Shown here: in pieces, positions 1 through 64,000 of the stretch | Layout of the letters: each line of letters begins with the position of its first letter | Position numbering within the stretch: the first letter of the stretch is position 1 | Origin: Aurantiacibacter luteus | GTDB lineage: Bacteria > Pseudomonadota > Alphaproteobacteria > Sphingomonadales > Sphingomonadaceae | NCBI RefSeq assembly: GCF_001010945.1 | Contig: NZ_LBHB01000002.1 | Span: 620,001-684,000 of the forward strand | Direction: 5' to 3' | DNA length: 64,000 bases | The notes under the pieces: model-generated | Databases searched by the model: none | What the model was told of the DNA's origin: nothing | The model's input: only the letters and a program-made list of their open reading frames with translations | Translations under genes and position numbers: made by a program

Positions 1-242
1 ACGCGGCCCTGCCCGCCGGCGACCTGCTGCGCGCGGTGCGCGGGGCAGACAAGGCCAGCATCGTCGATGCGCGCATATTCGACGTGTTCGCCGGGCAGGG
101 TGTGCCCGTGGGCAAGAAGTCGGTGGCGGTCGAGGTCACTCTTCAGCCGGGCGAGGCGAGCTTCAAGGATGCTGATCTCAAGGCGATCTCGGACAAGGTC
201 GTCGCCGCGGCGGCGAAGCTGGGGGCGGAGCTGCGGGGCTGA
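1..242 (+). CDS. pheT: Phenylalanyl-tRNA synthetase beta subunit, C-terminal end (partial)
   Basis: Only the last ~79 codons lie in the window; the frame is open from the left edge and stops at 240-242. The peptide (residues such as [23 protein letters not shown], then [13 protein letters not shown] and a final amphipathic helix) matches the ferredoxin-fold anticodon-binding domain that closes PheT. PheT pairs with PheS to charge tRNA-Phe in the cytoplasm. The call rests on one C-terminal domain, but the motif order is characteristic. The next gene is convergent and begins 3 nt further on. Confidence 0.85.
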
Positions 243-245
243 GGG

Positions 246-839
246 CTAGCTGCCCCAGTCGCCGCCGCCTTCGTCCGCCCAGTCGCTTCCGGTATCGAAG
301 CCGCCTTCGGGCAGGTCCTGCCCCATCCGCGACACGGCCTCGGCCGCCTCGTTCGCCTGCGCCACCTGCTCGCGCACGTCGGCGGGCATGGCTGCGACCG
401 CCACGGGATTGGTGGCGAACATGAGGTCGAAGGGGCGGCCCTCGATGGCGGCGGCGACGTGTTCCTGCGCGAGGCTTTCGAGCAGGCCGCTGGCGTAGGC
501 GCCGAGCGCGTTCTGCGCGGCCGCCTTGTTCGCTTCCTCGCTCAGCACCACCTCGGTCGCCACGCGCGACCCGCTGCCTTCGGCCACCACGGTCGAGACG
601 AACCGCGCCCGCTCCACGCCGTCCGCATCGAGCAGGGCGGTGATGATCGCGCCGTCCTCGCCCTCGAACACATGGCTGCGCTTGATCGCGCTGCCGAGCA
701 CGGCAGTCGGCAGCACGGCGGATTTCAGCGCGGCTTCCACCTCGGCGGGCGAGCGCTCGTAATAGGTGCCGCTCTCCCCGCAGGCGGCCAGCGCCAGCGC
801 GACACCCAGAGTGAGCGCGAAAGTTCCGATGCGACCCAT
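246..839 (-). CDS. Putative lipoprotein of unknown function
   Basis: The 197-residue product starts with a signal peptide ending in a lipobox (LAAC at about residues 16-19), so it should be lipidated and anchored in the envelope. I chose the ATG at 839 rather than one eight codons upstream, because the signal peptide begins there with MGRIGTF. The mature part is a mixed alpha/beta stretch followed by an acidic, Gly/Ser/Trp-rich tail (DTGSDWADEGGGDWGS). I do not recognise a family. It is divergent from prfC, about 110 nt away, and convergent with pheT. Confidence 0.7.
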   Translation of the reverse strand: MGRIGTFALTLGVALALAACGESGTYYERSPAEVEAALKSAVLPTAVLGSAIKRSHVFEGEDGAIITALLDADGVERARFVSTVVAEGSGSRVATEVVLSEEANKAAAQNALGAYASGLLESLAQEHVAAAIEGRPFDLMFATNPVAVAAMPADVREQVAQANEAAEAVSRMGQDLPEGGFDTGSDWADEGGGDWGS

Positions 840-946
840 GGTGCTCCCCTTTCCCTGTTCCATCGCCGACCTAGCGCAGGCGGGTATAAGCCCGGTTAAG
901 CCCCTGCTGGACCGAAGGGCGCATCGCTGGTAGCGGCGCGCGCACC

Positions 947-2467
947 ATGCCGAACCCCCGCCGAACCTTTGCCATCATCTCGCACCCCGACGCCGGCAAG
1001 ACCACGCTGACCGAGAAGCTGCTGTTGCAGGGCGGCGCGATCCATCTCGCGGGCGAGGTCAAGGCGCGCGGCGCGGCCAGGCGTGCCCGGTCCGACTGGA
1101 TGAAGATCGAGCAGCAGCGCGGCATCTCGGTCACCTCCAGCGTGATGACCTTCGAGAAGGACGGCGTGACCTTCAACCTGCTCGACACGCCGGGCCACGA
1201 GGACTTTTCCGAGGACACCTACCGCACGCTGACCGCCGTCGATTCCGCCATCATGGTGATCGACGCGGCCAAGGGCATCGAGCCGCAGACGCTCAAGCTG
1301 TTCGAGGTCTGCCGCCTGCGCTCGGTGCCGATCATCACCTTTGTCAACAAGGTCGACCGCGAGGGCCGCGACCCGTTCGAGACGCTGGACGAGGTGGCCG
1401 ACAAGCTGGCGCTCGACGTCAGCCCGCAGATGTGGCCCGTGGGCATGGGCGGCCTGTTCGAGGGGCTGCTGGATTTCCGCACCGGAGAGATCGCGCGGCC
1501 CGAGGGCAGCTCGAAGGAATATCTCGGCACCCGCGACACGGCCGAGATCCCCGGGGAATATGCCGAGCAGATCGAACTGGCGCAGGTCGGCTATCCGGAG
1601 CTCGACCTCGAGGCCTACCGGAATGGCGACATGACGCCAGTATATTTCGGCAGCGCGCTCAAGAACTTCGGGGTGGAGGAGCTGATCGACGCCATTGCCC
1701 GCTACGCCCCGCCGCCGCGCCCGCAACCCGCGGGCGACGCGCAGATCAGCCCGACCCGCGACGAGGTGACCGGCTTCATCTTCAAGGTGCAGGCCAACAT
1801 GGACCCCAACCACCGCGACCGCATCGCCTTCATGCGGCAGGTGTCGGGCACCTTCAAACGCGGCATGAAGCTGACGCCCTCGGGCCTGGGCAAGCCCATC
1901 GCCGTCCACTCGCCGATCCTGTTCTTCGCGCAGGACCGCGAGATCGCCGACACCGCCGAGCCCGGCGACATCATCGGCATTCCCAACCACGGGACGCTCC
2001 GTGTCGGGGACACCTTATCGGAGAAGAACGACGTTCGCTTCACGGGGCTGCCGAATTTCGCGCCGGAAATCCTGCGCCGGGTGCAGCTGCGCGATCCGAC
2101 CAAGACCAAGCAGCTGAGGAAAGCCCTCGACGATCTTAGCGAGGAGGGCGTGATCCAGGTGTTCTACCCGGTCATCGGCGGCTCCAGCATCGTGGGCGTG
2201 GTGGGCCAGCTCCAGCTCGACGTGCTCGTCAGCCGGCTGGCGGCGGAATACAAGGTGGAGGCCGCGCTGGAAGCCAGTCCCTTTGCCACCGCGCGCTGGC
2301 TGAAGGGCCCGCAGGAGAAGCTCGACGAGTTCGAACGCTTCAACCAGGGCAACCTCGCGCACGACCGCGACGGCGACCTCGTGTTCATGGCGAAAAGCCC
2401 GTGGGACGTGGGCTACCAGCAGGAAAAGAATCCCGAACTCACCTTCTCCGCCACCAAGGAGCGGTGA
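947..2467 (+). CDS. prfC: Peptide chain release factor 3
   Basis: This is the class II release-factor GTPase that removes RF1/RF2 from the ribosome after peptide release. The N-terminal G domain shows G1 SHPDAGKTT (residues 12-20), G2 around QRGISVTSS, G3 DTPGHEDF and G4 NKVD. Domain II and the RF3-specific C-terminal domain follow (LQLDVLVSRL ... ATARWL). At 506 residues it is slightly shorter than the E. coli protein (~529), with no motif missing. The ATG at 947 fits the usual MxNPRRTFAIISHPDAGKTT start. It is a single gene; the next start is 31 nt downstream. Confidence 0.95.
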   Translation: MPNPRRTFAIISHPDAGKTTLTEKLLLQGGAIHLAGEVKARGAARRARSDWMKIEQQRGISVTSSVMTFEKDGVTFNLLDTPGHEDFSEDTYRTLTAVDSAIMVIDAAKGIEPQTLKLFEVCRLRSVPIITFVNKVDREGRDPFETLDEVADKLALDVSPQMWPVGMGGLFEGLLDFRTGEIARPEGSSKEYLGTRDTAEIPGEYAEQIELAQVGYPELDLEAYRNGDMTPVYFGSALKNFGVEELIDAIARYAPPPRPQPAGDAQISPTRDEVTGFIFKVQANMDPNHRDRIAFMRQVSGTFKRGMKLTPSGLGKPIAVHSPILFFAQDREIADTAEPGDIIGIPNHGTLRVGDTLSEKNDVRFTGLPNFAPEILRRVQLRDPTKTKQLRKALDDLSEEGVIQVFYPVIGGSSIVGVVGQLQLDVLVSRLAAEYKVEAALEASPFATARWLKGPQEKLDEFERFNQGNLAHDRDGDLVFMAKSPWDVGYQQEKNPELTFSATKER

Positions 2468-2498
2468 CTTTCCGCCCCCTCGTGCGTAGGTACGCGCG

Positions 2499-3068
2499 AT
2501 GGCAGAGTTCTTCGCCCAGCTGAGCGCCGAGCACACGGCGATGATCGAGGCGCAGCCGGTGTTCTTCGTGGCGACGGCGGCAGAAGGCGCGCGCATCAAC
2601 CTCTCGCCCAAGGGGCTGAGCGATACCTTGCGGGTGCTGGGACCTGACCGCGTCGCCTACCTCGACCTCGGCGGGTCGGGCAACGAGACCAACGCGCACC
2701 TGCTGGCCGATGGCCGCATCACCATCATGGTCTGCCAGTTCGAACAGCCTGCGCTGATCCTGCGCATCTACGGCACCGGCAAGCCGGTGCTGCCGTGGGA
2801 AAGCGGGTGGGACGAGCTCGCCGCGCATTTCACCCTGTTGCCCGGCACGCGGCAGATCTTCGACATCACGGTCGAAAGCGTGCAGACCAGCTGCGGCTGG
2901 GGCGTACCGATCATGGATTACGAGCGCGATCGACAGACGCTGGTGAAATACCACGCCAAGGCCGATCCGCTCGAATGGGCGGGCAAGTATAAGCGGCGGC
3001 GGGAGAGCATCGACGGCCTGCCGGCGCGCACGACCGACCGCTACATCGCCGGAGAGTTGCCGGACTGA
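2499..3068 (+). CDS. Pyridoxamine 5'-phosphate oxidase-family flavoprotein
   Basis: The 189-residue product has the split-barrel flavin/heme-binding fold of PPOX-like proteins: PVFFVATAAEGARINLSPKG, then VAYLDLGGSGNETNAHL, ITIMVCQFEQPALILRIYG and an ESVQTSCGWGVPIMDY segment typical of this bacterial subfamily. The substrate is unknown. PPOX-like proteins of this branch usually bind FMN or F420 and reduce small molecules, and they are not PdxH. The stop codon overlaps the start of the next gene by one base (TGATG), so the two are probably translated together. Confidence 0.8.
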   Translation: MAEFFAQLSAEHTAMIEAQPVFFVATAAEGARINLSPKGLSDTLRVLGPDRVAYLDLGGSGNETNAHLLADGRITIMVCQFEQPALILRIYGTGKPVLPWESGWDELAAHFTLLPGTRQIFDITVESVQTSCGWGVPIMDYERDRQTLVKYHAKADPLEWAGKYKRRRESIDGLPARTTDRYIAGELPD

Positions 3069-3757
3069 TGCAGCTCACCTTTGCCAGCTACAACATCCAC
3101 AAGGCCGTGGGGATCGACCGTCGGCGCGATCCGGGCCGCATCCTCGCTGTGATCGCGGAGATGGAGGCCGATGTCGTGGCGCTGCAGGAGGTCGACATCC
3201 GCATCGGCACGCGCGCAAGCGTGCTCGACCGCGTCGCGATTGCGGAGATGGGCTACCAGGTCGCCTCCAGGCCCACGCGGCCCGCGAGCCTCGGCTGGCA
3301 CGGAAATGCGCTGCTGGTTCGGCAGGGAATCGAGGTCATCGACGTCGAGGCGGACGACCTGCCGCGCATCGAACCGCGCGGGGCGGTGCGGGCGCGCATC
3401 AATGCCGACGGGCACGAGATCTGCGTGACCGGCATGCACCTCGACCTCTCCGGCCTCAGGCGTAAGCGGCAGTTCGCGCACGTGTGCAACGCCAGCCGCG
3501 CGCCGGGCCTGCCGGCGGTGATGATGGGCGATTGCAACGAGTGGCTGCGGCCCATCGGCGGCGAGCTTGGGCTGGCGGCGCACTGGAACGTTGTCGATCC
3601 CGGCCACAGCTTCCCCTCGCGCCGCCCGGTGCTCTCGCTCGACCGGATGATGCACACGCCGCACTGGCAGGTGATGGAGGCAAGGGTGCACGCCACGGCG
3701 CTGTCGCGTCAGGCCTCCGATCACCTGCCGATCAGGGCCACGCTCGCGCTCGATTGA
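3068..3757 (+). CDS. Endonuclease/exonuclease/phosphatase-family hydrolase
   Basis: The 229-residue cytoplasmic protein has the EEP (DNase I-like) fold: N-terminal FASYNIHKAVGIDRRRDPGRI, the metal-ligand motif ALQEVD, the catalytic GMHLDLS (His), GDCNEW (Asp/Asn) and the C-terminal ASDHLPI His. All expected catalytic residues are present. Members of this branch cleave phosphodiesters or phospholipid head groups, and the substrate cannot be told from sequence. It starts inside the stop codon of the PPOX gene, so it is co-translated with it. Confidence 0.85.
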   Translation: MQLTFASYNIHKAVGIDRRRDPGRILAVIAEMEADVVALQEVDIRIGTRASVLDRVAIAEMGYQVASRPTRPASLGWHGNALLVRQGIEVIDVEADDLPRIEPRGAVRARINADGHEICVTGMHLDLSGLRRKRQFAHVCNASRAPGLPAVMMGDCNEWLRPIGGELGLAAHWNVVDPGHSFPSRRPVLSLDRMMHTPHWQVMEARVHATALSRQASDHLPIRATLALD

Positions 3758-3810
3758 ACGCTGCCGCTTTTTCGGGCGCGCCTGCCTGCGATTTGTGCGC
3801 CGCAGCATGA

Positions 3811-4266
<456 letters not shown>

Positions 4267-4295
4267 GCGGCGTCCTTGGACAGAGGGGTATTGCA

Positions 4296-5645
4296 ATGAA
4301 CCGTTATCTCACGGGTGGACTGGCGGCGCTCGGTGCCACCGCGTTCGCCGCCACCGCCGCGCTGGCGCAGGAAGCCGGCGTGCCGATCGAGGCCGCGACC
4401 GAACCTGCCGCGGCCGCAGCTGTCGCCAATCCGGGCAACAATGCCTGGATGATGACCAGCACCGTTCTCGTCATGCTGATGATCCTGCCGGGCCTCGCGC
4501 TGTTCTACGGCGGCCTGACGCGGTCGAAGAACATGCTCTCCACCATGACCCAGATCGGCGCCACCGCCGCGCTGGCGATGGTGGTGTGGATCATCTGGGG
4601 TTACTCGACCGCCTTCGGGCCGGAGGGCAACGAATTCTTCGCCTGGGGCAAGCTGTTCCTGGCGGGCGTCACACCCGACAGCACGGCGGCCACCTTCTCC
4701 GACGAGGTCATCAGCGAATACGTCTTCATCAGCTTCCAAATGACATTCGCCGCGATCACCGCCGCGCTGGTGCTGGGCGCCACGGCGGAACGACTGAAGT
4801 TCAACGCGCTGATGTTGTTCGTGCCCATCTGGCTGACGGTCGTCTATTTCCCCATCGCGCACATGGTCTGGGCGGGCGGCGGCCTGCTGTTCGAGGACGG
4901 CGCTCTGGACTTCGCCGGCGGCACGGTGGTCCACATCAACGCCGGTGTCTCGGGCCTCGTGCTCGCCTACTTGCTGGGCAAGCGCACGGGTTTCCCGAGT
5001 GAGCTCTCGCCGCCGCACTCGATGACCATGACGATGATCGGCACGGGCCTGCTGTGGGTGGGCTGGTTCGGCTTCAACGCCGGGTCGGAGCTCGAGGCGG
5101 ACGGCGTCGCCGGCCTCGCCATGATCAACACCTTCGTCGCCACGGCGGCGGGCGCGCTGACCTGGATGGTGGTGGAGAAGCTGGCGGGCCACAAGGGTTC
5201 GGCCCTGGGCTTCTGCTCGGGCGTCATCGCCGGTCTCGTCGCGGTGACACCGGCAGCGGGCAACAGCGGCCCGTTCGGCGCCGTGCTGCTCGGCATCGCT
5301 TCCTCGGTGGTGTGCTACTTCGCGGTCGCCAAGCTGAAGCCTGCTCTGGGCTACGACGACAGCCTCGACGCCTTCGGCATCCACGGCGTGGGCGGCATCG
5401 TCGGTGCGATCGGTACGGCGGTGGTCTACCAGCCGTTCCTTGGCGGCCCCGGCGACGGCTCGACCGCGCTTGGCGCGCAGCTGTGGGTGCAGACCTACAG
5501 CGTGCTGGTGACCATCGGCTGGGCGGCGCTGGGCACCTTCATCGTCGGCATGCTGGTCAAGTTCACCGTCGGCCTTCGCGTCACCCAGGAAGTCGAAGTC
5601 ACCGGCCTCGACATCTCCGAACACGGGGAGCGCGCCTACAACTGA
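4296..5645 (+). CDS. amtB: Ammonium transporter AmtB
   Basis: The 449-residue inner-membrane ammonium channel starts with a cleavable signal (MNRYLTGG...ALAQEA) and a short periplasmic lead, then about 11 membrane helices. The pore twin histidines are visible in VVHINAGVSG and AFGIHGVGG, and the entry gate lies in LALFYGGLTRSKNML. GlnK-type P-II binds the cytoplasmic face and closes the channel when nitrogen is ample. The ATG at 4296 follows a GAGGGG ribosome site. The gene lies between two P-II genes and is followed by two tandem hairpins. Confidence 0.95.
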   Translation: MNRYLTGGLAALGATAFAATAALAQEAGVPIEAATEPAAAAAVANPGNNAWMMTSTVLVMLMILPGLALFYGGLTRSKNMLSTMTQIGATAALAMVVWIIWGYSTAFGPEGNEFFAWGKLFLAGVTPDSTAATFSDEVISEYVFISFQMTFAAITAALVLGATAERLKFNALMLFVPIWLTVVYFPIAHMVWAGGGLLFEDGALDFAGGTVVHINAGVSGLVLAYLLGKRTGFPSELSPPHSMTMTMIGTGLLWVGWFGFNAGSELEADGVAGLAMINTFVATAAGALTWMVVEKLAGHKGSALGFCSGVIAGLVAVTPAAGNSGPFGAVLLGIASSVVCYFAVAKLKPALGYDDSLDAFGIHGVGGIVGAIGTAVVYQPFLGGPGDGSTALGAQLWVQTYSVLVTIGWAALGTFIVGMLVKFTVGLRVTQEVEVTGLDISEHGERAYN

Positions 5646-5657
5646 TCCAACCGAATT

Positions 5658-5697
5658 GGCGGGGCCGGGACCTCCTCTCTCTCCCCCCGGCCTCGCC
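5658..5697 (+). other. Inverted repeat just after amtB
   Basis: A 12-bp stem (5658-5669 with 5686-5697, one G-T wobble) encloses a pyrimidine-rich 16-nt loop. It begins 13 nt after the amtB stop and is not followed by a T tract. It may protect the 3' end of the amtB message or add to the downstream terminator. Confidence 0.55.
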
Positions 5698-5733
5698 AAC
5701 CCTCGTTCCTCCTGCGAACGTACACCTCATCAC

Positions 5734-5769
5734 GGGCCGGGACCCAGCGCGGGTTCCGGCCCCTTTTTT
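5734..5769 (+). terminator. Rho-independent terminator between amtB and the second P-II gene
   Basis: A 12-bp G+C-rich stem (5734-5745 with 5751-5762, one G-T wobble) has a 5-nt loop and is followed by TTTTTT at 5764-5769. This is a textbook intrinsic terminator on the plus strand, so the second P-II gene must be read by leak-through or from its own promoter within 5770-5831. Confidence 0.88.
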
Positions 5770-5831
5770 GTCTTGCACCGGGCGCGACTGACCAGCACAT
5801 TGCAGTGCAGCATATCCGAGGAGCCGGGCCC

Positions 5832-6170
5832 ATGAAGATCGTCATCGCCGTCATCAAGCCGTTCAAGCTGGACGAGGTGCGCGAGGCGCTGGCCGGGATC
5901 GGCGTCGCCGGGATGACGGTCAGCGAGGCCAAGGGCTTCGGGCGACAGAAGGGCCAGACCGAGATCTATCGCGGCGCCGAGTACGCGGTCAACATGTTGC
6001 CCAAGGTGCGGCTCGAGATCGCAACGAGCGACGAACTGGCGCCCAAGATCGTCGAGACCATCCGCGAGGCGGCGAACACCGGCACCATCGGGGACGGCAA
6101 GATCTTCGTGCTCGACCTGGGCGAGGCGGTGCGCATCCGCACGGGCGAGACCGGCGAGACCGCGCTTTAA
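5832..6170 (+). CDS. Second P-II nitrogen regulatory protein
   Basis: The 112-residue protein is closely similar to the P-II at 3928 and differs mainly at scattered conservative positions. The T-loop [16 protein letters not shown] with Tyr51 is intact, as are GKIFVLDL and [12 protein letters not shown]. The ATG at 5832 gives the family start [16 protein letters not shown]. It sits 62 nt beyond a strong terminator, so its expression may differ from the first copy. Many alphaproteobacteria carry GlnB and GlnK paralogues; sequence alone does not say which role this copy has. Confidence 0.9.
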
Positions 6171-6237
6171 GGCACACAGCGCGCATCTTCGGCAGGGCGG
6201 TCGGAGAACCGCGCCTCGGCCATCCTGTTTCCTAAAT

Positions 6238-7116
6238 TCAGCCTCGCTTGCGTTCCCAGCGTGCGCGGATCATGTCGGAGGTCTCGCGGCTGCCGTCATG
6301 GCTCCAGCCGGGCTCGCGCCACAGGTAGCCGAGCTTGTGCCGCCACGGCGAACGCCTCACGTCGCGGGCAATGGCCGCCCATTCGTGGAATACTGCCCTC
6401 ACCACGTTGAAGTGGCCGAGCTGGTGGACGATGCCGTAGTGGATGCGCGTGTCCGCATCCTCCTCCTCGAACGTGCCGAACAGCTTGTCCCACACGATAA
6501 AGGTCCCGGCGTAGTTTCGGTCGAGGTAGCGCGGATTGACCGCGTGGTGCACCCGGTGGTGCGAGGGCGTGTTCATCACCGCCTCGAACCAGCGCGGCAT
6601 GCGCCCGATGGCCTCGGTGTGGATCCAGAACTGGTAGATGAGGTTGAATCCGGCGCAGACGAGGATCATCCCCGGCTCGAACCCCAGCAAGGCCAGCGGC
6701 CAGCGAAACACGAAGGCCAGCGCGAAGAACCCGGTCCAGCTCTGCCGCAGCGCGGTCGAGAGGTTGTAGTGCTGGCTGGAATGGTGATTGACGTGGCTCG
6801 CCCAGAACCAGCGCACGCGGTGCGCGCTGCGGTGGAAGCAGTAGTAGGCGAGGTCGTCGAGCACGAAGCACAGCGGCCAGGCCCACCAGGCCCAGCCGAT
6901 GGAGAACGGCGAGACATCGTGCATCCACACCAGCGCGGCCACGACCGCCGAGCCGGTGACGGCGCCGACGACCGTGCTGCCGAGGCCAATCGCCAGCGAG
7001 GTGGCGGTATCGCGCGATTCGTAGGCACCGCGCCGGCGCCGGCGCGCCCACAGCAGTTCTGCGACGACGAGCGCGACGAAGACGGGAATGGCCCAGGTGA
7101 CGGGATCGAAGTCCAT
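6238..7116 (-). CDS. Sterol desaturase / fatty acid hydroxylase-family membrane enzyme
   Basis: The 292-residue integral membrane di-iron enzyme has the histidine boxes HRSAH, HVNHHSSQH and HHRVHH in the expected order, with membrane helices before and between them. Family members insert oxygen or double bonds into sterols, carotenoids or fatty acyl chains; the substrate here is not evident. It follows the gene at 7123-7521 by 6 nt and is convergent with the second P-II gene. Confidence 0.88.
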   Translation of the reverse strand: MDFDPVTWAIPVFVALVVAELLWARRRRRGAYESRDTATSLAIGLGSTVVGAVTGSAVVAALVWMHDVSPFSIGWAWWAWPLCFVLDDLAYYCFHRSAHRVRWFWASHVNHHSSQHYNLSTALRQSWTGFFALAFVFRWPLALLGFEPGMILVCAGFNLIYQFWIHTEAIGRMPRWFEAVMNTPSHHRVHHAVNPRYLDRNYAGTFIVWDKLFGTFEEEDADTRIHYGIVHQLGHFNVVRAVFHEWAAIARDVRRSPWRHKLGYLWREPGWSHDGSRETSDMIRARWERKRG

Positions 7117-7122
7117 GCCGGC

Positions 7123-7521
7123 TCAGCTAGCAAACGGCGATGAACGCGCCCAGTCCGGCAGCGAGTCGACCGGCGTCAAATGCACGGTGCGCGGTCCCAG
7201 CTGCGGTGAGGCGATGCTGAGTGTATCGCCGTCCAGCGCGAGGTGCGAGCCGGGCTCCAGCACCCGTGCCACCAGCCGCCCGCCGTGAGGCACGACCGCT
7301 GCCAGCCGTCCCGCTGCGTCGCGCGCCAGGGCGCTGCGACCCTCGGCATCGAGCACGAGGGCCTGCACCGCGAATCCGCCCGGGACCAACGCCAGCGCCT
7401 CGCGCGCGTCGGCCTCGTCGGCCACCGTGCCGACGGCGGAAAAGCCCAAACAGTGCGCCAGCGCGACAAGCGCGGCGACCGCCGCCAGCGAGGCGGCGAA
7501 AATGGCCAGCTCCTGCTCCAT
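7123..7521 (-). CDS. Hypothetical single-pass membrane protein
   Basis: The 132-residue product begins with one hydrophobic helix (ELAIFAASLAAVAALVALAHCLGF) followed by a soluble beta-rich part (GGRLVARVLEPGSHLALDGDTLSIASPQLGPRTVHL). I chose the ATG at 7521 because the membrane helix starts there; a longer frame adds an Arg-rich stretch with no support. I recognise no family. It is 6 nt upstream of the sterol desaturase gene and probably in the same transcript, so it may be an accessory of that enzyme. Confidence 0.65.
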   Translation of the reverse strand: MEQELAIFAASLAAVAALVALAHCLGFSAVGTVADEADAREALALVPGGFAVQALVLDAEGRSALARDAAGRLAAVVPHGGRLVARVLEPGSHLALDGDTLSIASPQLGPRTVHLTPVDSLPDWARSSPFAS

Positions 7522-7748
7522 CGTCCGTGTCGTGCCGCACCGCGCCCGCCGTCGCAAGCGTGCCCTAGTTGCGAAGATGCAACGCCCTGCAAGCGCTCGC
7601 CTTAAATCATTCGCATCGTGCCATGTTTGCGTCTATACCCCCGGGCTTGGAGTGGAGGGGAAGGTCCGCCATTCCCTGTCGGCGGGGCAAGAATCGTCCG
7701 TACCGCCGGTGGAATGTCGCAGGACGGAAACGAAGGTTCTTGGGGTTC

Positions 7749-8513
7749 ATGGGTTACGATAAAGGGCGCCGCGGCCGCGGACGCGACAAGCGCGACGGTT
7801 TTGGCGAAGAGGGCTTCGATCCGTTCGGTGAGGGCGGCCCGCCCCCGATGGATGGCGGCTGGCGCGGCGGCGGCGACCGCTTCGGCGGTGGCGGCGACCG
7901 GTTCGGCGGCGGCGACCGCTACAACGACGATCGCGGCGGCAATCGCGGCGGCGGCTTCGGCGGCGGCAACCGTGGTGGCGGCTTCGGCGGCGGCCCGCGT
8001 GGCGGCGGCGGTGGCGGTGGCGGAATGCCCGCCCAGGTCGTCGGCACCGGCAAGGGCAAGGTCAAGTTCTTCAACGCCCAGAAGGGCTTCGGCTTCATCC
8101 AGCGCGACGAGGGCGGAGAGGACGTGTTCGTCCACATCAGCCAGGTCGAGCGTGCGGGCCTCGAAGGTCTTGCCGAGGGGCAGGAGCTGCAGTTCAACCT
8201 CGTCGATCGCGGCGGCAAGGTCTCGGCTGCCGACCTGCAGGTCGTCGGCGACGTCATCGAGGTCGAGAAGAAGAGCCCGCAGCGTGAGCTGACCGGCGAA
8301 AAGGCCGTCGGCACGGTCAAGTTCTTCAACGCCATGAAGGGCTTCGGCTTCATCACTCGCGACGATGGCAAGGACGATGCCTTCGTCCACATCAGCGCGG
8401 TGGAACGCTCGGGACTCAGCGGCATCGAGGAAGGCGACCGGTTCGAATTCGATCTCGAGGTCGACCGACGAGGCAAATACTCGGCCGTCAACCTCGTTCC
8501 GGTGCAGGGCTAG
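7749..8513 (+). CDS. Cold-shock protein with two CSD domains and a Gly/Arg-rich N-terminus
   Basis: The 254-residue product has three parts. Residues ~1-95 are a disordered tract with repeated GGDRFGGG, GGNRGGGFGGG and PRGGGG units (RGG-like). Two cold-shock domains follow, each with RNP1 KGFGFI and RNP2 VFVHIS, joined by a charged linker (VEKKSPQRELTGEKAVG). Such proteins bind single-stranded RNA and melt secondary structure. Double-CSD proteins are common in alphaproteobacteria; the long RGG-like lead is less usual. The ATG at 7749 starts MGYDKGRRGRGRDKR. The 227-nt upstream region has no other gene and probably holds the promoter and leader. Confidence 0.9.
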   Translation: MGYDKGRRGRGRDKRDGFGEEGFDPFGEGGPPPMDGGWRGGGDRFGGGGDRFGGGDRYNDDRGGNRGGGFGGGNRGGGFGGGPRGGGGGGGGMPAQVVGTGKGKVKFFNAQKGFGFIQRDEGGEDVFVHISQVERAGLEGLAEGQELQFNLVDRGGKVSAADLQVVGDVIEVEKKSPQRELTGEKAVGTVKFFNAMKGFGFITRDDGKDDAFVHISAVERSGLSGIEEGDRFEFDLEVDRRGKYSAVNLVPVQG

Positions 8514-8583
8514 GCCCATCCGGATCGCGGGGCGGCCGAGCGTTTGACCGGCCGCCCGCTCCCGCATAGAGAGAAGTTCATTA

Positions 8584-8622
8584 GGCGGTCGGCCCTTCAG
8601 GGGCAGGCCGCCCTTCTCTTTT
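8584..8622 (+). terminator. Intrinsic terminator after the cold-shock gene
   Basis: A 12-bp stem (8584-8595 with 8601-8612, one mismatch and one wobble) with loop TTCAG is followed by a T-rich run (TTCTCTTTT). A second G+C-rich inverted repeat lies just upstream (about 8531-8556) without a T tract. Together they close the cold-shock transcript 22 nt before argD starts. Confidence 0.75.
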
Positions 8623-8644
8623 CTCGCGTGTTGGAGTTTTCGCG

Positions 8645-9829
8645 ATGACCATTTCCCCGCTGATGCCCGTCTACCCCCGGTGCGGCGTGCGGCCCGTGCG
8701 CGGCGAGCATTGCCACCTGATCGACGAGGACGGCACCCGCTACCTCGATTTCGCCGCGGGCATCGCGGTCAACCTGCTGGGTCATTCGCACGCAGGTCTG
8801 ATCGGCGCGATCCAGCGCCAGGCCGAGACGCTGATGCATGTCAGCAATCTCTACGGCAGCCCGCAGGGGGAGGCGCTTGCCGCACGGCTGGTCGAGACGA
8901 CCTTTGCCGACACGGTGTTCTTTACGAACTCGGGCGCCGAGGCTGTCGAGTGCGCGATCAAGGCGGCGCGCGCCTATCACCAGCACGAGGGTAACGACCA
9001 GAAGTTCGAGCTGATCACCTTCAAGAACGCCTTCCACGGGCGCACGATGGCGACCATCAGCGCTAGCAACCAGGAAAAGATGCACAAGGGTTTCAACCCG
9101 CTGCTGCCCGGTTTTCGTTATGTCGAATTCGACGATCTGGAAGGCGCGAAGGCGGCGATCGGCCCGAACACCGCGGGCTTCCTGGTCGAGCCGGTGCAGG
9201 GCGAAGGCGGCATCCGCGTCGCGTCCCCCGAGTTCATTCAGGGCCTGCGCGCCTTGGCGGACGAGCACGACCTGATGCTGGTCTTCGACGAGGTGCAGTG
9301 CGGTGTCGCGCGCACCGGCACGCTCTATGCCTACGAGCAGCTGGGCGTGGAGCCGGACATCATGGCGACCGCCAAGGGCATCGGCGGCGGCTTTCCGCTC
9401 GGCGCCTGTCTCGCCACCGAGAAGGGCGCGCGGGGCATGACCGTGGGCACCCACGGATCGACCTACGGTGGCAACCCGCTGGCCATGGCGGCGGGCATGG
9501 CGGTGATGGATGCGGTGGCGAACGAGGAATTTCTGGCGCAGGTCCGCGCGCGCGGTGAGCGGCTGCGCGGCCGGCTCGAGCAGTTCATCGGCAACTATCC
9601 CGACCTGTTCGAGGGCGTGCGCGGGATGGGCCTGATGCTCGGCCTGAAGATGAAGGGCGAACCGCGCCCGTTCATGGTCCACCTGCGCGACAACCACCAG
9701 CTGCTGACGGTGGCTGCGGGCGACCAGACGCTGCGCATCCTGCCGCCGCTGGTGATCGAGGACGCAGAGATGAACGAGTTCATCGAGAAGCTGTCCGCGG
9801 GCGCCGCCTCATTCCAACCGGAGGATTAG
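8645..9829 (+). CDS. argD: Acetylornithine / succinyldiaminopimelate aminotransferase
   Basis: The 394-residue PLP enzyme transfers the amino group from glutamate to N-acetylglutamate semialdehyde in arginine synthesis. The class III aminotransferase signatures are present: [29 protein letters not shown], the [12 protein letters not shown] cofactor motif, and the PLP lysine in [15 protein letters not shown]. The active-site [12 protein letters not shown] loop follows. argF begins 2 nt after the stop, so the two form a unit. Confidence 0.93.
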
Positions 9830-9831
9830 CC

Positions 9832-10773
9832 ATGCACGAGGGCAAGCCGCGCCACTTCCTCGACCTGTCCGACGCGGGCGGCAACGCCATCGCGGCGATG
9901 ATAGACGATGCGCTGGTGCGAAAGCCTGCCCGGGCAGGCTGGCCGAAGGGCAAGTCCGATGGCGATGCGCCGCTTGCGGGCCGCGTACTGGCGATGGTGT
10001 TCGAGAAGAATTCCACCCGCACCCGCGTCAGTTTCGATGTCGCCATGCGCCAACTCGGCGGCAGCGCGCTGATCGTCGACGCGGGGACGTCGCAGCTCGG
10101 CCGCGGCGAATCGCCCGCCGATACCGCGCGCGTCCTCAGCCGGATGTGCGATGCCATCATGGTCCGCACGGATGATCACGCAAAGATCGAGGAAATGGCG
10201 CGTCACGCCAGCGTGCCCGTAATCAACGGCCTGACCGACCGATCGCACCCATGCCAGATCGTCGCCGACCTCTTGACCGTGATCGAGCATCGCAAGGGCC
10301 TGCCCGCGCTGGAGCTGGCGTGGTTGGGGGACGGCAACAACGTGTTGCACTCGATCCTCGAGGCTGCGGCGCTTATGAAGTTCAACGTCCGCGTGGCGAC
10401 GCCTGTGGGCTACGAGCCCGATCCGGAGTTCGTCGCGATGGTCCGCGCGGCCGGGCAGCAGGTCACGCTGACGCAGGATGCCGCGGCGGCGGCAGCGGGC
10501 GCTGACGTCATCGTCACCGACACCTGGGTCTCGATGGGGCAGGAGCACGTTCACAACAAGCTCGCGGCGATGGAGCCCTACCGCGTCCATGCGGGGCTGA
10601 TGGCGAAAGCCAAGCCCGATGCAATCTTCCTCCATTGCCTGCCTGCGCATGTCGGCGAAGAGGTGAGCGAGGAGGTTTTCGAGGGGCCGCAGTCGGTCGT
10701 CTTTGACGAGGCCGAGAACCGCATCCACGCGCAGAAATCCGTCCTGCTGTGGTGCTTCGGGCTGATCGGGTAG
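9832..10773 (+). CDS. argF: Ornithine carbamoyltransferase
   Basis: The 313-residue enzyme makes citrulline from ornithine and carbamoyl phosphate. Carbamoyl-phosphate motif STRTRVSFD, ornithine-side motif DRSHPCQ, and the [11 protein letters not shown] Cys/His loop are all present, with the C-terminal segment [15 protein letters not shown]. It is two bases downstream of argD. hslO starts 31 nt later across a hairpin. Confidence 0.95.
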
Positions 10774-10790
10774 GCGCGCTTCCAATCCCC

Positions 10791-10812
10791 GGCGCCATCC
10801 CCATATGGCGCC
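10791..10812 (+). promoter_or_regulatory. Perfect inverted repeat covering the hslO start
   Basis: An 8-bp perfect stem (10791-10798 with 10805-10812, GGCGCCAT/ATGGCGCC) with a 6-nt loop buries the first possible start codon (ATG at 10805) and ends one base before the alternative ATG at 10814. It would hide the ribosome-binding region of the heat-shock gene hslO in cold or resting RNA. A regulatory role is an inference. Confidence 0.5.
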
Positions 10813-11710
10813 CATGAACGACGCCTCTAATCAAACCCTGTCGGATCGCCTGTTCGGCTTCGCCATCCCCTCGCGCGATTGTCGGGGCCGCCTCGTGCGG
10901 CTGGACCGTGTCCTCGACGACATCCTCTCGGCCCACGACTATGCGCCCGCGCTCAAGCACTGCCTCGCCGAGGCGCTGGTGGTGGCGACGCTGATGGGCG
11001 GGCTGCTGAAAGGCGAGGGCGACCAGTTGACCCTGCAGGCCCAGGGCGAGGGCGGGTTGGCCTCGATGCTCGTGTGCGATTACCGCGACGGTGCCCTGCG
11101 CGGCTATATCGAGTATGACCGCGAAGGCGGGGCCGATATCGGTGCAAGTCCTTCGCTGGAGCGATTGTTCGGCAAGGGACATCTCGCCATCACCTTCGAG
11201 ATTGCCGCGACCGGCCAGCGCTATCAAGGCATCGTACCGCTTGAAGGTGCGTCGTTGGGCGAGGCGGTCGAGACCTATTTCGGGCAGAGCGAGCAGGTCC
11301 CAACGCGCATCCGCACGGCGGTCTCATCGGGACCGGACGGATGCGTGGGTGGAGGCTTGCTGGTCCAGCACTTGCCCGAGGGCGAGGAGGGCCGCGAGCG
11401 TCTCCACGCCCGACTCGACCATCCGCATTGGGAGCATGTCGCCATCCTTGCCGACAGCCTGCGGCACGAGGAACTGGTCGATCGCGATCTGCCGTTGGAA
11501 GATCTCGTCTGGCGTCTCTACCACGAGGAGGACGAGGTTCGCGTCGTGGCAGGATCTGCAATTTCCAAGGGGTGCCGATGCAGTGAAATCCATTTCGAGG
11601 ATGTCCTGTCACGGTTCCCCAAAGAGGACCGGCGCGAAATGGCGAACGAAGACGGAATAATCGTGGTCGATTGCGCGTTCTGCTCGAAAGAGTTCGCCAT
11701 ACAGGATTGA
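10805..11710 (+). CDS. hslO: 33-kDa chaperonin Hsp33 (redox-regulated holdase)
   Basis: The ~300-residue cytoplasmic chaperone is switched on by oxidation and holds unfolding proteins. The C-terminal zinc switch is intact: CRC in SKGCRCSEIHF and CAFC in VVDCAFCSKEF, the CxC...CxxC arrangement that binds zinc when reduced. The N-terminal dimer domain (GGLLKGEGDQLTLQAQGEGGLASMLVCDYRDGALRGYI) is typical. Two in-frame ATGs (10805 and 10814) are possible and neither has a clear Shine-Dalgarno; a hairpin covers the first. It follows argF by 31 nt. Confidence 0.92.
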   Translation: MAPMNDASNQTLSDRLFGFAIPSRDCRGRLVRLDRVLDDILSAHDYAPALKHCLAEALVVATLMGGLLKGEGDQLTLQAQGEGGLASMLVCDYRDGALRGYIEYDREGGADIGASPSLERLFGKGHLAITFEIAATGQRYQGIVPLEGASLGEAVETYFGQSEQVPTRIRTAVSSGPDGCVGGGLLVQHLPEGEEGRERLHARLDHPHWEHVAILADSLRHEELVDRDLPLEDLVWRLYHEEDEVRVVAGSAISKGCRCSEIHFEDVLSRFPKEDRREMANEDGIIVVDCAFCSKEFAIQD

Positions 11711-11785
11711 ACGGTTCGTCGCACATGAAGTGCAACTGGTCGTTCACGTGGTTCCTGCTACGGGTACGTGATGACGAGGAATGCG

Positions 11786-12193
11786 ATGAAGTTGCGTAAT
11801 CGATTAGCCCTGCGTGCCGCGCTCGGAGCCCTCGCAGCTTCCTGCGTCGTGGTTCCCGTGGCGGCACAGGCGCCCGAACTTGGGATGCTTGGCACACTGC
11901 AGCCCGGTAGCTGGACGCTGCGGTTGCGCGATGGCAGCGCGACCCAGCGCATCTGCGTTCGGAATGGGCGGGAGCTCATCCAGTTGCGACATCGCCAGCC
12001 GAACTGCGAACGGTTCGTGGTGCAGGACGAGGCGCGCGAAGTGACGGTGCAGTATACCTGCCGCGGCAACGGTTACGGTCGCACGACGATCCGCCATGAA
12101 AGCAATGCGCTCGTGCAGATACGCAGCCGGGGCATCGAGGGCGGGGCCCCTTTCTCCATCGACGGAGAGGCACGGCGGACAGGCAGCTGCTGA
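11786..12193 (+). CDS. Secreted protein, DUF3617-like
   Basis: The 135-residue product has a signal peptide (MKLRNRLALRAALGALAASCVVVPVAAQA) and a small beta-rich mature domain with paired cysteines (ICVRN, NCERF, YTCRGN, GSC). The LQPGSWTLRL opening and the Cys spacing resemble DUF3617 proteins, which are periplasmic and of unknown role. An ATG at 11771 is also in frame, but GAGGA at 11776-11780 sits at the right distance from the ATG at 11786, so I chose the latter. Confidence 0.7.
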   Translation: MKLRNRLALRAALGALAASCVVVPVAAQAPELGMLGTLQPGSWTLRLRDGSATQRICVRNGRELIQLRHRQPNCERFVVQDEAREVTVQYTCRGNGYGRTTIRHESNALVQIRSRGIEGGAPFSIDGEARRTGSC

Positions 12194-12241
12194 CGCTTCT
12201 GTGGCTTGCCCACTGCGCTCCGCGCGCCTAGCGGACCCGCC

Positions 12242-12931
12242 ATGTCAACAACAATGCCGATCGCCGTGGTGCTGCTATCAGGCGGCCTCGATTCGATGGT
12301 CACCGCGGGGCTCGCCAGCGAGCAGGGCTTTGCGCTCCACGCTCTGAGCATCGACTACGGCCAGCGTCACGCACGCGAGCTCGAAAGCGCGAAAGCTATC
12401 GCCGACCTCCTGGGGGTGGTGAGACACGTCACGCTTCCGCTCGACCTGCGACAATTCGGCGGTTCCGCGCTCACCGACGATATCGCCGTCCCCAAGACCG
12501 GGGTCGGCGACGACATCCCCGTGACCTACGTCCCGGCGCGCAACCTGCTGTTCCTCGCCTTGACGACTGCCTTTGCCGAGAGTTCGGGATCGAGCGACAT
12601 CTTCATCGGGGTCAACGCGCTCGACTACTCGGGCTACCCGGACTGCCGTCCCGAATTCATCGCCAGCTTCGCCGAAACCGCGCGGTTGGGCACGAAGCAG
12701 GGAGTGGAAGGACGACCCTTCACCATCCACGCTCCGCTCCAGCACATGAGCAAGGCGGACATCGCTCGCGAATGTGCCCGGCTGGGCTTCGATCCCGCGT
12801 GGAGCTGGTCTTGCTACGATCCCGCACCGGGAGGCGAGGCTTGCGGGCTGTGCGACAGCTGCCGCCTGCGTCGCCAGGGGTTCGCGGATGCGGGCGTTGT
12901 CGATACCACGCCCTACGCCGCCGACGCCTGA
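12242..12931 (+). CDS. queC: 7-cyano-7-deazaguanine (preQ0) synthase
   Basis: The 229-residue enzyme converts 7-carboxy-7-deazaguanine to preQ0 with ATP and ammonia, a step towards queuosine in tRNA. The PP-loop SGGLDS (about residues 13-18), the YVPARNLLFL and GVNALDYSGYPDCRPEF motifs, and the zinc site CYDP...CGLCDSC are all present. The ATG at 12242 directly precedes the family start. Its TGA abuts the stop of the convergent sodC gene with no gap. GluQ, which acts on finished queuosine, is encoded at 48.0 kb. Confidence 0.95.
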   Translation: MSTTMPIAVVLLSGGLDSMVTAGLASEQGFALHALSIDYGQRHARELESAKAIADLLGVVRHVTLPLDLRQFGGSALTDDIAVPKTGVGDDIPVTYVPARNLLFLALTTAFAESSGSSDIFIGVNALDYSGYPDCRPEFIASFAETARLGTKQGVEGRPFTIHAPLQHMSKADIARECARLGFDPAWSWSCYDPAPGGEACGLCDSCRLRRQGFADAGVVDTTPYAADA

Positions 12932-13465
12932 TCAGCCGCGCGACAGAACGCCGCAGGCCGCCCGGCCGCCGGCGTTTCCGGTAGGATCGGTGCGATAATC
13001 GTCGGCATTGGCGTGCACGACGATGGCCGTGCCGTCCGCATCGAAGAGGTCGTTCGACACACCCGACAAGGTTCCGCGAACGACCGCGCTCATGGTTCCA
13101 GTGCCGTCGGCACCGATGGTTACATTGGGCAGGTCGCCCAAGTGCGCACCGCGCGGATTCTGGATCCCGTGCTCCGCATTGCCGGGATTGAGATGGCCGC
13201 CGGCCGAAGTGAAGTCGGGCGCAATGCAGCTACCCGTGGTGTGAAGGTGCACGCCGTGTACTCCGGGCGTCAGACCGGAAAAGCTGGCGTTCATCGTCAC
13301 CTCGCCGCCCAGCGAATACATACGCATCGTGCCGATTGCGTTGCCCTGCGCATTCATCACCGTCGCGCTGCCGATCTGTTCGGCGGCATTCTCGTAGACG
13401 GTCTGGCAGGCGCCGAGCGCGGCGAGCAGCGGGATGGCGAGAAGCGACTTGCGAAGGTGGGGCAT
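12932..13465 (-). CDS. sodC: Periplasmic Cu/Zn superoxide dismutase, lipoprotein type
   Basis: The 177-residue product has a signal peptide with lipobox LGAC (residues ~16-19), then a Cu/Zn SOD domain: copper/zinc ligands in HGVHLHTTGSC, GGHLNPGNAEHG, HLGDLPN and VVHANADDYRTDPTGNAGGRAACGVL. All copper and zinc histidines and the disulfide cysteines are visible. It would remove superoxide in the periplasm while tethered by lipid. The ATG at 13465 is placed by the signal peptide. It lies downstream of the GTA cluster on the same strand, about 70 nt away. Confidence 0.93.
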   Translation of the reverse strand: MPHLRKSLLAIPLLAALGACQTVYENAAEQIGSATVMNAQGNAIGTMRMYSLGGEVTMNASFSGLTPGVHGVHLHTTGSCIAPDFTSAGGHLNPGNAEHGIQNPRGAHLGDLPNVTIGADGTGTMSAVVRGTLSGVSNDLFDADGTAIVVHANADDYRTDPTGNAGGRAACGVLSRG

Positions 13466-13538
13466 CAGAGATTGTCCTTGGCGATGGTTCGTAAGGGGTT
13501 CGACCATGCCAACGACGGAAAGCTCCGCAGGGTCCGCG

Positions 13539-13994
13539 TCAGTCGGAAAGAATTCCCGCCGCGACGAGCGCCGTAACCAACCCGGCGATGGCAGTGCGCG
13601 CTTCCACGTCCGTGACCGAACCGCCGGTCGGCGCAGCGATCGCGGCGGCGCGCCGCCAGGAGCCGTCGAACAGCGCCTGTTGCCCGGCGGCCTTGTCGAA
13701 CAGCCGCATCCCGGCGCGCGGCGCGGCGAACACCCAGTTGCCCGACTGCCGCCCGGCAAGCTTGCCCGCCTGGCCCACCCAGGCTCCGCTCGGCGTGTCG
13801 CCGACCAGCCATGTCTCGCCGTCGACGGGCGATGTCGGCGGGGCGTTGGCGATGCCTTCGATGGCCGGATGCAGCAGGGTGTCGAGCCGGGCGAGCGCCT
13901 CGTTGACGGTGAACTCCTTTTGCGCCTGCGCGCTGAAGAGGTTCGGGAGCGCGTGGCGCGGAGTCGTGGAGGCAAAGGTGATCGGATCTGTCAT
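13539..13994 (-). CDS. DUF2793-domain protein, last gene of the GTA cluster
   Basis: The 151-residue protein begins MTDPITFASTTPRHALPNLFSAQAQKEFTVNEAL, the DUF2793 signature found in phage and GTA tail modules. A central GETWLVGDTPSGAWVGQAGKLAGRQSGNWVFAAP segment and a short C-terminal helix follow. DUF2793 proteins often sit at the tail tip or fibre end of prophages, and their precise function is unknown. It starts 8 nt after the g15-type gene stop, so it is part of the same transcript. Confidence 0.8.
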   Translation of the reverse strand: MTDPITFASTTPRHALPNLFSAQAQKEFTVNEALARLDTLLHPAIEGIANAPPTSPVDGETWLVGDTPSGAWVGQAGKLAGRQSGNWVFAAPRAGMRLFDKAAGQQALFDGSWRRAAAIAAPTGGSVTDVEARTAIAGLVTALVAAGILSD

Positions 13995-14002
13995 GATGGC
14001 CC

Positions 14003-16186
14003 TCAGTTGATCGTAGTCATGAGCAGGGGAAGCGAGCGTGCGTGGGTGCCAATCTGGCGGACCCAGAGCGCCTTGCCGCCGTGGTCGGAGCGCAGCGCGC
14101 CGAGGTCTGCAGAGGCGATGACGAGCGCGGGTTCGCTCACCTGCCACATCACATCGGGTGCATCGGGATCGCCAAGGCCGACCTCGTAGGCCTCTGCCTG
14201 TTCGACCATCGGCACCTCGACCGTGCCGGACCAGGCCCAGGTGCCTCGCGCCCGGCGGGTCCAGGCGAGGGCGAGCGATCCGTCGTCTTCTTCCCGTGCC
14301 TTGGGATGAACAGGGCAGGGCGGGCGAAGGCTCGAGCCGAGGCCGGAAATCGCGTCGACGACCGGCTCCTCGTCGGAAAGACCGATGGCGGCGACGGCGG
14401 TCGCGGTCCCGAGTTCGTTGACATCGAGCGCGACCGGTCGGGCGTCGAGCATTACGAAACCGGAGCCTTGCGGCGAGCCGACCAGTGCGAAATGCTCGGT
14501 ACCGCCGCGCCCGCGCAGAAGCCCGGAAAGCCGCCAGCGGCCCTCGCCGAGGCTTTGCGCGGTGGCAAACTGGACGATCTCCTCGCCCACCAGTGCCCGG
14601 TTGGCCCCTTGCGCCAGCGCCGCCAGGTCGACGCTGTCGAGCACGAAGTCGGTCGACATCAACTGCACTTCGATGTCGGATTCCCGATCGATCAGCACGC
14701 TGGCTGCGGGCCGCAGCGCGCCCAGCGTTGTGCCGACCACGCTGCGCCGCGAACCGGTCGCGCCGATGGGGAAAAGCGCGCCGTTGTTCTCTCCGTACAG
14801 CGCCGCCCCCGTCCAGCCCTGTGACGTGGAGGAAGCGGCGGCGAAGACCTGCCGCGTATCGGACGATCCGTTGCCATCCCAGGGAAGTTCGTAGGCTTCG
14901 AGCACGGTCGGTGTTGCCACGATGTCGACGGATCCCAGCACCCTTCCCGGCGCGGCGGCGGCAGCTGTACCGTGGCGTTGGGGCAGGCGCTGGAGATCGA
15001 GCTCGAGCCCGGTCTCGCGCCACTCCCAGGCCTCGACGCGCCATTTGCCGGGCTGTCCCGGAACGCTGACGATCTGTCCCGGACTGAGTGAGGGATCGAT
15101 TTCTGCGATGCGATAGGCGAGCCGGTCGCGCGCCCACCCGGCCCGCTCGGCAGCAGCATCGGCGAGACGCTTTGCGCTCGCGGCTTGCAGCGCACCGGGG
15201 AAGTCGATGATGCGGTTGCGTTCGGGCGAAGCGCGCCCGCTCGCGCGTTGCAGGCCTGCCTGGTAATCGCGGTCGATGTCGTAATAGCGCAGACCGGCGG
15301 GCACACCGGCGGCGTCGGGGCGTGCGCGCTCGCGCTTGCCGGAAAGGCCGCCGAAGCCGTCGCCCTGGCGGTCGACGACCGGTGCCGGGAGGACGAGCAC
15401 GGGATTGCCGACCGGATCGCCGCTCGAGATGCTTAGCCCTGCTGCACCCGCGTCGCTCGCCAGCGGGTAGGCGCGGTCGATCGTGGCGAGCGTGTCGGCA
15501 AGGGCCCCGCCCTCGTCGGAATAGCCTTCGAGGTCGTCCAGTGTGCGCCCTACCTCGCCCGCCGGCTGCGCCGGAGACACCAGCTCCGCCAGCGAAACCT
15601 GTCCGTCGTCGGCGACGATCTCGAAGGTAAGCGCGGGGATGCGGTTGCCAAAATCGGCGAGCTGCAAATTCTCGAATACGCAGTAGGCGAGGCCGCGAAA
15701 CGCCGGGCACTCGCTGCCCTCGGCGCTGGCGATTAGCGGGTCGGGCAGCTGGTCGCCGGTGCCGGTGTAGACGCGCAGTGCGCCCTGCACCTTGAGGTCG
15801 CCCGCCGCCCCGCGCAGCAGGTTGCCATCGGCCCAGATGCGGCCGACCCGTTCGATCTTGCGGCTGGCCAGCGCCACGGCGAAGGACGAGGAATAGGAAT
15901 AGGTTGTGGTCGACGGGCGTCCCTTGCCACCTCCGCTCTTCTCCGCGCTTTCCTTGAGATCGGTCGCCCAGATGATGGTGCCCGCGGCTCGCATGGTGCC
16001 GAAATGCCGGGCGAGCGGAGCGCCGTAGCTGGAGGTGGTGACCTTGAGTTCGGTCAGGCGCGGACCCTCACGGTCCGGCGGTCCGAACAGCGCGCCGTCA
16101 ATGCGGCTGCCGACCAGTGCGCCGAGCGCACCTCCCAGGGGGCCGCCAATGGCCGTGCCGACGGCGGTAAGTACGAGAGATGCCAT
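14003..16186 (-). CDS. GTA tail/baseplate hub protein (g15-type)
   Basis: The 727-residue product starts with a Gly-rich hydrophobic segment (MASLVLTAVGTAIGGPLGGALGALVGSRIDGALFGPP) as in tail hub proteins of short siphovirus-like tails, followed by LTELKVTTSSYGAPLARHFGTMRAAGTIIWATDLKE and a long beta-rich body. It occupies the position of Rhodobacter capsulatus GTA g15, the megatron-like baseplate protein of about 1,300 residues. It is much shorter, and I see no TIM-barrel portion in it; a comparable region may instead be in the g12-type gene. It follows the g14 gene by 15 nt. Confidence 0.8.
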   Translation of the reverse strand: MASLVLTAVGTAIGGPLGGALGALVGSRIDGALFGPPDREGPRLTELKVTTSSYGAPLARHFGTMRAAGTIIWATDLKESAEKSGGGKGRPSTTTYSYSSSFAVALASRKIERVGRIWADGNLLRGAAGDLKVQGALRVYTGTGDQLPDPLIASAEGSECPAFRGLAYCVFENLQLADFGNRIPALTFEIVADDGQVSLAELVSPAQPAGEVGRTLDDLEGYSDEGGALADTLATIDRAYPLASDAGAAGLSISSGDPVGNPVLVLPAPVVDRQGDGFGGLSGKRERARPDAAGVPAGLRYYDIDRDYQAGLQRASGRASPERNRIIDFPGALQAASAKRLADAAAERAGWARDRLAYRIAEIDPSLSPGQIVSVPGQPGKWRVEAWEWRETGLELDLQRLPQRHGTAAAAAPGRVLGSVDIVATPTVLEAYELPWDGNGSSDTRQVFAAASSTSQGWTGAALYGENNGALFPIGATGSRRSVVGTTLGALRPAASVLIDRESDIEVQLMSTDFVLDSVDLAALAQGANRALVGEEIVQFATAQSLGEGRWRLSGLLRGRGGTEHFALVGSPQGSGFVMLDARPVALDVNELGTATAVAAIGLSDEEPVVDAISGLGSSLRPPCPVHPKAREEDDGSLALAWTRRARGTWAWSGTVEVPMVEQAEAYEVGLGDPDAPDVMWQVSEPALVIASADLGALRSDHGGKALWVRQIGTHARSLPLLMTTIN

Positions 16187-16201
16187 GCGTGGCCTTTCCG
16201 G

Positions 16202-16606
16202 TCAGGTGAGACGCCAGCGCCCGACGATGGGCCATGGCAGCGGCGCGGGGGTGAGCACCGTGTGGCCCAGCCCGGCGTGTGTGTGGACGAAGCCGCCGCG
16301 CACCGCGGCGACGGCGAGATGGAACTGCGCCGGTCCGGTCCGGACCATGACGACGTCACCGGGACGCAGCCTGGCCCGGGTCGCCTTGAAGCCCGCTTCG
16401 GGGAGCAGGGCGAGAAGCGGGGCGACGTCGCAGTTGCGCAAGGTATAGGTTGGCAGCGCGGGCGGCTGGCGTCCGATTGCGACGAGCGCGGCATGGACAA
16501 GGCCGATACAGTCGATACCGCTTGCCGGATCGCGACCGCGCAGGCGAAAGGGTGTGCCGACAAGTACCTCGGCGGCCTCGGCGAAAGCCCGCCTTGCGCT
16601 CTTCAC
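16202..16606 (-). CDS. GTA NlpC/P60-type cell-wall peptidase (g14-type)
   Basis: The 134-residue cysteine peptidase domain has the catalytic Cys in GIDCIGLVHAAL and the His in PAQFHLAVAAV, with LRPGDVVMV before it. It is expected to open a path through peptidoglycan during DNA delivery. I set the start at the GTG (16604-16606) that overlaps the stop of the g13-type gene in a GTGA, where VKSARRAFAEAAEVLVGTPF begins the domain; no ATG is available. Confidence 0.82.
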   Translation of the reverse strand: MKSARRAFAEAAEVLVGTPFRLRGRDPASGIDCIGLVHAALVAIGRQPPALPTYTLRNCDVAPLLALLPEAGFKATRARLRPGDVVMVRTGPAQFHLAVAAVRGGFVHTHAGLGHTVLTPAPLPWPIVGRWRLT

Positions 16607-17424
16607 CGCGACCCCGTGGGATAGCGGGCGAGCAGGTCGTTGCCCGGCAGGTGCGGTTCGCCGCGGAAGTTCGCGGCGTTGGCGAAACGCCCGGCGCAGG
16701 TCGCAATGGTGTGATCGCACCCCTCGCGAAGGTAGGCGCGGGCACCCGGCGCGATATCTGCCGACAGCGGCCGGTCGAGCACCAGCGAGCCACCATCGGC
16801 AGCAATCACCTGCATCGTAGTCCCGGTCAGCGGTCCGTCGACCCATTTGACCTGCCCGTGCAGCGCGTGGGCGGCAGGTGGGCCAGCGTCGAAGGCGACG
16901 CTGTTGGCCTCGAGGTCGAGCGCCTTCACGCCAACCAGCGTCGTGTGAAGGTTGGGGCTGAGCCCGCAGGCGGCATCGCAGAAGGCGGCACGGCAGGTCG
17001 GACTGGTTCGCGGCACGGGATCGAGTTCGAGCGCAGCCTTGGCCGAACGCAGTTCGGCTTCGAAGCTGCCGTCCTCGCGGCTCACATCGCCCAGTTCGCC
17101 GTTGAACAGGACGGCGCGATCGAGCGTCTCCCAGTCGACGAGGCCGATGGCGATGCGCGCCCCGGTGTACCGGCCGGTCTCCAGATCCTCGGCGGAAATG
17201 GCGTCGTGGGCCAGCACGCCCTGCACCTCCACCGCATCGCGGCGCAGGTCGGCGGTGCGGCGAATGGCTGAAGGGACCATGCCGGGCGCGGCGCGATAGG
17301 TCATCAAGCCGAACACGAGATCGCGGTCGTGGCTGGTGAAGCCGAGCGCGACCCCGTCGCGGCGCTTGATGCTCCACCAGGTCGCGACACCTTCCAGCTC
17401 GTTCGAGAAGAAGACATGGCTCAT
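16603..17424 (-). CDS. GTA baseplate protein, DUF2163 family (g13-type)
   Basis: The 273-residue protein matches the DUF2163 / phage BR0599 family by its layout: WSIKRRDGVALGFTSHDRDLVFGLMTYRA, then LDRAVLFNGELGDVSREDGSF and a Cys-rich C-terminal part (CRAAFCDAACGLS, CDHTIATCAGRFANAANFRGEPHLPG) that in R. capsulatus GTA binds an iron-sulfur cluster. It is part of the distal tail next to g12. The ATG at 17424 overlaps the g12 stop as ATGA, and its own stop overlaps the g14 start. Confidence 0.85.
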   Translation of the reverse strand: MSHVFFSNELEGVATWWSIKRRDGVALGFTSHDRDLVFGLMTYRAAPGMVPSAIRRTADLRRDAVEVQGVLAHDAISAEDLETGRYTGARIAIGLVDWETLDRAVLFNGELGDVSREDGSFEAELRSAKAALELDPVPRTSPTCRAAFCDAACGLSPNLHTTLVGVKALDLEANSVAFDAGPPAAHALHGQVKWVDGPLTGTTMQVIAADGGSLVLDRPLSADIAPGARAYLREGCDHTIATCAGRFANAANFRGEPHLPGNDLLARYPTGSR

Positions 17425-19754
17425 AGTTCCTCCCGCAATTCGATCAGCGGCACGCTTGGCGCTTCGCCCGCGCGGAAGGTGGCACCGGTGATGTCCAGCC
17501 GGTCCTCGGCGAAGCGTACCGGCACGTCGAACAGGAAGCCCGCGCGCACCGACTGGCCCGCGCCCGGCGCATCGGTGAAGATCACCGGGCCGCCAGGTTC
17601 CAGTACCCAGTCGGTGGTTGGCACGCCGTCGACGCTGACGAGCACGGTGTCGGCGCGCGGCCGTGTGATCGGGCGCTGCTGCGGATCCTCGCTGCTGCCG
17701 TAGTTCTTGCGCAACCAGAAGCTCGCCGTCAGGCCGTCGCCGATGCCGATCAGCTGATCGGTGGCGGTCGGCGTCCCGGTCAGCCCGTTGGAGCTGAAAT
17801 CGAACGGGTCGGCGAGGCGGAAACCGCGCGCCGGGCCCCGGCGGGCGCGGAAGAATTCCAGCAGGACACCCAGATCGGTCTCGCCACGAATGCCGGGGCC
17901 GACGTCGTAGTGCAGCCGAGCATCGCTCCACTGGCTGTTGCGCCGCTCGTGCCCGGAAGCCGTCAGCGCGATAGATGTCGAGAATTCGGGGCTCACCCCG
18001 GCATCGCGGCCGAGCGCGAGCGGGTAGAGCAGGTCGTCGAAAGGTTGCACCTGTTTCTCCTGGTAGGGAAGGCGGACGTATCCGTCGCGGCAGACCTGCG
18101 GCAGCGCCCAGACGAAGGTTCTGACGACGCCGCGGGCCCGGGCCTCGTCGAGGCCGGCATCGATAAGGGCCCAGAACCGCTCGCGGTCGGCGGGATCGAG
18201 CACGAAGCCGGCTAGGTAATCCTGTCTGTCGAGCGGGTAGCCGAGCCGCGCCTGCACGGTCTTGTAGGCCTTGCGCCGCAGCGCCTCCGCCCCGGCGGTC
18301 AGCCAGTCGTAATCCTCGACCTGCAGCCGGTCGTAGGCAGGCCAGGCCCAACCTGTCGGCAGATTCGCGCGCCGGGCTTCGGGCGTGGCGGCATCGAGGA
18401 TGGTCGGCGTGAAGGCCAACAGCATGACCTCGAGCGGGCCGCCATAAGCCGCGCGCGCGGCGGCGGCGAGGTCAGCTATCGATTCGGCGAGGATCGCGCC
18501 CGCGGCATCGAGCAGCGCCAGCTCAGCCGGGGTGGAGGCGGTGCGCAGATCGGTGATTGCGGGTACGCTCGGCACACGCGATGCGAGCACCGCGCGGGCG
18601 GCATCGTCATACAGGCAGGGCGCGCGCGTGTCGGCGGTGACCCACCACCAGGGCTCGCCGATCTGGAAGGCGACAGCCATCGAACGGGTGCGGGCGAGAT
18701 CGAGGAATTTCGCCGCCACGCTTCGCAGGTACGCCATCGCCTCCGGATTGGCGGGCGAGAGCAGCGTCGATGGAGGCTCCCATCCGGTCCGCGCCGCCGT
18801 CCCGTTATGGGCCCGCTGTTTCCACGCGGAGGGGCAGTGCACATCGAGAAGCTCGTAGGACAGCGAGAGGATGGGCCGGATACCCAGCGCCTTGCACTTC
18901 ACGAGGAATTGCGAGTGCCAGGAGATCGCCGGGAGCGACAACGTGCCCGCGGGATCGACGAGCAGGGCGCCGTCCGGCTGGCGCTGCAACCGGAAGAAGT
19001 GGCTCATGCCGAGGTAGTGGACGACATCTCCGGTGTAACCGAGATGGCGCAGATTGCGCAGCACCCGGCCCGGCGCGAGGTTGTAGCTGTCGTCGTATGC
19101 CGTCGCCATGCCGCTGCCATTTGCCGGCAGGATGACGTCCCCCAGCTCCAGCATGGCGCGCTCGCCGGCGACGCGGATGTTGCTGAGGCCGACGACGCCC
19201 GTGGTCGCCTGCGCGAACGGCGAGGGGTCTGCCGGATCGTAGCCCGGCGGCACGATCGAGATGAACATCCGGTCGATCGCCGCCGGGTTCACGAGGTCGC
19301 CGTCGGCCAGCCAGCCCTCGCGCAGGTTCGAGAACGGCAGGGTGACCGTGGCCCTGTTCGGCGCGCCCTCGGCGTACTTCCACAGCCGGACGAACCAGCT
19401 ACGCGCATTGCCGTCTGTGTCGCGCCCTTCGATCGTCAGGGTCGGGCCGTTCACCTCGTCGAGATGTCGCACGTCCCTGCTGGTCCACAGGAAAGTCAGC
19501 GTGGTGCGCGAATAGTCGCGGTCGGTCGCATATCCCAGCAGCGGATGGTCGAAACGGTCCTCGCTGTCCCAGATCAGCCCGACCAGTTCGTTGCGATGGT
19601 GGAATTCGCAGTCCACCCGCACCGTGTCCGATCGCTGGGTGATGATGCTGGCCATTGCCGGACGCGGGAAATCGACGGTCCAGTAGTCGGCATCGAAGCG
19701 TTGCAGGAAGTCGCTGTCCTGCCCTTCGCGCTTGTCGGCGAGCCAGTATGCCAT
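17421..19754 (-). CDS. Fused tail protein: large N-terminal region plus C-terminal DUF2460 (g12-type)
   Basis: The 777-residue protein has two parts. The last ~190 residues (from SPEFSTSIALTASGHERRNS to the end) are a DUF2460 domain, which alone makes up GTA g12, the distal tail adaptor of about 210 residues. The first ~585 residues are extra: a beta-rich lead (residues ~1-215), then a region with HLGYTGDVVHYLGMS, FLVKCKALGIRPILSLSYELL, AVAFQIGEPWWWV and VRTFVWALPQVCRDGY, which reads like an alpha/beta barrel. This may correspond to TIM-barrel tail-sheath or glycosidase-like tail domains, but I cannot confirm the fold. It begins 21 nt after the tape-measure stop. Confidence 0.75.
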   Translation of the reverse strand: MAYWLADKREGQDSDFLQRFDADYWTVDFPRPAMASIITQRSDTVRVDCEFHHRNELVGLIWDSEDRFDHPLLGYATDRDYSRTTLTFLWTSRDVRHLDEVNGPTLTIEGRDTDGNARSWFVRLWKYAEGAPNRATVTLPFSNLREGWLADGDLVNPAAIDRMFISIVPPGYDPADPSPFAQATTGVVGLSNIRVAGERAMLELGDVILPANGSGMATAYDDSYNLAPGRVLRNLRHLGYTGDVVHYLGMSHFFRLQRQPDGALLVDPAGTLSLPAISWHSQFLVKCKALGIRPILSLSYELLDVHCPSAWKQRAHNGTAARTGWEPPSTLLSPANPEAMAYLRSVAAKFLDLARTRSMAVAFQIGEPWWWVTADTRAPCLYDDAARAVLASRVPSVPAITDLRTASTPAELALLDAAGAILAESIADLAAAARAAYGGPLEVMLLAFTPTILDAATPEARRANLPTGWAWPAYDRLQVEDYDWLTAGAEALRRKAYKTVQARLGYPLDRQDYLAGFVLDPADRERFWALIDAGLDEARARGVVRTFVWALPQVCRDGYVRLPYQEKQVQPFDDLLYPLALGRDAGVSPEFSTSIALTASGHERRNSQWSDARLHYDVGPGIRGETDLGVLLEFFRARRGPARGFRLADPFDFSSNGLTGTPTATDQLIGIGDGLTASFWLRKNYGSSEDPQQRPITRPRADTVLVSVDGVPTTDWVLEPGGPVIFTDAPGAGQSVRAGFLFDVPVRFAEDRLDITGATFRAGEAPSVPLIELREEL

Positions 19755-19775
19755 GGTCTTGGCTTCCCTTCGTTT

Positions 19776-20375
19776 TCAGAAATTACGCATGGCACGCGCT
19801 ACGGCGCTGGCGACCTGGCGGCTCGAGCGGCGGAGCATCACCGGTCCCGAAGCTCCGCGTTCGGGCGCCAGGGCGATCGAGACGCGCACGTCGCGCTGCT
19901 GTTGCTGGCCGAAGCGGGCGCCTGTCTCCACGCGCCCGGCGCTGGTGGGGACGAAAACCTCCGGCCCGCGCTCACCCACGATGTAGGCCGCGCCGGGCGC
20001 GACGGGACCGCCGGTGGCGCGACCGGGCAGGCCGAGGAGCGAGCCGAAAAGCCCGCTCAGCACCGCGCCCATGCCGCCCGCCGAGCCACCGCCCGCTGAG
20101 CCATTGCCGCCGCCGAGCAGGGTGCCGAGCCCAGACCGGAGAGCCTGCGCGGCAATCTCGCTCATCGCGCCCAGCGCGACGGACTTGAGTTCGTCGAAAC
20201 CCAGCTTGCCCCGACGGATGGCCGAGAGCAGGCTGCGTTCGAGCACGTCGCCGGCACGGGCAAAGCCGTCGGTCAGCGAGGAGTCGAGCCCGCTGCGCAT
20301 CGCTTCGATGTCGCTGCGAAAGCCGCTGGTATTTGCGCGGACCTCCACCAGCAGGGTGTCGATTTCATCGTCCAT
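19776..20375 (-). CDS. GTA tail tape-measure protein (g11-type)
   Basis: The 199-residue protein has an N-terminal VRANTSGFRSDIEAMRSGLDSSL segment, an amphipathic helix, a Gly/Ser-rich hydrophobic centre (GGGNGSAGGGSAGGMGAVLSGLFGSLLGLPGRATGG) and the conserved tape-measure C-terminal motif YIVGERGPEVFVP. Its length matches the short GTA tape measures (about 220 residues), far shorter than those of siphophages, and implies a very short tail. It starts 11 nt inside the preceding gene. Confidence 0.87.
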   Translation of the reverse strand: MDDEIDTLLVEVRANTSGFRSDIEAMRSGLDSSLTDGFARAGDVLERSLLSAIRRGKLGFDELKSVALGAMSEIAAQALRSGLGTLLGGGNGSAGGGSAGGMGAVLSGLFGSLLGLPGRATGGPVAPGAAYIVGERGPEVFVPTSAGRVETGARFGQQQQRDVRVSIALAPERGASGPVMLRRSSRQVASAVARAMRNF

Positions 20376-20592
20376 TGTCTTTCCCCTCCAGAGCCCCTTC
20401 TGTCGCGTCCTGCGCCATCAGCCGGTCGAGCGCGGCGCGGTCCATGCCGGGCGATGCGGTGCCGGTGTCCTCGTGCAGGATGGCCGCGAGCTCGGCTGGC
20501 GTCGCTTGCCAGAACCAGTGCGGCGGCCAGCCCAGCAGCCGACCGGCGAGTCCCGCCAGTCGCCGTGCGCCGTGGGCGAAGGCGCCGCTCAC
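20365..20592 (-). CDS. GTA tail assembly protein (g10.1-type)
   Basis: The 75-residue protein has the motif WPPHWFWQATPAELAAIL, typical of the small tail-assembly chaperone encoded between g10 and the tape measure in GTAs. The acidic and polar C-terminus is likely flexible. Its start overlaps the g10 stop (ATGA), and it overlaps the tape-measure start by 11 nt, so the three are tightly coupled. Confidence 0.8.
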   Translation of the reverse strand: MSGAFAHGARRLAGLAGRLLGWPPHWFWQATPAELAAILHEDTGTASPGMDRAALDRLMAQDATEGALEGKDNGR

Positions 20593-20897
20593 GCGCTCCC
20601 CTGCAGGATCTGTGCGAGGAGCACGCGCAAGGGCGCCGCCGCGCGGGCGAGGCCCAGCGCCATCACCGCGTCGCCCATGTCGTCACGCGTCGTGGCGCCG
20701 CGATCGGCCAGGCAGTGCCAGAACAGCCCGGTAATCTCGGTCAGCCGCAATCGTCCCTCGCCCGCGCGTTCGACCAGCGCGAACAAGGGGCCGAGTTCCT
20801 CCTCGGCGGCGACGAGCGCGGCGAAGCTGGGGCGCAGGATTCGCGGGCTTCCGGCCACTATGATCGCGGCCTCGCCGCGTTCGGGATTTGCATTCAT
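20589..20897 (-). CDS. GTA tail assembly protein (g10-type)
   Basis: The 102-residue protein contains ILRPSFAALVAAEEELGPLFALVERAGEGRLRLTEITGLFWHCL, the signature of the GTA gene-10 family that sits between the tail tube and the tape measure. By position it is the first of the two tail-assembly chaperones. ATGA overlaps join it to both neighbours. Confidence 0.83.
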   Translation of the reverse strand: MNANPERGEAAIIVAGSPRILRPSFAALVAAEEELGPLFALVERAGEGRLRLTEITGLFWHCLADRGATTRDDMGDAVMALGLARAAAPLRVLLAQILQGSA

Positions 20898-21301
20898 GCC
20901 GGAACGACGGCCCCCGAGCTTTCGAGCTGCATCGTGTAGTTGCGCTCGCCGTTGAAATCTCCCGAGTAGTCGAGCCGCTGGACGAGGAACCGGCCGCGCA
21001 GGCGCTCGCCGTCCTCGAAGCTCAGCTCGTAGTCGGCGATGGTGCCTGCAAGGGCGTGGCCGCGCACTTCGGCCTCGGCGCTGCTGCCGAGGAAAATGCC
21101 CGCGGCGCTGACCGATACCGAACGCGTGCCCGCGCCCGAAAGCAGGTCGCGCCAGCCGTCCGAGCCCTTGTGGGTCACGACCACGGCATTGCCGTTGATG
21201 GACATCTGCGTCGTCCGGAGGCCGGCGACGGTGGCGTAGGTGGGGGGTTGGGCGCCGTCCCCGATCTTGAGAAGGAAGGCTGAGCCTTTCTGGGCTGTCA
21301 T
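20894..21301 (-). CDS. GTA major tail tube protein (g9-type)
   Basis: The 135-residue protein has a beta-rich tail-tube fold: GSAFLLKIGDG, ATVAGLRTTQMSINGNAVVVTHKGSDGWRDLLSGAGTRSVSVSAAG and the C-terminal YTMQLESSGAVV. These match the phage major tail / TP901-1 family as found in GTA g9. The ATG at 21301 follows a 25-nt spacer after g8. Confidence 0.87.
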   Translation of the reverse strand: MTAQKGSAFLLKIGDGAQPPTYATVAGLRTTQMSINGNAVVVTHKGSDGWRDLLSGAGTRSVSVSAAGIFLGSSAEAEVRGHALAGTIADYELSFEDGERLRGRFLVQRLDYSGDFNGERNYTMQLESSGAVVPA

Positions 21302-21326
21302 TGTCTTGTCTCCGATGAAAGGTGGA

Positions 21327-21722
21327 TCAGGCGGTCTCGAGCAGGCGGAAGCGGTATTCCATGAGCACCGCGCGGGTGTTGCGGGCGCGCTGTTCGGACC
21401 GGGCGCGCAGAAACGTCGTGGTGACGACAGAGAAGCCGTCCTGCGCCAGCGGCAGGCTCTCGATGCGGTCTTCCACCAGCGCGGCGAGGCTGCCGCTTTC
21501 GCCGGGCTCGTCGCCGCGCGTGTGCAGTTCCACCGCCACGCGCACCTCGCGGCCGCGCCGATCCTTCGCGCTCCAGTCGGTGCTGGCGCTGGCGGCGATG
21601 CCGAGCCAGGGCGGGGCAGTCCGAGCGGGCGCTTCCTCGGTGATGGTGTTGAGTGCGACGGACAGCAGCGGATCGTCCGCAAGCCAGTCGACCAGCGCCT
21701 TTCTCAGGGCCGTTTCCATCAT
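21327..21722 (-). CDS. GTA tail terminator, DUF3168 family (g8-type)
   Basis: The 131-residue protein shows the DUF3168 pattern: LRKALVDWLADDPLLSVAL, EVRVAVELHTRGDEPGESGSLAALVEDRIESLPL and a C-terminal MEYRFRLLE strand. Members cap the tail end at the head-tail junction. I used the ATG at 21722, which overlaps the g7 stop as ATGA; a second ATG lies directly after it. Confidence 0.85.
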   Translation of the reverse strand: MMETALRKALVDWLADDPLLSVALNTITEEAPARTAPPWLGIAASASTDWSAKDRRGREVRVAVELHTRGDEPGESGSLAALVEDRIESLPLAQDGFSVVTTTFLRARSEQRARNTRAVLMEYRFRLLETA

Positions 21723-21898
21723 CGTTCTCCGCCAATCAGGGGCCACAGCAAGCGGGCCTTGCGCCAGCGCCACGGGTCGGCGCGGCGAGTGCGCAGGGCG
21801 TTTTCGGCATGGGCCACGGCCAGCTTGCGAGCCCGCTCGGCAAGCCGGGCAGCGAGGCCGGGGTGTCTGCCCACGCGCGCTGCGATCAGCCCGCTCAT
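21719..21898 (-). CDS. Small GTA head-tail protein (g7 position)
   Basis: The 59-residue basic, helix-rich protein (MSGLIAARVGRHPGLAARLAERARKL...) is bounded by ATGA overlaps with g6 and g8. By position it takes the place of the head-tail stopper g7, which in R. capsulatus is about twice as long. It has no obvious domain, so homology to g7 is unproven and it may be a lineage-specific replacement. Confidence 0.6.
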   Translation of the reverse strand: MSGLIAARVGRHPGLAARLAERARKLAVAHAENALRTRRADPWRWRKARLLWPLIGGER

Positions 21899-22440
21899 GC
21901 GAGGCGCATCCGGCGCCACGGCTGCCACAATGCGGCGACGGCGGCGGGCGGGGCGCCGGCTCCGCCCGCGTCGCGCTCGCGGTAATGATGTGCGGCAAGC
22001 CGCACCACCCCGTGGCGCAGCCCTTCCGGCAGGCTTTGCCAGTCTGCTGCCAGACCGGCGGTGAAGCGCACGGCGACGCGGCCCTGGTCGAAGCTCGCCT
22101 TGAGTTCGACCCGCCCACTGCCGTCGGCCGCGATGTCGAGCTGGTAGGCGAGCGGGTCGACGGCCGTGCGCGTGTCGCCCGGCGCGATGGCCTCGAGCGC
22201 GGTGATGGCCCGCACCGGCCGGGTGGCGAGCCTGTGCCAGCCCGCGGCAGACGGCAGCACTTCCTGGCACAGCGCCTCGATCGGCATCGTGCGGGTAAAA
22301 ACCTCGCAGGTGTCGAGCGCGGCGCGCAGCAAGGCGGTGAGCACGACATCGTCGCGCGTGGTGGTGATCGCGAGCCATGCCTTCAGCTCGTCGAGGGCCG
22401 CGCCCGGCAACAGGGCCGGCGCGATGATGGTTCGCTTCAT
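21895..22440 (-). CDS. GTA head-tail connector (g6-type)
   Basis: The 181-residue protein has the phage head-tail connector layout of the phiE125 gp8 / HK97 gp6 group: ALDELKAWLAITTTRDDVVLTALLRAALDTCEVFTRT, LPSAAGWHRLATRPVRAITAL and the closing AVAALWQPWRRMRL. It forms the ring under the portal. The ATG at 22440 is preceded by GATTGAGGAATATAAAAG, part of a dispersed repeat that supplies the ribosome-binding site. Confidence 0.83.
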   Translation of the reverse strand: MKRTIIAPALLPGAALDELKAWLAITTTRDDVVLTALLRAALDTCEVFTRTMPIEALCQEVLPSAAGWHRLATRPVRAITALEAIAPGDTRTAVDPLAYQLDIAADGSGRVELKASFDQGRVAVRFTAGLAADWQSLPEGLRHGVVRLAAHHYRERDAGGAGAPPAAVAALWQPWRRMRLA

Positions 22441-22677
22441 CTTTTATATTCCTCAATCGCCGGCGGGGCATCCGCCCCTTGGCTTTCCGCGCGGCGACGC
22501 GCGACGCGCAGTCGCGCTTGCGGTCGCTGAAGCGACCGGACCGGCGCACGGCTTGACGTAAAGTGCTGCGAACGGGCGGCACAGCCGACCGCAAGGCCGA
22601 CCGGCCGCCCGCAGCGGCGCAGCTATGCTGCGCGTCTAGCGAGGACGAGCCCGCGCAAGGCGGGCTCGCACTCAAAA
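22441..22677. repeat. Spacer between capsid and connector genes: two inverted copies of the two-hairpin repeat
   Basis: This 237-nt spacer holds no gene. Its left half is a minus-strand copy: hairpin 1 is GCGC-GACT-GCGC at 22506-22517 between TTGC (22518-22521) and the g6 side, and hairpin 2 is at 22465-22478. Its right half is a plus-strand copy: GCAA at 22591-22594, stem GGCC at 22595-22598 with 22603-22606, GCCCGCAG at 22607-22614, GCGAGG at 22639-22644 and a 9-bp hairpin 2 at 22646-22668. Further palindromes lie at 22523-22538 and 22617-22633. The left copy leads into the g6 ribosome site; the right one ends next to the capsid stop codon. Confidence 0.8.
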
Positions 22678-23853
22678 TCACGCCTCGATCTTCAGCAGCT
22701 TGATCGCCGAGCTGTCGAGCACCTGCCCGCCCACGCGCTTGGTGGCGTAGAAGTGGACGAAGGGCTTGTTGGTGAACGGATCGCGCAGGATCTGCGTGGC
22801 CGAGCGTTCGGCGATCAGGTAGCCGGCGCGGAAGTTGCCGAAGGCGATGGGGAAGGCGCCCGCGCCCACGTCCGGCATGTCCTCGGCCTCGACCACCGGG
22901 TAGCCCAGCAGGCGATCGGGCTGGCCTTCGATCAGGCCCGGCTGCCACAGGAACGCGCCGTCGGTGGTCTTGAGCTTGCGGACCTCCGAAAGCGTTGCGG
23001 AGTTCATCACCCAGCTCGCGCCTTGGCGGTGGCCGGCCTTCATCGTGTGGACGAGGTCGATCAGCCGTGCCTCGGGCGCCGCGTCGAAGCCGTCGGCATC
23101 GCCCGAGCCGATGTACTGCAGCGTGCCGAAGGTGCGCACCGCGTCACCCGCCATGCTGGTCGGCGCGGAGAGGAAGCCGCGCGGCTGGTTGATGCCGTTG
23201 CCCTTGACGAAGGCCGCACCCTCGGCGCGGGCGAACTCCATGGCGATTTCGCTCGCCAGCCACGCCTCGAGGTCGAAGGCGGCATCGTCGAGCATCGACT
23301 GGCTCGCCGCCGGATTGGCGTAGAGCTCGCCGGTGGGCGGGGCGATTTCGGCGAATTCCGGCGTGTCGGTTTCCGGACGGGCACCGGTCTCGCCGACCCA
23401 GCCCGAAGCGGTGCCGCCGGTGGTGACGAGCTTGCGATAGCCGCTGGTGCCGACCTGCACGACCTGGGCGATGGCGCGGATGGGCGAGATGTCCTTCAGC
23501 TCGCTGGCGATCATCGCGTCGATCTCGCGCGGCACGGCATAGCCGCCATCCTTGGCCACCGCGCCGCTGATCGACTTGACCTCGGTCTCGCGGCCGCGGC
23601 GCAGGTAGCCGTCGACGAAGCCCTTGACCTCGGCGCTCGGCTCGCCCGAGCCCTCGCCGATGACGGGGCGCACGGCGGCGCGGCCCATGCGGTCGAGCCG
23701 GGCCTTCACCTCGTCCACGTCGGAGCGCAGGGCCTTGACCTCGGACTCGGTCTTGTCCTGGCGGGCGACGAGATCGAAGCTCTGGGTCAGCGGATCGGCG
23801 AGCGGGTCCACCGCGGCACCGATGACGGTCTGGGAGGGGATCTGGATATCCAT
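22678..23853 (-). CDS. GTA major capsid protein, HK97 family (g5-type)
   Basis: The ~391-residue product has an N-terminal coiled-coil delta region (ARQDKTESEVKALRSDVDEVKARLDRM) that is cut off during maturation, then the HK97 capsid body: GGYAVPREIDAMIASELKDISPIRAIAQVV, FVKGNGINQPRGFLSA, WVMNSATLSEVRKLKTTDG and the C-terminal FVHFYATKRVGGQVLDSSAIKLLK. An ATG at 23880 is in frame, but AAAGG lies upstream of the ATG at 23853 and none precedes the former, so I start at 23853. A strong hairpin abuts the stop. Confidence 0.9.
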   Translation of the reverse strand: MDIQIPSQTVIGAAVDPLADPLTQSFDLVARQDKTESEVKALRSDVDEVKARLDRMGRAAVRPVIGEGSGEPSAEVKGFVDGYLRRGRETEVKSISGAVAKDGGYAVPREIDAMIASELKDISPIRAIAQVVQVGTSGYRKLVTTGGTASGWVGETGARPETDTPEFAEIAPPTGELYANPAASQSMLDDAAFDLEAWLASEIAMEFARAEGAAFVKGNGINQPRGFLSAPTSMAGDAVRTFGTLQYIGSGDADGFDAAPEARLIDLVHTMKAGHRQGASWVMNSATLSEVRKLKTTDGAFLWQPGLIEGQPDRLLGYPVVEAEDMPDVGAGAFPIAFGNFRAGYLIAERSATQILRDPFTNKPFVHFYATKRVGGQVLDSSAIKLLKIEA

Positions 23854-23955
23854 AGGGGGAATTACCTTTCGATGGGACATGCAAAGGCGCGCTCCAGCGC
23901 AGGCTGGAACGTCGAGGGGAATCGAACCGGCCTGCGCCGGAAAGGAATGAGGGGG

Positions 23956-24345
23956 TCAGGCGATCAGGTGAATCCTGGCGCCGTGCTGGAGCGGGTGGGT
24001 GACGAGGCTGACCTCGAACAGGTCGATGTCCTCCAAGACGCGTCCTGCTTCCGAGCGGCGAAAGCCCCGTGCGCGGTAGCCGAAGCTGAGACCGTTGACC
24101 GCCTTGCCCAGCAGCATAGCGACCGCGCGGCTGTCGGGATTATCGATGCTGGCGACAACGCGCAGGCCTTTCTCATCCTCCTCCGCGCGCTCGACCCAGC
24201 CGATGCGCTGGTCGGGGCGGTGCTGCCAGTAGAGCGGGATGGCCTCGCGCCGTTCGCTCAGCGTCCGGCGAAAGGCGCCTGGTTGGATCGTGTCGCGCGC
24301 GCCGTCGGGTACGTCGAACAGGGCGGCATAACCGGCGATTCTCAT
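23956..24345 (-). CDS. GTA prohead protease (g4-type)
   Basis: The 129-residue U35/HK97-type serine protease trims the capsid during maturation. The sequence has GYAALFDVPDGARDTIQPGAFRRTL, the catalytic region PLYWQHRPDQRIGWV (His), and GLSFGYRARGFRRSEAGRVLEDIDLFEVSLVTHP (Ser and second His). The length is short for the family, as in other GTAs. Its start overlaps the upstream stop (ATGA). Confidence 0.87.
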   Translation of the reverse strand: MRIAGYAALFDVPDGARDTIQPGAFRRTLSERREAIPLYWQHRPDQRIGWVERAEEDEKGLRVVASIDNPDSRAVAMLLGKAVNGLSFGYRARGFRRSEAGRVLEDIDLFEVSLVTHPLQHGARIHLIA

Positions 24346-24650
24346 CGCAGCAGTTCCCCGACGCCGAGGCGCACGGCGATGCCGATCAGCAGCAGAGCGC
24401 CGACGCCGCGCACCAGCCACTCCACGGCGGCCTTCCACGCGCTGGCCTTGGCCGCGCGCCAGGCGCCGAGAAGGTCGCGCAGCTCATCGAGGTCGTCCTG
24501 CGCATTATCGTCGCCCAGCCCCAGCCGGTCGAGCGTGCGCCGCGCGCCGATCTCGCTCGCTTCCTCTACGATGGCGCGCAGGGTGACAAGATCGGTCCCG
24601 GTCGTTTGCGCTTGCACCATGAGCGCCGCCAGCATGTCCTGCCGCATCAT
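24342..24650 (-). CDS. Small GTA protein with C-terminal membrane helix (g3.5 position, DUF6127-like)
   Basis: The 102-residue protein has an N-terminal helical part (MLAALMVQAQTTGTDLVTLRAIVEEASEIGARRTLDRLGL) and a C-terminal hydrophobic helix (WLVRGVGALLLIGIAVRLGV). It lies between portal and protease with ATGA overlaps on both sides, the place of g3.5 in the R. capsulatus GTA. I believe it belongs to a small family seen in sphingomonad GTAs; its function is unknown. Confidence 0.7.
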   Translation of the reverse strand: MMRQDMLAALMVQAQTTGTDLVTLRAIVEEASEIGARRTLDRLGLGDDNAQDDLDELRDLLGAWRAAKASAWKAAVEWLVRGVGALLLIGIAVRLGVGELLR

Positions 24651-25801
24651 TTCGCGTCTCCCTGCTTCAGGCCGAGCATGGCCCGCTTCTCCTCGTCCGA
24701 GAGGAAGGTGGCGGCGGTCACCTGCGCCCACAGCTTCTCGCGGTCCTCGGCGAGCGCGGCCACGCGGTCGAGATCGATGGCGAGGTCGAGGCCGGGGAAC
24801 CACGGCTCCAGCCCTTCCTGCAGGCCTTCGAGAATCTTGCCCGCCAGCGGCAGCAGCGTGAGCCGCCACAGCGCGCGGTTGGCCTCGCGGTAGTTCGAGT
24901 AGGTCGCGTCGCCCGGCAGACCGAGCAGCATCGGCGGCACCCCGAAGGCGAGCGCGATGTCGCGGGCGGCGGCGGCCTTCAGCTCGGCGAAGTCCATGTC
25001 GGCGGGCGAGAGCGACAAGCTCTGCCACTTGAGCCCGCCTTCGAGCAGCATGGGCCGGCCGGCATTGCCGCCGCCCTGGTAGGCGGCTTCCAGCTCGCGC
25101 TTCAGCCGCTCGAACTGTTCGGTGGTGAGGCCCATGGCCTCGCCGCCCTCGTAGACCAGCGCGCCGCTGGGCCGCGCCGCGTTCTCCAGCAGCGAGCGGT
25201 TCCATTCGCTGGCCGCGTTGTGCACCGCCACTGCCTGCTCCGCGGCGGAGAGGCAGCCCGCGCCGTAGTGGTCGTCCGCCGGATGGAAGCTCTTGAGGTG
25301 GATGACCGAGGGCCAGCCGTCTTCGTCCTCCACCGGCAGCTCCAGCGTGCGATCGCCCAGCTTGTAGCGGTAGGCCGCGGGCCAGCCGTCCGCTCCCGGC
25401 ACCACGCTGATGCGCTCTGGCCTGAGGGCGAACAGTTCGACCGGTAGCCCCGCCCCGTCACGGGCAACCTGTACGAAGCCGTTGCCGTGCAGCAGCATCT
25501 GCGCCGCGAGCGTCTCCAGCAGGCCCTGCCCGGCAGAGGTCCGCCGCACCAGCGCAGCGGCCGCCTCGTGCGTCGAGAAGAGCGGCGCGCTGCCCACGCC
25601 CTCGGCCACGATCCGCACCGCCCGCTGCGCCACCGGATTGGCGAGGTAGGCGTGGCGAACGGCACCACGATAGTCAAACGGCAACCGCGCGCCGCCGCTC
25701 TCATAGGCCCAGCCCCAGGGCGACTGGAACGCGCGGGCGATGGGCACACGCTCGCTCGCCCCGCCCTTGAAGGCGGAGCGCAGGTTTTCGAGAAATGACA
25801 T
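24647..25801 (-). CDS. GTA portal protein, HK97 family (g3-type)
   Basis: The 384-residue portal forms the DNA entry ring. Typical segments are PFDYRGAVRHAYLANPVAQRAVRIVAEGV, LLHGNGFVQVARDGAGLPVELFALRPERISVV, AVAVHNAASEWNRSLLENAARPSGALVY and FGVPPMLLGLPGDATYSNYREANRALWRLTLLPL. The start is preceded by GATTGAGGAGATAACG, a strong ribosome site that belongs to a copy of the dispersed repeat. Confidence 0.9.
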   Translation of the reverse strand: MSFLENLRSAFKGGASERVPIARAFQSPWGWAYESGGARLPFDYRGAVRHAYLANPVAQRAVRIVAEGVGSAPLFSTHEAAAALVRRTSAGQGLLETLAAQMLLHGNGFVQVARDGAGLPVELFALRPERISVVPGADGWPAAYRYKLGDRTLELPVEDEDGWPSVIHLKSFHPADDHYGAGCLSAAEQAVAVHNAASEWNRSLLENAARPSGALVYEGGEAMGLTTEQFERLKRELEAAYQGGGNAGRPMLLEGGLKWQSLSLSPADMDFAELKAAAARDIALAFGVPPMLLGLPGDATYSNYREANRALWRLTLLPLAGKILEGLQEGLEPWFPGLDLAIDLDRVAALAEDREKLWAQVTAATFLSDEEKRAMLGLKQGDAK

Positions 25802-25974
25802 CGTTATCTCCTCAATCGCCGGCGGGCCCGTCCGGGCCCTTGGCTATCCTCGCCTGAATCCCTCCGCTTCGCTGCGGGGCGGCTGCGGGCGCGCAGTCGC
25901 GCTTGCGGTCGCCGGGCGACCGGGGATTCGGCAGCATTCGGTATTAATGGGTGGGCGGCTGGCGAAGAGTTCGC
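25802..25974 (-). repeat. Copy of the two-hairpin repeat between terL and portal
   Basis: Read on the minus strand: GCAA at 25906-25903, stem GCGC/GCGC (25902-25899 with 25894-25891) around loop GACT, then GCCCGCAG (25890-25883), GCGAGG (25853-25848), and hairpin 2, a 7-bp GGGCCCG-type stem at 25839-25824. It runs directly into the ribosome site of the portal gene. The rest of the 173-nt spacer has no gene. Confidence 0.8.
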
Positions 25975-27306
25975 TCAAAACCCCCGCACCCGCGGCGCCC
26001 CGCGCTTGCCCAGCATGAGCTCGGTCAGCGCCCAGACCAGCGCGTCCGCCCGGTCGGGCGAGCGGCCCGGGCCTTCGTAGCTGCCGCCGGTCATCAGGCC
26101 GCAGAGCTGGTCTTCCAGCTTGCCGAACATGCCGACGTGGATCACCCTGCCCGTCTCGTAGAGCGCGGCGACGGGCTCGGCGCGGGCTGCCTTGCCGCGG
26201 CTGGCGTGGACCAGCTGCACGGGCATGGCTGCGTCCACCGCGTGGAGGACGCTTCGTACCATGTCGCCGCCCTGGTTGGCCTCGGCCACCACGCGGTCGG
26301 CATTCCAGTCGAGCGCCGCGCGGGCGACCTCGCGCGACCAGCGTTCCGGGCTGGGGCGGCGGATCGAGCAGTCGGCGACCACCTTGGCGCGCCCCTCCTC
26401 GGTCAGCCCAACCACCACGATGCCGCATTCGTCCCCGCGCGAGGAGGCGGGCGGATCGACGCCGACCACCACCCGCACAAAACCCTCGAGGTTCACCTCC
26501 TCGCGGCAGCGTTCCAATAGCGTGCGGCTCCACAGCGCGCCTTCCACGTCGGTCAGCAGTTCGCCGCTCAGCTCCTGCCGGCCGATGGCGGTGTGGCCGT
26601 AACGCATGCGGATGTCGCGCACGAAGCGGTGCGGCAGGTTGTCCGCGTTGTCGAAGGTGCTGCCGCGCACCAGTGCCACCTCGCCGCGCTCCGCCTCGGC
26701 GAAGAGGCGCAGCAGCAGCGGCGTGGCGCGCGGCGTCGTGGTGGCGAGCGCCTGCGGCTGTTCGCCCAGGCGCAGGCCCATGACGAGGTTGTCCCAGGTC
26801 TCCAGCGCGCGGCCCGCCTCCCACTTGCCGATCTCGTCGCACCAGGCGTGGCTGTGCTGCGGGCCGCGCAGCGTTTCCGGCTCGCCCGCCGAATAGAGCA
26901 GGGCCTGCGCGCCGGTGGCGAATGTCAGCCGGCGGAGCGACGGCTCCCAGGTCACCCGGCGGCGACGGCGGCGCATGCAGGCGAGCACGCCGCTCTCGCC
27001 CTCCACCATCACCGCGCGCGCCTCGCCCAGCGAACTGCCGACGAGCGCGATGCGCGCATCGGCGTCCGCCGCGGCGAGCTGGCACACCCATTCCGCGCCC
27101 GCCCGGCTCTTGCCGAAACCGCGCCCGGCGCAGACCAGCCAGGTCGACCAGTCGCCTGCGGGCGGTTGCTGTTCGGGCCGCGCCCAGACCTTCCAGTAGC
27201 GTTTGAGCGCGCGCTGCTCCTCCAGCGCCAGCGAGCGGATCAGTTCGGCGCGCGCCGGCTGCGGCTGCGCGGCGAGCCAGTCGCGCAGCGCCGCGATGCT
27301 AGTCAT
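25975..27306 (-). CDS. GTA terminase large subunit (g2-type)
   Basis: The 443-residue packaging ATPase/nuclease has Walker A CAGRGFGKSRAGAE (about residues 58-71), a Walker B-like AWCDEIGKWE, the coupling motif ATTTPRAT, and a nuclease part with VGVDPPASSRGDECGI, RVVAEANQGGD and PDRADALVWALTEL. All key acidic residues appear present, so it looks functional. It overlaps the small-terminase-like gene by 8 nt. Confidence 0.9.
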   Translation of the reverse strand: MTSIAALRDWLAAQPQPARAELIRSLALEEQRALKRYWKVWARPEQQPPAGDWSTWLVCAGRGFGKSRAGAEWVCQLAAADADARIALVGSSLGEARAVMVEGESGVLACMRRRRRRVTWEPSLRRLTFATGAQALLYSAGEPETLRGPQHSHAWCDEIGKWEAGRALETWDNLVMGLRLGEQPQALATTTPRATPLLLRLFAEAERGEVALVRGSTFDNADNLPHRFVRDIRMRYGHTAIGRQELSGELLTDVEGALWSRTLLERCREEVNLEGFVRVVVGVDPPASSRGDECGIVVVGLTEEGRAKVVADCSIRRPSPERWSREVARAALDWNADRVVAEANQGGDMVRSVLHAVDAAMPVQLVHASRGKAARAEPVAALYETGRVIHVGMFGKLEDQLCGLMTGGSYEGPGRSPDRADALVWALTELMLGKRGAPRVRGF

Positions 27307-27745
27307 AGGCGGGCGTCATCATGCCGTCCTCGGCCAGCAGCTTCTGCGTGGCGATCTGGCGTTCGCGCATCTTGTCGAGCTTGGCGGTGAGCGAGGCGAG
27401 GATGGCTTCCTCGTCCTCGTCCTCGTCCAGCGCGCGCTGCTGGCTCACCTCGTCGCGGTGGGCGAGCAGCAGGCGGATGGCGGCGGCATTGTCGTACTTG
27501 GTCTTCTCGGTCGGGCGCTGGCCCTTGCGCAGGCGGCGCAGCAGTTCGAGCTCGAGATTGTCGTAGCCCTCGCACAGGGCGCGGCGCCACTGGCGGGCGA
27601 ATTCGCGGTCCTTGCGGCGGGCGGCATAGGCGGTGCTGGCGGAGATGCCGGCGGCCTTGGCCGATGCCGTGACATTGCTGCTTTCGGCGAGCTTTTCCAG
27701 GAACGGCGCGATCCAAGCGGCGCGTTCGGCGATCCCGTCGTTCAT
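27299..27745 (-). CDS. GTA small terminase-like HTH protein (g1 position)
   Basis: The 148-residue protein has an N-terminal helix-turn-helix (SNVTASAKAAGISASTAYAARRKDREFARQW) and a helical body ending in an acidic coiled region (RALDEDEDEEAILASLTAKLDKMRERQIATQKLL). Position and fold fit the DNA-recognising small terminase. The ATG at 27745 follows GGAGGGG. A second gene of the same family lies at 59200-59709. The first gene of the GTA transcript sits behind a terminator-like hairpin. Confidence 0.8.
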   Translation of the reverse strand: MNDGIAERAAWIAPFLEKLAESSNVTASAKAAGISASTAYAARRKDREFARQWRRALCEGYDNLELELLRRLRKGQRPTEKTKYDNAAAIRLLLAHRDEVSQQRALDEDEDEEAILASLTAKLDKMRERQIATQKLLAEDGMMTPAYD

Positions 27746-27971
27746 CGTCGACCCCTCCGGTTGCTGCGACAGGGCAAACACGAAAAAGGGCCGCGCCGGA
27801 GTTTCCGGGGCCGCCCTTCGATTCGCACCATCGCGATGTTCCGCTTCTCTAACCAGAGAGCGTCACGATGTCAATACAAAAGTGCCATATAGGTTCGTTT
27901 GTTGGACTTGCGCGGTGTGCGCCTCTGCCCTAGTGCGCCCCATCTTCCATTAAATATGGGTCACGCGCGCG
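27746..27971. promoter_or_regulatory. Divergent control region of the GTA cluster and the YqaA-like gene
   Basis: This 226-nt region has a lower G+C stretch (27860-27960) that should hold the promoters. I see no clear -35/-10 pair. It contains one GANTC methylation site (27820-27824) and one TTAA (27950-27953), but no TTAA-N7-TTAA CtrA box. Confidence 0.5.
27783..27816 (-). terminator. Terminator-like hairpin in the leader of the GTA transcript
   Basis: Read on the minus strand, a 13-nt arm (27816-27804) pairs with a second arm (27800-27788) at 11 of 13 positions around a 3-nt loop, followed by TTTTT (27787-27783). On the plus strand no T tract follows, so it is directional. The neighbouring gene is divergent, so there is no upstream gene for it to end; it lies ~38 nt before the first GTA gene. 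Confidence 0.7.
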
Positions 27972-28622
27972 ATGATGGGTTGGATCCGCAGTCTCTACGA
28001 CTGGACGATGGCCAAGGCCGCACACCCGCACGCGCAGTGGTGGCTGGCGTTCTTCGCCTTTGTCGAATCCTCGTTCTTCCCCATCCCCCCGCATCCGCTG
28101 CTGGGGCTGATGTGTCTTGCCGAGCCGAAGAAGGCGATCCGCTTCGCCTTCATCTGCACGGCCTTCTCGGTGCTGGGCGGCCTGTTCGGCTATGCCATCG
28201 GGTATTTTCTCTATGACGCGGTGGGGGCCTGGCTGCTCGGCGCGCTCGGCCTGACGGACAGCTTCGCGCCCGCCGCCTGCTACCTGCGCGAGCACGACTG
28301 GGAGGTGATCGTCGTCGCCGGCACGACCCCCGTGCCCTTCAAGCTGCTGACCATTACCGCGGGCTTCATCCACATGAACCTCGCCACCTTCACGCTCGCC
28401 GCCATCGCCGGGCGCGGGCTGATCTTCATGACCGTGGGCGTCCTGTTCCGCGTGTTCGGCGCCCCGATCAAGCGCTTCATCGACAAGTACCTCGGCACGC
28501 TGACCGCCGCCTTCGTGGTGCTGGTGATCGGCGGCTTCATCGCCTTTACCCAGCTCGCGGGCGGCGAGGGCGATACCGCTGCCGACGCCTGCGCCGCGGT
28601 GACCGAGGTGCAGCCCGGCTGA
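27972..28622 (+). CDS. YqaA/DedA-like inner-membrane protein (VTT domain)
   Basis: The 216-residue protein has four to five hydrophobic segments and the VTT-type motifs FAFVESSFFPIPPHPLLGLMCLAEPKKA and VVAGTTPVPFKLLTITAGFIHMNLATFTLAAIAGRG. DedA-superfamily proteins are linked to lipid scrambling and envelope homeostasis; the role of this YqaA branch is not established. Two adjacent ATGs mark the start. It is divergent from the GTA cluster. Confidence 0.85.
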   Translation: MMGWIRSLYDWTMAKAAHPHAQWWLAFFAFVESSFFPIPPHPLLGLMCLAEPKKAIRFAFICTAFSVLGGLFGYAIGYFLYDAVGAWLLGALGLTDSFAPAACYLREHDWEVIVVAGTTPVPFKLLTITAGFIHMNLATFTLAAIAGRGLIFMTVGVLFRVFGAPIKRFIDKYLGTLTAAFVVLVIGGFIAFTQLAGGEGDTAADACAAVTEVQPG

Positions 28623-28689
28623 TCGCAGCCGAGGAACGCTCCGCGCATCCTGACGGTTGAGGGGGGGACGCGGCAACAGGGGAGCGAGC

Positions 28690-30177
28690 ATGAGAGAGGA
28701 CGATGCGCGCGCCGTCGAGCTCGTGCGCGCCATTGAGTTGGAAGACCGCGAGGGCGCGCTGTTCACCCCCGAGGACCGGATCCAGGCCGATGCGAGAGCG
28801 CGCGCCGAGGCCGGTGACCTCTCGAAAAAGGCAGGGCGCGAACGGCTGCTGGCCGCCCGCGCCCAGTTCGCCGCCGCCCGCCTCGCCACGCGGCATCCGG
28901 GCATCGACAGATTGCTGGCGAAGAGTCGCTGGCCCGGCTGGCTGGGCATTGCCTTGCCGCTGCTGGCCTTGGTGCTGGGCGTGCTCGCCAACGAATTCGG
29001 CACCGACAAGCGGCTCGACCTCCTGGCCGTGCCCCTGCTCGGCACGGTGGCGTGGAACCTCCTCGTCTATCTCTGGCTGGCGTTGAGCGGCCTCATCGGA
29101 AAGCGCGCCGTCACCGGCCCGGCGCTGGAGCTGGCCGCCGAAATGTCGAGCCGCAGAAAGGGCGACTTCGAAAGCGGTTCTTCGCTCCAGCGCGCCGCCG
29201 ACGGCTTCCGCCGCCGCTGGATGCTGCTGACCGCAAAACTCTCCGCCGCCCGCCTCGCGCGCACGCTGCACCTCGGCGCGGCGCTTTTCGCCGTGGGCCT
29301 GATTGGCGGCATCTACGCCCGCGCGCTGGTGACCGAATACCGCGCCGGGTGGGAAAGCACCTTCCTCTCGCCCGAAGCCGTCCACGCTCTGCTTTCCGCC
29401 ATGCTCGGCCCAACGAGCGCGCTGACCGGCGTGGGCATCCCGCAGGTCGAGGGCATTGCCGCCATGCGCTGGGCGGGGGACGAGCTTTCGGGTGTCAACG
29501 CCGGTCCGTGGATCCACCTCTATACCGTCACCGTCGCCGCGCTGGTCGTGGTGCCGCGCCTTTTGCTCGCCGCGTTCGAGGGCGCGCGTGCGCTACGACT
29601 GGCGCGCAGCCTGCCGGTGGCGGGTCGCGAGGATTTCTACGTCCGGCGCCTGCTGCGAAGCGCCGGCGGGCATCCGGGCCGCGCGCGGGTGACCCCCTAT
29701 GCCTACCGACCCGGCGAGGAGACGCAGCGACGCCTGACCTCGGCCCTGCGCGGCGCGCTGGGTGACGGCGCAACGGTCGCCTTCGATCCGGCGGTCGGCT
29801 ACGGCGGCGAGGAGGCGTGGCTCGCCAACCATCGCGGCGACCCGGGCGAGGACTATCACCTGCTGCTCTTCACCCTGTCGGCAACGCCGGAGGCCGAGAA
29901 CCACGGCGAGCTTGCCCGGCGCCTCGCAGCCGAGATCGCCCACGCACGGCCGGGCACGGTCCTCGCGGCGATCGTGGACGAAGCCCCCTTCCGCGCGCAC
30001 TTCGCCGGGCAGGCGGGATTGGACGAGCGTATTACGACCCGGCTGGCCGCATGGCGCGATGTGCTCGGCCCGGCGGGCGTCGCGCCCATCGGTCTCGACC
30101 TCTCGCGCGCTGACGATCGGGGGCTGGCCGAGCGGCTGGAAGCGGCTTTGCTGCGCGACCCGGGGCTGGCGCGGTGA
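28690..30177 (+). CDS. DUF2868 membrane protein
   Basis: The ~495-residue protein has a charged N-terminus, membrane helices near WLGIALPLLALVLGVLANEFG, LLGTVAWNLLVYLWLALSG, LHLGAALFAVGLIGGIYARALV and LYTVTVAALVVVPRLLLAAFEG, and a soluble C-terminal domain (from about residue 325) that resembles a nucleotide-binding alpha/beta fold but lacks a clear Walker A. The ATG at 28690 follows GGGGAGCGAGC. Its stop overlaps the start of the GTPase gene (GTGA); the two families are known to occur as a pair, with unknown function. Confidence 0.8.
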   Translation: MREDDARAVELVRAIELEDREGALFTPEDRIQADARARAEAGDLSKKAGRERLLAARAQFAAARLATRHPGIDRLLAKSRWPGWLGIALPLLALVLGVLANEFGTDKRLDLLAVPLLGTVAWNLLVYLWLALSGLIGKRAVTGPALELAAEMSSRRKGDFESGSSLQRAADGFRRRWMLLTAKLSAARLARTLHLGAALFAVGLIGGIYARALVTEYRAGWESTFLSPEAVHALLSAMLGPTSALTGVGIPQVEGIAAMRWAGDELSGVNAGPWIHLYTVTVAALVVVPRLLLAAFEGARALRLARSLPVAGREDFYVRRLLRSAGGHPGRARVTPYAYRPGEETQRRLTSALRGALGDGATVAFDPAVGYGGEEAWLANHRGDPGEDYHLLLFTLSATPEAENHGELARRLAAEIAHARPGTVLAAIVDEAPFRAHFAGQAGLDERITTRLAAWRDVLGPAGVAPIGLDLSRADDRGLAERLEAALLRDPGLAR

Positions 30178-31661
30178 ACCAGTCCGGCGAAGACCCGGTG
30201 GGCGAAGGAACCACCGTCAATCTCAGCCTCGTCAGTCACACCAATGCCGGCAAGACCACGCTGGCGCGCACCCTGCTGGGCCGCGACGTGGGCGAGGTGC
30301 GCGATGCCGCGCACGTTACCGATCTCGCCACCGGCTACGTCCTCGTGCAGCAGGGCGAGGACACGCTGATGCTGTGGGACACGCCGGGCTTCGGCGATAC
30401 CGCGCGCCTGCTCTCGCGCCTGAAGCTGGCGGGAAACCCGATCGGCTGGATGCTGGAACAGGTGTGGGACCGCTGGCGCGAGCGGCCGCTCTGGTCGAGC
30501 CAGCAGGCGGTGAAGAACGCCCGCGACCATGCCGACGTCATTCTCTACCTCGTCAACGCGGCGGAAGACCCGGCCTCGGCCAGTTACGTCGGGCTGGAGA
30601 TGGAGGTGCTCGCCTGGGTCGGCAAGCCGGTCGTGGTGCTGCTGAACCAGCTCGGCCCCCCGCGCGAGGACGTCGCCGCCGAGATGGCCCGCTGGCACGA
30701 CATCGGCGAGCCCGGTCAGGTCCGCGCCGTCCTCCCGCTCGACGCCTTTGCCCGCGTCTGGGTGCAGGAAGGCGCGCTGCTCGACGCCGTCACGCCGCTG
30801 CTGCCGGAGGGCAAGCGAGAAGCGATGGCAGGCCTGCGCAGGCGCTGGGAGGAGCTCAACCGTGTCCGCTTCGATGCCTCGATGGCGGTGCTGGCCCGCT
30901 ACCTGGCGGGCGCGGCGCGCGAGCGCGAGGCGATCGACGAGAGCGGCTGGCAGGGCAAGCTTGCCAATGCGCTGGTCGGCAAGAGCAAGGCGGACCGCGC
31001 GGCGATGAAGGCCATGAAGGCGCTTGGGCAGCGGCTGGCGGAATCGACCGCCACCTCGACCGACGAGCTCATCCGGCTGCACAACCTCTCGGGCAAGGCG
31101 GCGCGCAAGGTGCTGGAGCGGGTGAGCGACGACTATGCGCTATCCGCCCGCGCGCCGGAGGGCGCGGCGGGTGCGCTGGGCGGCCTCGTATCGGGCGCGG
31201 TCGGCGGGCTGGCAGCGGACCTCGCAGCCGGCGGGCTGACGCTGGGCGGCGGGATGATCGTCGGCTCGATCCTCGGCGTGCTGGGCGCGACCGGCGTTGC
31301 CAAGGGCATCAACGTGGCGCGCGGCGAGGATGGCGAGAGCGTGCGCTGGTCGGAGGATTTCTTCGAGCGCCTCGCGGTCACTGCCCTGCTGCGCTACCTC
31401 GCCGTGGCGCACTTCGGTCGCGGTCGTGGCGAATGGGCGGAAGGCGAGCACCCGCCGTTCTGGCAGGGCGTGGTCGAGGCGGAAGTGGCCGCCCGCTCCG
31501 CCCGTTTCGCCGCCCTCAGAAAGGACGCGCGAAAGGGCGAAGGCGGGGCGGATCTGGGGACAGACCTGCTGCGGGAGACCGGGCTGGCGGTGCTCGCAAG
31601 CCTCTATCCGCAGACCGTCGGCGAACTCGAGGTCAGCCCTCGAACGTCGTCTCCAGCGTGA
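30174..31661 (+). CDS. GTPase with DUF3482 C-terminus
   Basis: The 495-residue protein has an N-terminal Era-like G domain: G1 VSHTNAGKTTLART, G3 WDTPGFGDT, G4-like LLNQLG. A long helical middle part follows, then two hydrophobic glycine-rich stretches (GALGGLVSGAVGGLAADLAAGGLTLGGGMIVGSILGVLGATGVAKG) likely to enter membrane, and a DUF3482-type tail. G4 is degenerate (NQLG rather than NKxD), so guanine specificity may be relaxed. The GTG start overlaps the DUF2868 stop. The 3' end overlaps the convergent osmC-like gene by 29 nt. Confidence 0.82.
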   Translation: MNQSGEDPVGEGTTVNLSLVSHTNAGKTTLARTLLGRDVGEVRDAAHVTDLATGYVLVQQGEDTLMLWDTPGFGDTARLLSRLKLAGNPIGWMLEQVWDRWRERPLWSSQQAVKNARDHADVILYLVNAAEDPASASYVGLEMEVLAWVGKPVVVLLNQLGPPREDVAAEMARWHDIGEPGQVRAVLPLDAFARVWVQEGALLDAVTPLLPEGKREAMAGLRRRWEELNRVRFDASMAVLARYLAGAAREREAIDESGWQGKLANALVGKSKADRAAMKAMKALGQRLAESTATSTDELIRLHNLSGKAARKVLERVSDDYALSARAPEGAAGALGGLVSGAVGGLAADLAAGGLTLGGGMIVGSILGVLGATGVAKGINVARGEDGESVRWSEDFFERLAVTALLRYLAVAHFGRGRGEWAEGEHPPFWQGVVEAEVAARSARFAALRKDARKGEGGADLGTDLLRETGLAVLASLYPQTVGELEVSPRTSSPA

Positions 31662-32064
31662 TTTCGCAGTCCAGCAGCTTGGAAATGGGGCAATTGGCCT
31701 TGGCATCGGCGGCCAGTTCCTCGAACTTCGCCTGATCCATTCCCGGCACCTTGGCAGTCGTCGAAAGTGCCGATTTGGTAACTGTGAAGCCGCCGTCGTC
31801 CTTTTCCAGGCTGACCTTGGCCTCGGTCGCCACCGAACCGTCGGTGTGCCCGGCCTCGGCCAGCTTGAAGGACAGCGCCATGGTGAAGCAGCTCGCATGG
31901 GCCGCGGCGATCAATTCCTCGGGGTTGGTGCCGGGCTTGTCCTCGAACCGGGTCTGAAAGCCGTAGGGCTGGTCGGAAAGTGCGCCCGAGCCCGTCGAGA
32001 CGTGGCCTTTGCCTTCCTTGCCGAGCCCCTCGTAGCGCGCGCTGCCCTGTTTCACGATTGCCAT
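31633..32064 (-). CDS. OsmC-family peroxiredoxin
   Basis: The 143-residue protein removes organic peroxides with two cysteines: HASCFTMALSFKLAEAG and KANCPISKLLDC, the OsmC pair. The N-terminal MAIVKQGSARYEGLGKEGKGHVSTGSGAL and NPEELIAAAHASC are diagnostic. The start is preceded by AAGGAGAATGATCGC, a clear ribosome site. The last 29 nt overlap the end of the DUF3482 gene on the other strand. Confidence 0.92.
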   Translation of the reverse strand: MAIVKQGSARYEGLGKEGKGHVSTGSGALSDQPYGFQTRFEDKPGTNPEELIAAAHASCFTMALSFKLAEAGHTDGSVATEAKVSLEKDDGGFTVTKSALSTTAKVPGMDQAKFEELAADAKANCPISKLLDCEITLETTFEG

Positions 32065-32231
32065 GCGATCATTCTCCTTGTGCGTTTGGGATCACTGCAA
32101 GGACGAATGGCGCGCGGCCGCGTTCCTCATATACCTTGCGGGCGGCACCTGTTCCTTTACCGTCCGCCAAAACGGAGTTGCCAGGCGCTGGCTGCAACCG
32201 TAGCAAGTGAGCGGGATTGAACGGGGTCGAT

Positions 32232-33674
32232 ATGCTACGGAATTTTCGGTGTTTCCTGGTCACAGCACTGGCGCTGGGGCTCGCGGCGTGCGGTGGAGAT
32301 GACGGAGGCAATTCGGCCGGTCCGCCGCCATCTGCGCCCGTCGCAACGGCACCGCAATTCACGTCCGCCACCTCGGCGAGCGTGAGGGAGAACAGGGCGG
32401 ACAATTTCTACACCGCAAGTGCCAGCGATCCGCAGAACGATCCTGTCACCTTATCGATCTCTGGGGGTCCCGACGCGGATCGGTTCGTTCTGGGTAGTGA
32501 CGGCGGCCTGCGCTTCAACACACCGCCTAACTACGATCTTCCCGGCGATGCCAATCTCGATAACATCTACGAGGTGACTCTGCGCGCCACCGCTGGCGGG
32601 GAAGCGGTCTTCCTGAACCTGGTCGTGACCGTGAGCAACGATCGTGAGGGTATCGTCGTCAAACGGGTCGTCAGCGGCATCGGCGAAACCGTGGACATGG
32701 CCTTCATCCACAACCAGACCGAACTGCTGGTGGCCGATCGCAATGGGCGCGTGCTGAAGGTCAATCCCGACACTGGTTCTGTAGTCGAGGATACTTTCGT
32801 GCGGGACAACCGGGTGCCCGGCGAAATTCTGGCCGTGGCCTGGGCATTTCCCGATGAAGTCTATCAGGAAGGCGTTTACATCGTTACCCATAGTCCGACC
32901 GAGGGACTTTGGCTCCAGGGTTTCAACGCCGCGCGCGGTCGGATGATGAAGGTGCGCCTTGGCGATCCGTGGAGCGCCCGCATCACAGCCTCGCTCGTGT
33001 CGCAGGGTGAACTGTACATCGCAATCGGAGACTCAACGGGCGCCAACGCGCAGAACTCCGCCTCGCCCTACGGCAAATTGTATCGCATTGGGCCGTACTG
33101 CGTGTATTGCGGCGCCTCGGTCCCGCTGTCCGGCAGGTTGGTGGGAACGCCGCAGCTCTGGGGCGACGGGATACAGAATCCCGGCGGTTTCAGCGTCGAA
33201 TCCGACTACCTGCATCTCGCGGACCGCGGCTCGCAGTCCTTCCACGAGCTGACCCGTTTCCGACGCGACTGGCAGCCGCTCGATTTCGGCTGGCCTTTTT
33301 ACGAGGGTGCAAGCGCGCTCAGTGCCAATCCGCCCGCAGCCGTCAACGGGCCGAGCATCGTCTATCGGATAGGCAGCGGGCGTGCGGAAGGAACGGGCAT
33401 CACCGCAGGCATCCTGAACGACGGAAACTTTCTCGAGGAACTCGGTCAGAGCTACGTATTCGGCGACGTGCGCGGTGCTGTCTTCACCGTCAACCGCCTG
33501 GCGTTGAGCGACGGGAAACTGCATGGCGGAAGCGAGATGGAGAACCGCACGCTGGATTTCGCGCCCGATGCAGGCGCGCTGGGCTCGGTCGTGGCCTTCG
33601 CCAAGGGCCGCGGCACCGACCATTTCTTCGTTCTCGACGCCGATGGCGAGATATTCAGGGTCAGCGGGAGCTAG
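32232..33674 (+). CDS. Lipoprotein with cadherin-like and sorbosone-dehydrogenase-like propeller domains
   Basis: The 480-residue product has a signal peptide with lipobox LAAC, a Pro-rich linker, a cadherin-like beta domain (FTSATSASVRENRADNFYTASASDPQNDPVTLSISGGPDADRF), then a beta-propeller resembling PQQ-dependent glucose/sorbosone dehydrogenases (VDMAFIHNQTELLVADRNGRV, LWGDGIQNPGGFSVES, LHLADRGSQSFHEL, LDFGWPFYEG). Such proteins are extracytoplasmic; whether this one binds PQQ is unclear. I start at the ATG at 32232 after a GGGG element. Confidence 0.75.
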   Translation: MLRNFRCFLVTALALGLAACGGDDGGNSAGPPPSAPVATAPQFTSATSASVRENRADNFYTASASDPQNDPVTLSISGGPDADRFVLGSDGGLRFNTPPNYDLPGDANLDNIYEVTLRATAGGEAVFLNLVVTVSNDREGIVVKRVVSGIGETVDMAFIHNQTELLVADRNGRVLKVNPDTGSVVEDTFVRDNRVPGEILAVAWAFPDEVYQEGVYIVTHSPTEGLWLQGFNAARGRMMKVRLGDPWSARITASLVSQGELYIAIGDSTGANAQNSASPYGKLYRIGPYCVYCGASVPLSGRLVGTPQLWGDGIQNPGGFSVESDYLHLADRGSQSFHELTRFRRDWQPLDFGWPFYEGASALSANPPAAVNGPSIVYRIGSGRAEGTGITAGILNDGNFLEELGQSYVFGDVRGAVFTVNRLALSDGKLHGGSEMENRTLDFAPDAGALGSVVAFAKGRGTDHFFVLDADGEIFRVSGS

Positions 33675-33698
33675 GGTTCCGGGTAAGATCGTCCGGCC

Positions 33699-35330
33699 TT
33701 AGATCCCGAACGCCTTCAGCGCGGCATCGAACACCCCCTCCAGCCCGCCGCGGATGCCCTTGCGGCGGCCCGCGGCGGGCGCTTCCTCGATGACCAGGAT
33801 GCCGGTGGCGGCCTCGCCGGTGTCCCGCACCCGGTCGCGGAACAGCGGTTCGCGGCCGAGCAGGTAGGGCGGAAAGGTCTCGCTGCGCGCCACGCTGTAG
33901 GCGGTGTGCGCGGTGAAGCCGATCAGCTGGTCCTTCGAGAAGCGCCGCCCCGCCTCTGCCGCCTCGACCCGAACCCCGCGCCCGCCCTTGACGATCAGCG
34001 TCGCGGGCCCGTGGAAGACGAGGTAACGGAACTGGAAGGTCAGCCAGGCGTGCAGGCTGAACAAGCGCCACCGGCTGCGGATCTGCACCGGGCGGATCGT
34101 CGGCTGGACCACCGCCGCCAGGGCGCGCGGTTGCAACACCATGGCCGAGGCGTGAGGCAGGTCGATGCGGGCGATTTCGGCAAAGGGGTCGTCGCGCGCG
34201 GAGATGCCGAAGGTCGCACCCGCACCGCGCCCGCGTGTCAGATTGACCATGCCGCTGGCAAGGCTGGTGAGCACGTTGCGCCAGCTGAGCAGCCACTGGT
34301 GATCGAAGCGCGCGCCATCCGGGCTCGATTGCAGATAGCTCTGGCGCACGAGGATTTCCTCGCCCTCGGCCAGCGTGACCGCCAGCGAGGGCCGCGACCC
34401 GCCGCTCGCCGTCGCCACCGCGCCCATGCCATTGGGCGGTGCGATGCGGATCGGGGCCCCGCGCTCGACCAGGGGGGCGAGGCCGAAATAGAATAGCGTG
34501 CGGATCGCCAGCGGGGTTAGCAGGACGGCTATCAGCGCCAGCAGGGCAAGCTGGGCGATGTCGCGCAAGGTTCGCCCTTCGACCTCCATTGCGGGATCGG
34601 GCAGGGCGGCGAGGGCGCTTTGCCGCGCCTCGGCGAAGTCGGTGCGCGCGGCGGCCAGCGCCCGCCTCGCCGCCTGCGCCGCCTGCCGCTGCGCGCGCCA
34701 GTTGCGCTCCTTGTCGCATTCGCGCTTGCGCGCCGCCTCGAGCCGCTGCCTTTCGCCGAGAACGTAGGTTTCGATCGCGATCTCGACCGGGTTCTGGCGG
34801 TCGAAGTTCTCCACCCGGCTGGTCCACAGCCGGCAGAAGCGCGCAGCCTGATCGATGGAAGCCTGCGTGGGCATACGCGCGCGCCGCGCCTGCGCCCGGC
34901 GCGCGTCGGCAAGCGTCGCGGCCTCGGTCAGCAGCGTAATCTCTCCGTCGAGTCGTGCCCTGACGAGCTCCAGGCGCTTGGTCTCGAGAATGCGCGAGGG
35001 GCGGATCGCATCGAACCAGCCGCCGCCTGCGTCCAGCTCGGCGACGACACGTTCGCGCTCGGCCGTCGCGGCGGCGAGCCGGGCGTCGAGCGCTTCTTTG
35101 CTTGCGCTTTCGTAGCTGTCCGCGCTTTCCGCCAAGCTGGCACGCGCAGTGCCGACATCGTCCGCCAGCTCGGCGCGCACGGCCTCGAGGCTCATGGTGT
35201 CCTGCCGCAGGCTTTCACGCGAAAATCCCGCGCTGATCGATGGCCAGGCGAAGGCGAAGAACGCGATCGCCGCGAACAGCAACAGGTAGGTAAGGCCGGT
35301 CCGTCCCAACCAGGCGAGGGCGGCCTTCAA
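33699..35330 (-). CDS. Unknown inner-membrane protein with coiled coil
   Basis: The 543-residue protein has one N-terminal membrane helix (TGLTYLLLFAAIAFFAFAW), a long periplasmic coiled-coil region (residues ~40-245) rich in Arg, Ala and Glu, a second membrane segment (ALLALIAVLLTPLAIRTLFYFGLAPLV, ~255-280) and a soluble beta-rich C-terminal domain. I do not recognise a family. It starts 4 nt after the spt stop on the same strand, so it may be in the sphingolipid transcript and act on the envelope. Confidence 0.6.
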   Translation of the reverse strand: MKAALAWLGRTGLTYLLLFAAIAFFAFAWPSISAGFSRESLRQDTMSLEAVRAELADDVGTARASLAESADSYESASKEALDARLAAATAERERVVAELDAGGGWFDAIRPSRILETKRLELVRARLDGEITLLTEAATLADARRAQARRARMPTQASIDQAARFCRLWTSRVENFDRQNPVEIAIETYVLGERQRLEAARKRECDKERNWRAQRQAAQAARRALAAARTDFAEARQSALAALPDPAMEVEGRTLRDIAQLALLALIAVLLTPLAIRTLFYFGLAPLVERGAPIRIAPPNGMGAVATASGGSRPSLAVTLAEGEEILVRQSYLQSSPDGARFDHQWLLSWRNVLTSLASGMVNLTRGRGAGATFGISARDDPFAEIARIDLPHASAMVLQPRALAAVVQPTIRPVQIRSRWRLFSLHAWLTFQFRYLVFHGPATLIVKGGRGVRVEAAEAGRRFSKDQLIGFTAHTAYSVARSETFPPYLLGREPLFRDRVRDTGEAATGILVIEEAPAAGRRKGIRGGLEGVFDAALKAFGI

Positions 35331-35334
35331 GCGC

Positions 35335-36576
35335 TCAGCTCTCGATGATCCCCACCGCCTTGCCCGCGCGCTCGAACATGCCGAGGATGGTCTCGACCTG
35401 TTCGGCGGAGTGTTCCGCGCACAGCGAGCAGCGCAGCAGCGTCATGTTGGCGGGCGTTGCCGGCGGCCGGGCGAGGTTGACGTAGAGGCCTTCCTTCAGC
35501 AGTGCCTCCCACATGGCCGCGCCGCGCTCGAGGTCGGGCATGATGACCGCGACGATGGCGCTCTGCGGCGCATCGGTGCCCAGCTTGAAGCCGAGGTCCG
35601 TCAGCCCGAGGTGCAACCGCTTGGAATTCTCCCACAGGTGCGCGCGCTTGTCGCCGCCGTGCATCAGTTTGCGGATCGAGGTGGCGGCGGTGGCGACCAC
35701 GCTCGGCGGCAGGCTGGCGGTGAACACGTAGGGGCGGCACACCAGCCGCATGATCTCGAACTTGGGGTGGTTGGACACGCAGAAGCCGCCGACGGTGCCG
35801 ACGCTCTTGCTGAACGTGCCGATGATGAAGTCGCACTGGTCGATGATGCCGGCCGCCTCGCACACGCCGCGGCCGTGCTCGCCGATGAAGCCCATCGAGT
35901 GCGCCTCGTCCACCAGCACCATGGCGCCGTTGTCCTTGGCGACCTTCACCATCTCGGCGAGCGGGGCCACGTCGCCCAGCATCGAGTAAACGCCTTCGAG
36001 CACCACCAGTTTGCCCGCGCCTTCGGGGATGCGCTTCAGGCGCTTTTCCATCGCCTCGATATCGTTGTGCTTGAACGGCACGACCTCGGCGTTGCCCAGC
36101 GCGCACCCGTCCCAGATGCTGGCGTGGCTGTCGATGTCGAGAACGATGTAGTCGCCCTTGCCCGCGATGGTGGAGATGATCCCCAAGTTGGCCTGGTAGC
36201 CGGTCGAGAAGACCATCGCGTGGTCCATGTCGTAGAATTCGCGCAGCGCCTCCTCGACTTCCTTGTGGCCCTGGTAGGTGCCGTTCAGCACCCGGCTGCC
36301 GGTGGTCCCCGCGCCGTAGTCGGCCAGCGCCTTTTGCCCCGCCGCCACCACGTCCGGGTCGAAGGTCATGCCCATGTAGTTGTAAGTGCCGAGCAGGATG
36401 GTGTCGCGCCCGTTGCAGATCGCGCGGGTGGGGCTCAGCACCTTTTCCATGACCAGGCTGAAAGGGTCTTCCACCCCGCTCGCCAGCAGCCCCTCTCGCA
36501 TGGCGATGATGTCGTCGAACTTGCTGAACAGGTCCCTGTCGCCGCCGACCGCGCCGTCCGGCTGGTCGGGCTGCAT
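35335..36576 (-). CDS. spt: Serine palmitoyltransferase (alpha-oxoamine synthase)
   Basis: The 413-residue PLP enzyme condenses serine with an acyl thioester, the first step of sphingolipid synthesis. Motifs: GTYNYMGMTFDPDVV, GAGTTGSRVLNGTYQGHKEVEEAL, VDEAHSMGFIGEHGRGVCE, the PLP lysine in GTFSKSVGTVGGF, and RPYVFTASLPPSVV. A GTG at 36591 overlaps the acp stop, but the ATG at 36576 has a GAGGG ribosome site, so I prefer it. Synthesis with a dedicated ACP upstream is the pattern seen in Caulobacter and sphingomonads. Confidence 0.9.
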   Translation of the reverse strand: MQPDQPDGAVGGDRDLFSKFDDIIAMREGLLASGVEDPFSLVMEKVLSPTRAICNGRDTILLGTYNYMGMTFDPDVVAAGQKALADYGAGTTGSRVLNGTYQGHKEVEEALREFYDMDHAMVFSTGYQANLGIISTIAGKGDYIVLDIDSHASIWDGCALGNAEVVPFKHNDIEAMEKRLKRIPEGAGKLVVLEGVYSMLGDVAPLAEMVKVAKDNGAMVLVDEAHSMGFIGEHGRGVCEAAGIIDQCDFIIGTFSKSVGTVGGFCVSNHPKFEIMRLVCRPYVFTASLPPSVVATAATSIRKLMHGGDKRAHLWENSKRLHLGLTDLGFKLGTDAPQSAIVAVIMPDLERGAAMWEALLKEGLYVNLARPPATPANMTLLRCSLCAEHSAEQVETILGMFERAGKAVGIIES

Positions 36577-36587
36577 CACGCCCTCGC

Positions 36588-36833
36588 TCACTTGTCGGCC
36601 GCCATCGCGGTGACCGCGTCGACGAGGTTGCCGTAGGTCTCGATCTCGGCCTGCTGGTTCATCGAGATGATGATGTCGAACTCGTCCTCGATCGCGGCGA
36701 CGAAATCCATCACCGTCAGGCTGTCGAATTCCAGGTCGCCGGCAAAGGTCGTGGCATCGGTGATGGCCACGCCCTTCTTGTTGAACGGCTCGATGATCGA
36801 GCGGGTACGGCTGTCGACTTCGGTGCGGTCCAT
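36588..36833 (-). CDS. Acyl carrier protein of the sphingolipid pathway
   Basis: The 81-residue acidic protein has the phosphopantetheine serine in LEFDSLTVMDFVAAIEDEFDI. It lies directly upstream of spt. In Caulobacter a dedicated ACP delivers the acyl chain to serine palmitoyltransferase, and the arrangement here argues for the same. The usual DSL motif context differs from the fatty-acid ACP (DSLDxVEL), consistent with a specialised carrier. Confidence 0.87.
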   Translation of the reverse strand: MDRTEVDSRTRSIIEPFNKKGVAITDATTFAGDLEFDSLTVMDFVAAIEDEFDIIISMNQQAEIETYGNLVDAVTAMAADK

Positions 36834-36969
36834 TGCGCGGCAATCCTCGGGTTGTGCGTTGTCGGCGCTGCATAGGCCAGCGCGCCCTGCGGCGCAAAGC
36901 CTGCCTCTCGTGTCGCTGTCAACCGCGCCGGGGGCCCGTGAGTTCCGGACAGCCGATTGCGGCAGGGTC

Positions 36970-37356
36970 TCAGGCGGCGGCGGCGGCGCCCGCGGCGATA
37001 AGTCCGCGCACCGCGGCCATGAACGGGCCGATGCTGACTGGCTTAGAGAGATAGCCTTCCGCCCCGGAATCGCGAATGCGCTCCTCGTCGCCCTTGCCGG
37101 CGTAGGCGGTCACCGCGAGCACCGGCACCGAAGCGAGGTCGGCATCGTGTTTAAGCGTGGCGATGAGATCGAGGCCGGAGACGTCGGCGAGCTGGATGTC
37201 CATGACCACCAGGTTGGGGTCGAAGGCGCGCGCCGCCTCGATGGCGAGGTTGCCGTCGGAAACCGGCTCCACCGAGAAGCCGCTCGCCTGCAAGACGTCG
37301 CAGAAAAGCTTCCGGTTCAGATCGTTGTCCTCGACAACGAGGATTCTGTTCGTCAT
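36970..37356 (-). CDS. divK: Single-domain response regulator DivK
   Basis: The 128-residue stand-alone receiver has acidic pocket VVEDND, phosphoacceptor Asp53 in LVVMDIQLADVSGL, the switch Thr in AVTAYAGKGDEERIRDSGAEGYLSKPVS. The wording of the C-terminal half is that of DivK, the protein that steers CtrA activity and cell polarity in alphaproteobacteria. It has an Ala-rich tail. It is divergent from a DUF3572 gene, with a GANTC site ~90 nt upstream of the start. Confidence 0.88.
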   Translation of the reverse strand: MTNRILVVEDNDLNRKLFCDVLQASGFSVEPVSDGNLAIEAARAFDPNLVVMDIQLADVSGLDLIATLKHDADLASVPVLAVTAYAGKGDEERIRDSGAEGYLSKPVSIGPFMAAVRGLIAAGAAAAA

Positions 37357-37367
37357 TCACGCCCCCG

Positions 37368-37715
37368 ATGCTCCCACCCCCCAGGGAGCTGTTGCTCTTC
37401 TCTCTTGTCACCTGTGGATATCTTACAATTCGTAACCAAGGTAAAGATTCGGTTTACGTTGCCTCCGAACAGGCCGGGGCATTGGCTCTCGCCGCGCTCG
37501 GCTGGATCCTGTCGGATGAGCGCCGGGCGCAGCGTTTCCTCGACCTTACAGGGCTTTCGCCGGATGGCCTACGCGCGGCGATCGGCGAGGCATCGACGCA
37601 CCGCGCCGTGTTCGAATTTCTCGAAAGCCACGAGCCCGACCTGATCGCCGCCGCCGAAGCACAGGGCGTTCCGCCCGAGACCCTGATTCGCGCCGGGCAG
37701 GAGCTGTCGCGATGA
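37368..37715 (+). CDS. DUF3572-family protein
   Basis: The core (EQAGALALAALGWILSDERRAQRFLDLTGLSPDGLRAAI...VFEFLESHEPDLIAAAEAQGVPPETLIRAGQEL) matches DUF3572, a small helical alphaproteobacterial family of unknown role. The only ATG (37368) gives an atypical 30-residue lead rich in Leu and lies 12 nt from divK, so the true start may be a rare codon further in. Its stop overlaps the next start (ATGA). Confidence 0.75.
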   Translation: MLPPPRELLLFSLVTCGYLTIRNQGKDSVYVASEQAGALALAALGWILSDERRAQRFLDLTGLSPDGLRAAIGEASTHRAVFEFLESHEPDLIAAAEAQGVPPETLIRAGQELSR

Positions 37716-38335
37716 GCCGCCCGCTGCTGGTCACCGATTGCGACGAGGTGCTGCTGCACATGGTCCGCCATTTCCGCGAATGGCTGGACCGCGAGCACGA
37801 CATCGATTTCAAGCTGGAAGGCGACCCGTTCCTGCAATCGATGTTCCGCCGCGGGGCTAGCGAGCCGATGACCGAGGCGGAGCTGTGGGCCTTGCTCGGC
37901 AGCTTCTTCGACACGGAGATGGACAGCCAGCAGCCCATCGCGGGGGCGCTGGAGGCGCTGGCGGAGATCGGGCGCGAGGCGGACGTGGTAGTGCTCACCA
38001 ACCTGCAGGACAAGCACAATGCCGCGCGCACCGAGCAGCTGCGCAAGCTGGGTGTCGAGGTGCCGGTCTTCACCAACCAGGGGCCCAAGGGCCAGGCGCT
38101 GCAACGCATCGTCGCCGAGCACGGGGCGCGCCGCGCGGTCTTCATCGACGACCTTGCCGTGCACCACAAGAGCGCCGCTGCCGATGCGCCGCAGGTGCGC
38201 CGCCTGCACCTGTGCGGCGAGCCCGCGATCGCGCCGCACATCCCCTGCGGCCTCACCGCCGGCCACGCCCACGCGCGGATAGACAATTGGGAGGCGGCCC
38301 TGCCATGGGTGCTCACCGAGCTGCACGGAGACTGA
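37712..38335 (+). CDS. HAD-superfamily hydrolase
   Basis: The 207-residue protein has HAD motif I TDCDEVLLHM (nucleophile Asp and DxD), motif II VVVLTNL, motif III GPKGQAL and motif IV VFIDDLAVHH. It is a phosphatase-like enzyme of unknown substrate. It overlaps the DUF3572 gene by 4 nt and is followed 2 nt later by a RidA gene, so these form a unit. Confidence 0.85.
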   Translation: MSRPLLVTDCDEVLLHMVRHFREWLDREHDIDFKLEGDPFLQSMFRRGASEPMTEAELWALLGSFFDTEMDSQQPIAGALEALAEIGREADVVVLTNLQDKHNAARTEQLRKLGVEVPVFTNQGPKGQALQRIVAEHGARRAVFIDDLAVHHKSAAADAPQVRRLHLCGEPAIAPHIPCGLTAGHAHARIDNWEAALPWVLTELHGD

Positions 38336-38337
38336 CG

Positions 38338-38799
38338 ATGGGATACGACGCGAAACTGGCCGAACTGGGCATCGAGCTGCCGCAGGTCTCGCCCGCGCTG
38401 GCGAGCTATGTCCCGGTGCGCGTCCACGGCGACACCGCCTTCGTTTCCGGGCAGCTGCCCTTCATCGACGGCGAATTGGTGGTCGGCACCGTGGGCGACA
38501 CTGTCGACATGGACCGCGCCGTGGCCGCGGCGCGCGCCTGCGGGCTGATGATCCTCGCCCAGCTGCGCGCCGAGCTGGGTTCGCTCGACAGGGTGGCGCT
38601 TATCGTCAAGCTCGGCGGGTTCGTGGCGAGCGCGCCGCATTTCATCGAGCAGCACAAGGTCGCAAACGGCGCCTCCGACCTCATGGCCGAAGTGTTCGGC
38701 GATGCCGGCAAGCACGCCCGCGCCGCCGTAGGCGTGCCCAGCCTGCCGCTGGGCGCCGCGGTCGAGGTGGACGCGATCGTGGCGCTGACGGCAGGCTGA
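38338..38799 (+). CDS. RidA/YjgF-family deaminase
   Basis: The 153-residue protein resembles the YoaB-like RidA branch: LGIELPQVSPALASYVPVRVHGDTAFVSGQLPF, LGSLDRVALIVKLGGFVAS, and the C-terminal ARAAVGVPSLPLGAAVEVDAIVAL. RidA hydrolyses reactive enamines from amino acid metabolism; the catalytic Arg segment (ARAAVGV) is intact. The ATG at 38338 is 2 nt after the HAD stop. Confidence 0.9.
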   Translation: MGYDAKLAELGIELPQVSPALASYVPVRVHGDTAFVSGQLPFIDGELVVGTVGDTVDMDRAVAAARACGLMILAQLRAELGSLDRVALIVKLGGFVASAPHFIEQHKVANGASDLMAEVFGDAGKHARAAVGVPSLPLGAAVEVDAIVALTAG

Positions 38800-38804
38800 C
38801 AGCC

Positions 38805-39542
38805 ATGCCAAGTGGCTTCGGGGGCGACTGGCTGACCCGCCACGCCTATGCCCACCGCGGCCTGCACGGAAGCGGCGTGCCGGAAAACTCGCTCGCCGCC
38901 TTCGAGGCCGCCATCGCGCGCGGCTACGGCATCGAGTGCGACCTGTTGCCGAGCGCCGACAACCGCGCCGTCGTCTTCCACGACGAGGACTTGCAGCGCC
39001 TGACCGGTCAGGCCGGCAGCACCCGCCGGACCCGCGTCGGCGAGCTTACCGCCATGCGGCTTTCGGGTAGCGACGAGACCATTCCGACGCTGCGCGACAT
39101 GCTCGCACTCGTCGCCGGACGCGTGCCGTTACTGCTCGAGCTCAAGAGCGTGCGCGGCGAGCACATCAGCGCATTGTGCCGTGCGGTGCGGCGCGACCTC
39201 GAGGGCTATCGCGGCGAGGTCGCGGTGATGAGCTTCGACCCGCGCATTCCCGCCTGGTTCGCGGCCCGGATGCCGCACCTCCCGCGCGGGGTGGTGATGA
39301 CCGAGGAAAACGCCCGCACACTGACCGGCGCGCTGCGGCGGTGGCTGGCGCTAGCCAAGAGCCGCGCGTCTTTCCTCGCCTACGACGTGCGCGACCTGCC
39401 GAGCCGCTTCGCGACGCGCTCCGGCCTGCCGCTGCTGACCTGGACCGTGCGCAGCGGCGCCCTGCTCGATGCGGCGCGGGGGGCGGGCGCCGCGCCGATC
39501 ATGGAAGGCCCGGGGGTGGCGGCCTTCGAGGAGCGTTCCTAG
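38805..39542 (+). CDS. Glycerophosphodiester phosphodiesterase
   Basis: The 245-residue GDPD-type enzyme has HRGLHGSGVPENSLAAFEAAI, the metal ligands in GIECDLLPS and VVFHDEDLQRLT, and LLLELKSVRGE. It lacks a signal peptide and so should act in the cytoplasm on glycerophosphodiesters from lipid turnover. It begins 5 nt after the RidA gene and ends 9 nt before the FemAB-like gene, so it is likely in the same operon. Confidence 0.9.
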   Translation: MPSGFGGDWLTRHAYAHRGLHGSGVPENSLAAFEAAIARGYGIECDLLPSADNRAVVFHDEDLQRLTGQAGSTRRTRVGELTAMRLSGSDETIPTLRDMLALVAGRVPLLLELKSVRGEHISALCRAVRRDLEGYRGEVAVMSFDPRIPAWFAARMPHLPRGVVMTEENARTLTGALRRWLALAKSRASFLAYDVRDLPSRFATRSGLPLLTWTVRSGALLDAARGAGAAPIMEGPGVAAFEERS

Positions 39543-39551
39543 ATTGGGCCC

Positions 39552-40688
39552 ATGGCCGATCTCGAGCTGACCGCGCGCATCCATCCGGCCGTCGGCGCCA
39601 TCGACCGCGCCCAATGGGACGCGCTGGCGGGCGGCGGTAATCCCTTCGTCAGCCACGATTTCCTCACCGCGCTGGAAGACTCGGGCAGCGTCGGTGCGGG
39701 TTCGGGCTGGCAGCCCGCGCCACTGGTGCTGGAGGCGGGCGATACTCTCCTCGCCGCCATGCCGAGCTACCTCAAGAGCCACAGCCAAGGCGAATACGTG
39801 TTCGACCACGCCTGGGCCGACGCCTGGGAGCGCGCCGGGGGCCACTACTACCCCAAGCTGCAGATCGCCGCGCCGTTCACTCCCGCCACCGGCCCACGCC
39901 TGCTGCTGGCCGACCCGGCATTGGCGGCTCCGCTGCTCTCGGCCGCCGAACGGCTCGTCGAGCAGAACGGCTGGTCGAGCGCGCACGCCACCTTTGTCGA
40001 GCCGGAACAGGTGCCGCTATTCGAGGCGGCGGGCTGGCTGGCGCGGAGCGACATCCAGTTCCACTGGACCAATGAGGGTTTCGCCAGCTTCGAGGACTTC
40101 CTCGCCACGCTCACCAGCCGCAAGCGCAAGGATTTGAGGCGCGAGCGGCGACTGGCGAACGAGGGGATCACGGTGCGCGAGCTGTCGGGCGATGCCATCC
40201 GGCCCGAGCACTGGGACGCCTTCTGGGAATTCTACCAGGATACCGGCGCGAGGAAGTGGGGCTCGCCCTACCTGACGCGCGCCGCCTTCGACCTCTTCGG
40301 CGAGCGCATGGGCGACAGGGTGCTGCTATTGCTCGCCTACATGGACGACGAACCCATCGCGGGTGCGCTCAACTTCGTCGGCAGCGATGCGCTCTACGGG
40401 CGCTACTGGGGATGCCTGCTCGACAAGCAATTCCTGCATTTCGAGCTGTGCTATTACCGCGCCATCGACGCGGCCATCGCGCGGGGGCTCAAGCGCGTGG
40501 AAGCAGGGGCGCAAGGCGGCCACAAGCTGGCGCGCGGCTATGCGCCTGTCGCCACCACCTCGATGCACTGGATCGCCGATCCCGGCTTTCGCGGCGCGGT
40601 GGCCGACTTCCTCGAGCGCGAGCGCATGGGCGTAGCCGCGGACCGCTCGTTCCTCGAAGCGCGGCTGCCGTTCAGGAAACAGGTCTGA
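39552..40688 (+). CDS. FemAB/GNAT-like N-acyltransferase (DUF482, PF04339)
   Basis: The 378-residue protein has the family's features: GNPFVSHDFLTALEDSGSVGAGSGWQP, AAMPSYLKSHSQGEYVFDHAWADAW, YYPKLQIAAPFTPATGPRLL, and the second GNAT half with RKRKDLRRERRLA and KRVEAGAQGGHKLARGYAPVATTSMHWI. These were named for peptidoglycan peptide-like acyl transfer, but the substrate is unproven. It closes the divergon that starts at 37368. Confidence 0.87.
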   Translation: MADLELTARIHPAVGAIDRAQWDALAGGGNPFVSHDFLTALEDSGSVGAGSGWQPAPLVLEAGDTLLAAMPSYLKSHSQGEYVFDHAWADAWERAGGHYYPKLQIAAPFTPATGPRLLLADPALAAPLLSAAERLVEQNGWSSAHATFVEPEQVPLFEAAGWLARSDIQFHWTNEGFASFEDFLATLTSRKRKDLRRERRLANEGITVRELSGDAIRPEHWDAFWEFYQDTGARKWGSPYLTRAAFDLFGERMGDRVLLLLAYMDDEPIAGALNFVGSDALYGRYWGCLLDKQFLHFELCYYRAIDAAIARGLKRVEAGAQGGHKLARGYAPVATTSMHWIADPGFRGAVADFLERERMGVAADRSFLEARLPFRKQV

Positions 40689-40730
40689 AGGTCATTGCCG
40701 AAGGGGTTCTGTTCCGGCAATTTCACTGAT

Positions 40731-41090
40731 GTGAGACCGCGCATCTTTGCCGCCTTCGTGATAACCGCCGCGGTCTCCGGCTGTGCGCCCGGTCCTCCGG
40801 CGCTGCCTTACCTGACAATCGGCGAATATGCGGGGGAGTGCGGTTTTAGCTGGAACGATGCCGCGATCAGGCTCGACATGCTGCCGCGCCTCGCCGAGGA
40901 ATGGGAAGGATCGACGGACGTCCTGATGGTTTTCCGCTTCGATCCGGTCCCTGCGGCATGTGTGGCACAGGCCGAACAGGCGTATCGGTCACTCGGGTTT
41001 CGCCGCGTCTATGTGGTCGGCATGGCCAAGCCGGAACCCGGCGACCCTCCACTTCTACCGCCACGAAGCGCCGGAAAGGTATGGGGCTAG
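40731..41090 (+). CDS. Small putative lipoprotein
   Basis: The 119-residue product has a signal peptide with lipobox VSGC (VRPRIFAAFVITAAVSGCAPG) and a short mature domain with two further cysteines. The only sensible start is the GTG at 40731. It has no family that I recognise. Its stop overlaps that of the Sel1-like gene on the other strand. Confidence 0.55.
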   Translation: MRPRIFAAFVITAAVSGCAPGPPALPYLTIGEYAGECGFSWNDAAIRLDMLPRLAEEWEGSTDVLMVFRFDPVPAACVAQAEQAYRSLGFRRVYVVGMAKPEPGDPPLLPPRSAGKVWG

Positions 41091-41419
41091 GCGGCGCGAG
41101 CCACGCCGCAGCGCAGCCATTCGCGCGCGCGGCGCTGGGCCTCGGAAATCTCGCGCGCGGTCATCTCGTCGGACACGTCGGCGCGGCACCAGCAGGCTTC
41201 CTCGTGCCCTTGCGTGGCGGCAAGGTTGAACCACTTGTGCGCCTCGATCAGGTCGCAGTCCACACCGTGGCTGCCGGTCGAATAGGCCACGCCGAGGTCG
41301 TAGTAGGCATCGATGTCGCCGTCGGCGGCGGCGGCGAGGCAGCGCGCGATCAGCATGTCGGCACCGCTCACGTCGGCGGCTTCGATTTTTACGAAAGTTT
41401 CGATCCTGGCGAGTTCCAT
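41087..41419 (-). CDS. Sel1-repeat-like protein
   Basis: The 110-residue protein contains about two tetratricopeptide/Sel1-type helical repeats (DMLIARCLAAAADGDIDAYYDLGVAYSTG, HGVDCDLIEAHKWFNLAATQGHEEACWCRADVS). Such small proteins bind partners in the cytoplasm. The ATG at 41419 follows AGGGGA. It converges with the lipoprotein gene with a 4-nt overlap. Confidence 0.75.
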   Translation of the reverse strand: MELARIETFVKIEAADVSGADMLIARCLAAAADGDIDAYYDLGVAYSTGSHGVDCDLIEAHKWFNLAATQGHEEACWCRADVSDEMTAREISEAQRRAREWLRCGVARAA

Positions 41420-41733
41420 GTTGGCAAGTCCCCTGTTCGTGCCGGATCCCCAACGCCCGGCTTCCCATGACCGGCAGGTTTTGACGAACGTGGCAAAGAA
41501 ATGGTTAACGCGGACGGCGTTTTGTGCGTCGCCCCTCCAACAAGCGGCGGATTTGCCACGGTTTCGGCAGGCGTCGCGGCCGGCCGGGATTGCCGCTTGT
41601 GCCCTAAGGCCACCCTACGTATAGGCCCGCCCGATCGCGCTGCCTTTTGCACCGCGGCGTCGCAGACCCGCACGAAGGCGGGCGGGCGTCGGTGCAGCAG
41701 GGAAGGCCCGCGGGCTGGAGACCGGAGTATCTG
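41420..41733. promoter_or_regulatory. Intergenic region upstream of dksA
   Basis: This 314-nt region has no gene I can support. It serves as the divergent control region of the Sel1-like gene and dksA. A possible -35 (TTGACG, 41481-41486) is followed 17 nt later by GTTAAC (41504-41509), but the match to a -10 is weak. dksA itself has GGAG ~8 nt before its start. Confidence 0.4.
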
Positions 41734-42192
41734 ATGGCATCTGCCGCGCACGACGATATCGATGTCCTCGCCAAGGCGAAGCGGGCCCTGCCGCACGATT
41801 ACACGCCCAGCGACGACGAGGAGTACATGTCGGACAAGCACCTGAATTATTTCAGGGTGCTGCTGCTCGAATGGAAGAAGTCCGTGCTCGCCGCGGCCGA
41901 GGGCACCTTGCAGAACCTGCAGGACGGCCCGATCCGCGAGCCCGATCTCAACGACCGCGCTTCGAGCGAGACCGACTGGGGCATTGAGCTGCGCACCCGC
42001 GACCGCCAGCGCAAGCTCATCGCCAAGATCGACGCGGCCCTGCGGCGCATCGACAGCGGCGAATACGGCTGGTGCCAGGTGACCGGCGACCCCATCGGCA
42101 TCAACCGCCTGATCGCCCGTCCGATCGCCACCATGACGGTGGAGGCGCAGCAGGCGCACGAGCGGCGCGAAAAGGTCTCGCGCGACGACTGA
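41734..42192 (+). CDS. dksA: RNA polymerase-binding factor DksA (zinc-finger cysteines missing)
   Basis: The 152-residue protein binds the RNA polymerase secondary channel with its coiled coil and works with ppGpp in the stringent response. The coiled-coil region (LNYFRVLLLEWKKSVLAAAEGTL) and tip Asp residues (EPDLNDRASSETDWGIEL) are present. The C-terminal zinc finger has one of the four expected cysteines (CQVTGDPIGINRLIARPIATM), with Thr, Gly and Val elsewhere. Alphaproteobacterial DksA proteins are known to lack the Cys4 site. The final ERREKVSRDD is typical. Confidence 0.93.
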   Translation: MASAAHDDIDVLAKAKRALPHDYTPSDDEEYMSDKHLNYFRVLLLEWKKSVLAAAEGTLQNLQDGPIREPDLNDRASSETDWGIELRTRDRQRKLIAKIDAALRRIDSGEYGWCQVTGDPIGINRLIARPIATMTVEAQQAHERREKVSRDD

Positions 42193-42229
42193 CCCGTTCC
42201 GGGACAGCCCCTCTCGCGAAGGGTCCGGG

Positions 42230-42244
42230 TTAACTTTCGGTTAG
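42230..42244 (+). promoter_or_regulatory. Possible CtrA binding site upstream of the PilZ gene
   Basis: TTAACTTTCGGTTAG fits the CtrA box TTAA-N7-TTAA with one mismatch in the last base. It lies ~115 nt upstream of the PilZ gene start and inside a short intergenic gap after dksA. ctrA is encoded in this window. Binding is inferred. Confidence 0.4.
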
Positions 42245-42358
42245 GGATTTCCATCGCATCTGGCGGGGCATTCAACACGCGCCCGTCGCGCGCCCGGAAG
42301 AGGCGTTGCGCAAGGGTGCCGAAGGACGAGAGCGAGAGCGAGAGCCGTTGTGGAAACG

Positions 42359-42721
42359 ATGAGCAATGTCGACACCCGCCAGGTAGGCCGCGACAGCCTG
42401 TTCCTGCTGGCGCAGGTGAAGGTGGACGGCAAATTCCAGCCGGGCCGGGTCAAGGTCCGCAACCTTTCCGCCGGCGGCATGATGGCCGAAGGCGAGATCG
42501 AAGCCATGCGCGGCGCGCGCATCGAGGTGGAACTGCGCGGCATCGGCTGGGTGCTGGGATCGGTCGCCTGGGTCCAGGGCAACCGCATCGGCATCGCCTT
42601 CGTCGACGAGATCGATCCCCTGCTCGCCCGCGCGCCGGTGGTGGGCTCGACGGTGCAGTATGATTCGGAAGGCCGCCGCATCGGTGCCGACCACGCCGAG
42701 CTGGGCATCCGCAAGATCTGA
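42359..42721 (+). CDS. PilZ-domain protein
   Basis: The 120-residue protein has a PilZ-type barrel: VKVDGKFQPGRVKVRNLSAGGMMAEGEIEAMRGARIEVELRGIG. The NLSAGGM loop corresponds to the DxSxxG c-di-GMP motif with Asp replaced by Asn, and the upstream RxxxR motif is not clean, so ligand binding may be weak. The ATG at 42359 has GGAAA before it; a GTG nine bases upstream is possible. Confidence 0.82.
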   Translation: MSNVDTRQVGRDSLFLLAQVKVDGKFQPGRVKVRNLSAGGMMAEGEIEAMRGARIEVELRGIGWVLGSVAWVQGNRIGIAFVDEIDPLLARAPVVGSTVQYDSEGRRIGADHAELGIRKI

Positions 42722-42787
42722 CCTTGGCAACGGGCGACAGGGGTTTTCGTTGAAGCCCCCGCCGCTCCGTCCTATCCCCCGGCGCGG

Positions 42788-44275
42788 ATGACCGCCCGCG
42801 CCCTCCTTGCCGCCCTCACCCTGGCGACCGCGACCCTGGTCGCAGGCTGCGGCTCGGGCGACGACGGCACGCTCGATATCGCCGTGATCGGCAGCGAGAA
42901 CGAGGTCTACGACGATGGCCTGCGCCTGTCCGCCGGAGCGCAGCACTTGCGCGCGGCGACCGAGAGCGGGCTCGTCGCCTTCGACGCGGCGGGCGAGGTC
43001 GTACCCGCGCTGGCGGAACGCTGGATCGTCACCGACGACGGCAAGAGCTTCATCTTCCGCCTGCGCGACGGCAGCTGGCCCGATGGCAGCCCGATCACCG
43101 CCGCCAGCGCCAAGACCCTGCTCGACCGCGCCCTGGCCGGGCTGGAGGGCACTTCGCTGGGAGAGGATCTGGCGCCGGTGGAAGAGGTGCGGGCGATGGC
43201 CGGTCGGGTGATCGAGATCCGCCTCGCCGGTCCCGAACCCTATTTCCTGCAATTGCTCGCCCAGCCCGAACTGGCCCTGCGCCATTCGGGCGGCGGAACG
43301 GGCCCCATGGCGCTGGACCGCGGCGAGGCCACCGCGCTGCTCGCGCTCAAGCCGCCGCCCGATCGCGGCCTGCCGGTCGAGGAGGGCTGGCAGGAGGACG
43401 TGCGCGACCTGCGCATCAGGGTCTCTGACGCGCGCGAGGCCATCGCCATGTTCGATGCAGGCGAGGTCGACCTCGTCGTCGGCGGCACGCTGGGTGACCT
43501 GCCGCTGGTCGAGACCGGGCCGCTGAGTTCGGGCACGCTGCGCATCGATTCCACCTTCGGTCTGTTCGGCCTGATGGTGCGCCGCGAGGAAGGGCTGCTC
43601 GGCAACACCGGCGTGCGCGAGGGGCTGGCGATGGCGATCGACCGCGCCGACATCGTCGCGCAGTTCAACATCGGCGGATGGACCGCGACGACGCGCCCCG
43701 TCACCCCCGGCCTGCCCGGCGATCCCGGCCTGGTGGCCGAACGCTGGGCGGACGAGCCGATCGAGGCGCGGCGGGCCGAGGCGGCGGCGCGCATCGCTTC
43801 CTGGCGGCGACAGTTCGGGCAGGGCGATATCGCCGCGCCCACCCGCCTGACGCTGTGGCTGCCCGAAGGGCCCGGCTGGGACCTGCTGCTCGGCAACCTT
43901 GCGGGGCAGCTTCGCGAGGTCGGCGTCGAGCTCCAGCGCGCCCAGACGCGCGAGGCGGCGGACATGGTGCTGGTCGACCGGGTGGCCCGATACCCCGCGC
44001 CGCGCTGGTTCCTCGGCCAGTTCGCCTGTCGCCTGCGCGTGGGCCTGTGCAGCGAGAGCGTGGACGCGATGGTCGCGCAGGCCGCCGCCCAGCCCGACCC
44101 GGCGGTGCGCGCCACGATGATGGCGCAGGCCGAGGCCGAACTGACGCTCGCCAACGTGTTCATCCCCATCGCCGCCCCGCTGCGCTGGTCGCTGGCGCGC
44201 GGGCGGGTCACCGGCTTCGCGCCCAACCCCTACGCCTTCCATCCCTTGCCGCCGCTCGCGGAAATTCCCAGATAG
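42788..44275 (+). CDS. Peptide/nickel-type ABC transporter substrate-binding lipoprotein
   Basis: The 495-residue product has a lipoprotein signal (LATATLVAGCGSG) and the family 5 solute-binding fold: VVPALAERWIVTDDGKSFIFRLRDGSWPDGSPITAASAKTLLDRAL, and a late GVREGLAMAIDRADIVAQFN. No permease or ATPase gene is nearby, so it is either an orphan partner of a distant transporter or has another role. Its expected substrate is a peptide, but this is open. Confidence 0.85.
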   Translation: MTARALLAALTLATATLVAGCGSGDDGTLDIAVIGSENEVYDDGLRLSAGAQHLRAATESGLVAFDAAGEVVPALAERWIVTDDGKSFIFRLRDGSWPDGSPITAASAKTLLDRALAGLEGTSLGEDLAPVEEVRAMAGRVIEIRLAGPEPYFLQLLAQPELALRHSGGGTGPMALDRGEATALLALKPPPDRGLPVEEGWQEDVRDLRIRVSDAREAIAMFDAGEVDLVVGGTLGDLPLVETGPLSSGTLRIDSTFGLFGLMVRREEGLLGNTGVREGLAMAIDRADIVAQFNIGGWTATTRPVTPGLPGDPGLVAERWADEPIEARRAEAAARIASWRRQFGQGDIAAPTRLTLWLPEGPGWDLLLGNLAGQLREVGVELQRAQTREAADMVLVDRVARYPAPRWFLGQFACRLRVGLCSESVDAMVAQAAAQPDPAVRATMMAQAEAELTLANVFIPIAAPLRWSLARGRVTGFAPNPYAFHPLPPLAEIPR

Positions 44276-44296
44276 CGTTCGAGAGGATCAGTCGCG

Positions 44297-44728
44297 ATGG
44301 ACCAGCCAGACCCCCTCAAGGCCGCCCGCCCGCAGCCGCTGGGATTGGACCTGCCGCTGGGCAGGGACGCGGCGGCCGTCCGCCGCCGGATCGAGGCGAT
44401 GGAGCACGTGCTCGAGCGCAGCTTCACGATCCCCGGCCTCGGCCGTCCGGTCGGCCTCGACGCGGTCTTCGGCCTGATCCCCGTGGCGGGCGATGCCATC
44501 GCGATGGCCATGGGCGCGTGGATCGTGTGGGAAGCGCGCAACCTCGGCCTACCGAAGTGGAAGCTGCTGCGCATGGCGGGCAACGTCGCCTTCGACAGCG
44601 CGGTCGGCGCGGTGCCGGTGGTGGGCGACGTGTTCGACTTCATGTTCCGCTCGAACACGAAGAACCTGAAGATTGTGAAGAAGCACCTCGACCGCCACCA
44701 TCCCGAGACCCGCGTGATCGAGCAGTAG
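44297..44728 (+). CDS. DUF4112 membrane protein
   Basis: The 143-residue protein has the DUF4112 signature: RIEAMEHVLERSFTIPGLGRPVGLDAVFGLIPVAGDAIAMAMGAWIV, then GNVAFDSAVGAVPVVGDVFDFMFRSNTKNLKIVKKHL. Two hydrophobic segments suggest a small inner-membrane protein. The function is unknown. It sits between the substrate-binding protein and kynA, 21 and 36 nt from them. Confidence 0.88.
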   Translation: MDQPDPLKAARPQPLGLDLPLGRDAAAVRRRIEAMEHVLERSFTIPGLGRPVGLDAVFGLIPVAGDAIAMAMGAWIVWEARNLGLPKWKLLRMAGNVAFDSAVGAVPVVGDVFDFMFRSNTKNLKIVKKHLDRHHPETRVIEQ

Positions 44729-44764
44729 TTTCATATGCGACGAGGCGGCGCTAGGGTCGCCTGC

Positions 44765-45553
44765 ATGAGCGACGTCACCTATTCCTCCTACCTCGACCTC
44801 GACCGCGTGCTGTCCGCGCAGCATCCGGCGAGCGGGGCGCACGACGAGTTTCTGTTCATCATCGTCCACCAGGCGAGCGAGCTGTGGCTCAAGCTCTGCC
44901 TGCACGAGCTGGAGGCGGCGCGCGAGCTGATCGTGGCCGACACCCTCGCGCCTGCCTTCAAGATGCTCGCCCGCGTGGCGCAGGCGCAGCGCCAGCTGAT
45001 TTCCAGCTGGGACGTGCTGGCGACGATGACCCCGCACGACTATTCGCAGTTGCGCCCGCACCTCGGCGGATCGAGCGGGTTCCAGTCGGCGCAATACCGG
45101 TTGATGGAATTCATCCTCGGCGGCCGCAACCCCGACCACGTGACCATGCACGAGGCGACGCCGGAGGTGGCCGCGAAGCTGCGCGCCGAACTCGCCCGGC
45201 CCAGCCTCTACGGCGAGGTGCTTCGTCTGCTGAGGCGGCGCGGCTTCGCCATACCTGACGGGCTGGTCGAGGGACGGCTTGAAGGCCCGCACGAGCCGAT
45301 CGCCGAAGTCACCGCCGCCTGGGCCGGGGTCTACCGCGATCCGCAGCGGTACTGGGACCTCTACGAACTGGCGGAGAAGCTGGTCGACCTCGAATACCAT
45401 TTCCAGCGCTGGCGCTTCGGCCACCTGAAGACGGTCGAGCGCATCATCGGCTTCAAGCGCGGCACCGGCGGTACGGCGGGCGTGCCCTATCTCGAGAGCG
45501 TGCTGAAGCTGGGGTTCTTCCCCGAACTGCTGGCGGTGAGGACCGAGCTGTGA
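44765..45553 (+). CDS. kynA: Tryptophan 2,3-dioxygenase
   Basis: The 262-residue heme enzyme opens the indole ring of tryptophan to give N-formylkynurenine. Motifs: HDEFLFIIVHQASELWLKLCLHEL near the N-terminus (heme pocket), SSGFQSAQYRLMEF, and the proximal-His segment WRFGHLKTVERIIGFKRGTGGTAGVPYL. The GxxR of many homologues is replaced by Gly-His-Leu around the His, a minor change. It overlaps kynU (GTGA). Confidence 0.92.
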   Translation: MSDVTYSSYLDLDRVLSAQHPASGAHDEFLFIIVHQASELWLKLCLHELEAARELIVADTLAPAFKMLARVAQAQRQLISSWDVLATMTPHDYSQLRPHLGGSSGFQSAQYRLMEFILGGRNPDHVTMHEATPEVAAKLRAELARPSLYGEVLRLLRRRGFAIPDGLVEGRLEGPHEPIAEVTAAWAGVYRDPQRYWDLYELAEKLVDLEYHFQRWRFGHLKTVERIIGFKRGTGGTAGVPYLESVLKLGFFPELLAVRTEL

Positions 45554-46776
45554 CGGATTTCGCTGCCGAAGCCGCGCGCCTCGATGCCGCCGATCCGCTG
45601 GCGAAGTGGCGGGCCGAATTCCTGCTCGACGAAGGGGTCGCCTACCTCGACGGCAACTCGCTAGGCGCACTACCCAGGGCGACCCCCGACCGGCTCGCCG
45701 AGGTCGTGCGGCAGGAGTGGGGCAAGGGTCTCATCGGCAGCTGGAACAGCGCGAACTGGATTGGCCTGCCGCAGAAGCTAGGCACCATGATCGCCCCGCT
45801 GATCGGCGCGGGAGGCCACGAGGTCATCGCGGCGGACAGCGTCTCGGTGAACCTGTTCAAGCTCATCGCCGCGGCGCTCGCCATGCGTCCGGGCCGCAAG
45901 GTGGTGCTGAGCGAGCCGGGGAATTTCCCCACCGATCTCTACATGGTGCAGGGGCTGGAGGCACAGGGGCTGGCCGAGCGGCGGCTGGCCGGACGCGATG
46001 CTGTCGCCGACGCCCTGGACGACGACGTCGCCCTGCTGATGCTGACCCACGTCCACTACAAGACCGGCGCGATGTTCGACATGGCGGCGCTGACCGCCAA
46101 GGCGCACGAGGCGGGCGCGCTGGTGCTGTGGGACCTGTCGCACTCTGCGGGCGCGGTACCGGTGGACCTCAACGGCGCGGGCGCGGATTTCGCCGTCGGA
46201 TGCGGGTACAAGTACTTGAACGGCGGGCCCGGCGCCCCCGCCTTTGCCTATGTTGCGGAGCGGCTTCACGATGCGCTCCAGCAACCGCTCAGCGGCTGGA
46301 TGGGTCACGCGCGGCCTTTCGCTTTCGACGACGACTATGCGTCCGCGCCGGGCGTCGATCGCCTGCTCTGCGGCACTCCGCCGATCCTCGGGCTCAGCGC
46401 TCTGCAAATCGGCGTCAACCTGATGGCGAAGATCGGCATGGAGGCGCTGGTCGCCAAGAGCCGCCAGCTGTCCGAATTCACCCGCGCCGCGATGGCCGGG
46501 CACGTTCCCGAACTCGTGTGCATCTCCCCGGAAGACCCGGCCATGCGCGGCAGCCAGCTCAGCTATCGCCACGACCATGCCTACGAGCTGTGCCAGGCCC
46601 TGATCGCCCGCCGCGTCATCGGCGACTTCCGCGCCCCCGACGTGCTGCGCCTCGGTTTCGCGCCGGCCTACGTGAGTTTCGCCGATTGCTGGCGCGCGGT
46701 CAGCGAACTGCGCGACATTCTCGACAGCGGAGAATGGCAAAAGCCGGAATACGCCGAACGGGCGACGGTCACCTGA
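45550..46776 (+). CDS. kynU: Kynureninase
   Basis: The 408-residue PLP enzyme cleaves kynurenine to anthranilate and alanine. Seen motifs: AYLDGNSLGALPRATPDRL, DLSHSAGAVPVDLNGAGADFAVGCGYKYLNGGPGAPAF (PLP lysine in YKYLN), and SQLSYRHDHAYELCQALIARRVIGDFRAPDVLRLGFAPAYVSF. The GTG start overlaps the kynA stop. Kynurenine formamidase, which links the two steps, is not in the window. Confidence 0.93.
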   Translation: MTDFAAEAARLDAADPLAKWRAEFLLDEGVAYLDGNSLGALPRATPDRLAEVVRQEWGKGLIGSWNSANWIGLPQKLGTMIAPLIGAGGHEVIAADSVSVNLFKLIAAALAMRPGRKVVLSEPGNFPTDLYMVQGLEAQGLAERRLAGRDAVADALDDDVALLMLTHVHYKTGAMFDMAALTAKAHEAGALVLWDLSHSAGAVPVDLNGAGADFAVGCGYKYLNGGPGAPAFAYVAERLHDALQQPLSGWMGHARPFAFDDDYASAPGVDRLLCGTPPILGLSALQIGVNLMAKIGMEALVAKSRQLSEFTRAAMAGHVPELVCISPEDPAMRGSQLSYRHDHAYELCQALIARRVIGDFRAPDVLRLGFAPAYVSFADCWRAVSELRDILDSGEWQKPEYAERATVT

Positions 46777-46779
46777 GCC

Positions 46780-47265
46780 TTGAAGTGGCGTGCGCTCATT
46801 TTGCCGGCGCTGCTGCTCGGCGGATCGACCGCCTACATTCTCTCCGATTCCGTAGCCATGAAACTGGCCTACCAGCCGGTCCCCGCCACGGTTACGGCGC
46901 TGCAACGCGAGTGCATGTGGCACGATGATGGCGACACGGCGGTGGGCCGCAACGGCGCCAACATGGGTCGAGCACGCAAGACAGTTCGCTTCGCATGCGA
47001 CGGTGCAAGACCGCCGCGCCCCGGCGGCACCCGCTACGAGGAACGCTGGACCGTCGCCTATCGCTTCCGCTCGCGGATCGATGGGCAGGATTACGAGGGC
47101 CGCTGGACCCGGATGAACCCGCCCGAAACGCTTTTCGAGGACGACCTGCGGGTCGGCGGCCCCGTCACCGTGCGCGAGCATCGCAGCCGTGCGGGCGAAG
47201 CAAGATGCGATTGCCCTTTCACGTCGCCCGGCCTTAACGGCGAGCGGGGGGACGTAATGAAGTGA
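46780..47265 (+). CDS. Hypothetical membrane-anchored protein
   Basis: The 161-residue product has one N-terminal hydrophobic helix and a soluble beta-rich part with four cysteines (ECMWHDD, RFACDG, RCDCPFT). The frame begins with TTG at 46780, 4 nt after kynU, with no good ribosome site, so the start is uncertain. I recognise no family; the layout recalls small DUF3592-type proteins. Confidence 0.5.
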   Translation: MKWRALILPALLLGGSTAYILSDSVAMKLAYQPVPATVTALQRECMWHDDGDTAVGRNGANMGRARKTVRFACDGARPPRPGGTRYEERWTVAYRFRSRIDGQDYEGRWTRMNPPETLFEDDLRVGGPVTVREHRSRAGEARCDCPFTSPGLNGERGDVMK

Positions 47266-47275
47266 TGGCGAGGAG

Positions 47276-47884
47276 CTAGTCCTCCAGCTCGATGTCCCAG
47301 TACAGCCAGTCGCGCCAGGTTTCGTGGAGGTAATTCGGCGGGAAGCTGCGGCCCTGTTGCTGGAGCTGCCAGCTGGTCGGGCGGATGGGCTCGTACTGCA
47401 GTCGCATGCCGGCCTGCTTGGGGGTGCGGCCGCCCTTCTTCATGTTGCACGGGGCGCAGGCAGTGGCGATGTTTTCCCAACTGGTCTTGCCGCCCAATCG
47501 CCGGGGCAGGACGTGGTCGTAGGTCAGCTCCCGCTGGCTCCCGCAGTACTGGCAGGCGAAGCGATCGCGCAGGAACAGGTTGAAGCGGGTGAAGGCGGGA
47601 AACTGGCTGGGCTTCACGTACTGACGCAGCGCGATGACGCTGGGCACCTTCATGTCGAGGCTCTGCGAGTGCACCGCCCGGTCGTAGCTCGCCACGATGT
47701 CCACCCGCTCCAGGAACACCGCCTTGATCGCGGTCTGCCAAGGCCACAGGCTGAGCGGGTAATAGGAGAGCGGGGTGTAGTCGGCGTTGAGCACCAGCGC
47801 CGGGCAGCTTTCCAGCGCGCGCAGCGGGTCGCCCTCGGCGCTGCGGAAAACCGCGGTCCTTTCGATCAGATCGGCCTTGAACAC
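47276..47884 (-). CDS. HNH endonuclease-family protein
   Basis: The ~202-residue protein has ESCPALVLNADYTPLSYYPLSLWPWQ and the HNH core: CQYCG, LTYDHVLPRRLGGKTSWENIATACAPCNMKKGGRTP (His-Asn-His with zinc CxxC). This standard bacterial family is widely chromosomal and not obviously mobile; the target is unknown. I start at the GTG at 47884 (VFKADLIERTAVF), preceded by GGAAGGGG, because the upstream frame shows no domain. Confidence 0.82.
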   Translation of the reverse strand: MFKADLIERTAVFRSAEGDPLRALESCPALVLNADYTPLSYYPLSLWPWQTAIKAVFLERVDIVASYDRAVHSQSLDMKVPSVIALRQYVKPSQFPAFTRFNLFLRDRFACQYCGSQRELTYDHVLPRRLGGKTSWENIATACAPCNMKKGGRTPKQAGMRLQYEPIRPTSWQLQQQGRSFPPNYLHETWRDWLYWDIELED

Positions 47885-48008
47885 GTCGTGGCACCCCTTC
47901 CGATTGACGGTGAGAATGCCATGGCACCCTTCTGCGTCAACCCGGTTACGCGCAGCCTTTCCACAGGCTTGTCCCCATGCAGGCCGCGCGGCATGGTGAC
48001 GCCCGCCC

Positions 48009-48866
48009 ATGATCGTCACCCGCTTCGCCCCCAGTCCCAACGGTTCGCTGCACCTCGGCCATGCCTACAGCGCCATCACCGCGCACGACCTGGCGCGAGA
48101 AGCGGGCGGGCGGTTCCTGCTCAGGATCGAGGACATCGACGGAGCCCGCTCGCGCCCCGAACTCGCCGACGAGTTCCGCCGCGATCTCGAGTGGCTGGGG
48201 CTGGAGTGGGACGAGGTGCCGGCGCAGAGCACCCGCCTTGCCAGCTACGAGGCGGCGGCTGCACGACTTGTCGACATGGGCCTCCTCTACCCGTGCACCT
48301 GCACCCGCGCCGAGATCGAGGCGCTCGCCCCGCGCATCGGCGCGCAGGGGGCGATCTATCCCGGCACCTGCAAGGGTCTGGCGCACGATCCGGCTCGCCC
48401 GGCGGCATGGCGGCTCGACCTCGCGGCGGCGATGGACCGTGCCGGGCCGCTGACCTGGGATGACGCGCTGGCGGGCACGCAGGCGGTCGACCCGCGCGAG
48501 TTCGGCGATGTCGTGCTGGTGCGAAAGGACGCGCCCGCCAGCTACCACCTCGCCGCCACATTGGACGATGCCGCCGATGGCGTCACGCTGGTGACGCGCG
48601 GGATGGACCTGTTCCACGCCAGCCACGTGCACCGGATGTTGCAAGAGCTGCTCGGCCTGCCGGTGCCCGGCTGGCATCACCACGAACTGCTGCTGGACGA
48701 GAGCGGGCAAAAGCTCGCCAAGACCCGCGGCTCGGGAGAGCGAGGGTTCGGGCTGGCGGCCCGGCGCATGGCGGGTGAGGACGGGCGCGCGCTGGCAGAC
48801 CGGCTTCGCACGGGCGAAATGCCGTCTGGCATCGGCTTGTCGCAGTGCCTACATAGCGAGACATGA
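48009..48866 (+). CDS. gluQ: Glutamyl-Q tRNA(Asp) synthetase
   Basis: The 285-residue GluRS paralogue lacks the anticodon domain and glutamylates queuosine in tRNA-Asp. Motifs: FAPSPNGSLHLGHAYSA (HIGH), LLRIEDIDGAR, the zinc cysteines CTCTRAEI and YPGTCKG, and QKLAKTRGS (KMSKS equivalent). Its partner pathway step QueC is at 12.2 kb. Its stop overlaps the next start (ATGA). Confidence 0.93.
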   Translation: MIVTRFAPSPNGSLHLGHAYSAITAHDLAREAGGRFLLRIEDIDGARSRPELADEFRRDLEWLGLEWDEVPAQSTRLASYEAAAARLVDMGLLYPCTCTRAEIEALAPRIGAQGAIYPGTCKGLAHDPARPAAWRLDLAAAMDRAGPLTWDDALAGTQAVDPREFGDVVLVRKDAPASYHLAATLDDAADGVTLVTRGMDLFHASHVHRMLQELLGLPVPGWHHHELLLDESGQKLAKTRGSGERGFGLAARRMAGEDGRALADRLRTGEMPSGIGLSQCLHSET

Positions 48867-49090
48867 ACACGCTCCTCGTCATCGTCATCGTCATCCTCGC
48901 GATCATGGTCGTGGTCTCGCTGGTGCGCGGCATCGTCGCCTTCCTGCAGACCACCAAGATCGACCTCGAAGGCGGCGGCGCGAACATGGAGGAACTCCAG
49001 ATGCGCCAGAACAAGGCCATGTTCGCGCGCATCAAGTACCAGGCCGCCGCGATCCTCGTGGTGGCGGTTCTGCTGGCGATGAATAGTTGA
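48863..49090 (+). CDS. HIG1-like two-helix membrane protein
   Basis: The 75-residue protein has two hydrophobic helices (NTLLVIVIVILAIMVVVSLVRGIVAFL and AAAILVVAVLLAMN) joined by a short polar loop with MRQNKAMFARIKYQ, the HIG1-domain signature (respiratory complex-associated proteins). The family suits a respiratory-chain role, but nothing local confirms it. It overlaps gluQ by 4 nt. Confidence 0.72.
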   Translation: MNTLLVIVIVILAIMVVVSLVRGIVAFLQTTKIDLEGGGANMEELQMRQNKAMFARIKYQAAAILVVAVLLAMNS

Positions 49091-49261
49091 AGTAGGGGGC
49101 TGGCAGGCACCGACCGGTCCGCGACCAGCGAACCGCAAGGGCGACCGCCCGCCCGCAGCGGGCACGCAGGCCGAAATTTTCTCTGGGCGGAGTGCGTCTA
49201 GCGAGGGAGTCGCAGACGGCGCGTAGCGCCACCCGAGCGCGGAGGCGGGAGCGAAAAACAA
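49091..49261 (+). repeat. Copy of the two-hairpin repeat in the leader of the adenosyltransferase gene
   Basis: The gap of 171 nt holds no gene. Hairpin 1 is GCAA (49135-49138), stem GGGC/GCCC (49139-49142 with 49147-49150), loop GACC, GCCCGCAG (49151-49158). GCGAGG lies at 49201-49206 and hairpin 2 (GGCGC-GTA-GCGCC) at 49218-49230. It ends 31 nt before the next start. No cobalamin riboswitch is recognisable, though the gene is cobalamin-related. Confidence 0.78.
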
Positions 49262-49828
49262 ATGGTAAAGCTCAACAAGATCTACACGCGCACCGGAGAC
49301 GACGGCACGACGGGCCTCGTCGATGGCTCCCGCCTGCCCAAGCATGCCTTGCGGCTGGAGGCGGTTGGCGCGGTCGACGAGGCGAACGCGGCGCTCGGCC
49401 TCGCGGTGCTGGCACTGGACGGCGACTGGCGCGGCGACGTGGTGCGTTTGCAGAACGACCTGTTCGATCTCGGTGCCGACCTTGCGACGCCCGGAGACGA
49501 TTTCGCGCCTTCGGAGATGGTGCTGCGGATCGTGCCCGCGCAGGTGGACTGGATCGAGGGGCGCATCGATGCCGCGAACGAAACGCTCGAGCCGCTAACC
49601 AGCTTCATCCTGCCCGGAGGCAGCGAGGCGTCCGCGCGGCTGCACCTCGCCCGCACCGCCGCGCGGCGCGCCGAGCGGGCCATGACCGCGCTGGCCGAGG
49701 CCGAGCCGGTCAATCCCGCCGCGCTCGCCTTCATCAACCGGCTGTCGGATTACCTCTTCGTGCTCTGCCGCGCGGTGAACGACGGCGGCCGGGCCGACGT
49801 GCTGTGGAAGCCGGGCGCGAACAGGTAA
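49262..49828 (+). CDS. Cob(I)yrinic acid a,c-diamide adenosyltransferase (PduO/CobA2 type)
   Basis: The 188-residue trimeric four-helix enzyme makes adenosylcobalamin. N-terminal KIYTRTGDDGTTGLVDGSR is the ATP site; VGAVDEANAALGLAV, FILPGGSEASARLHLARTAARRAERAM and FINRLSDYLFVLCRAVN complete the PduO-type signature. No other cobalamin genes are close by. A dispersed repeat lies in its leader. Confidence 0.93.
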   Translation: MVKLNKIYTRTGDDGTTGLVDGSRLPKHALRLEAVGAVDEANAALGLAVLALDGDWRGDVVRLQNDLFDLGADLATPGDDFAPSEMVLRIVPAQVDWIEGRIDAANETLEPLTSFILPGGSEASARLHLARTAARRAERAMTALAEAEPVNPAALAFINRLSDYLFVLCRAVNDGGRADVLWKPGANR

Positions 49829-49877
49829 CGGGAACGCGACTCCCACGCCCGCCGTTGAGGCGGCGAAGGAGTTCACC

Positions 49878-50234
49878 ATGACCGATACCAAGCATACCGA
49901 CGCCCCCGAGAGCCAGGAACAGCGCCAGGCCGACCTCGCGCCCGAAACGCACAACGACGAACAGGACGATCACCGCAGCCAGGCGCAGCAGGTGGCCGAG
50001 GATGCGCGCAACACCGCCGTGCTCGGCAGCCCGACCGAGAGCGAGAAGGGGCCGAACAGCTCCGAGGTGATGGGCGATTCCACGCAGGACACGGTCGATC
50101 ACATGCGCGACATGGAAAGCTCGGGCCGGATCGACATGGGCGCCTACGAGGGCGAGCCCAACATGGACGACAACGAGGGCAAGTACGGCGAGGCCAACAA
50201 GCTCGACAAGGACCTGCCCTCCGAAGGCGAATAG
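49878..50234 (+). CDS. Small acidic, disordered protein
   Basis: The 118-residue hydrophilic protein is rich in Asp, Glu, Asn, Gln and Ser with no hydrophobic core (DTKHTDAPESQEQRQADLAPETHNDEQDD ... GKYGEANKLDKDLPSEGE). It resembles stress-related disordered proteins, but I do not recognise it. The ATG at 49878 follows AAGGAG. It is convergent with the DUF202 gene, 3 nt apart. Confidence 0.6.
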   Translation: MTDTKHTDAPESQEQRQADLAPETHNDEQDDHRSQAQQVAEDARNTAVLGSPTESEKGPNSSEVMGDSTQDTVDHMRDMESSGRIDMGAYEGEPNMDDNEGKYGEANKLDKDLPSEGE

Positions 50235-50237
50235 GCC

Positions 50238-50654
50238 CTAGGCGCCCACCTGCCCGTCGCTGAGCACCCAGAAGGCGACGAGCAGGAGGAGCGCGCCTGC
50301 CGCCACGGAATAGCTGATCAGCTTGATGTTCGGCATCTTCGGCGAATCCACCGCATGGCTCGAGAGGCGAGCGAAAGCCCGGCACGCCCGCCGCTCCGCG
50401 CCAAGAGCGAAGAGGACCGCCAAGAGCAGGAACATGCTGGCGATGGCCTTGGCCAGCCAAGGCGGGTCGAACTCGCCGAACAGCGCGCGAAAGCCCACGC
50501 CGATAGCAATGGCGGCAAATGCGGTGCGCATCCATCCCGCGAATGTACGTTCCAGCGCCATGATGGTGCGATCCTCAGCCCAGTCGGTGCGGCTCTCGGC
50601 CCAACGGGTAGATTCGTCGCGGTTGTCGTCTTCGGCGGGATCGTCTTGGGCCAT
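50238..50654 (-). CDS. DUF202 (YidH-type) membrane protein
   Basis: The 138-residue protein has the DUF202 layout: acidic N-terminus, DRTIMALERTFAGWMRTAFAAIAIGVGFRALF, a central helix and a C-terminal helix (LISYSVAAGALLLLVAFWVL). It is an inner-membrane protein of unknown function. It lies downstream of mutS on the same strand, 56 nt away. Confidence 0.87.
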   Translation of the reverse strand: MAQDDPAEDDNRDESTRWAESRTDWAEDRTIMALERTFAGWMRTAFAAIAIGVGFRALFGEFDPPWLAKAIASMFLLLAVLFALGAERRACRAFARLSSHAVDSPKMPNIKLISYSVAAGALLLLVAFWVLSDGQVGA

Positions 50655-50710
50655 GAGGCAAACCTAACGGCTGGGCGCAGCGGCGCAACCGGGCGCGCGA
50701 GCAAGGATTG

Positions 50711-53326
50711 TCAGTCGGCCGCCTCGCGCTTCAACCTGTAGAGCATTTCCAGCGCCTCGCGCGGGCTCAGCGCGTCGACGTCCACCTCCGCGAGCAGGTC
50801 GCGCAGGGTGTCGCACTGTTCCTCCTCGGCCTGAAAGGCGGCGGCGAACAGCGGCAGGTCGCCGAGCCCCGCCGCCAGCCCGCCCGTTTCCGCGCGCCCC
50901 TTCTCCAGCTTGTCCAGCACCGAGCGTGCGCGCTTCACCACCGCCTCGGGCACGCCCGCGAGCTTCGCAACGGCGAGGCCGTAGCTGCGGTCCGCCGCGC
51001 CCTCGGCCACCTCGTGCAGCAGGACGAGGTCGCCCTTCCACTCGCGCGCGCGGACGTGGTGGAGGCTCAGCGCCTCGCAGCTTTCCGCCAGCCGCGCCAT
51101 TTCGTGATAGTGGGTGGCGAACAGGCAGCGGCAGCGGTTGGTTTCGTGGATGGCCTCGGCCACGGCCCATGCGAGCGCGAGGCCATCGTAGGTAGAGGTT
51201 CCGCGCCCCACCTCGTCGAGGATGACGAAGCTGCGCGGCCCTGCCTGCTGCAGGATTGCGGCGGTCTCGACCATCTCGACCATGAAGGTGGAGCGCCCGC
51301 GCGCGAGATTGTCCGAGGCGCCGACGCGGCTGAAGAGCTGGTCGACGAGGCCGATCCGCGCGGCCTTGGCGGGTACGAAGCCGCCCGCCTGTGCGAGCAG
51401 CACGATCAGCGCGTTCTGCCGCAGGAACGTGCTCTTGCCGCCCATGTTGGGCCCGCCGACCAGCCACAGCCGGTCATGCTCGCCCAGCGCGCAGTCGTTG
51501 GCGACGAAACGCTCGCCGCCCTTCGAGAGCGCCGCCTCGACCACCGGATGCCGCCCCGCCTCGATGGCGAGCGCCGGCTCGTCGACGATCTCCGGCTGGC
51601 ACCATTCGCCTTCGCTCGCCCGCTCGGCCTGTCCCGCCGCGACGTCGAGACGGGCGAGCGCGGCGGCGGTGGCGGCCACGGCTTCGCGCCGCTGCGCCAC
51701 CCGCTCCACCAGGTCCTCGAAATGCGCGTCCTCCGCCGCCTGCGCGTGGCCGCCCGCCTCGGCAATGCGGCTCGCTTCCTCGTGCAGGGTGAGCGAGTTG
51801 AAGCGCACGACGTTGGCCATGGTCTGGCGGTGGGTGAAGCCGCTCTCGGGCGCCATCAGCTTGTCGGCGTGCTTGCTCGGCACCTCGATGAAATAGCCGA
51901 GCACGCCGTTGTGGCGAATCTTCAGCGCGGGCGTGCCGGTCTCGTCGCGGTAGCGGGCCTCCATCGCGGCGATGGCGCGGCGGGCATTGCCGGAAACCTC
52001 GCGAAGCTCGTCGAGCGCATGGTCGTAGCCTGCCGCGATGAATCCGCCGTTCTGCCGCTCGGTGGGCGGCGCGGGCACCAGCGCGCGCCCGAGGAGGTCG
52101 GTCAGTTCGGCATGGCCGGTCAGCGCAGGCAGCAGGCCGTCGAGCAGCGCGGGCCGGTCGGCCTTGCCCTTCAGCACGTCGTGCACCCGCCGCGCCTCGA
52201 TCAACCCGTCGCGCACCTGCCCGAGATCGCGTGGGGAGCCGCGTCCCGCCACAAGCCGCCCGAGCGCGCGGCCGAGGTCGGGCAGGGCGCGCAGCAGGCT
52301 CCGCAGGTCGGCGCGCAGCAACGGGTCGCGGTGCAACCACCCGACGAGCGACAGCCGCGCCTCGATGCTCGCGCGATCCACCAGCGGCGCAGCGAGGTCT
52401 TCCGCCAGCAGCCGTGCGCCCGCCCCGGTCACGCAGCGATCGATGGCGGCGATCAGGCTCCCGGCGCGCCCGCCCTGCTGGCTGGCGAGGATCTCGAGGC
52501 TGGCACGCGTCGCCTCGTCCATCGCCATGTGCTCGCCCGAGGCACGCGCCACGGGCGGCAGTAGCAGCGGCAGCGTTCCGCGCCCGGCGTGGTCGAGATA
52601 GGCGAGGAGGCCACCTGCCGCCGCCAGCATGGCGCGCGAGAACTGGCCGAACCCGTCGAGCGTCGCCACGCCGTGCACCGACTTTAATCGCGCCTCGCCG
52701 CCCTCGCTGGCGAAGTCCGCGCGCGGGCGCGCCACGGCCTCCAGCGGTGCCTCGGTCCAGTCCTCGGGTGCCACGCACTCGCTCGCCCCCACGCGTGCCA
52801 GCGCCGCGCCCAGCCGCTCGGGCGCACATTCCTCCAGCACCATCGCGCCGGTCGAGATGTCGACCGAGGCCACTCCGCACACGCCGCGCAATTCGCACAC
52901 GGCGGCGAGCACGTTCGCCCGGCGCGGTTCGAGCAGCGCCTCCTCGGTCAGCGTGCCGGCGGTGACGAAGCGCACGATGTCGCGCCGCACCAGCGCCTTC
53001 GAGCTCGGCGTGCCCTCGCGCTTGGCCCGTGCGCGCGCCTCGTCCGGCGTTTCCACCTGCTCGGCGATGGCGACGCGGCAGCCGGCCTTGATCAGCCGCG
53101 CGAGGTAGCCTTCGGCCGCGTGCACCGGCACCCCGCACATCGGCACCGGATCGCCGCCGTGCTCGCCGCGGGCTGTCAGCGCGATGTCGAGCACCTGCGC
53201 CGCGGTCCGCGCATCGTCGAAGAACAGCTCGAAGAAGTCGCCCATGCGGTAGAACAGCAGGCAGTCGCCGGCCTCGGCCTTCAGGCCAAGGTACTGCTGC
53301 ATCATCGGGGTGGGCTGGGCTGTCAT
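50711..53326 (-). CDS. mutS: DNA mismatch repair protein MutS
   Basis: The 871-residue protein has the mismatch-binding motif FYRMGDFFELF (Phe-x-Glu) near the start, the connector and lever domains, and the C-terminal ATPase: Walker A GGPNMGGKSTFLRQ, then SRVGASDNLARGRSTFMVEM, Walker B SFVILDEVGRGTSTYDG and ATHYHEM. The ATG at 53326 gives the standard lead MTAQPTPMMQQYLGLK. It recognises mispairs and recruits MutL. It is divergent from maeB. Confidence 0.95.
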   Translation of the reverse strand: MTAQPTPMMQQYLGLKAEAGDCLLFYRMGDFFELFFDDARTAAQVLDIALTARGEHGGDPVPMCGVPVHAAEGYLARLIKAGCRVAIAEQVETPDEARARAKREGTPSSKALVRRDIVRFVTAGTLTEEALLEPRRANVLAAVCELRGVCGVASVDISTGAMVLEECAPERLGAALARVGASECVAPEDWTEAPLEAVARPRADFASEGGEARLKSVHGVATLDGFGQFSRAMLAAAGGLLAYLDHAGRGTLPLLLPPVARASGEHMAMDEATRASLEILASQQGGRAGSLIAAIDRCVTGAGARLLAEDLAAPLVDRASIEARLSLVGWLHRDPLLRADLRSLLRALPDLGRALGRLVAGRGSPRDLGQVRDGLIEARRVHDVLKGKADRPALLDGLLPALTGHAELTDLLGRALVPAPPTERQNGGFIAAGYDHALDELREVSGNARRAIAAMEARYRDETGTPALKIRHNGVLGYFIEVPSKHADKLMAPESGFTHRQTMANVVRFNSLTLHEEASRIAEAGGHAQAAEDAHFEDLVERVAQRREAVAATAAALARLDVAAGQAERASEGEWCQPEIVDEPALAIEAGRHPVVEAALSKGGERFVANDCALGEHDRLWLVGGPNMGGKSTFLRQNALIVLLAQAGGFVPAKAARIGLVDQLFSRVGASDNLARGRSTFMVEMVETAAILQQAGPRSFVILDEVGRGTSTYDGLALAWAVAEAIHETNRCRCLFATHYHEMARLAESCEALSLHHVRAREWKGDLVLLHEVAEGAADRSYGLAVAKLAGVPEAVVKRARSVLDKLEKGRAETGGLAAGLGDLPLFAAAFQAEEEQCDTLRDLLAEVDVDALSPREALEMLYRLKREAAD

Positions 53327-53450
53327 CGCTTGGCATTCACGCCTAGCGGGGCGCGAAGCGATTCGGGAAGGGCAGGGCGCGGCCCTATCCCCTATCGCTC
53401 CCGCCAAAGCCTCTCTATGGCTGAGTCCGAGAGCAAGGAGAGGCGCACAG

Positions 53451-55715
53451 GTGGCCGAAGAGAAGACCAGCAGTTTCACGGCGCGCGAAGCGCTGTTCTA
53501 CCACGAGACCATCCGGCCCGGTAAGATCGAGATCATCGCCTCCAAGCCGATGACGACGCAGCGCGACCTCAGCCTCGCCTATTCGCCGGGCGTCGCCGTG
53601 CCGGTGGAGGCCATCGCCGCCGATCCCGCCTGCGCCGCGCGCTACACCGCCCGCTCCAACCTCGTCGCCGTCATTTCCAACGGCACCGCCATCCTCGGCC
53701 TCGGCAACCTCGGCGCGCTGGCATCGAAGCCGGTGATGGAAGGCAAGGCGGTGCTGTTCAAGCGCTTCGCCGACGTCGATTCCATCGATATCGAGCTCGA
53801 CACCGAGGACCCCGAGGCCTTTATCAACGCGGTCGCGCTGATGGAGCCGAGCTTCGGTGGCATCAACTTGGAAGACATTGCCGCGCCCGAATGCTTCATC
53901 ATCGAGCAGGCGCTGCGCGAGCGGATGAATATCCCCGTCATGCACGACGACCAGCACGGCACGGCGATCATCGCGGCGGCGGGTCTCATCAACGCCTGCT
54001 ACCTCACCGGCCGCGACCTCAAGGACGTGAAGATGGTGGTGAACGGCGCGGGCGCCTCGGCGCTCGCCTGCACGGCGCTGATCAAGTCGGTCGGCGTGCC
54101 GCACGAGAACGTGATCGTGTGCGACCGCTCCGGTCCGATCTACCCGGGCCGCGAGGGCGTGGACCAGTGGAAGAGCGCGCACGCCGTGCCCACCGACGCG
54201 CGCACGCTGGAGGAAGCGCTGGCGGGCGCGGACATCTTCCTCGGCCTCTCCGCCGCGGGTGCGCTGAAGCCCGAGTGGGTGGCGGCGATGGCCGACCAGC
54301 CGATCATCTTTGCCATGGCCAATCCCGTGCCCGAGATCATGCCGGAGGAGGCGCAGGCCGTGCGCCCCGATGCCATCATCGCCACCGGCCGCAGCGACTA
54401 CCCCAACCAGGTCAACAACGTGCTGGGCTTCCCCTTCATCTTCCGCGGCGCGCTCGACGTGCGGGCGACCGCGATCAACGAGGAGATGAAGGTCGCCGCC
54501 GCGAGAGCCATCGCCGAGCTGGCGCGCGAGCGGGTGCCCGAAGAAGTCGCCGCGGCCTACGGCGTCAACCACCAGTTCGGGCGCGAATACATCATTCCGG
54601 CGCCCTTCGATCCGCGCCTGATGGAGCGCGTTTCGTGCGCGGTGGCCAAGGCGGCGATGGATTCGGGCGTGGCGCAGGATCCCATCGAGGATTTCGAAGC
54701 CTATGCGCTCAAGCTGCGCAGCCGCCTCAATCCCACCACCTCGGCGCTCACCCGCGTCTACGAGGATGCCAAAGCCAATCCCAAGCGCATGGTCTTCGCC
54801 GAGGCGGAGGAGGAGGTGGCCCTGCGCGCCGCGATCCAGTTCCGCGACTTTGGCTACGGCACGCCGATCCTGGTGGGCCGCACGGAAAAGGTGCTCGAGA
54901 AGCTGGAGGAGCTCGGCGTCGATGATCCCGAGAGCTTCGAGATCGAGAACTCGAATACCTCCGAGCACATCGAGCCGATGGTCGATTTCCTCTACAAGCG
55001 GCTGCAACGACGCGGGTATACGGAACGCGACGTGCGCCGCATGGTGAACCAGGAGCGCAACGTCTTTGCCGCCCTGCTGGTGGCGCTCGACATCGGCGAT
55101 GGGATGATCACCGGTCTCACCCGCACCTACGCCCAGTCGGCGCGCGAGATCGCCCGCGTGCTCGATGCCAAGCCCGGCGCGACGCCCTTCGGCGTGCACA
55201 TGGTAATCGGAAAGAACCACACGACCTTCCTCGCCGACACCACGATCAACGAGCGGCCCAGCGCCGAGCAGCTCGCCCACATCGCCAAGGAAACCGCCGC
55301 CGTGGCGCGGCGCATGGGGCACGAGCCGCGCGTGGCCTTCCTGTCCTACTCCACCTTCGGCAACCCGCCCGGCCAGTGGCTCGGCAACATCCGCGACGCC
55401 GTGGCGATCCTCGATGCCGACGAGAGCGTGAACTTCGAGTACGAGGGCGAGATGGCGCCCGATGCGGCGCTCAACGAAAAGGTCATGGCGCTCTATCCTT
55501 TCAGTCGCCTGTCGGGCCCGGCCAACGTGCTGATCTTCCCCGGCCTGCAGAGCGCCAATCTCTCGGCCAAGCTGCTGCGCGAGCTTTCCGGCGACACCAC
55601 CATCGGGCCGATGATGATCGGCTCGGAAAAACCCGTGCAGATCGCGCCCATGACATCGATCGCGCCCGACATCCTCACGCTCGCCGTGCTGGCGACGGCC
55701 GGCGTGGTGGGCTGA
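53451..55715 (+). CDS. maeB: NADP-dependent malic enzyme with phosphotransacetylase-like C-terminus
   Basis: The 754-residue multi-domain enzyme decarboxylates malate to pyruvate. The N-terminal half has PGKIEIIASKPMTTQRDLSLAYSPGVAVP, the metal-ligand region VMHDDQHGTAIIAAAGL, and the NAD(P) motif VVNGAGASALAC. The C-terminal half (from ~430) is a PTA-like domain (MVFAEAEEEVALRAAIQF ... SANLSAKLLRELSGDTTIGPMMIG) that regulates activity. The start is a GTG at 53451 with GGAGAGG before it; the frame extends upstream without features. Confidence 0.93.
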   Translation: MAEEKTSSFTAREALFYHETIRPGKIEIIASKPMTTQRDLSLAYSPGVAVPVEAIAADPACAARYTARSNLVAVISNGTAILGLGNLGALASKPVMEGKAVLFKRFADVDSIDIELDTEDPEAFINAVALMEPSFGGINLEDIAAPECFIIEQALRERMNIPVMHDDQHGTAIIAAAGLINACYLTGRDLKDVKMVVNGAGASALACTALIKSVGVPHENVIVCDRSGPIYPGREGVDQWKSAHAVPTDARTLEEALAGADIFLGLSAAGALKPEWVAAMADQPIIFAMANPVPEIMPEEAQAVRPDAIIATGRSDYPNQVNNVLGFPFIFRGALDVRATAINEEMKVAAARAIAELARERVPEEVAAAYGVNHQFGREYIIPAPFDPRLMERVSCAVAKAAMDSGVAQDPIEDFEAYALKLRSRLNPTTSALTRVYEDAKANPKRMVFAEAEEEVALRAAIQFRDFGYGTPILVGRTEKVLEKLEELGVDDPESFEIENSNTSEHIEPMVDFLYKRLQRRGYTERDVRRMVNQERNVFAALLVALDIGDGMITGLTRTYAQSAREIARVLDAKPGATPFGVHMVIGKNHTTFLADTTINERPSAEQLAHIAKETAAVARRMGHEPRVAFLSYSTFGNPPGQWLGNIRDAVAILDADESVNFEYEGEMAPDAALNEKVMALYPFSRLSGPANVLIFPGLQSANLSAKLLRELSGDTTIGPMMIGSEKPVQIAPMTSIAPDILTLAVLATAGVVG

Positions 55716-55739
55716 CCGAGGCTCGCCGGGCGGGTGCGC

Positions 55740-56468
55740 TCAACGCCTGCGGAAGCGGAAGTACCAGACCTCGTGGCCGTAGACCGTGCGGGCCTTGTGC
55801 TCGTAGCGCGTCTCGGACCAGCCGGAGGGGCGGTTGCGGAAGCCATCCGGCCCCTCGATCACCCATTCGAACGGCGCGTCCGGCCCGCTGGTGAAGCGGC
55901 GCATCACCATCAGCGCATGCCGCACGTAGACCGGGTGGTCGGTGCCAAAACGCAGTTCGCCGCCCGGCTTCAGCTTGTCCGCCATCAGCCGCACCGGCCC
56001 GTCGTTCATCATCCGCCGCTTGGCGTGCCGGGCCTTGGGCCAGGGGTCGGGGTGGAGGAGGTAAATCATCGTCAGCGCACCGTCGGGCACGCGGGCGAGA
56101 ATCTCCAACGCGTCGCCGTGGTGCATGCGGACATTGGCGAGCCGCCCGCCGCCCTCATGTCCGTCGCGCACGTGCACCAGAGCCTGCGCGACGCCGTTCA
56201 GGAACGGCTCGGCGCCGATGAAGCCGTGGTCGGGCAGCAGGTCGGCGCGGTAGGCGAGGTGCTCGCCGCCGCCGAAGCCGATCTCGAAGTGCAGTGGGCG
56301 CTCGTCGCCGAACAGCGCGGTCGATGTTACCGGGCCATTCGCTGGCACGGCGATCTGCGGCAGCAGCGTCTCGACGAGGTCGGCCTGCGCGGCGCGCAGC
56401 GGCTTGCCGTGGCTGCGCCCGTACAGCCGCCCCAGCGTGGTCGGATCGCCTTCCTTGTTCGCGCTCAT
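55740..56468 (-). CDS. trmB: tRNA (guanine-N7)-methyltransferase
   Basis: The 242-residue SAM enzyme modifies G46 of tRNA. Motifs: LYGRSHGKPLRAAQADLVETLLPQ, LHFEIGFGGGEHLAYRADLLPDHGFIGAEPF (SAM site), MIYLLHPDPWPKARHAKRRM (catalytic PDPWPKxRHxKRR) and a final YEHKARTVYGHEVWYFRFRR. The ATG at 56468 is chosen because MSANKEG begins the family region. It converges with maeB. Confidence 0.94.
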   Translation of the reverse strand: MSANKEGDPTTLGRLYGRSHGKPLRAAQADLVETLLPQIAVPANGPVTSTALFGDERPLHFEIGFGGGEHLAYRADLLPDHGFIGAEPFLNGVAQALVHVRDGHEGGGRLANVRMHHGDALEILARVPDGALTMIYLLHPDPWPKARHAKRRMMNDGPVRLMADKLKPGGELRFGTDHPVYVRHALMVMRRFTSGPDAPFEWVIEGPDGFRNRPSGWSETRYEHKARTVYGHEVWYFRFRRR

Positions 56469-56560
56469 GGGCGCGCCTCTAGCGAGCAAGGGAGAGCTTT
56501 GCCAGTCATCGCGCAGACCCGCCGTTCAGCGTTCCGGCGCTGTAGGACAGCGGATTCGCG

Positions 56561-57325
56561 TCAGCCCCAGGCCGTCCACACGCCATAGGCGCTGGTGACC
56601 GTCAGCACGATGCCCACGAGGATCAGCATGAGCTTGGGGCTGAAGTGCTTGGCGGCAAAGGCACCGATGGGCGCGGCCACGATGCCGCCGATCAGCAGGC
56701 CCAGCGTCGCCCCGGCGAGGTCGGCCACGCCGAGATGGAAGATGAAGGTGGCCGAGACCGCCACGGTCAGGAAGAATTCCGCCGAGTTGACCGTCCCCAC
56801 GACCTTGCGCGGATCGGCACCCTGGATCAGCAGGTTGCTCGTTACCACCGGCCCCCAGCCGCCGCCGCCCGCGGCATCCAGGAAACCGCCGACCAGTCCC
56901 AGCGGGGCGACGTGCTTTGCCACCTTCTGCTTGGGCGGATAGAACAGGCCGCGCACCAGCAGGTAGATGCCGATGCCGGCGAGGTAGATCAGCACGAAGG
57001 GTTTCACCACCGAGGCATCGATGGAGCTGAGCAGGTAGGCCCCCGTCACCCCGCCGATGACCCCGGGAATCACCAGCCGGGCGAACAGCGCCTTATCGAT
57101 GTTGCCGTTCAGCAGGTGGCTGATGCCGCTGGTGGCGGTGGTGAAGCATTCGACCACATGGACGCGCTGGCTGGCGAGTGCCGGGGGCACGCCCAGCAGG
57201 CCGACCAGCAGCGTGTTGCAGATCACCCCGAAGGCCATGCCCAGCGCGCCGTCCACCAGTTGCGCGGCGAAGCCGATGAGGATGAATGGCAGGAGCGCCG
57301 TGAGGTCGATACCGAGAACTTCCAT
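56561..57325 (-). CDS. TSUP-family permease (TauE/SafE, YfcA-like)
   Basis: The 254-residue inner-membrane protein has about eight hydrophobic segments and the paired TSUP motifs: FAAQLVDGALGMAFGVICNTLLVGLLGVPPALASQRVHVVE, and GLVGGFLDAAGGGGWGPVVTSNLLIQGADPRKVVGTVNSAEFF. Substrates of this group are sulfite, sulfoacetate or similar organosulfur anions; here none is indicated. The ATG at 57325 is placed by MEVLGIDL, just before the first helix. Confidence 0.9.
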   Translation of the reverse strand: MEVLGIDLTALLPFILIGFAAQLVDGALGMAFGVICNTLLVGLLGVPPALASQRVHVVECFTTATSGISHLLNGNIDKALFARLVIPGVIGGVTGAYLLSSIDASVVKPFVLIYLAGIGIYLLVRGLFYPPKQKVAKHVAPLGLVGGFLDAAGGGGWGPVVTSNLLIQGADPRKVVGTVNSAEFFLTVAVSATFIFHLGVADLAGATLGLLIGGIVAAPIGAFAAKHFSPKLMLILVGIVLTVTSAYGVWTAWG

Positions 57326-57431
57326 CGGGCAGGCGCTTTCGAGCAGTTGCGTCGGCCCGCAAGTAGCCGCGCGCAAATCACCCGGCGAGAAGGATTTTCT
57401 TTATCGGCACCGCGGCCGTTCCTTTTTGCGC

Positions 57432-57857
57432 TCAGGCGGCGCGGGCGAGCGCCGGATTGATTGCCGGGGCCACCCGGCGCTGCTCGCGGACCTCGTCCAG
57501 CAGGGCGATGAGCTGGCGCGGCCTGACCGGCTTCTGCACCAGCCGGTCGGCGATCGGGTCGCCCCCGAGCGCGGCGAGGCGGGCGATGTCGTACCCGGTC
57601 ACCAGCATGGTGGTCATGCCGGGATAGTCGCGGCCGATCGCGCGCAGCAGCTGGGTGCCGTCTTCGACGCCCTCCAGCGCATGGTCGACGAAGGCCACGT
57701 CGGGCCGGCACTCGGCGAACATGCGCCGCGCGCCCGCTGCGCAGGCCGCTTCGCCGACGCCGGTGTGGCCGGCCGCGGCACAGATCTCGCGCAGCAGAAA
57801 GGTCATGATCGCATCGTCCTCGACGATGGCAACCCGCAGGCTTTCGCCCCGCTCCAT
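57432..57857 (-). CDS. Stand-alone response regulator receiver protein
   Basis: The 141-residue receiver has acidic pocket VEDDA, phosphoacceptor Asp58 in VAFVDHALEGVEDG, Thr in MLVTGYD and Lys in VQKPVRPRQL. It has no output domain, so it is a signal relay like DivK. The ATG at 57857 follows GGGGGATTGTCT; a GTG nine codons upstream is less likely. It lies 172 nt downstream of ctrA with a hairpin between. Confidence 0.87.
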   Translation of the reverse strand: MERGESLRVAIVEDDAIMTFLLREICAAAGHTGVGEAACAAGARRMFAECRPDVAFVDHALEGVEDGTQLLRAIGRDYPGMTTMLVTGYDIARLAALGGDPIADRLVQKPVRPRQLIALLDEVREQRRVAPAINPALARAA

Positions 57858-57968
57858 AGACAATCCCCCCGATGTCGATCCCACGACTTAGTGAGCGAGA
57901 GGAAGAAGGAATTCTATCGGGAGAAGCGCGTAGCCGACCCCGCCGCGGTGGAGATTGGCCGTGACGCA

Positions 57969-58001
57969 GGACGCCCGGCGGCGCGTAGCCACCGGGCGTC
58001 C
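57969..58001. other. Strong hairpin between ctrA and the stand-alone receiver
   Basis: A perfect 10-bp stem (57969-57978 with 57992-58001) with an inner 3-bp extension encloses a short loop. It lies 29 nt after the ctrA stop. No T tract follows on the minus strand, so it may be a Rho-linked end or a 3' stability element. Confidence 0.55.
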
Positions 58002-58029
58002 TTCAAAACCCCGTCCAGGGCTAGGAATT

Positions 58030-58725
58030 TCAGGCGGCGACCTGTTCGGCCTCCGGGTCGCGCAGCACGTAGCCGCGGCCCCACACGGTCTCGATGTAGT
58101 TGTCCCCGCCGCACGCGCTCGACAGCTTCTTGCGCAGCTTGCAGATGAACACGTCGATGATCTTGAGTTCGGGTTCGTCCATGCCGCCGTAGAGGTGGTT
58201 GAGGAACATTTCCTTGGTCAGCGTGGTGCCCTTGCGGAGCGAAAGCAGCTCCAGCATGGCGTATTCCTTGCCGGTCAGGTGGACCCGCGCGCCGTCGACC
58301 TCGACGGTCTTGGCATCGAGGTTCACCGCCAGCTTGCCGGTGCGGATGACCGACTGGCTGTGGCCCTTGGAGCGGCGGACCACGGCGTGAATGCGGGCGA
58401 CCAGCTCGTCGCGGTGGAAGGGCTTGGTGACGTAGTCGTCCGCGCCGAAACCGAAGGAGCGGATCTTCGAGTCCATCTCGGCGATGCCCGACAGGATCAG
58501 AACCGGCGTCTGCACCTTGGCGACGCGCAGCTTCTTGAGCACGTCGTATCCGTGCATGTCGGGCAGGTTCAGGTCGAGCAGGATGATGTCGTAATCATAG
58601 AGCTTGCCCAGATCGAGGCCTTCCTCGCCCAGGTCCGTCTGGTAGACGTTGAAGCCTTCGGCCGTCAGCATCAGCTCGATCGCCTTGGCGGTGGTCGGCT
58701 CGTCTTCGATCAACAGAACGCGCAT
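58030..58725 (-). CDS. ctrA: Cell-cycle response regulator CtrA
   Basis: The 231-residue OmpR-class regulator has an N-terminal receiver with Asp51 ([15 protein letters not shown]), Lys in [12 protein letters not shown], and a winged-helix output ([54 protein letters not shown]) that is near identical to CtrA throughout alphaproteobacteria. It ends with -Ala-Ala, as does the ClpXP-degraded Caulobacter protein. It controls division, motility and, in Rhodobacter, GTA expression. TTAA-rich DNA, a GANTC site and a dispersed repeat lie upstream. Confidence 0.96.
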
Positions 58726-58876
58726 CTTTGGAACCCCTTTGTCCCCGTTCGGTAACCCCCGGTAAAGGGGTGTTGCCGCGAATTAACCACGAGCCTTGTC
58801 ACCGAAAAAGGTTAACAATGGGTTTCACGCGTTAAGACTTTCTGGGTGAGTCCTTTGGGTGACAGTTTTGGTTTTG

Positions 58877-58971
58877 CGTTTCCGCCTCCGCGGAAACGTC
58901 CTCGGCGCTGTTCTCTCCGCCGGGGCTGCGCTCCGGCTGCGAGGCGCCTGCGGGCGGCCGTTCGGCCTTGC
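58877..58971 (-). repeat. Copy of the two-hairpin repeat in the ctrA upstream region
   Basis: Read on the minus strand: GCAA (58971-58968), stem GGCC/GGCC (58967-58964 with 58959-58956) around loop GAAC, GCCCGCAG (58955-58948), GCCGAGG (58906-58900), then hairpin 2, a perfect 9-bp stem (58898-58890 with 58885-58877, loop GGAG). It points towards ctrA, 150 nt away. Confidence 0.78.
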
Positions 58972-59053
58972 CTTCGCTGCGCTCGGTTGGGTCGCTCGCT
59001 GTTAAGAGGTTTGCGCGGAAGTCTTAAGATCGGCGGTTTTCACCCACCTGTCA

Positions 59054-59072
59054 CCCCGGACTTGTTCCGGGG
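59054..59072. repeat. Short REP-like palindrome
   Basis: CCCCGGA at 59054-59060 pairs with TCCGGGG at 59066-59072 around CTTGT. This CCCGGA...TCCGGG form is a common intergenic palindrome in alphaproteobacteria. Confidence 0.55.
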
Positions 59073-59199
59073 CAGCGCTTCCTTCCCCGAAGTTGACACT
59101 GTCAAGCGAGCCTCCCGCCAGAAACCGCGCATTTCCGCCATTCTCGCGCCATTCCAAAGTTGACACTCCGCCGGGTGAGCGGAAAAACTTGCGCGCCCC

Positions 59200-59709
59200 T
59201 CACTCCTCGTCCCAGGTCTGCGGGCCGGTCTCCACGCGCTTCACCAGGCTGCCGAACTCGTCGGGTTCGTAGCCAGAGAAGGGGTGGCTGGCGAAGGGCT
59301 CCTCGCCGCGGAAGCGGTCGCGCATGGCGAGGAGGGCCACGGTCAGCCGCTCGTCGTAGCGGCGCGAGGTGCCGACGAGTTCGCCCTTGTAGTAGTGCGG
59401 CACCTCCACCCCGTTGAGCGCGCGTTCGAGCGCCACGCTGGCGAGGCTGTCCACCCCGCACAGCAGCGCCGCCGTCCACGCCCGGTCGAACGGCTCGCCC
59501 TTCAGCCTTGCGCGCAGGGCATAGGCCGACTGTCGGCTCATCCCCACCGCCTTCGCCGCCCGGCTGACGCAATGCGTCGCTCCCAGCTCGCGCAGGAAAT
59601 CCGCCTGCCGCTCGGCGGTCCAGCCGTCGTGGCGGGTGGCGGGGAGGGTGTTGGCGGTAGCCTCGGCCGGTTGGGCGGAGGCGGCAATGATGGGGGTGTG
59701 ATGTGTCAT
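59200..59709 (-). CDS. HTH protein related to the GTA small terminase
   Basis: The 169-residue protein has a helix-turn-helix (ATHCVSRAAKAVGMSRQSAYALRARLKGEPFDRAW) and a body that follows the 27.3-kb g1-type protein in order: AL...G.D.L...LER.LNG, then YDERLTVALLAMRDR. This looks like full-length homology, though the two have diverged. It is not near terminase or capsid genes. I start at the ATG at 59709; the frame upstream is unremarkable. Its function is unknown. Confidence 0.7.
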   Translation of the reverse strand: MTHHTPIIAASAQPAEATANTLPATRHDGWTAERQADFLRELGATHCVSRAAKAVGMSRQSAYALRARLKGEPFDRAWTAALLCGVDSLASVALERALNGVEVPHYYKGELVGTSRRYDERLTVALLAMRDRFRGEEPFASHPFSGYEPDEFGSLVKRVETGPQTWDEE

Positions 59710-59762
59710 GCCGCGCAGCGAGGCATGCGGCGGGGGGTGTAGGAAAGGGTTTTCTCGCAGGG

Positions 59763-60053
59763 TTACAGGTGACGCTCGAAATCCACGCCGTGATGCAGGA
59801 CGCGCACGATTAGCACCGCATTTTCGCTTGGCAGGTAGAAGACGACATGCGCCTGCTGCCTGATGCGGCGCAGGCCCGGCGCAAGCTCGTCCGCGCTGCG
59901 ACCGAGGTTCGGATTGTCGAGCAACGAGGCGAAGCACGCCTTGAATTGGTCGCGGTAAGTCCGCGTTTGTTCGATACCGAACTCGGCTATCGTGTAATCG
60001 GCGATGTCTGAAAGATCGTTCTCGGCTCGCCGGCTGAGCCGCAGCTCACGCAT
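59763..60053 (-). CDS. parE: ParE/RelE-family toxin
   Basis: The 96-residue protein has the ParE fold: LRLSRRAENDLSDIADYTIAEFGIEQTRTYRDQFKACFASLLDNPNLGRSADELAPGLRRIRQQAHVVFYLP and a late VLIVRVLHHGVDFERHL. ParE toxins poison DNA gyrase. It overlaps the upstream ParD gene by 8 nt, the standard antitoxin-toxin order. Confidence 0.9.
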   Translation of the reverse strand: MRELRLSRRAENDLSDIADYTIAEFGIEQTRTYRDQFKACFASLLDNPNLGRSADELAPGLRRIRQQAHVVFYLPSENAVLIVRVLHHGVDFERHL

Positions 60054-60294
60054 CGGCTGCGCGCCTTTCAGCGTCGCCCCAGATTTCGTCGAGCGTCCTC
60101 TCGCTTATGCCGCCAGTCAGCCCCTCGGCAATGGCGTCGCGGAGGTTGGCGAGCTTGTCCTGCGCCTCCTGGTCGCGGCGGACGAGGTCGCGAATATACT
60201 CGCTGTCATTGATAAAGGCACCGCGGCGGATCTGCGCCTTGATAAATGCGTCCTGCGTGTCGCTCAGGGTGATGGTCTTACGGACGACTGGCAT
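60046..60294 (-). CDS. parD: ParD-family antitoxin
   Basis: The 82-residue protein has an N-terminal ribbon-helix-helix (RKTITLSDTQDAFIKAQIRRGAFINDSEYIRDLVRRD) that binds the operator, and a flexible C-terminal part that wraps the toxin. It is upstream of and overlaps parE, as in type II ParDE modules. Autorepression at the promoter beyond 60294 is expected from the family. Confidence 0.9.
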   Translation of the reverse strand: MPVVRKTITLSDTQDAFIKAQIRRGAFINDSEYIRDLVRRDQEAQDKLANLRDAIAEGLTGGISERTLDEIWGDAERRAADA

Positions 60295-60444
60295 CCCAGA
60301 AAAATATCATACTTTTGGTGCAGGCGGCAAGGATGTGGTGCGGGATGCCTATTGGAGTGAGGGATTTCAGGACTGCGACGCGGCTTCACCAAAGATGGAA
60401 AGCTGCCGTTGCATTAAGGTTGGAAAGGAAACATACCGGAGGGT

Positions 60445-60738
60445 ATGTCCCTCTATAAAAAATCGTGGCTGTTCATGGTTTGGGTTCTCTTCGTCTTCTT
60501 AACTTTCCCAGTGTGGATGCCAACGCTGCATCGAACCTTGGGCGACTTTGGCATGCTTGTGGGATTAGCTTTCTGGCTCGGTCATGGAGTCTTGGCGCTG
60601 TTCGCATTCCGGTGTCCCGATTGCGGCCTTTCCCCATTTCAAAGCAATAAGGGCTTTTTCGCTTGGTCCACGCCTTGGCCTAGGAAGACATGCGGTCACT
60701 GTGGCCGTAGCCATAGCAACCAATCTTTCGACGGCTGA
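60445..60738 (+). CDS. Small membrane protein with zinc-ribbon cysteines
   Basis: The 97-residue protein has two hydrophobic helices (WLFMVWVLFVFLTFPVWMPTL and MLVGLAFWLGHGVLALFAF) and then FRCPDCG and KTCGHCGRS, a four-cysteine zinc ribbon. Its G+C looks lower than its neighbours, which suggests acquisition. The family is not recognised. GGAGGG is immediately before the ATG at 60445. Confidence 0.6.
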   Translation: MSLYKKSWLFMVWVLFVFLTFPVWMPTLHRTLGDFGMLVGLAFWLGHGVLALFAFRCPDCGLSPFQSNKGFFAWSTPWPRKTCGHCGRSHSNQSFDG

Positions 60739-60810
60739 GAGGTCGAAAGCGAAAATTCAGCTTTTGGTTGGCCGAGATGCTCAAGCTGACCCTTACATAC
60801 GCGAATTCGC

Positions 60811-62250
60811 TCACATCCCCGCCAGTTTCTTCGCCCTTCGCCGCTGCACGCTCGACCCGATCCCGATCGCCTCGCGGTATTTCGCCACCGTGCGCCGCGC
60901 CAGGTCGAAGCCTTCGGCCTTGAGCAGGTCCACCAGCGCGTCGTCGGAGAGCACCTTCTTCGGGTCCTCGGCGTCGCACAGGGCGCGGATGCGGGCCTTG
61001 ACCGCTTCGGCGCTGGCGCCTTCGCCGTCGGCTCCGCCGCCCACGCCGCTGGAGAAGAAATACTTGAGCTCGAAGGTGCCGCGTTCGCAGTGGAGGTACT
61101 TGTTGCTCGTCACGCGGCTGACGGTGCTCTCGTGCATTTCGATGGCCTCGGCGATCTTCGCCAGCGTCAGCGGCTTCAGTTCGGAGACGCCCTTGCGGAA
61201 GAAGCCCGCCTGCTGCTTCACGATCTCGGCGGCGACCTTGAGGATGGTCTTCTGCCGCTGGTCCAGCGCCTTGATCAGCCAGTTGGCGTCGGCCAGCTTC
61301 TCGCTCAGCCAGCTTTTCGCTTGCCTGCTCGCCGCGCCCTGGCGCAGTTCGACGTAGTAGCCGCGGTTGACCACGAGGCGGGGCAGGGTCTCCTCGTTGA
61401 GGCGGATGTCCCAGCCATCGGTCCCGCTGGGCGTGAGCAGGATGTCCGGCACCACCGCCGCGCTCCCGCCGCCGCCGAATTTCAGCCCCGGCCGGGGGTC
61501 GTAGCTCCTGAGTTCGGCGAGCATTTCGGCGAGGTCGTCCTCGTCCACGCGGCAGATGCGGCGGAGGTGGGCAAAGGCCCCGGCGGCGACGAGTTCGAGG
61601 TTGTCGATCATCACCTGCATGCAAGGGTCATAACGGTCCGCCTCGATCGCCTGCAGCGCGAGACATTCGGACAAGGAGCGCGCGCCCACGCCCGTCGGGT
61701 CGAGCGACTGGACGACGCTCAGCGCATCCTCGACGTCGGAGAGCGGCACGCCGAGCGCCGCGGCGACCTCGCGCAGGGGAGTGGTGAGATAGCCCGCCTC
61801 GTCGAGCAGGTTGATGAGGTGGCGGGCGACGAAGCACAGGTGTTCGTTCGGGGCGCAGACGCCTACCTGCGCCTCGAGGTGGCGGGCGAGCGTGGTCTCC
61901 TCGTCGGAGCGGTTCTCGAAATCGAACCCCTCACTGTCGCCCCCGGTGGAGCCCTGCGCCGACCAGTCGCCGGTGTCGCGGTCGCGGTCGAGCGCGGTAG
62001 CGTCGATGTCGAGCGCGCTTTCGCCGTCCGCGTCGGGCGTGGCATCGTGCGGTTCCGCCTCTTTTGGCGCCTCGCGGTCCTCGGCCCGCATCTCGCCCGC
62101 TTCCAGCAGCGGGTTGTTCTCCAGCGCCTCGCCGATGAAGGTCTCGATCTCGAGGTTCGACAGCGCCAGCAGCTTGATCGCCTGCTGCAACTGCGGCGTC
62201 ATCACCAGCGATTGCGATTGCCTGAGATCCAGTCTCGGACCGAGCGCCAT
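60811..62250 (-). CDS. rpoN: RNA polymerase sigma-54 factor
   Basis: The 479-residue sigma factor has region I (LRQSQSLVMTPQLQQAIKLLALSNLEIETFIGEALENNPLLE), an acidic region II, the core-binding domain and the C-terminal RpoN box (ARRTVAKYREAIGI). It opens promoters of the -24/-12 type such as that at 3863. It is 26 nt downstream of lptB, the usual lptB-rpoN order. Confidence 0.95.
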   Translation of the reverse strand: MALGPRLDLRQSQSLVMTPQLQQAIKLLALSNLEIETFIGEALENNPLLEAGEMRAEDREAPKEAEPHDATPDADGESALDIDATALDRDRDTGDWSAQGSTGGDSEGFDFENRSDEETTLARHLEAQVGVCAPNEHLCFVARHLINLLDEAGYLTTPLREVAAALGVPLSDVEDALSVVQSLDPTGVGARSLSECLALQAIEADRYDPCMQVMIDNLELVAAGAFAHLRRICRVDEDDLAEMLAELRSYDPRPGLKFGGGGSAAVVPDILLTPSGTDGWDIRLNEETLPRLVVNRGYYVELRQGAASRQAKSWLSEKLADANWLIKALDQRQKTILKVAAEIVKQQAGFFRKGVSELKPLTLAKIAEAIEMHESTVSRVTSNKYLHCERGTFELKYFFSSGVGGGADGEGASAEAVKARIRALCDAEDPKKVLSDDALVDLLKAEGFDLARRTVAKYREAIGIGSSVQRRRAKKLAGM

Positions 62251-62276
62251 CTGTTAAACCCCCTCCCGCTCCGTCA

Positions 62277-63104
62277 TCAGAGCGTGAAGTTCTCGCCGAG
62301 GTAGAGGCGCTTGACGTTCTCGTCCGCCACCAGTTCCTGCGGGCTTCCGGCAAACAGCACCTGGCCGCCGTAGATGATGCAGGCGCGGTCGACGATGTCC
62401 AACGTCTCGCGCACGTTGTGGTCGGTGATGAGCACGCCGATGCCGCGGCCCTTCAGGTCCTTCACCAGGTCGCGGATGTCGCTGATGGAGAGCGGGTCGA
62501 TGCCGGCGAATGGCTCGTCGAGCAGCATGATCGAGGGCTTGGCCGCCAGCGCGCGGGCGATCTCGCACCGGCGACGCTCGCCGCCCGACAGCGCCATGGC
62601 CGGGCTGGCGCGCAGGCGGGTGAGGCCGAATTCGTCGAGCAGCCGCTCCAGTTCGGCGGCGCGAGTGGCCTTGTCGGGCTCCACCATGTCCAGCACGCAG
62701 GCGATGTTCTGTTCCACCGTCATGCCGCGAAAGATGCTGGTTTCCTGCGGCAGGTAGCCGAGGCCGAGGATCGCGCGCCGGTACATCGGCAGCTTGGTCA
62801 CGTCGACACCGTCCATCAGGATACGGCCCGAATCGGGGCGGACGAGGCCCATGATGGAATAGAAGCACGTCGTCTTGCCCGCGCCGTTGGGGCCCAGCAG
62901 GCCCAGCACCTCGCCCTTCGCCACGCTCAGCGAGATGTCGGAGAGCACGCTGCGCTTGTCGTAGCTCTTGGCGATGGAGACGACCTCCAGCCCGCCTTCG
63001 GGCGGCAGCGGCGGCGCGGCGGCGGCGGGCGCTTCCGCGATGCTCTGCTCCAGCGCGTCCTGGTCGAGAAATCCGCTGTCGGCCATGTCGTCCTGTGCAC
63101 TCAT
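62277..63104 (-). CDS. lptB: LPS export ABC transporter ATP-binding protein
   Basis: The 275-residue ATPase has a short acidic lead (~35 residues) and then a typical LptB: Walker A GLLGPNGAGKTTCF, LGYLPQETSIFRGMTVEQNI, signature ALSGGERRRCEIARAL, Walker B IMLLDEPFAGIDP, switch His in LITDHNVRETL. It drives LPS extraction with LptFG. lptA and lptC are not upstream, where the DNA turns to a divergent gene. Confidence 0.95.
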   Translation of the reverse strand: MSAQDDMADSGFLDQDALEQSIAEAPAAAAPPLPPEGGLEVVSIAKSYDKRSVLSDISLSVAKGEVLGLLGPNGAGKTTCFYSIMGLVRPDSGRILMDGVDVTKLPMYRRAILGLGYLPQETSIFRGMTVEQNIACVLDMVEPDKATRAAELERLLDEFGLTRLRASPAMALSGGERRRCEIARALAAKPSIMLLDEPFAGIDPLSISDIRDLVKDLKGRGIGVLITDHNVRETLDIVDRACIIYGGQVLFAGSPQELVADENVKRLYLGENFTL

Positions 63105-63282
63105 GCCGGTTCCTCTAGCACGGCCCCGCCCGGTTGAAAGGTCTTTGCCCGAACGCCCTGGTAGGATTCGTGCATGACGTGTCCGAATGCTGGACGAGAC
63201 GCATGAACGGCGCATTACCCCGCTTGCCAAGGGGGCCTCGGCTGTGCTTGTCTGCCGGCAGGGATTGGAGAGGAGACTGCGC

Positions 63283-63684
63283 ATGGACAAGGCGGTCAAC
63301 GGGACGCTTTCGCACGGCCGGCAGGCGGAAGGCCGCGGTGCGGCACGAACGGCACGCAAGCTCGACTGGCGGCGCAAGGTCAGCGACCATGTCGCCTTCG
63401 GGCTGCTGGTCTACACGGGCATGCACATCTTCTGGACGATGACCCAGCTCAAGAGCGACGGCGGCTCCATCATGCCCTATTTCGCGCTCATCGTGCTGGT
63501 CGCCGCGATCATTCCCGCGTGCCGGTGGATGGAAGATCGCTGGAACGTCCTGAGCGATGCCGAGGCCGCCGACCCGGCGCTGCGACCCGTCTTCACCCGC
63601 GAGATGGCGCTGCTGTGGATCGCCGCCGTGGGCCTGCCGGTCGCGCTGACCTACGCCTTCAAGGGCATGGCCGCGCTGTTCTGA
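63283..63684 (+). CDS. Hypothetical small membrane protein
   Basis: The 133-residue protein has a basic N-terminus (RTARKLDWRRKVSDHV) and three hydrophobic helices (AFGLLVYTGMHIFWTM, MPYFALIVLVAAIIPACRW, ALLWIAAVGLPVALTYAFKG). I recognise no family. The ATG at 63283 has a GGAGAGGAGA ribosome site; upstream codons in frame lack one. It overlaps the following gene (CTGA). Confidence 0.7.
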   Translation: MDKAVNGTLSHGRQAEGRGAARTARKLDWRRKVSDHVAFGLLVYTGMHIFWTMTQLKSDGGSIMPYFALIVLVAAIIPACRWMEDRWNVLSDAEAADPALRPVFTREMALLWIAAVGLPVALTYAFKGMAALF

Positions 63685-64000
63685 GACCGCTCGCGCGCCT
63701 CTTCGCCGCACTCGTGCTGGCAGGGGCGCTGCTCGCCGGTCCGGCATGGGCTGCAAGCCCGCTCGAGAGCCCCGCACCCGAGGCCAGCGAAAGCGCCGCG
63801 CCCGCCGCGGGCTCGATCGATGTCGAGCGCGATCCCGCGCAGGACGACCGCATCGCCGCGCGGCTGGCCGATATCTTCGCCAATGTGCCCAGCCTCGCAG
63901 GTGTCGAGGCCAGCGTCCGCCAGGGCGTCGTCACCCTCACGGGCACCGCGCCCGATGCCGAGGCGGTGGACCGGGCGGAGGCCATCGCCGCCGGGGTGGA
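63681..64000 (+). CDS. Secreted BON-domain protein, probable mechanosensitive channel (partial)
   Basis: The frame runs off the right edge. It begins with a signal peptide (RPLARLFAALVLAGALLAGPAWA) and then a BON-like domain (DDRIAARLADIFANVPSLAGVEASVRQGVVTLTGTAPDAEAVDRAEAIAAGV). Some sphingomonad mechanosensitive channels have this lead, but only the first ~106 codons are seen. No ATG precedes the signal peptide; a CTG overlapping the upstream stop is the only option, so the start is uncertain. Confidence 0.6.
   Translation, partial: MRPLARLFAALVLAGALLAGPAWAASPLESPAPEASESAAPAAGSIDVERDPAQDDRIAARLADIFANVPSLAGVEASVRQGVVTLTGTAPDAEAVDRAEAIAAGV

Follow-up and report, generated by a model that had tools for sequence, protein, structure and literature searches.

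What kind of structure is preserved when the hairpins of a dispersed repeat change their sequence and remain paired, one that acts in RNA or one that belongs to the DNA itself, is the question raised by a 64-kb stretch of the Aurantiacibacter luteus genome (64,000 nucleotides, the window). The initial annotation had placed five copies of a two-hairpin repeat here, and all five were found at those positions, with the first-hairpin (hp1) stem and loop variants that it had listed. In a search for GCAA-N4-GAMY-N4-GCCCGCAG that allowed up to two mismatches, four window matches were obtained and all were exact (22591 on the + strand, 25883 on the - strand, 49135 on the + strand and 58948 on the - strand). 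The same search of dinucleotide-shuffled windows gave a mean of 0.32 matches and never reached four in 100 shuffles, which rules out a chance origin of the window copies.

The repeat is scattered through A. luteus and its relatives. The covariance-model search of the whole genome that had been proposed recovered about 36 copies in the own genome, 35 as matches to model R1 at E ≤ 0.01 and the copy at 22465 through model R2, and whole-family counts over 40 genomes are low because stricter filters were used. Thirty-three of the approximately 36 own copies entered the analyses of orthologous sites, identity, loops, folding, linker and GANTC content, and pairs; the weaker matches C11:194803, C17:174223, C17:137502 and C11:114450 were left out of these. 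One of them, C17:137502, adjoins C17:137374 head to head. A known Rfam RNA was rejected as the identity of the repeat, since the three weak window matches (up to E 5) all fell below gathering scores and none lay over a copy. Among the literature titles searched, none describing this repeat family was found. A RepRanger scan included Erythrobacter cryptus, for which the sections of that source drawn on here give counts only (PMC12306157).

Both hairpins of the initial annotation are present, but the unit is longer: a string of hairpins of 100-130 bp, hp0-GCAA-hp1-GCCCGCAG-middle hairpin-GCGAGGA-hp2, in which the upstream hp0 and the middle hairpin also covary. Three end types (I, II and III) were distinguished. 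The complete unit is a head-to-head heterodimer in which a type I half meets a half of type II or III, with the hp2 ends outward, and it lies where two genes end or behind a single gene. Each half is a run of four small hairpins, and many copies are single halves. A possible fifth hairpin, GCCCG-CAG-CGGGC, was noted by eye in type I. The flanks of hp1 are GCAA and GCCCGCAG, and those of hp2 are mostly YTTGTTTTG and TCCTCGC, the CG preceding TC being paired; the consensus of the tail after hp2 is CAAAACAAR (132 copies), with TCCTCGC on the opposite strand. One parse took in 89 of 146 copies (79 type I and 10 type II), the remaining 57 being read by eye only. Linker positions of GCCCGCAG left free by the parsing rule keep their base in 97-100% of the 79 type I copies. 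The first pair of hp2 is C-G, as fixed by the search pattern, and the second is G-C in 76 of 80 copies; in 19 of 24 automatically parsed own copies hp2 forms an 8-9 bp stem with a 4-nt loop, and the other five (L012, L016, L017, L018 and L025) differ or have no such hairpin. Of 54 distinct pairs of adjoining copies, 53 are head to head, and among the 52 typed pairs just one is I-I where 21.9 would be expected, after removal of 12 identical duplicate copies. Both hp2 ends of a head-to-head pair form terminal inverted repeats, YTTGTTTTG-hp2-TCCTCG.

Within the window, the copies at 22465 and 22591, previously counted as separate, are the two halves of one such head-to-head unit, lying in the capsid/connector gap of a phage-head gene cluster. 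The type I half (22591..22677, + strand; R1 E 9.8e-14 for 22567-22670) consists of GCAA (22591-22594), hp1 (22595-22606), linker (22607-22614), middle hairpin (22617-22633), hp2 (22646-22668) and tail (22669-22677), preceded by an imperfect hp0 at approximately 22574-22590. Its tail directly abuts the stop codon of the capsid gene (22678-23853, - strand, capsid by Pfam), and on both strands none of 200 shuffles folds as well as it does (z -3.96 on the + strand and -6.37 on the - strand). Its partner (22462..22544, - strand, corresponding to C11:642462-642544) is a degenerate type III half that keeps hp1 and has lost GCCCGCAG, as the initial annotation had recognized; it is absent from the R1 list and weak in R2 (E 0.02), its fold z relative to shuffles is -2.05 and -2.23, and its end extends to approximately 22441, where it runs into the head-tail connector ATG (gene 21895-22440, - strand). 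The copy at 25824 (25815..25930, - strand; R1 25845-25930, E 6.9e-6) combines type I-like hp0, hp1 and linker with a type III end, AGCCAAG-hairpin-GCCGGCGATTGAGGAG, and lies between the terminase gene (25975-27306, - strand) and the ATG of the portal gene (24647-25801, - strand), its end running into that start codon (fold z -1.36 on the - strand and -2.86 on the + strand). The copy at 49135 (49111..49255, + strand; R1 49111-49214, E 3.8e-9, the remainder extended by hand) is a type I half whose middle loop is extended and whose hp2 is interrupted; it lies just upstream of the cobalamin adenosyltransferase ATG (49262, + strand), and as a whole it folds no better than shuffles (z -0.07 and -0.50). 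The copy at 58877 (58875..58995, - strand; R2 E 3.6e-14) is a type II half, with a GCGC/GCGC outer middle stem and GCCGAGGA, between a response-regulator gene (58030-58725, - strand) and a gene at 59200-59709 (- strand), with fold z -2.41 and -2.35; it represents an own-genome subfamily in which a common insert, CCGGAGCGCAGCCCCGG, occurs at several loci. The description of the second hairpin, usually after GCGAGG or GCCGAGG and always self-complementary, needs amendment: the copies at 22465 and 25824 carry type III ends (AGCCAAG-hairpin-GCCGGCGATTGAGG), and the self-complementary piece at hp2 of the copy at 49135 is an inserted GGCGC-GTA-GCGCC.

The compensatory pairing on which the initial annotation rested was strongly confirmed by shuffle tests of the stems in the own genome and in relatives, and stems stay paired genome-wide. 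Hairpin arms remain Watson-Crick complementary while their sequence changes, and the pooled copies have no clear preference for G-U over A-C. The hp2 positions left free by the search pattern allow a comparison without pairing selection, and there Watson-Crick pairs fill 385 of 400 cells, compared with 217.7 after shuffling. The 19 own rows are paired in 92.6% of 366 cells against 79.4% shuffled, and the 21 type II rows in 91.3% of 601 cells against 73.8%. Counted at fixed positions, hp1 (in 79 copies) and hp2 (in 80) together contain eight G-U and nine A-C among 716 cells, and the type II rows without hp0 contain seven and nine among 460, whereas 14 control tRNAs from the same loci contain ten G-U and no A-C among 168 cells (ratio p 0.009). 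Pooling with hp0 and the middle hairpin, for which the parser requires the closing pairs to be Watson-Crick and failed to find a hairpin in six of 79 copies each, gives 16 G-U, 16 A-C and 32 other among 1585 cells; the hp1 and hp2 tally is the fairer of the two because the tRNA control was also counted at fixed positions. The middle-hairpin register of model R1 (54-58/70-74 with 60-61/65-66) was partly wrong, giving 12 G-U, 15 A-C and eight other among 119 cells of the own rows; the register 52-55/69-72 gives four, three and none among 64. The 19 own-genome rows alone lean the opposite way in hp1 and hp2, with six G-U and no A-C among 247 cells, a small number. Covariation by itself is no proof of an RNA: pairing is kept here, yet pooling the copies leaves G-U no more frequent than its mirror A-C.

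That count bears directly on the view that the repeat is a cis-acting RNA, a terminator, attenuator or processing signal whose compensatory changes reflect selection on the transcript fold, which we regard as distinctly unlikely. Its location would suit such a role, as would the excess of G-U in the few own-genome rows and the strong fold of the copy at 22591. According to gene calls made by our own script, 110 of 138 copies have their hp2 end toward the 3' end of a gene and 28 toward a 5' end, and some copies lie behind tRNA 3' ends; some precede start codons, such as those at 25824 and 49135. In 28 of the 110 3'-facing copies the stem stands exactly 9 nt from the stop codon, which corresponds to distance 7 as measured from the aligned end; these are 28 of the 89 that lie within 0-30. 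Relatives' capsid/connector gaps also show hairpins by eye. Against selection on a transcript stand the rarity of G-U, equal to that of A-C, in the copies pooled over relatives, when tRNAs from the same loci tolerate G-U, the lack of strand asymmetry in folding (the given strand is the more stable in 125 of 217 copies, so neither could be assigned as the RNA strand), the absence of a T-tract after hp2 in the consensus on either strand, and the lack of an Rfam match over copies. Classical terminators were found in 14 of 50 convergent gaps with an element and 11 of 43 without, and in 13 of 49 same-strand gaps with an element and 20 of 154 without, some matches in element gaps being the element's own hairpins. 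Terminators are not rarer in element gaps, and therefore replacement of intrinsic terminators by the element is unsupported. By eye, the relatives G002 and G015 carry terminator-like hairpins in place of the element at one orthologous gap. TAG is mildly enriched among stop codons at distance 7 (13 of 28 versus 159 of 631, p 0.025). The idea that the element supplies stop codons or truncates genes was rejected, the C-termini at the exoIII gap being of similar length with and without it.

Element sites are partly common to different species. Among genes that abut an element, 69 of 104 have a homologue that also abuts one, against 25 of 692 other genes. Fourteen of 33 own copies have a G002 element beside some orthologous neighbor; by reading, ten of these are at the same gene end, six of them with both neighbors matched, and nine were compared for identity. 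At two of the nine (C17:5481 and C11:519298) the G002 half is type II and the own half type I. Copies resemble those of their own genome more than those of related species, even at matched sites, and the effect is partial. The hp2 loop is GGAG in 27 of 33 own copies and GGAT in 35 of 40 G002 copies, with types labeled by a looser, earlier rule than the corrected one used for folding and pairs. Identity between orthologous copies is 0.73-0.83, near the own-genome median of 0.74-0.80, and mean identity is 0.754 and 0.753 within genomes versus 0.737 between them, so homogenization is only partial. The initial annotation's "selected structure rather than simple duplication" is accordingly half right: pairing is kept, but the copies are dispersed and homogenized within each genome, and DNA-level palindrome correction would likewise leave paired arms with no clear G-U preference over A-C, with no need of selection for an RNA fold.

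We tentatively favor a new, lineage-specific REP/BIME-like composite palindromic repeat of Sphingomonadaceae, with pairing upkeep at the DNA level, homogenization and a REP-like role at gene 3' ends; the REP neighborhood suggested by the initial annotation would then be the right one. The arms might be kept complementary by template switching, in which repair or replication copies one arm of a hairpin from the other, by selection acting on a cruciform or DNA hairpin, or by both. Homogenization may come from gene conversion or from a putative enzyme that repeatedly copies the repeat into sites already occupied. About 9 nt beyond the stop codon, an outgoing transcript would encounter a rigid hairpin, and this may act as REPs do, shielding the 3' end from exonucleases and limiting readthrough. 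Several observations count against this reading: the few own-genome rows show the G-U lean that selection on RNA would produce, terminators are no rarer in gaps with an element, some copies precede start codons, folding favors neither strand, and homogenization is partial.

Dispersal in intergenic gaps, the long inverted ends and the insert-bearing subfamily could be those of non-autonomous, MITE-like selfish DNA whose transposase is now absent or acts in trans, gene ends being the least harmful insertion sites. Turnover is also visible by eye at one orthologous gap: of 17 genomes, seven have halves or pairs, two have remnants and eight have other hairpins. We nevertheless consider this origin unlikely: random insertion would not be expected to produce so sharp a spacing at 9 nt or so few I-I pairs, and no Y1 transposase (PF01797) was found in the own genome (G000) or in 15 of 16 relatives, one relative and 8 of 14 control genomes being positive. 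This also rejects a RAYT-driven REP. Plasmid and phage collections, queried with one copy each, gave no match, so a plasmid- or phage-borne element was set aside; together the Rfam, Y1, plasmid and phage searches revealed no described repeat and no mobile parent that matches. E. coli BIMEs have been proposed as gyrase or nucleoid-protein sites that handle supercoiling between convergent genes, and a protein-binding DNA site of this kind would fit the conserved linker, the lack of strand preference in the pooled pairing, and the enrichment of elements in convergent gaps (50 of 103 gaps with elements are convergent and four divergent, against 76 and 117 of 624 gaps without). However, the other 49 of the 103 lie between same-strand genes, and a protein could recognize only linkers or shape, given how freely the stem sequences vary; we think this explanation very improbable.

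A bolder version of the favored DNA-level reading, possible though doubtful, is a two-part DNA element that requires two unlike multi-hairpin halves in head-to-head contact, and whose sites behind stop codons persist between species while a non-RAYT copying activity would rewrite the sequence genome-wide in concert and keep the arms complementary at the DNA level. Among known systems, the Caulobacter CIR, as far as described in the portions of the sources consulted, is a strictly intergenic alphaproteobacterial repeat of about 110 bp with two inverted-repeat arms, a linker and a conserved GANTC (PMC2229807, PMC10969869). Our repeat shares its length, intergenic location and paired inverted arms joined by a linker; going by those descriptions it is set apart by GANTC, which 15 of 230 copies contain (0.65 versus 0.98 per kb in the window) and which is not enriched, so a CcrM-linked repeat was rejected. 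Going by the same partial descriptions, the pair of about 250 bp with inverted ends resembles bacterial MITEs, from which it differs in having many short hairpins rather than one long stem and no parent found among Y1 enzymes. As in GTAG REPs and BIMEs with RAYT, in the account of Di Nocera et al. used here (PMC3733652), palindromes lie at 3' gene ends in paired units, but by eye the consensus has no GTAG at the hairpin foot, and no Y1 transposase was found in the own genome. In the CGTC REPs of alphaproteobacteria, again in the portion of Di Nocera et al. 2013 used here (PMC3733652), each unit of 20-40 bp forms one hairpin of 8-9 bp that opens with A-T pairs, carries an unpaired CGTC tag and in most cases ends in a CCA tail; there are many families of 20-100 units and no dedicated transposase, and in S. 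wittichii most units are no more than 20 bp from the 3' ends of convergent genes. The present repeat has four hairpins per half, an hp2 that starts with C-G and then mostly G-C, and neither an unpaired CGTC (or TGTC/CCTC) tag nor a CCA tail. It shares with them head-to-head dimers, heterodimers (common in some CGTC families), convergent and same-strand gaps, and the 8-9 bp stem, its 4-nt loop falling within the 4-5 nt CGTC criterion. In that part of their account, Di Nocera et al. do not decide whether REPs that lack a transposase of their own are still formed, and they see no obvious explanation for the preference for heterodimers (PMC3733652). The hairpin repeat makes both questions testable: its units have several arms, its types pair with a strong bias, its sites can be matched from one species to another, and its loop marks (GGAG and GGAT), which hold species-wide, point to homogenization.

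The five copies of a two-hairpin repeat that the initial annotation described in the window, starting at 22465 (-), 22591 (+), 25824 (-), 49135 (+) and 58877 (-), were all present on inspection of the sequence. A core pattern allowing up to two mismatches matched four places in the window against 0.32 expected, and the divergent fifth copy gave a weak match (E 0.02) with R2, the second covariance model of the element. Of the 25 exact occurrences of the pattern across the whole A. luteus genome (2.89 Mb, 22 contigs), 24 are real copies and one, L001, was recognized as a false match from its flanks. The covariance model R1 was built from 19 of these 24 copies, and the genome-wide model search that the annotation had proposed gave 36 matches at E <= 1 and 35 at E <= 0.01.

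In the aligned copies the element is a string of hairpins that starts with hp0, often GGTCGGC-GACNA-GCCGACC or GGNCC-GNA-GGNCC, followed by GCAA and by hp1, which has a 4 bp stem and a loop that is mainly GACC, GAAC or GACT. Then come GCCCGCAG, a middle hairpin, GCGAGGA, and hp2, a 9 bp stem with loop GGAN, which leads into the A-rich tail CAAAACAAR. Three end types can be distinguished: type I, CTAGCGAGGA; type II, with an outer GTGC/GCAC-like stem and CGAGGA; and type III, AGCCAAG-hairpin-GCCGGCGATTGAGG or similar. The 218 non-identical copies typed, from A. luteus (33 used), its relatives G002 and G003, and 80 named contigs, comprise 133 of type I, 61 of type II, 11 of type III and 13 untyped, proportions that are skewed towards type I because the contigs were chosen by the type I pattern and the two relatives by a mainly type I model. 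The type I middle loop, AGCGNAGCG, often contains GCGNAGC, in which N varies; DNA carrying this motif is known to fold into mini-hairpins of very high stability. Other palindromic repeats, including ACCCCGGACTTGATCCGGGG and CCTGTCCTGAGCTTCGCCGAAGG or near versions, lie inside loops of some copies (L141, L103, L118, L142 and L266; C11:519298 and C1:101000 in A. luteus), as if hairpins were inserting into hairpins.

Compensatory pairing, claimed from the five window copies, is borne out in larger samples. In 19 A. luteus rows (16 type I and 3 type II), 92.6% of 366 cells were paired versus 79.4% after shuffling, and 41 cells had changed on both sides versus 12.7; the 21 rows chosen as type II gave 91.3% of 601 cells versus 73.8%, and 88 doubly changed cells versus 28.4. 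The cleanest test is that of 80 copies retrieved through their linkers alone, which left five hp2 pairs free: 385 of 400 cells were Watson-Crick, against 217.7 when shuffled. All five pairs matched in 71 copies if G-U is counted as a pair, and the five-base stems comprised 24 different sequences. The hp0 stem covaries too, with a mean stem score of 5.0 versus 2.4 with halves swapped (78 copies).

If a one-strand RNA were under selection, G-U would be expected above its mirror, A-C. At fixed hp2 positions the 80 copies have 3 G-U, 7 A-C and 5 other mismatches in 400 cells, and at fixed hp1 positions 79 type I copies have 5, 2 and 4 in 316, giving 8 G-U and 9 A-C in 716 cells. The type II rows minus hp0 have 7 and 9 in 460, and adding parsed hp0 and middle stems to hp1 and hp2 gives 16 of each in 1585. 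The acceptor and T stems of 14 tRNAs from the same loci have 10 G-U and 0 A-C in 168 cells, which differs from the pooled 8 and 9 (p 0.009 for the G-U/A-C ratio, 5e-4 for the G-U rate). There is an opposing count: hp1 and hp2 of the 19 A. luteus rows alone have 6 G-U and 0 A-C in 247 cells. RNA folding energy exhibited no strand bias, the given strand being favoured in 125 of 217. We infer, with reserve, that arm complementarity is kept up in DNA. Quasipalindrome template switching, a known process according to the abstract of PMC7202029, could produce complementarity without selection.

Neighbouring copies are head to head in 53 of 54 distinct pairs, and a single I-I pair occurs among 52 typed pairs where free pairing of types would give 21.9. 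The models favour type I, so that any partner they miss is more probably of type II or III; limited sensitivity does not explain why I-I pairs are lacking. Six pairs exist among the 33 A. luteus copies used, each combining type I with type II or III, and one of them consists of the window copies at 22465 and 22591. Many copies have no detected partner: of the 142 type I copies counted before removal of identical ones, 56 belonged to pairs.

Genes were predicted with a home-made gene caller, by which 92% of the window is coding. For 110 of the 138 copies with a known neighbour (146 copies in total), the hp2 end points towards the 3' end of a gene, and the 103 distinct element-bearing gaps include 50 convergent and 4 divergent, versus 76 and 117 among 624 gaps without the element. 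Of these 110 copies, 28 have a distance of exactly 7 between aligned end and stop codon, out of 89 with a distance of 0-30. In the 28, the tail YTTGTTTTG directly follows the stop codon, which places the hp2 stem 9 nt away. A few copies are placed after tRNA CCA ends or terminator T-tracts instead. In L096, L145, L147, L084, L136 and A. luteus C11:557900 the element begins at, or a few bases from, a tRNA-like 3' CCA end, as with stop codons. REPs near stop codons affect ribosomes in E. coli. A 3'-barrier function might be proposed from the location of the element, by analogy with what PMC12306157 reports for REPs; comparison of terminators in gaps with and without the element gave it no support.

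The homologue of an abutting gene also abuts an element elsewhere in the sample for 69 of 104 genes, compared with 25 of 692 nonabutting genes at the same loci. By reading, 10 of the 33 A. luteus copies are at the same gene end in G002. The gap between the exoIII and cell-wall hydrolase genes was judged by eye in A. luteus and 16 relatives: 7 of these genomes carry halves or pairs there, 2 carry remnants and 8 have other hairpins. The capsid/connector gap of a phage-head cluster has a similar mix in the ten relatives read. This cluster, at 12932-27306 (-) in the window, encodes terminase, portal, capsid and connector proteins (Pfam, four proteins scanned) and is probably a gene transfer agent; its capsid shares 81-86% identity with that of 9 of the 16 relatives and 45% with that of a tenth. 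Nine same-end pairs were compared: the G002 ortholog ranked 1 to 21 among 40 G002 copies and was first in one case, and the nearest A. luteus copy equalled or exceeded it in closeness in all nine. However, identity between orthologs (0.73-0.83) is close to the median within A. luteus (0.74-0.80), and half types differ in two of the nine. The hp2 loop is GGAG in 27/33 A. luteus and 29/41 G003 copies, and GGAT in 35/40 G002 copies. Of 57 copies labelled type I, 41 have their nearest neighbour within their own genome, as do 26 of the 34 labelled type II (permutation p 0.001), in keeping with concerted change.

R1 matched all 19 same-genus genomes searched, A. luteus included, with 1 to 54 copies each, and with strict filters 83 of 199 genomes and 45 of 96 genera across the family; in 12 genomes representing other families of the order it found no match. 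The 11 of 118 genomes across the order matched by R2 are all from the same family. A pattern scan of named genomes found at least 106 stretches, and titles among the 80 matches listed are Erythrobacter, Porphyrobacter, Aurantiacibacter and Qipengyuania, together with Erythrobacteraceae, Sphingomonadaceae, Sphingomonadales and alphaproteobacteria without a genus name. Plasmid records and phage records, each queried with one copy, gave no matches. The sole Y1 transposase found in 16 relatives is at C39:1443-1772 of G009.

Among described elements, those of the REP/BIME group come closest, and a comparison is provided by S. wittichii, a species of the same order as A. luteus. According to PMC3733652, its CGTC REPs in convergent gaps are mostly no more than 20 bp from the 3' ends, and CGTC elements are chiefly head-to-head dimers. 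The present family has the organization and location of the CGTC REPs but lacks their tag, tail and single-hairpin structure. We therefore regard it as a new variant rather than as a member.
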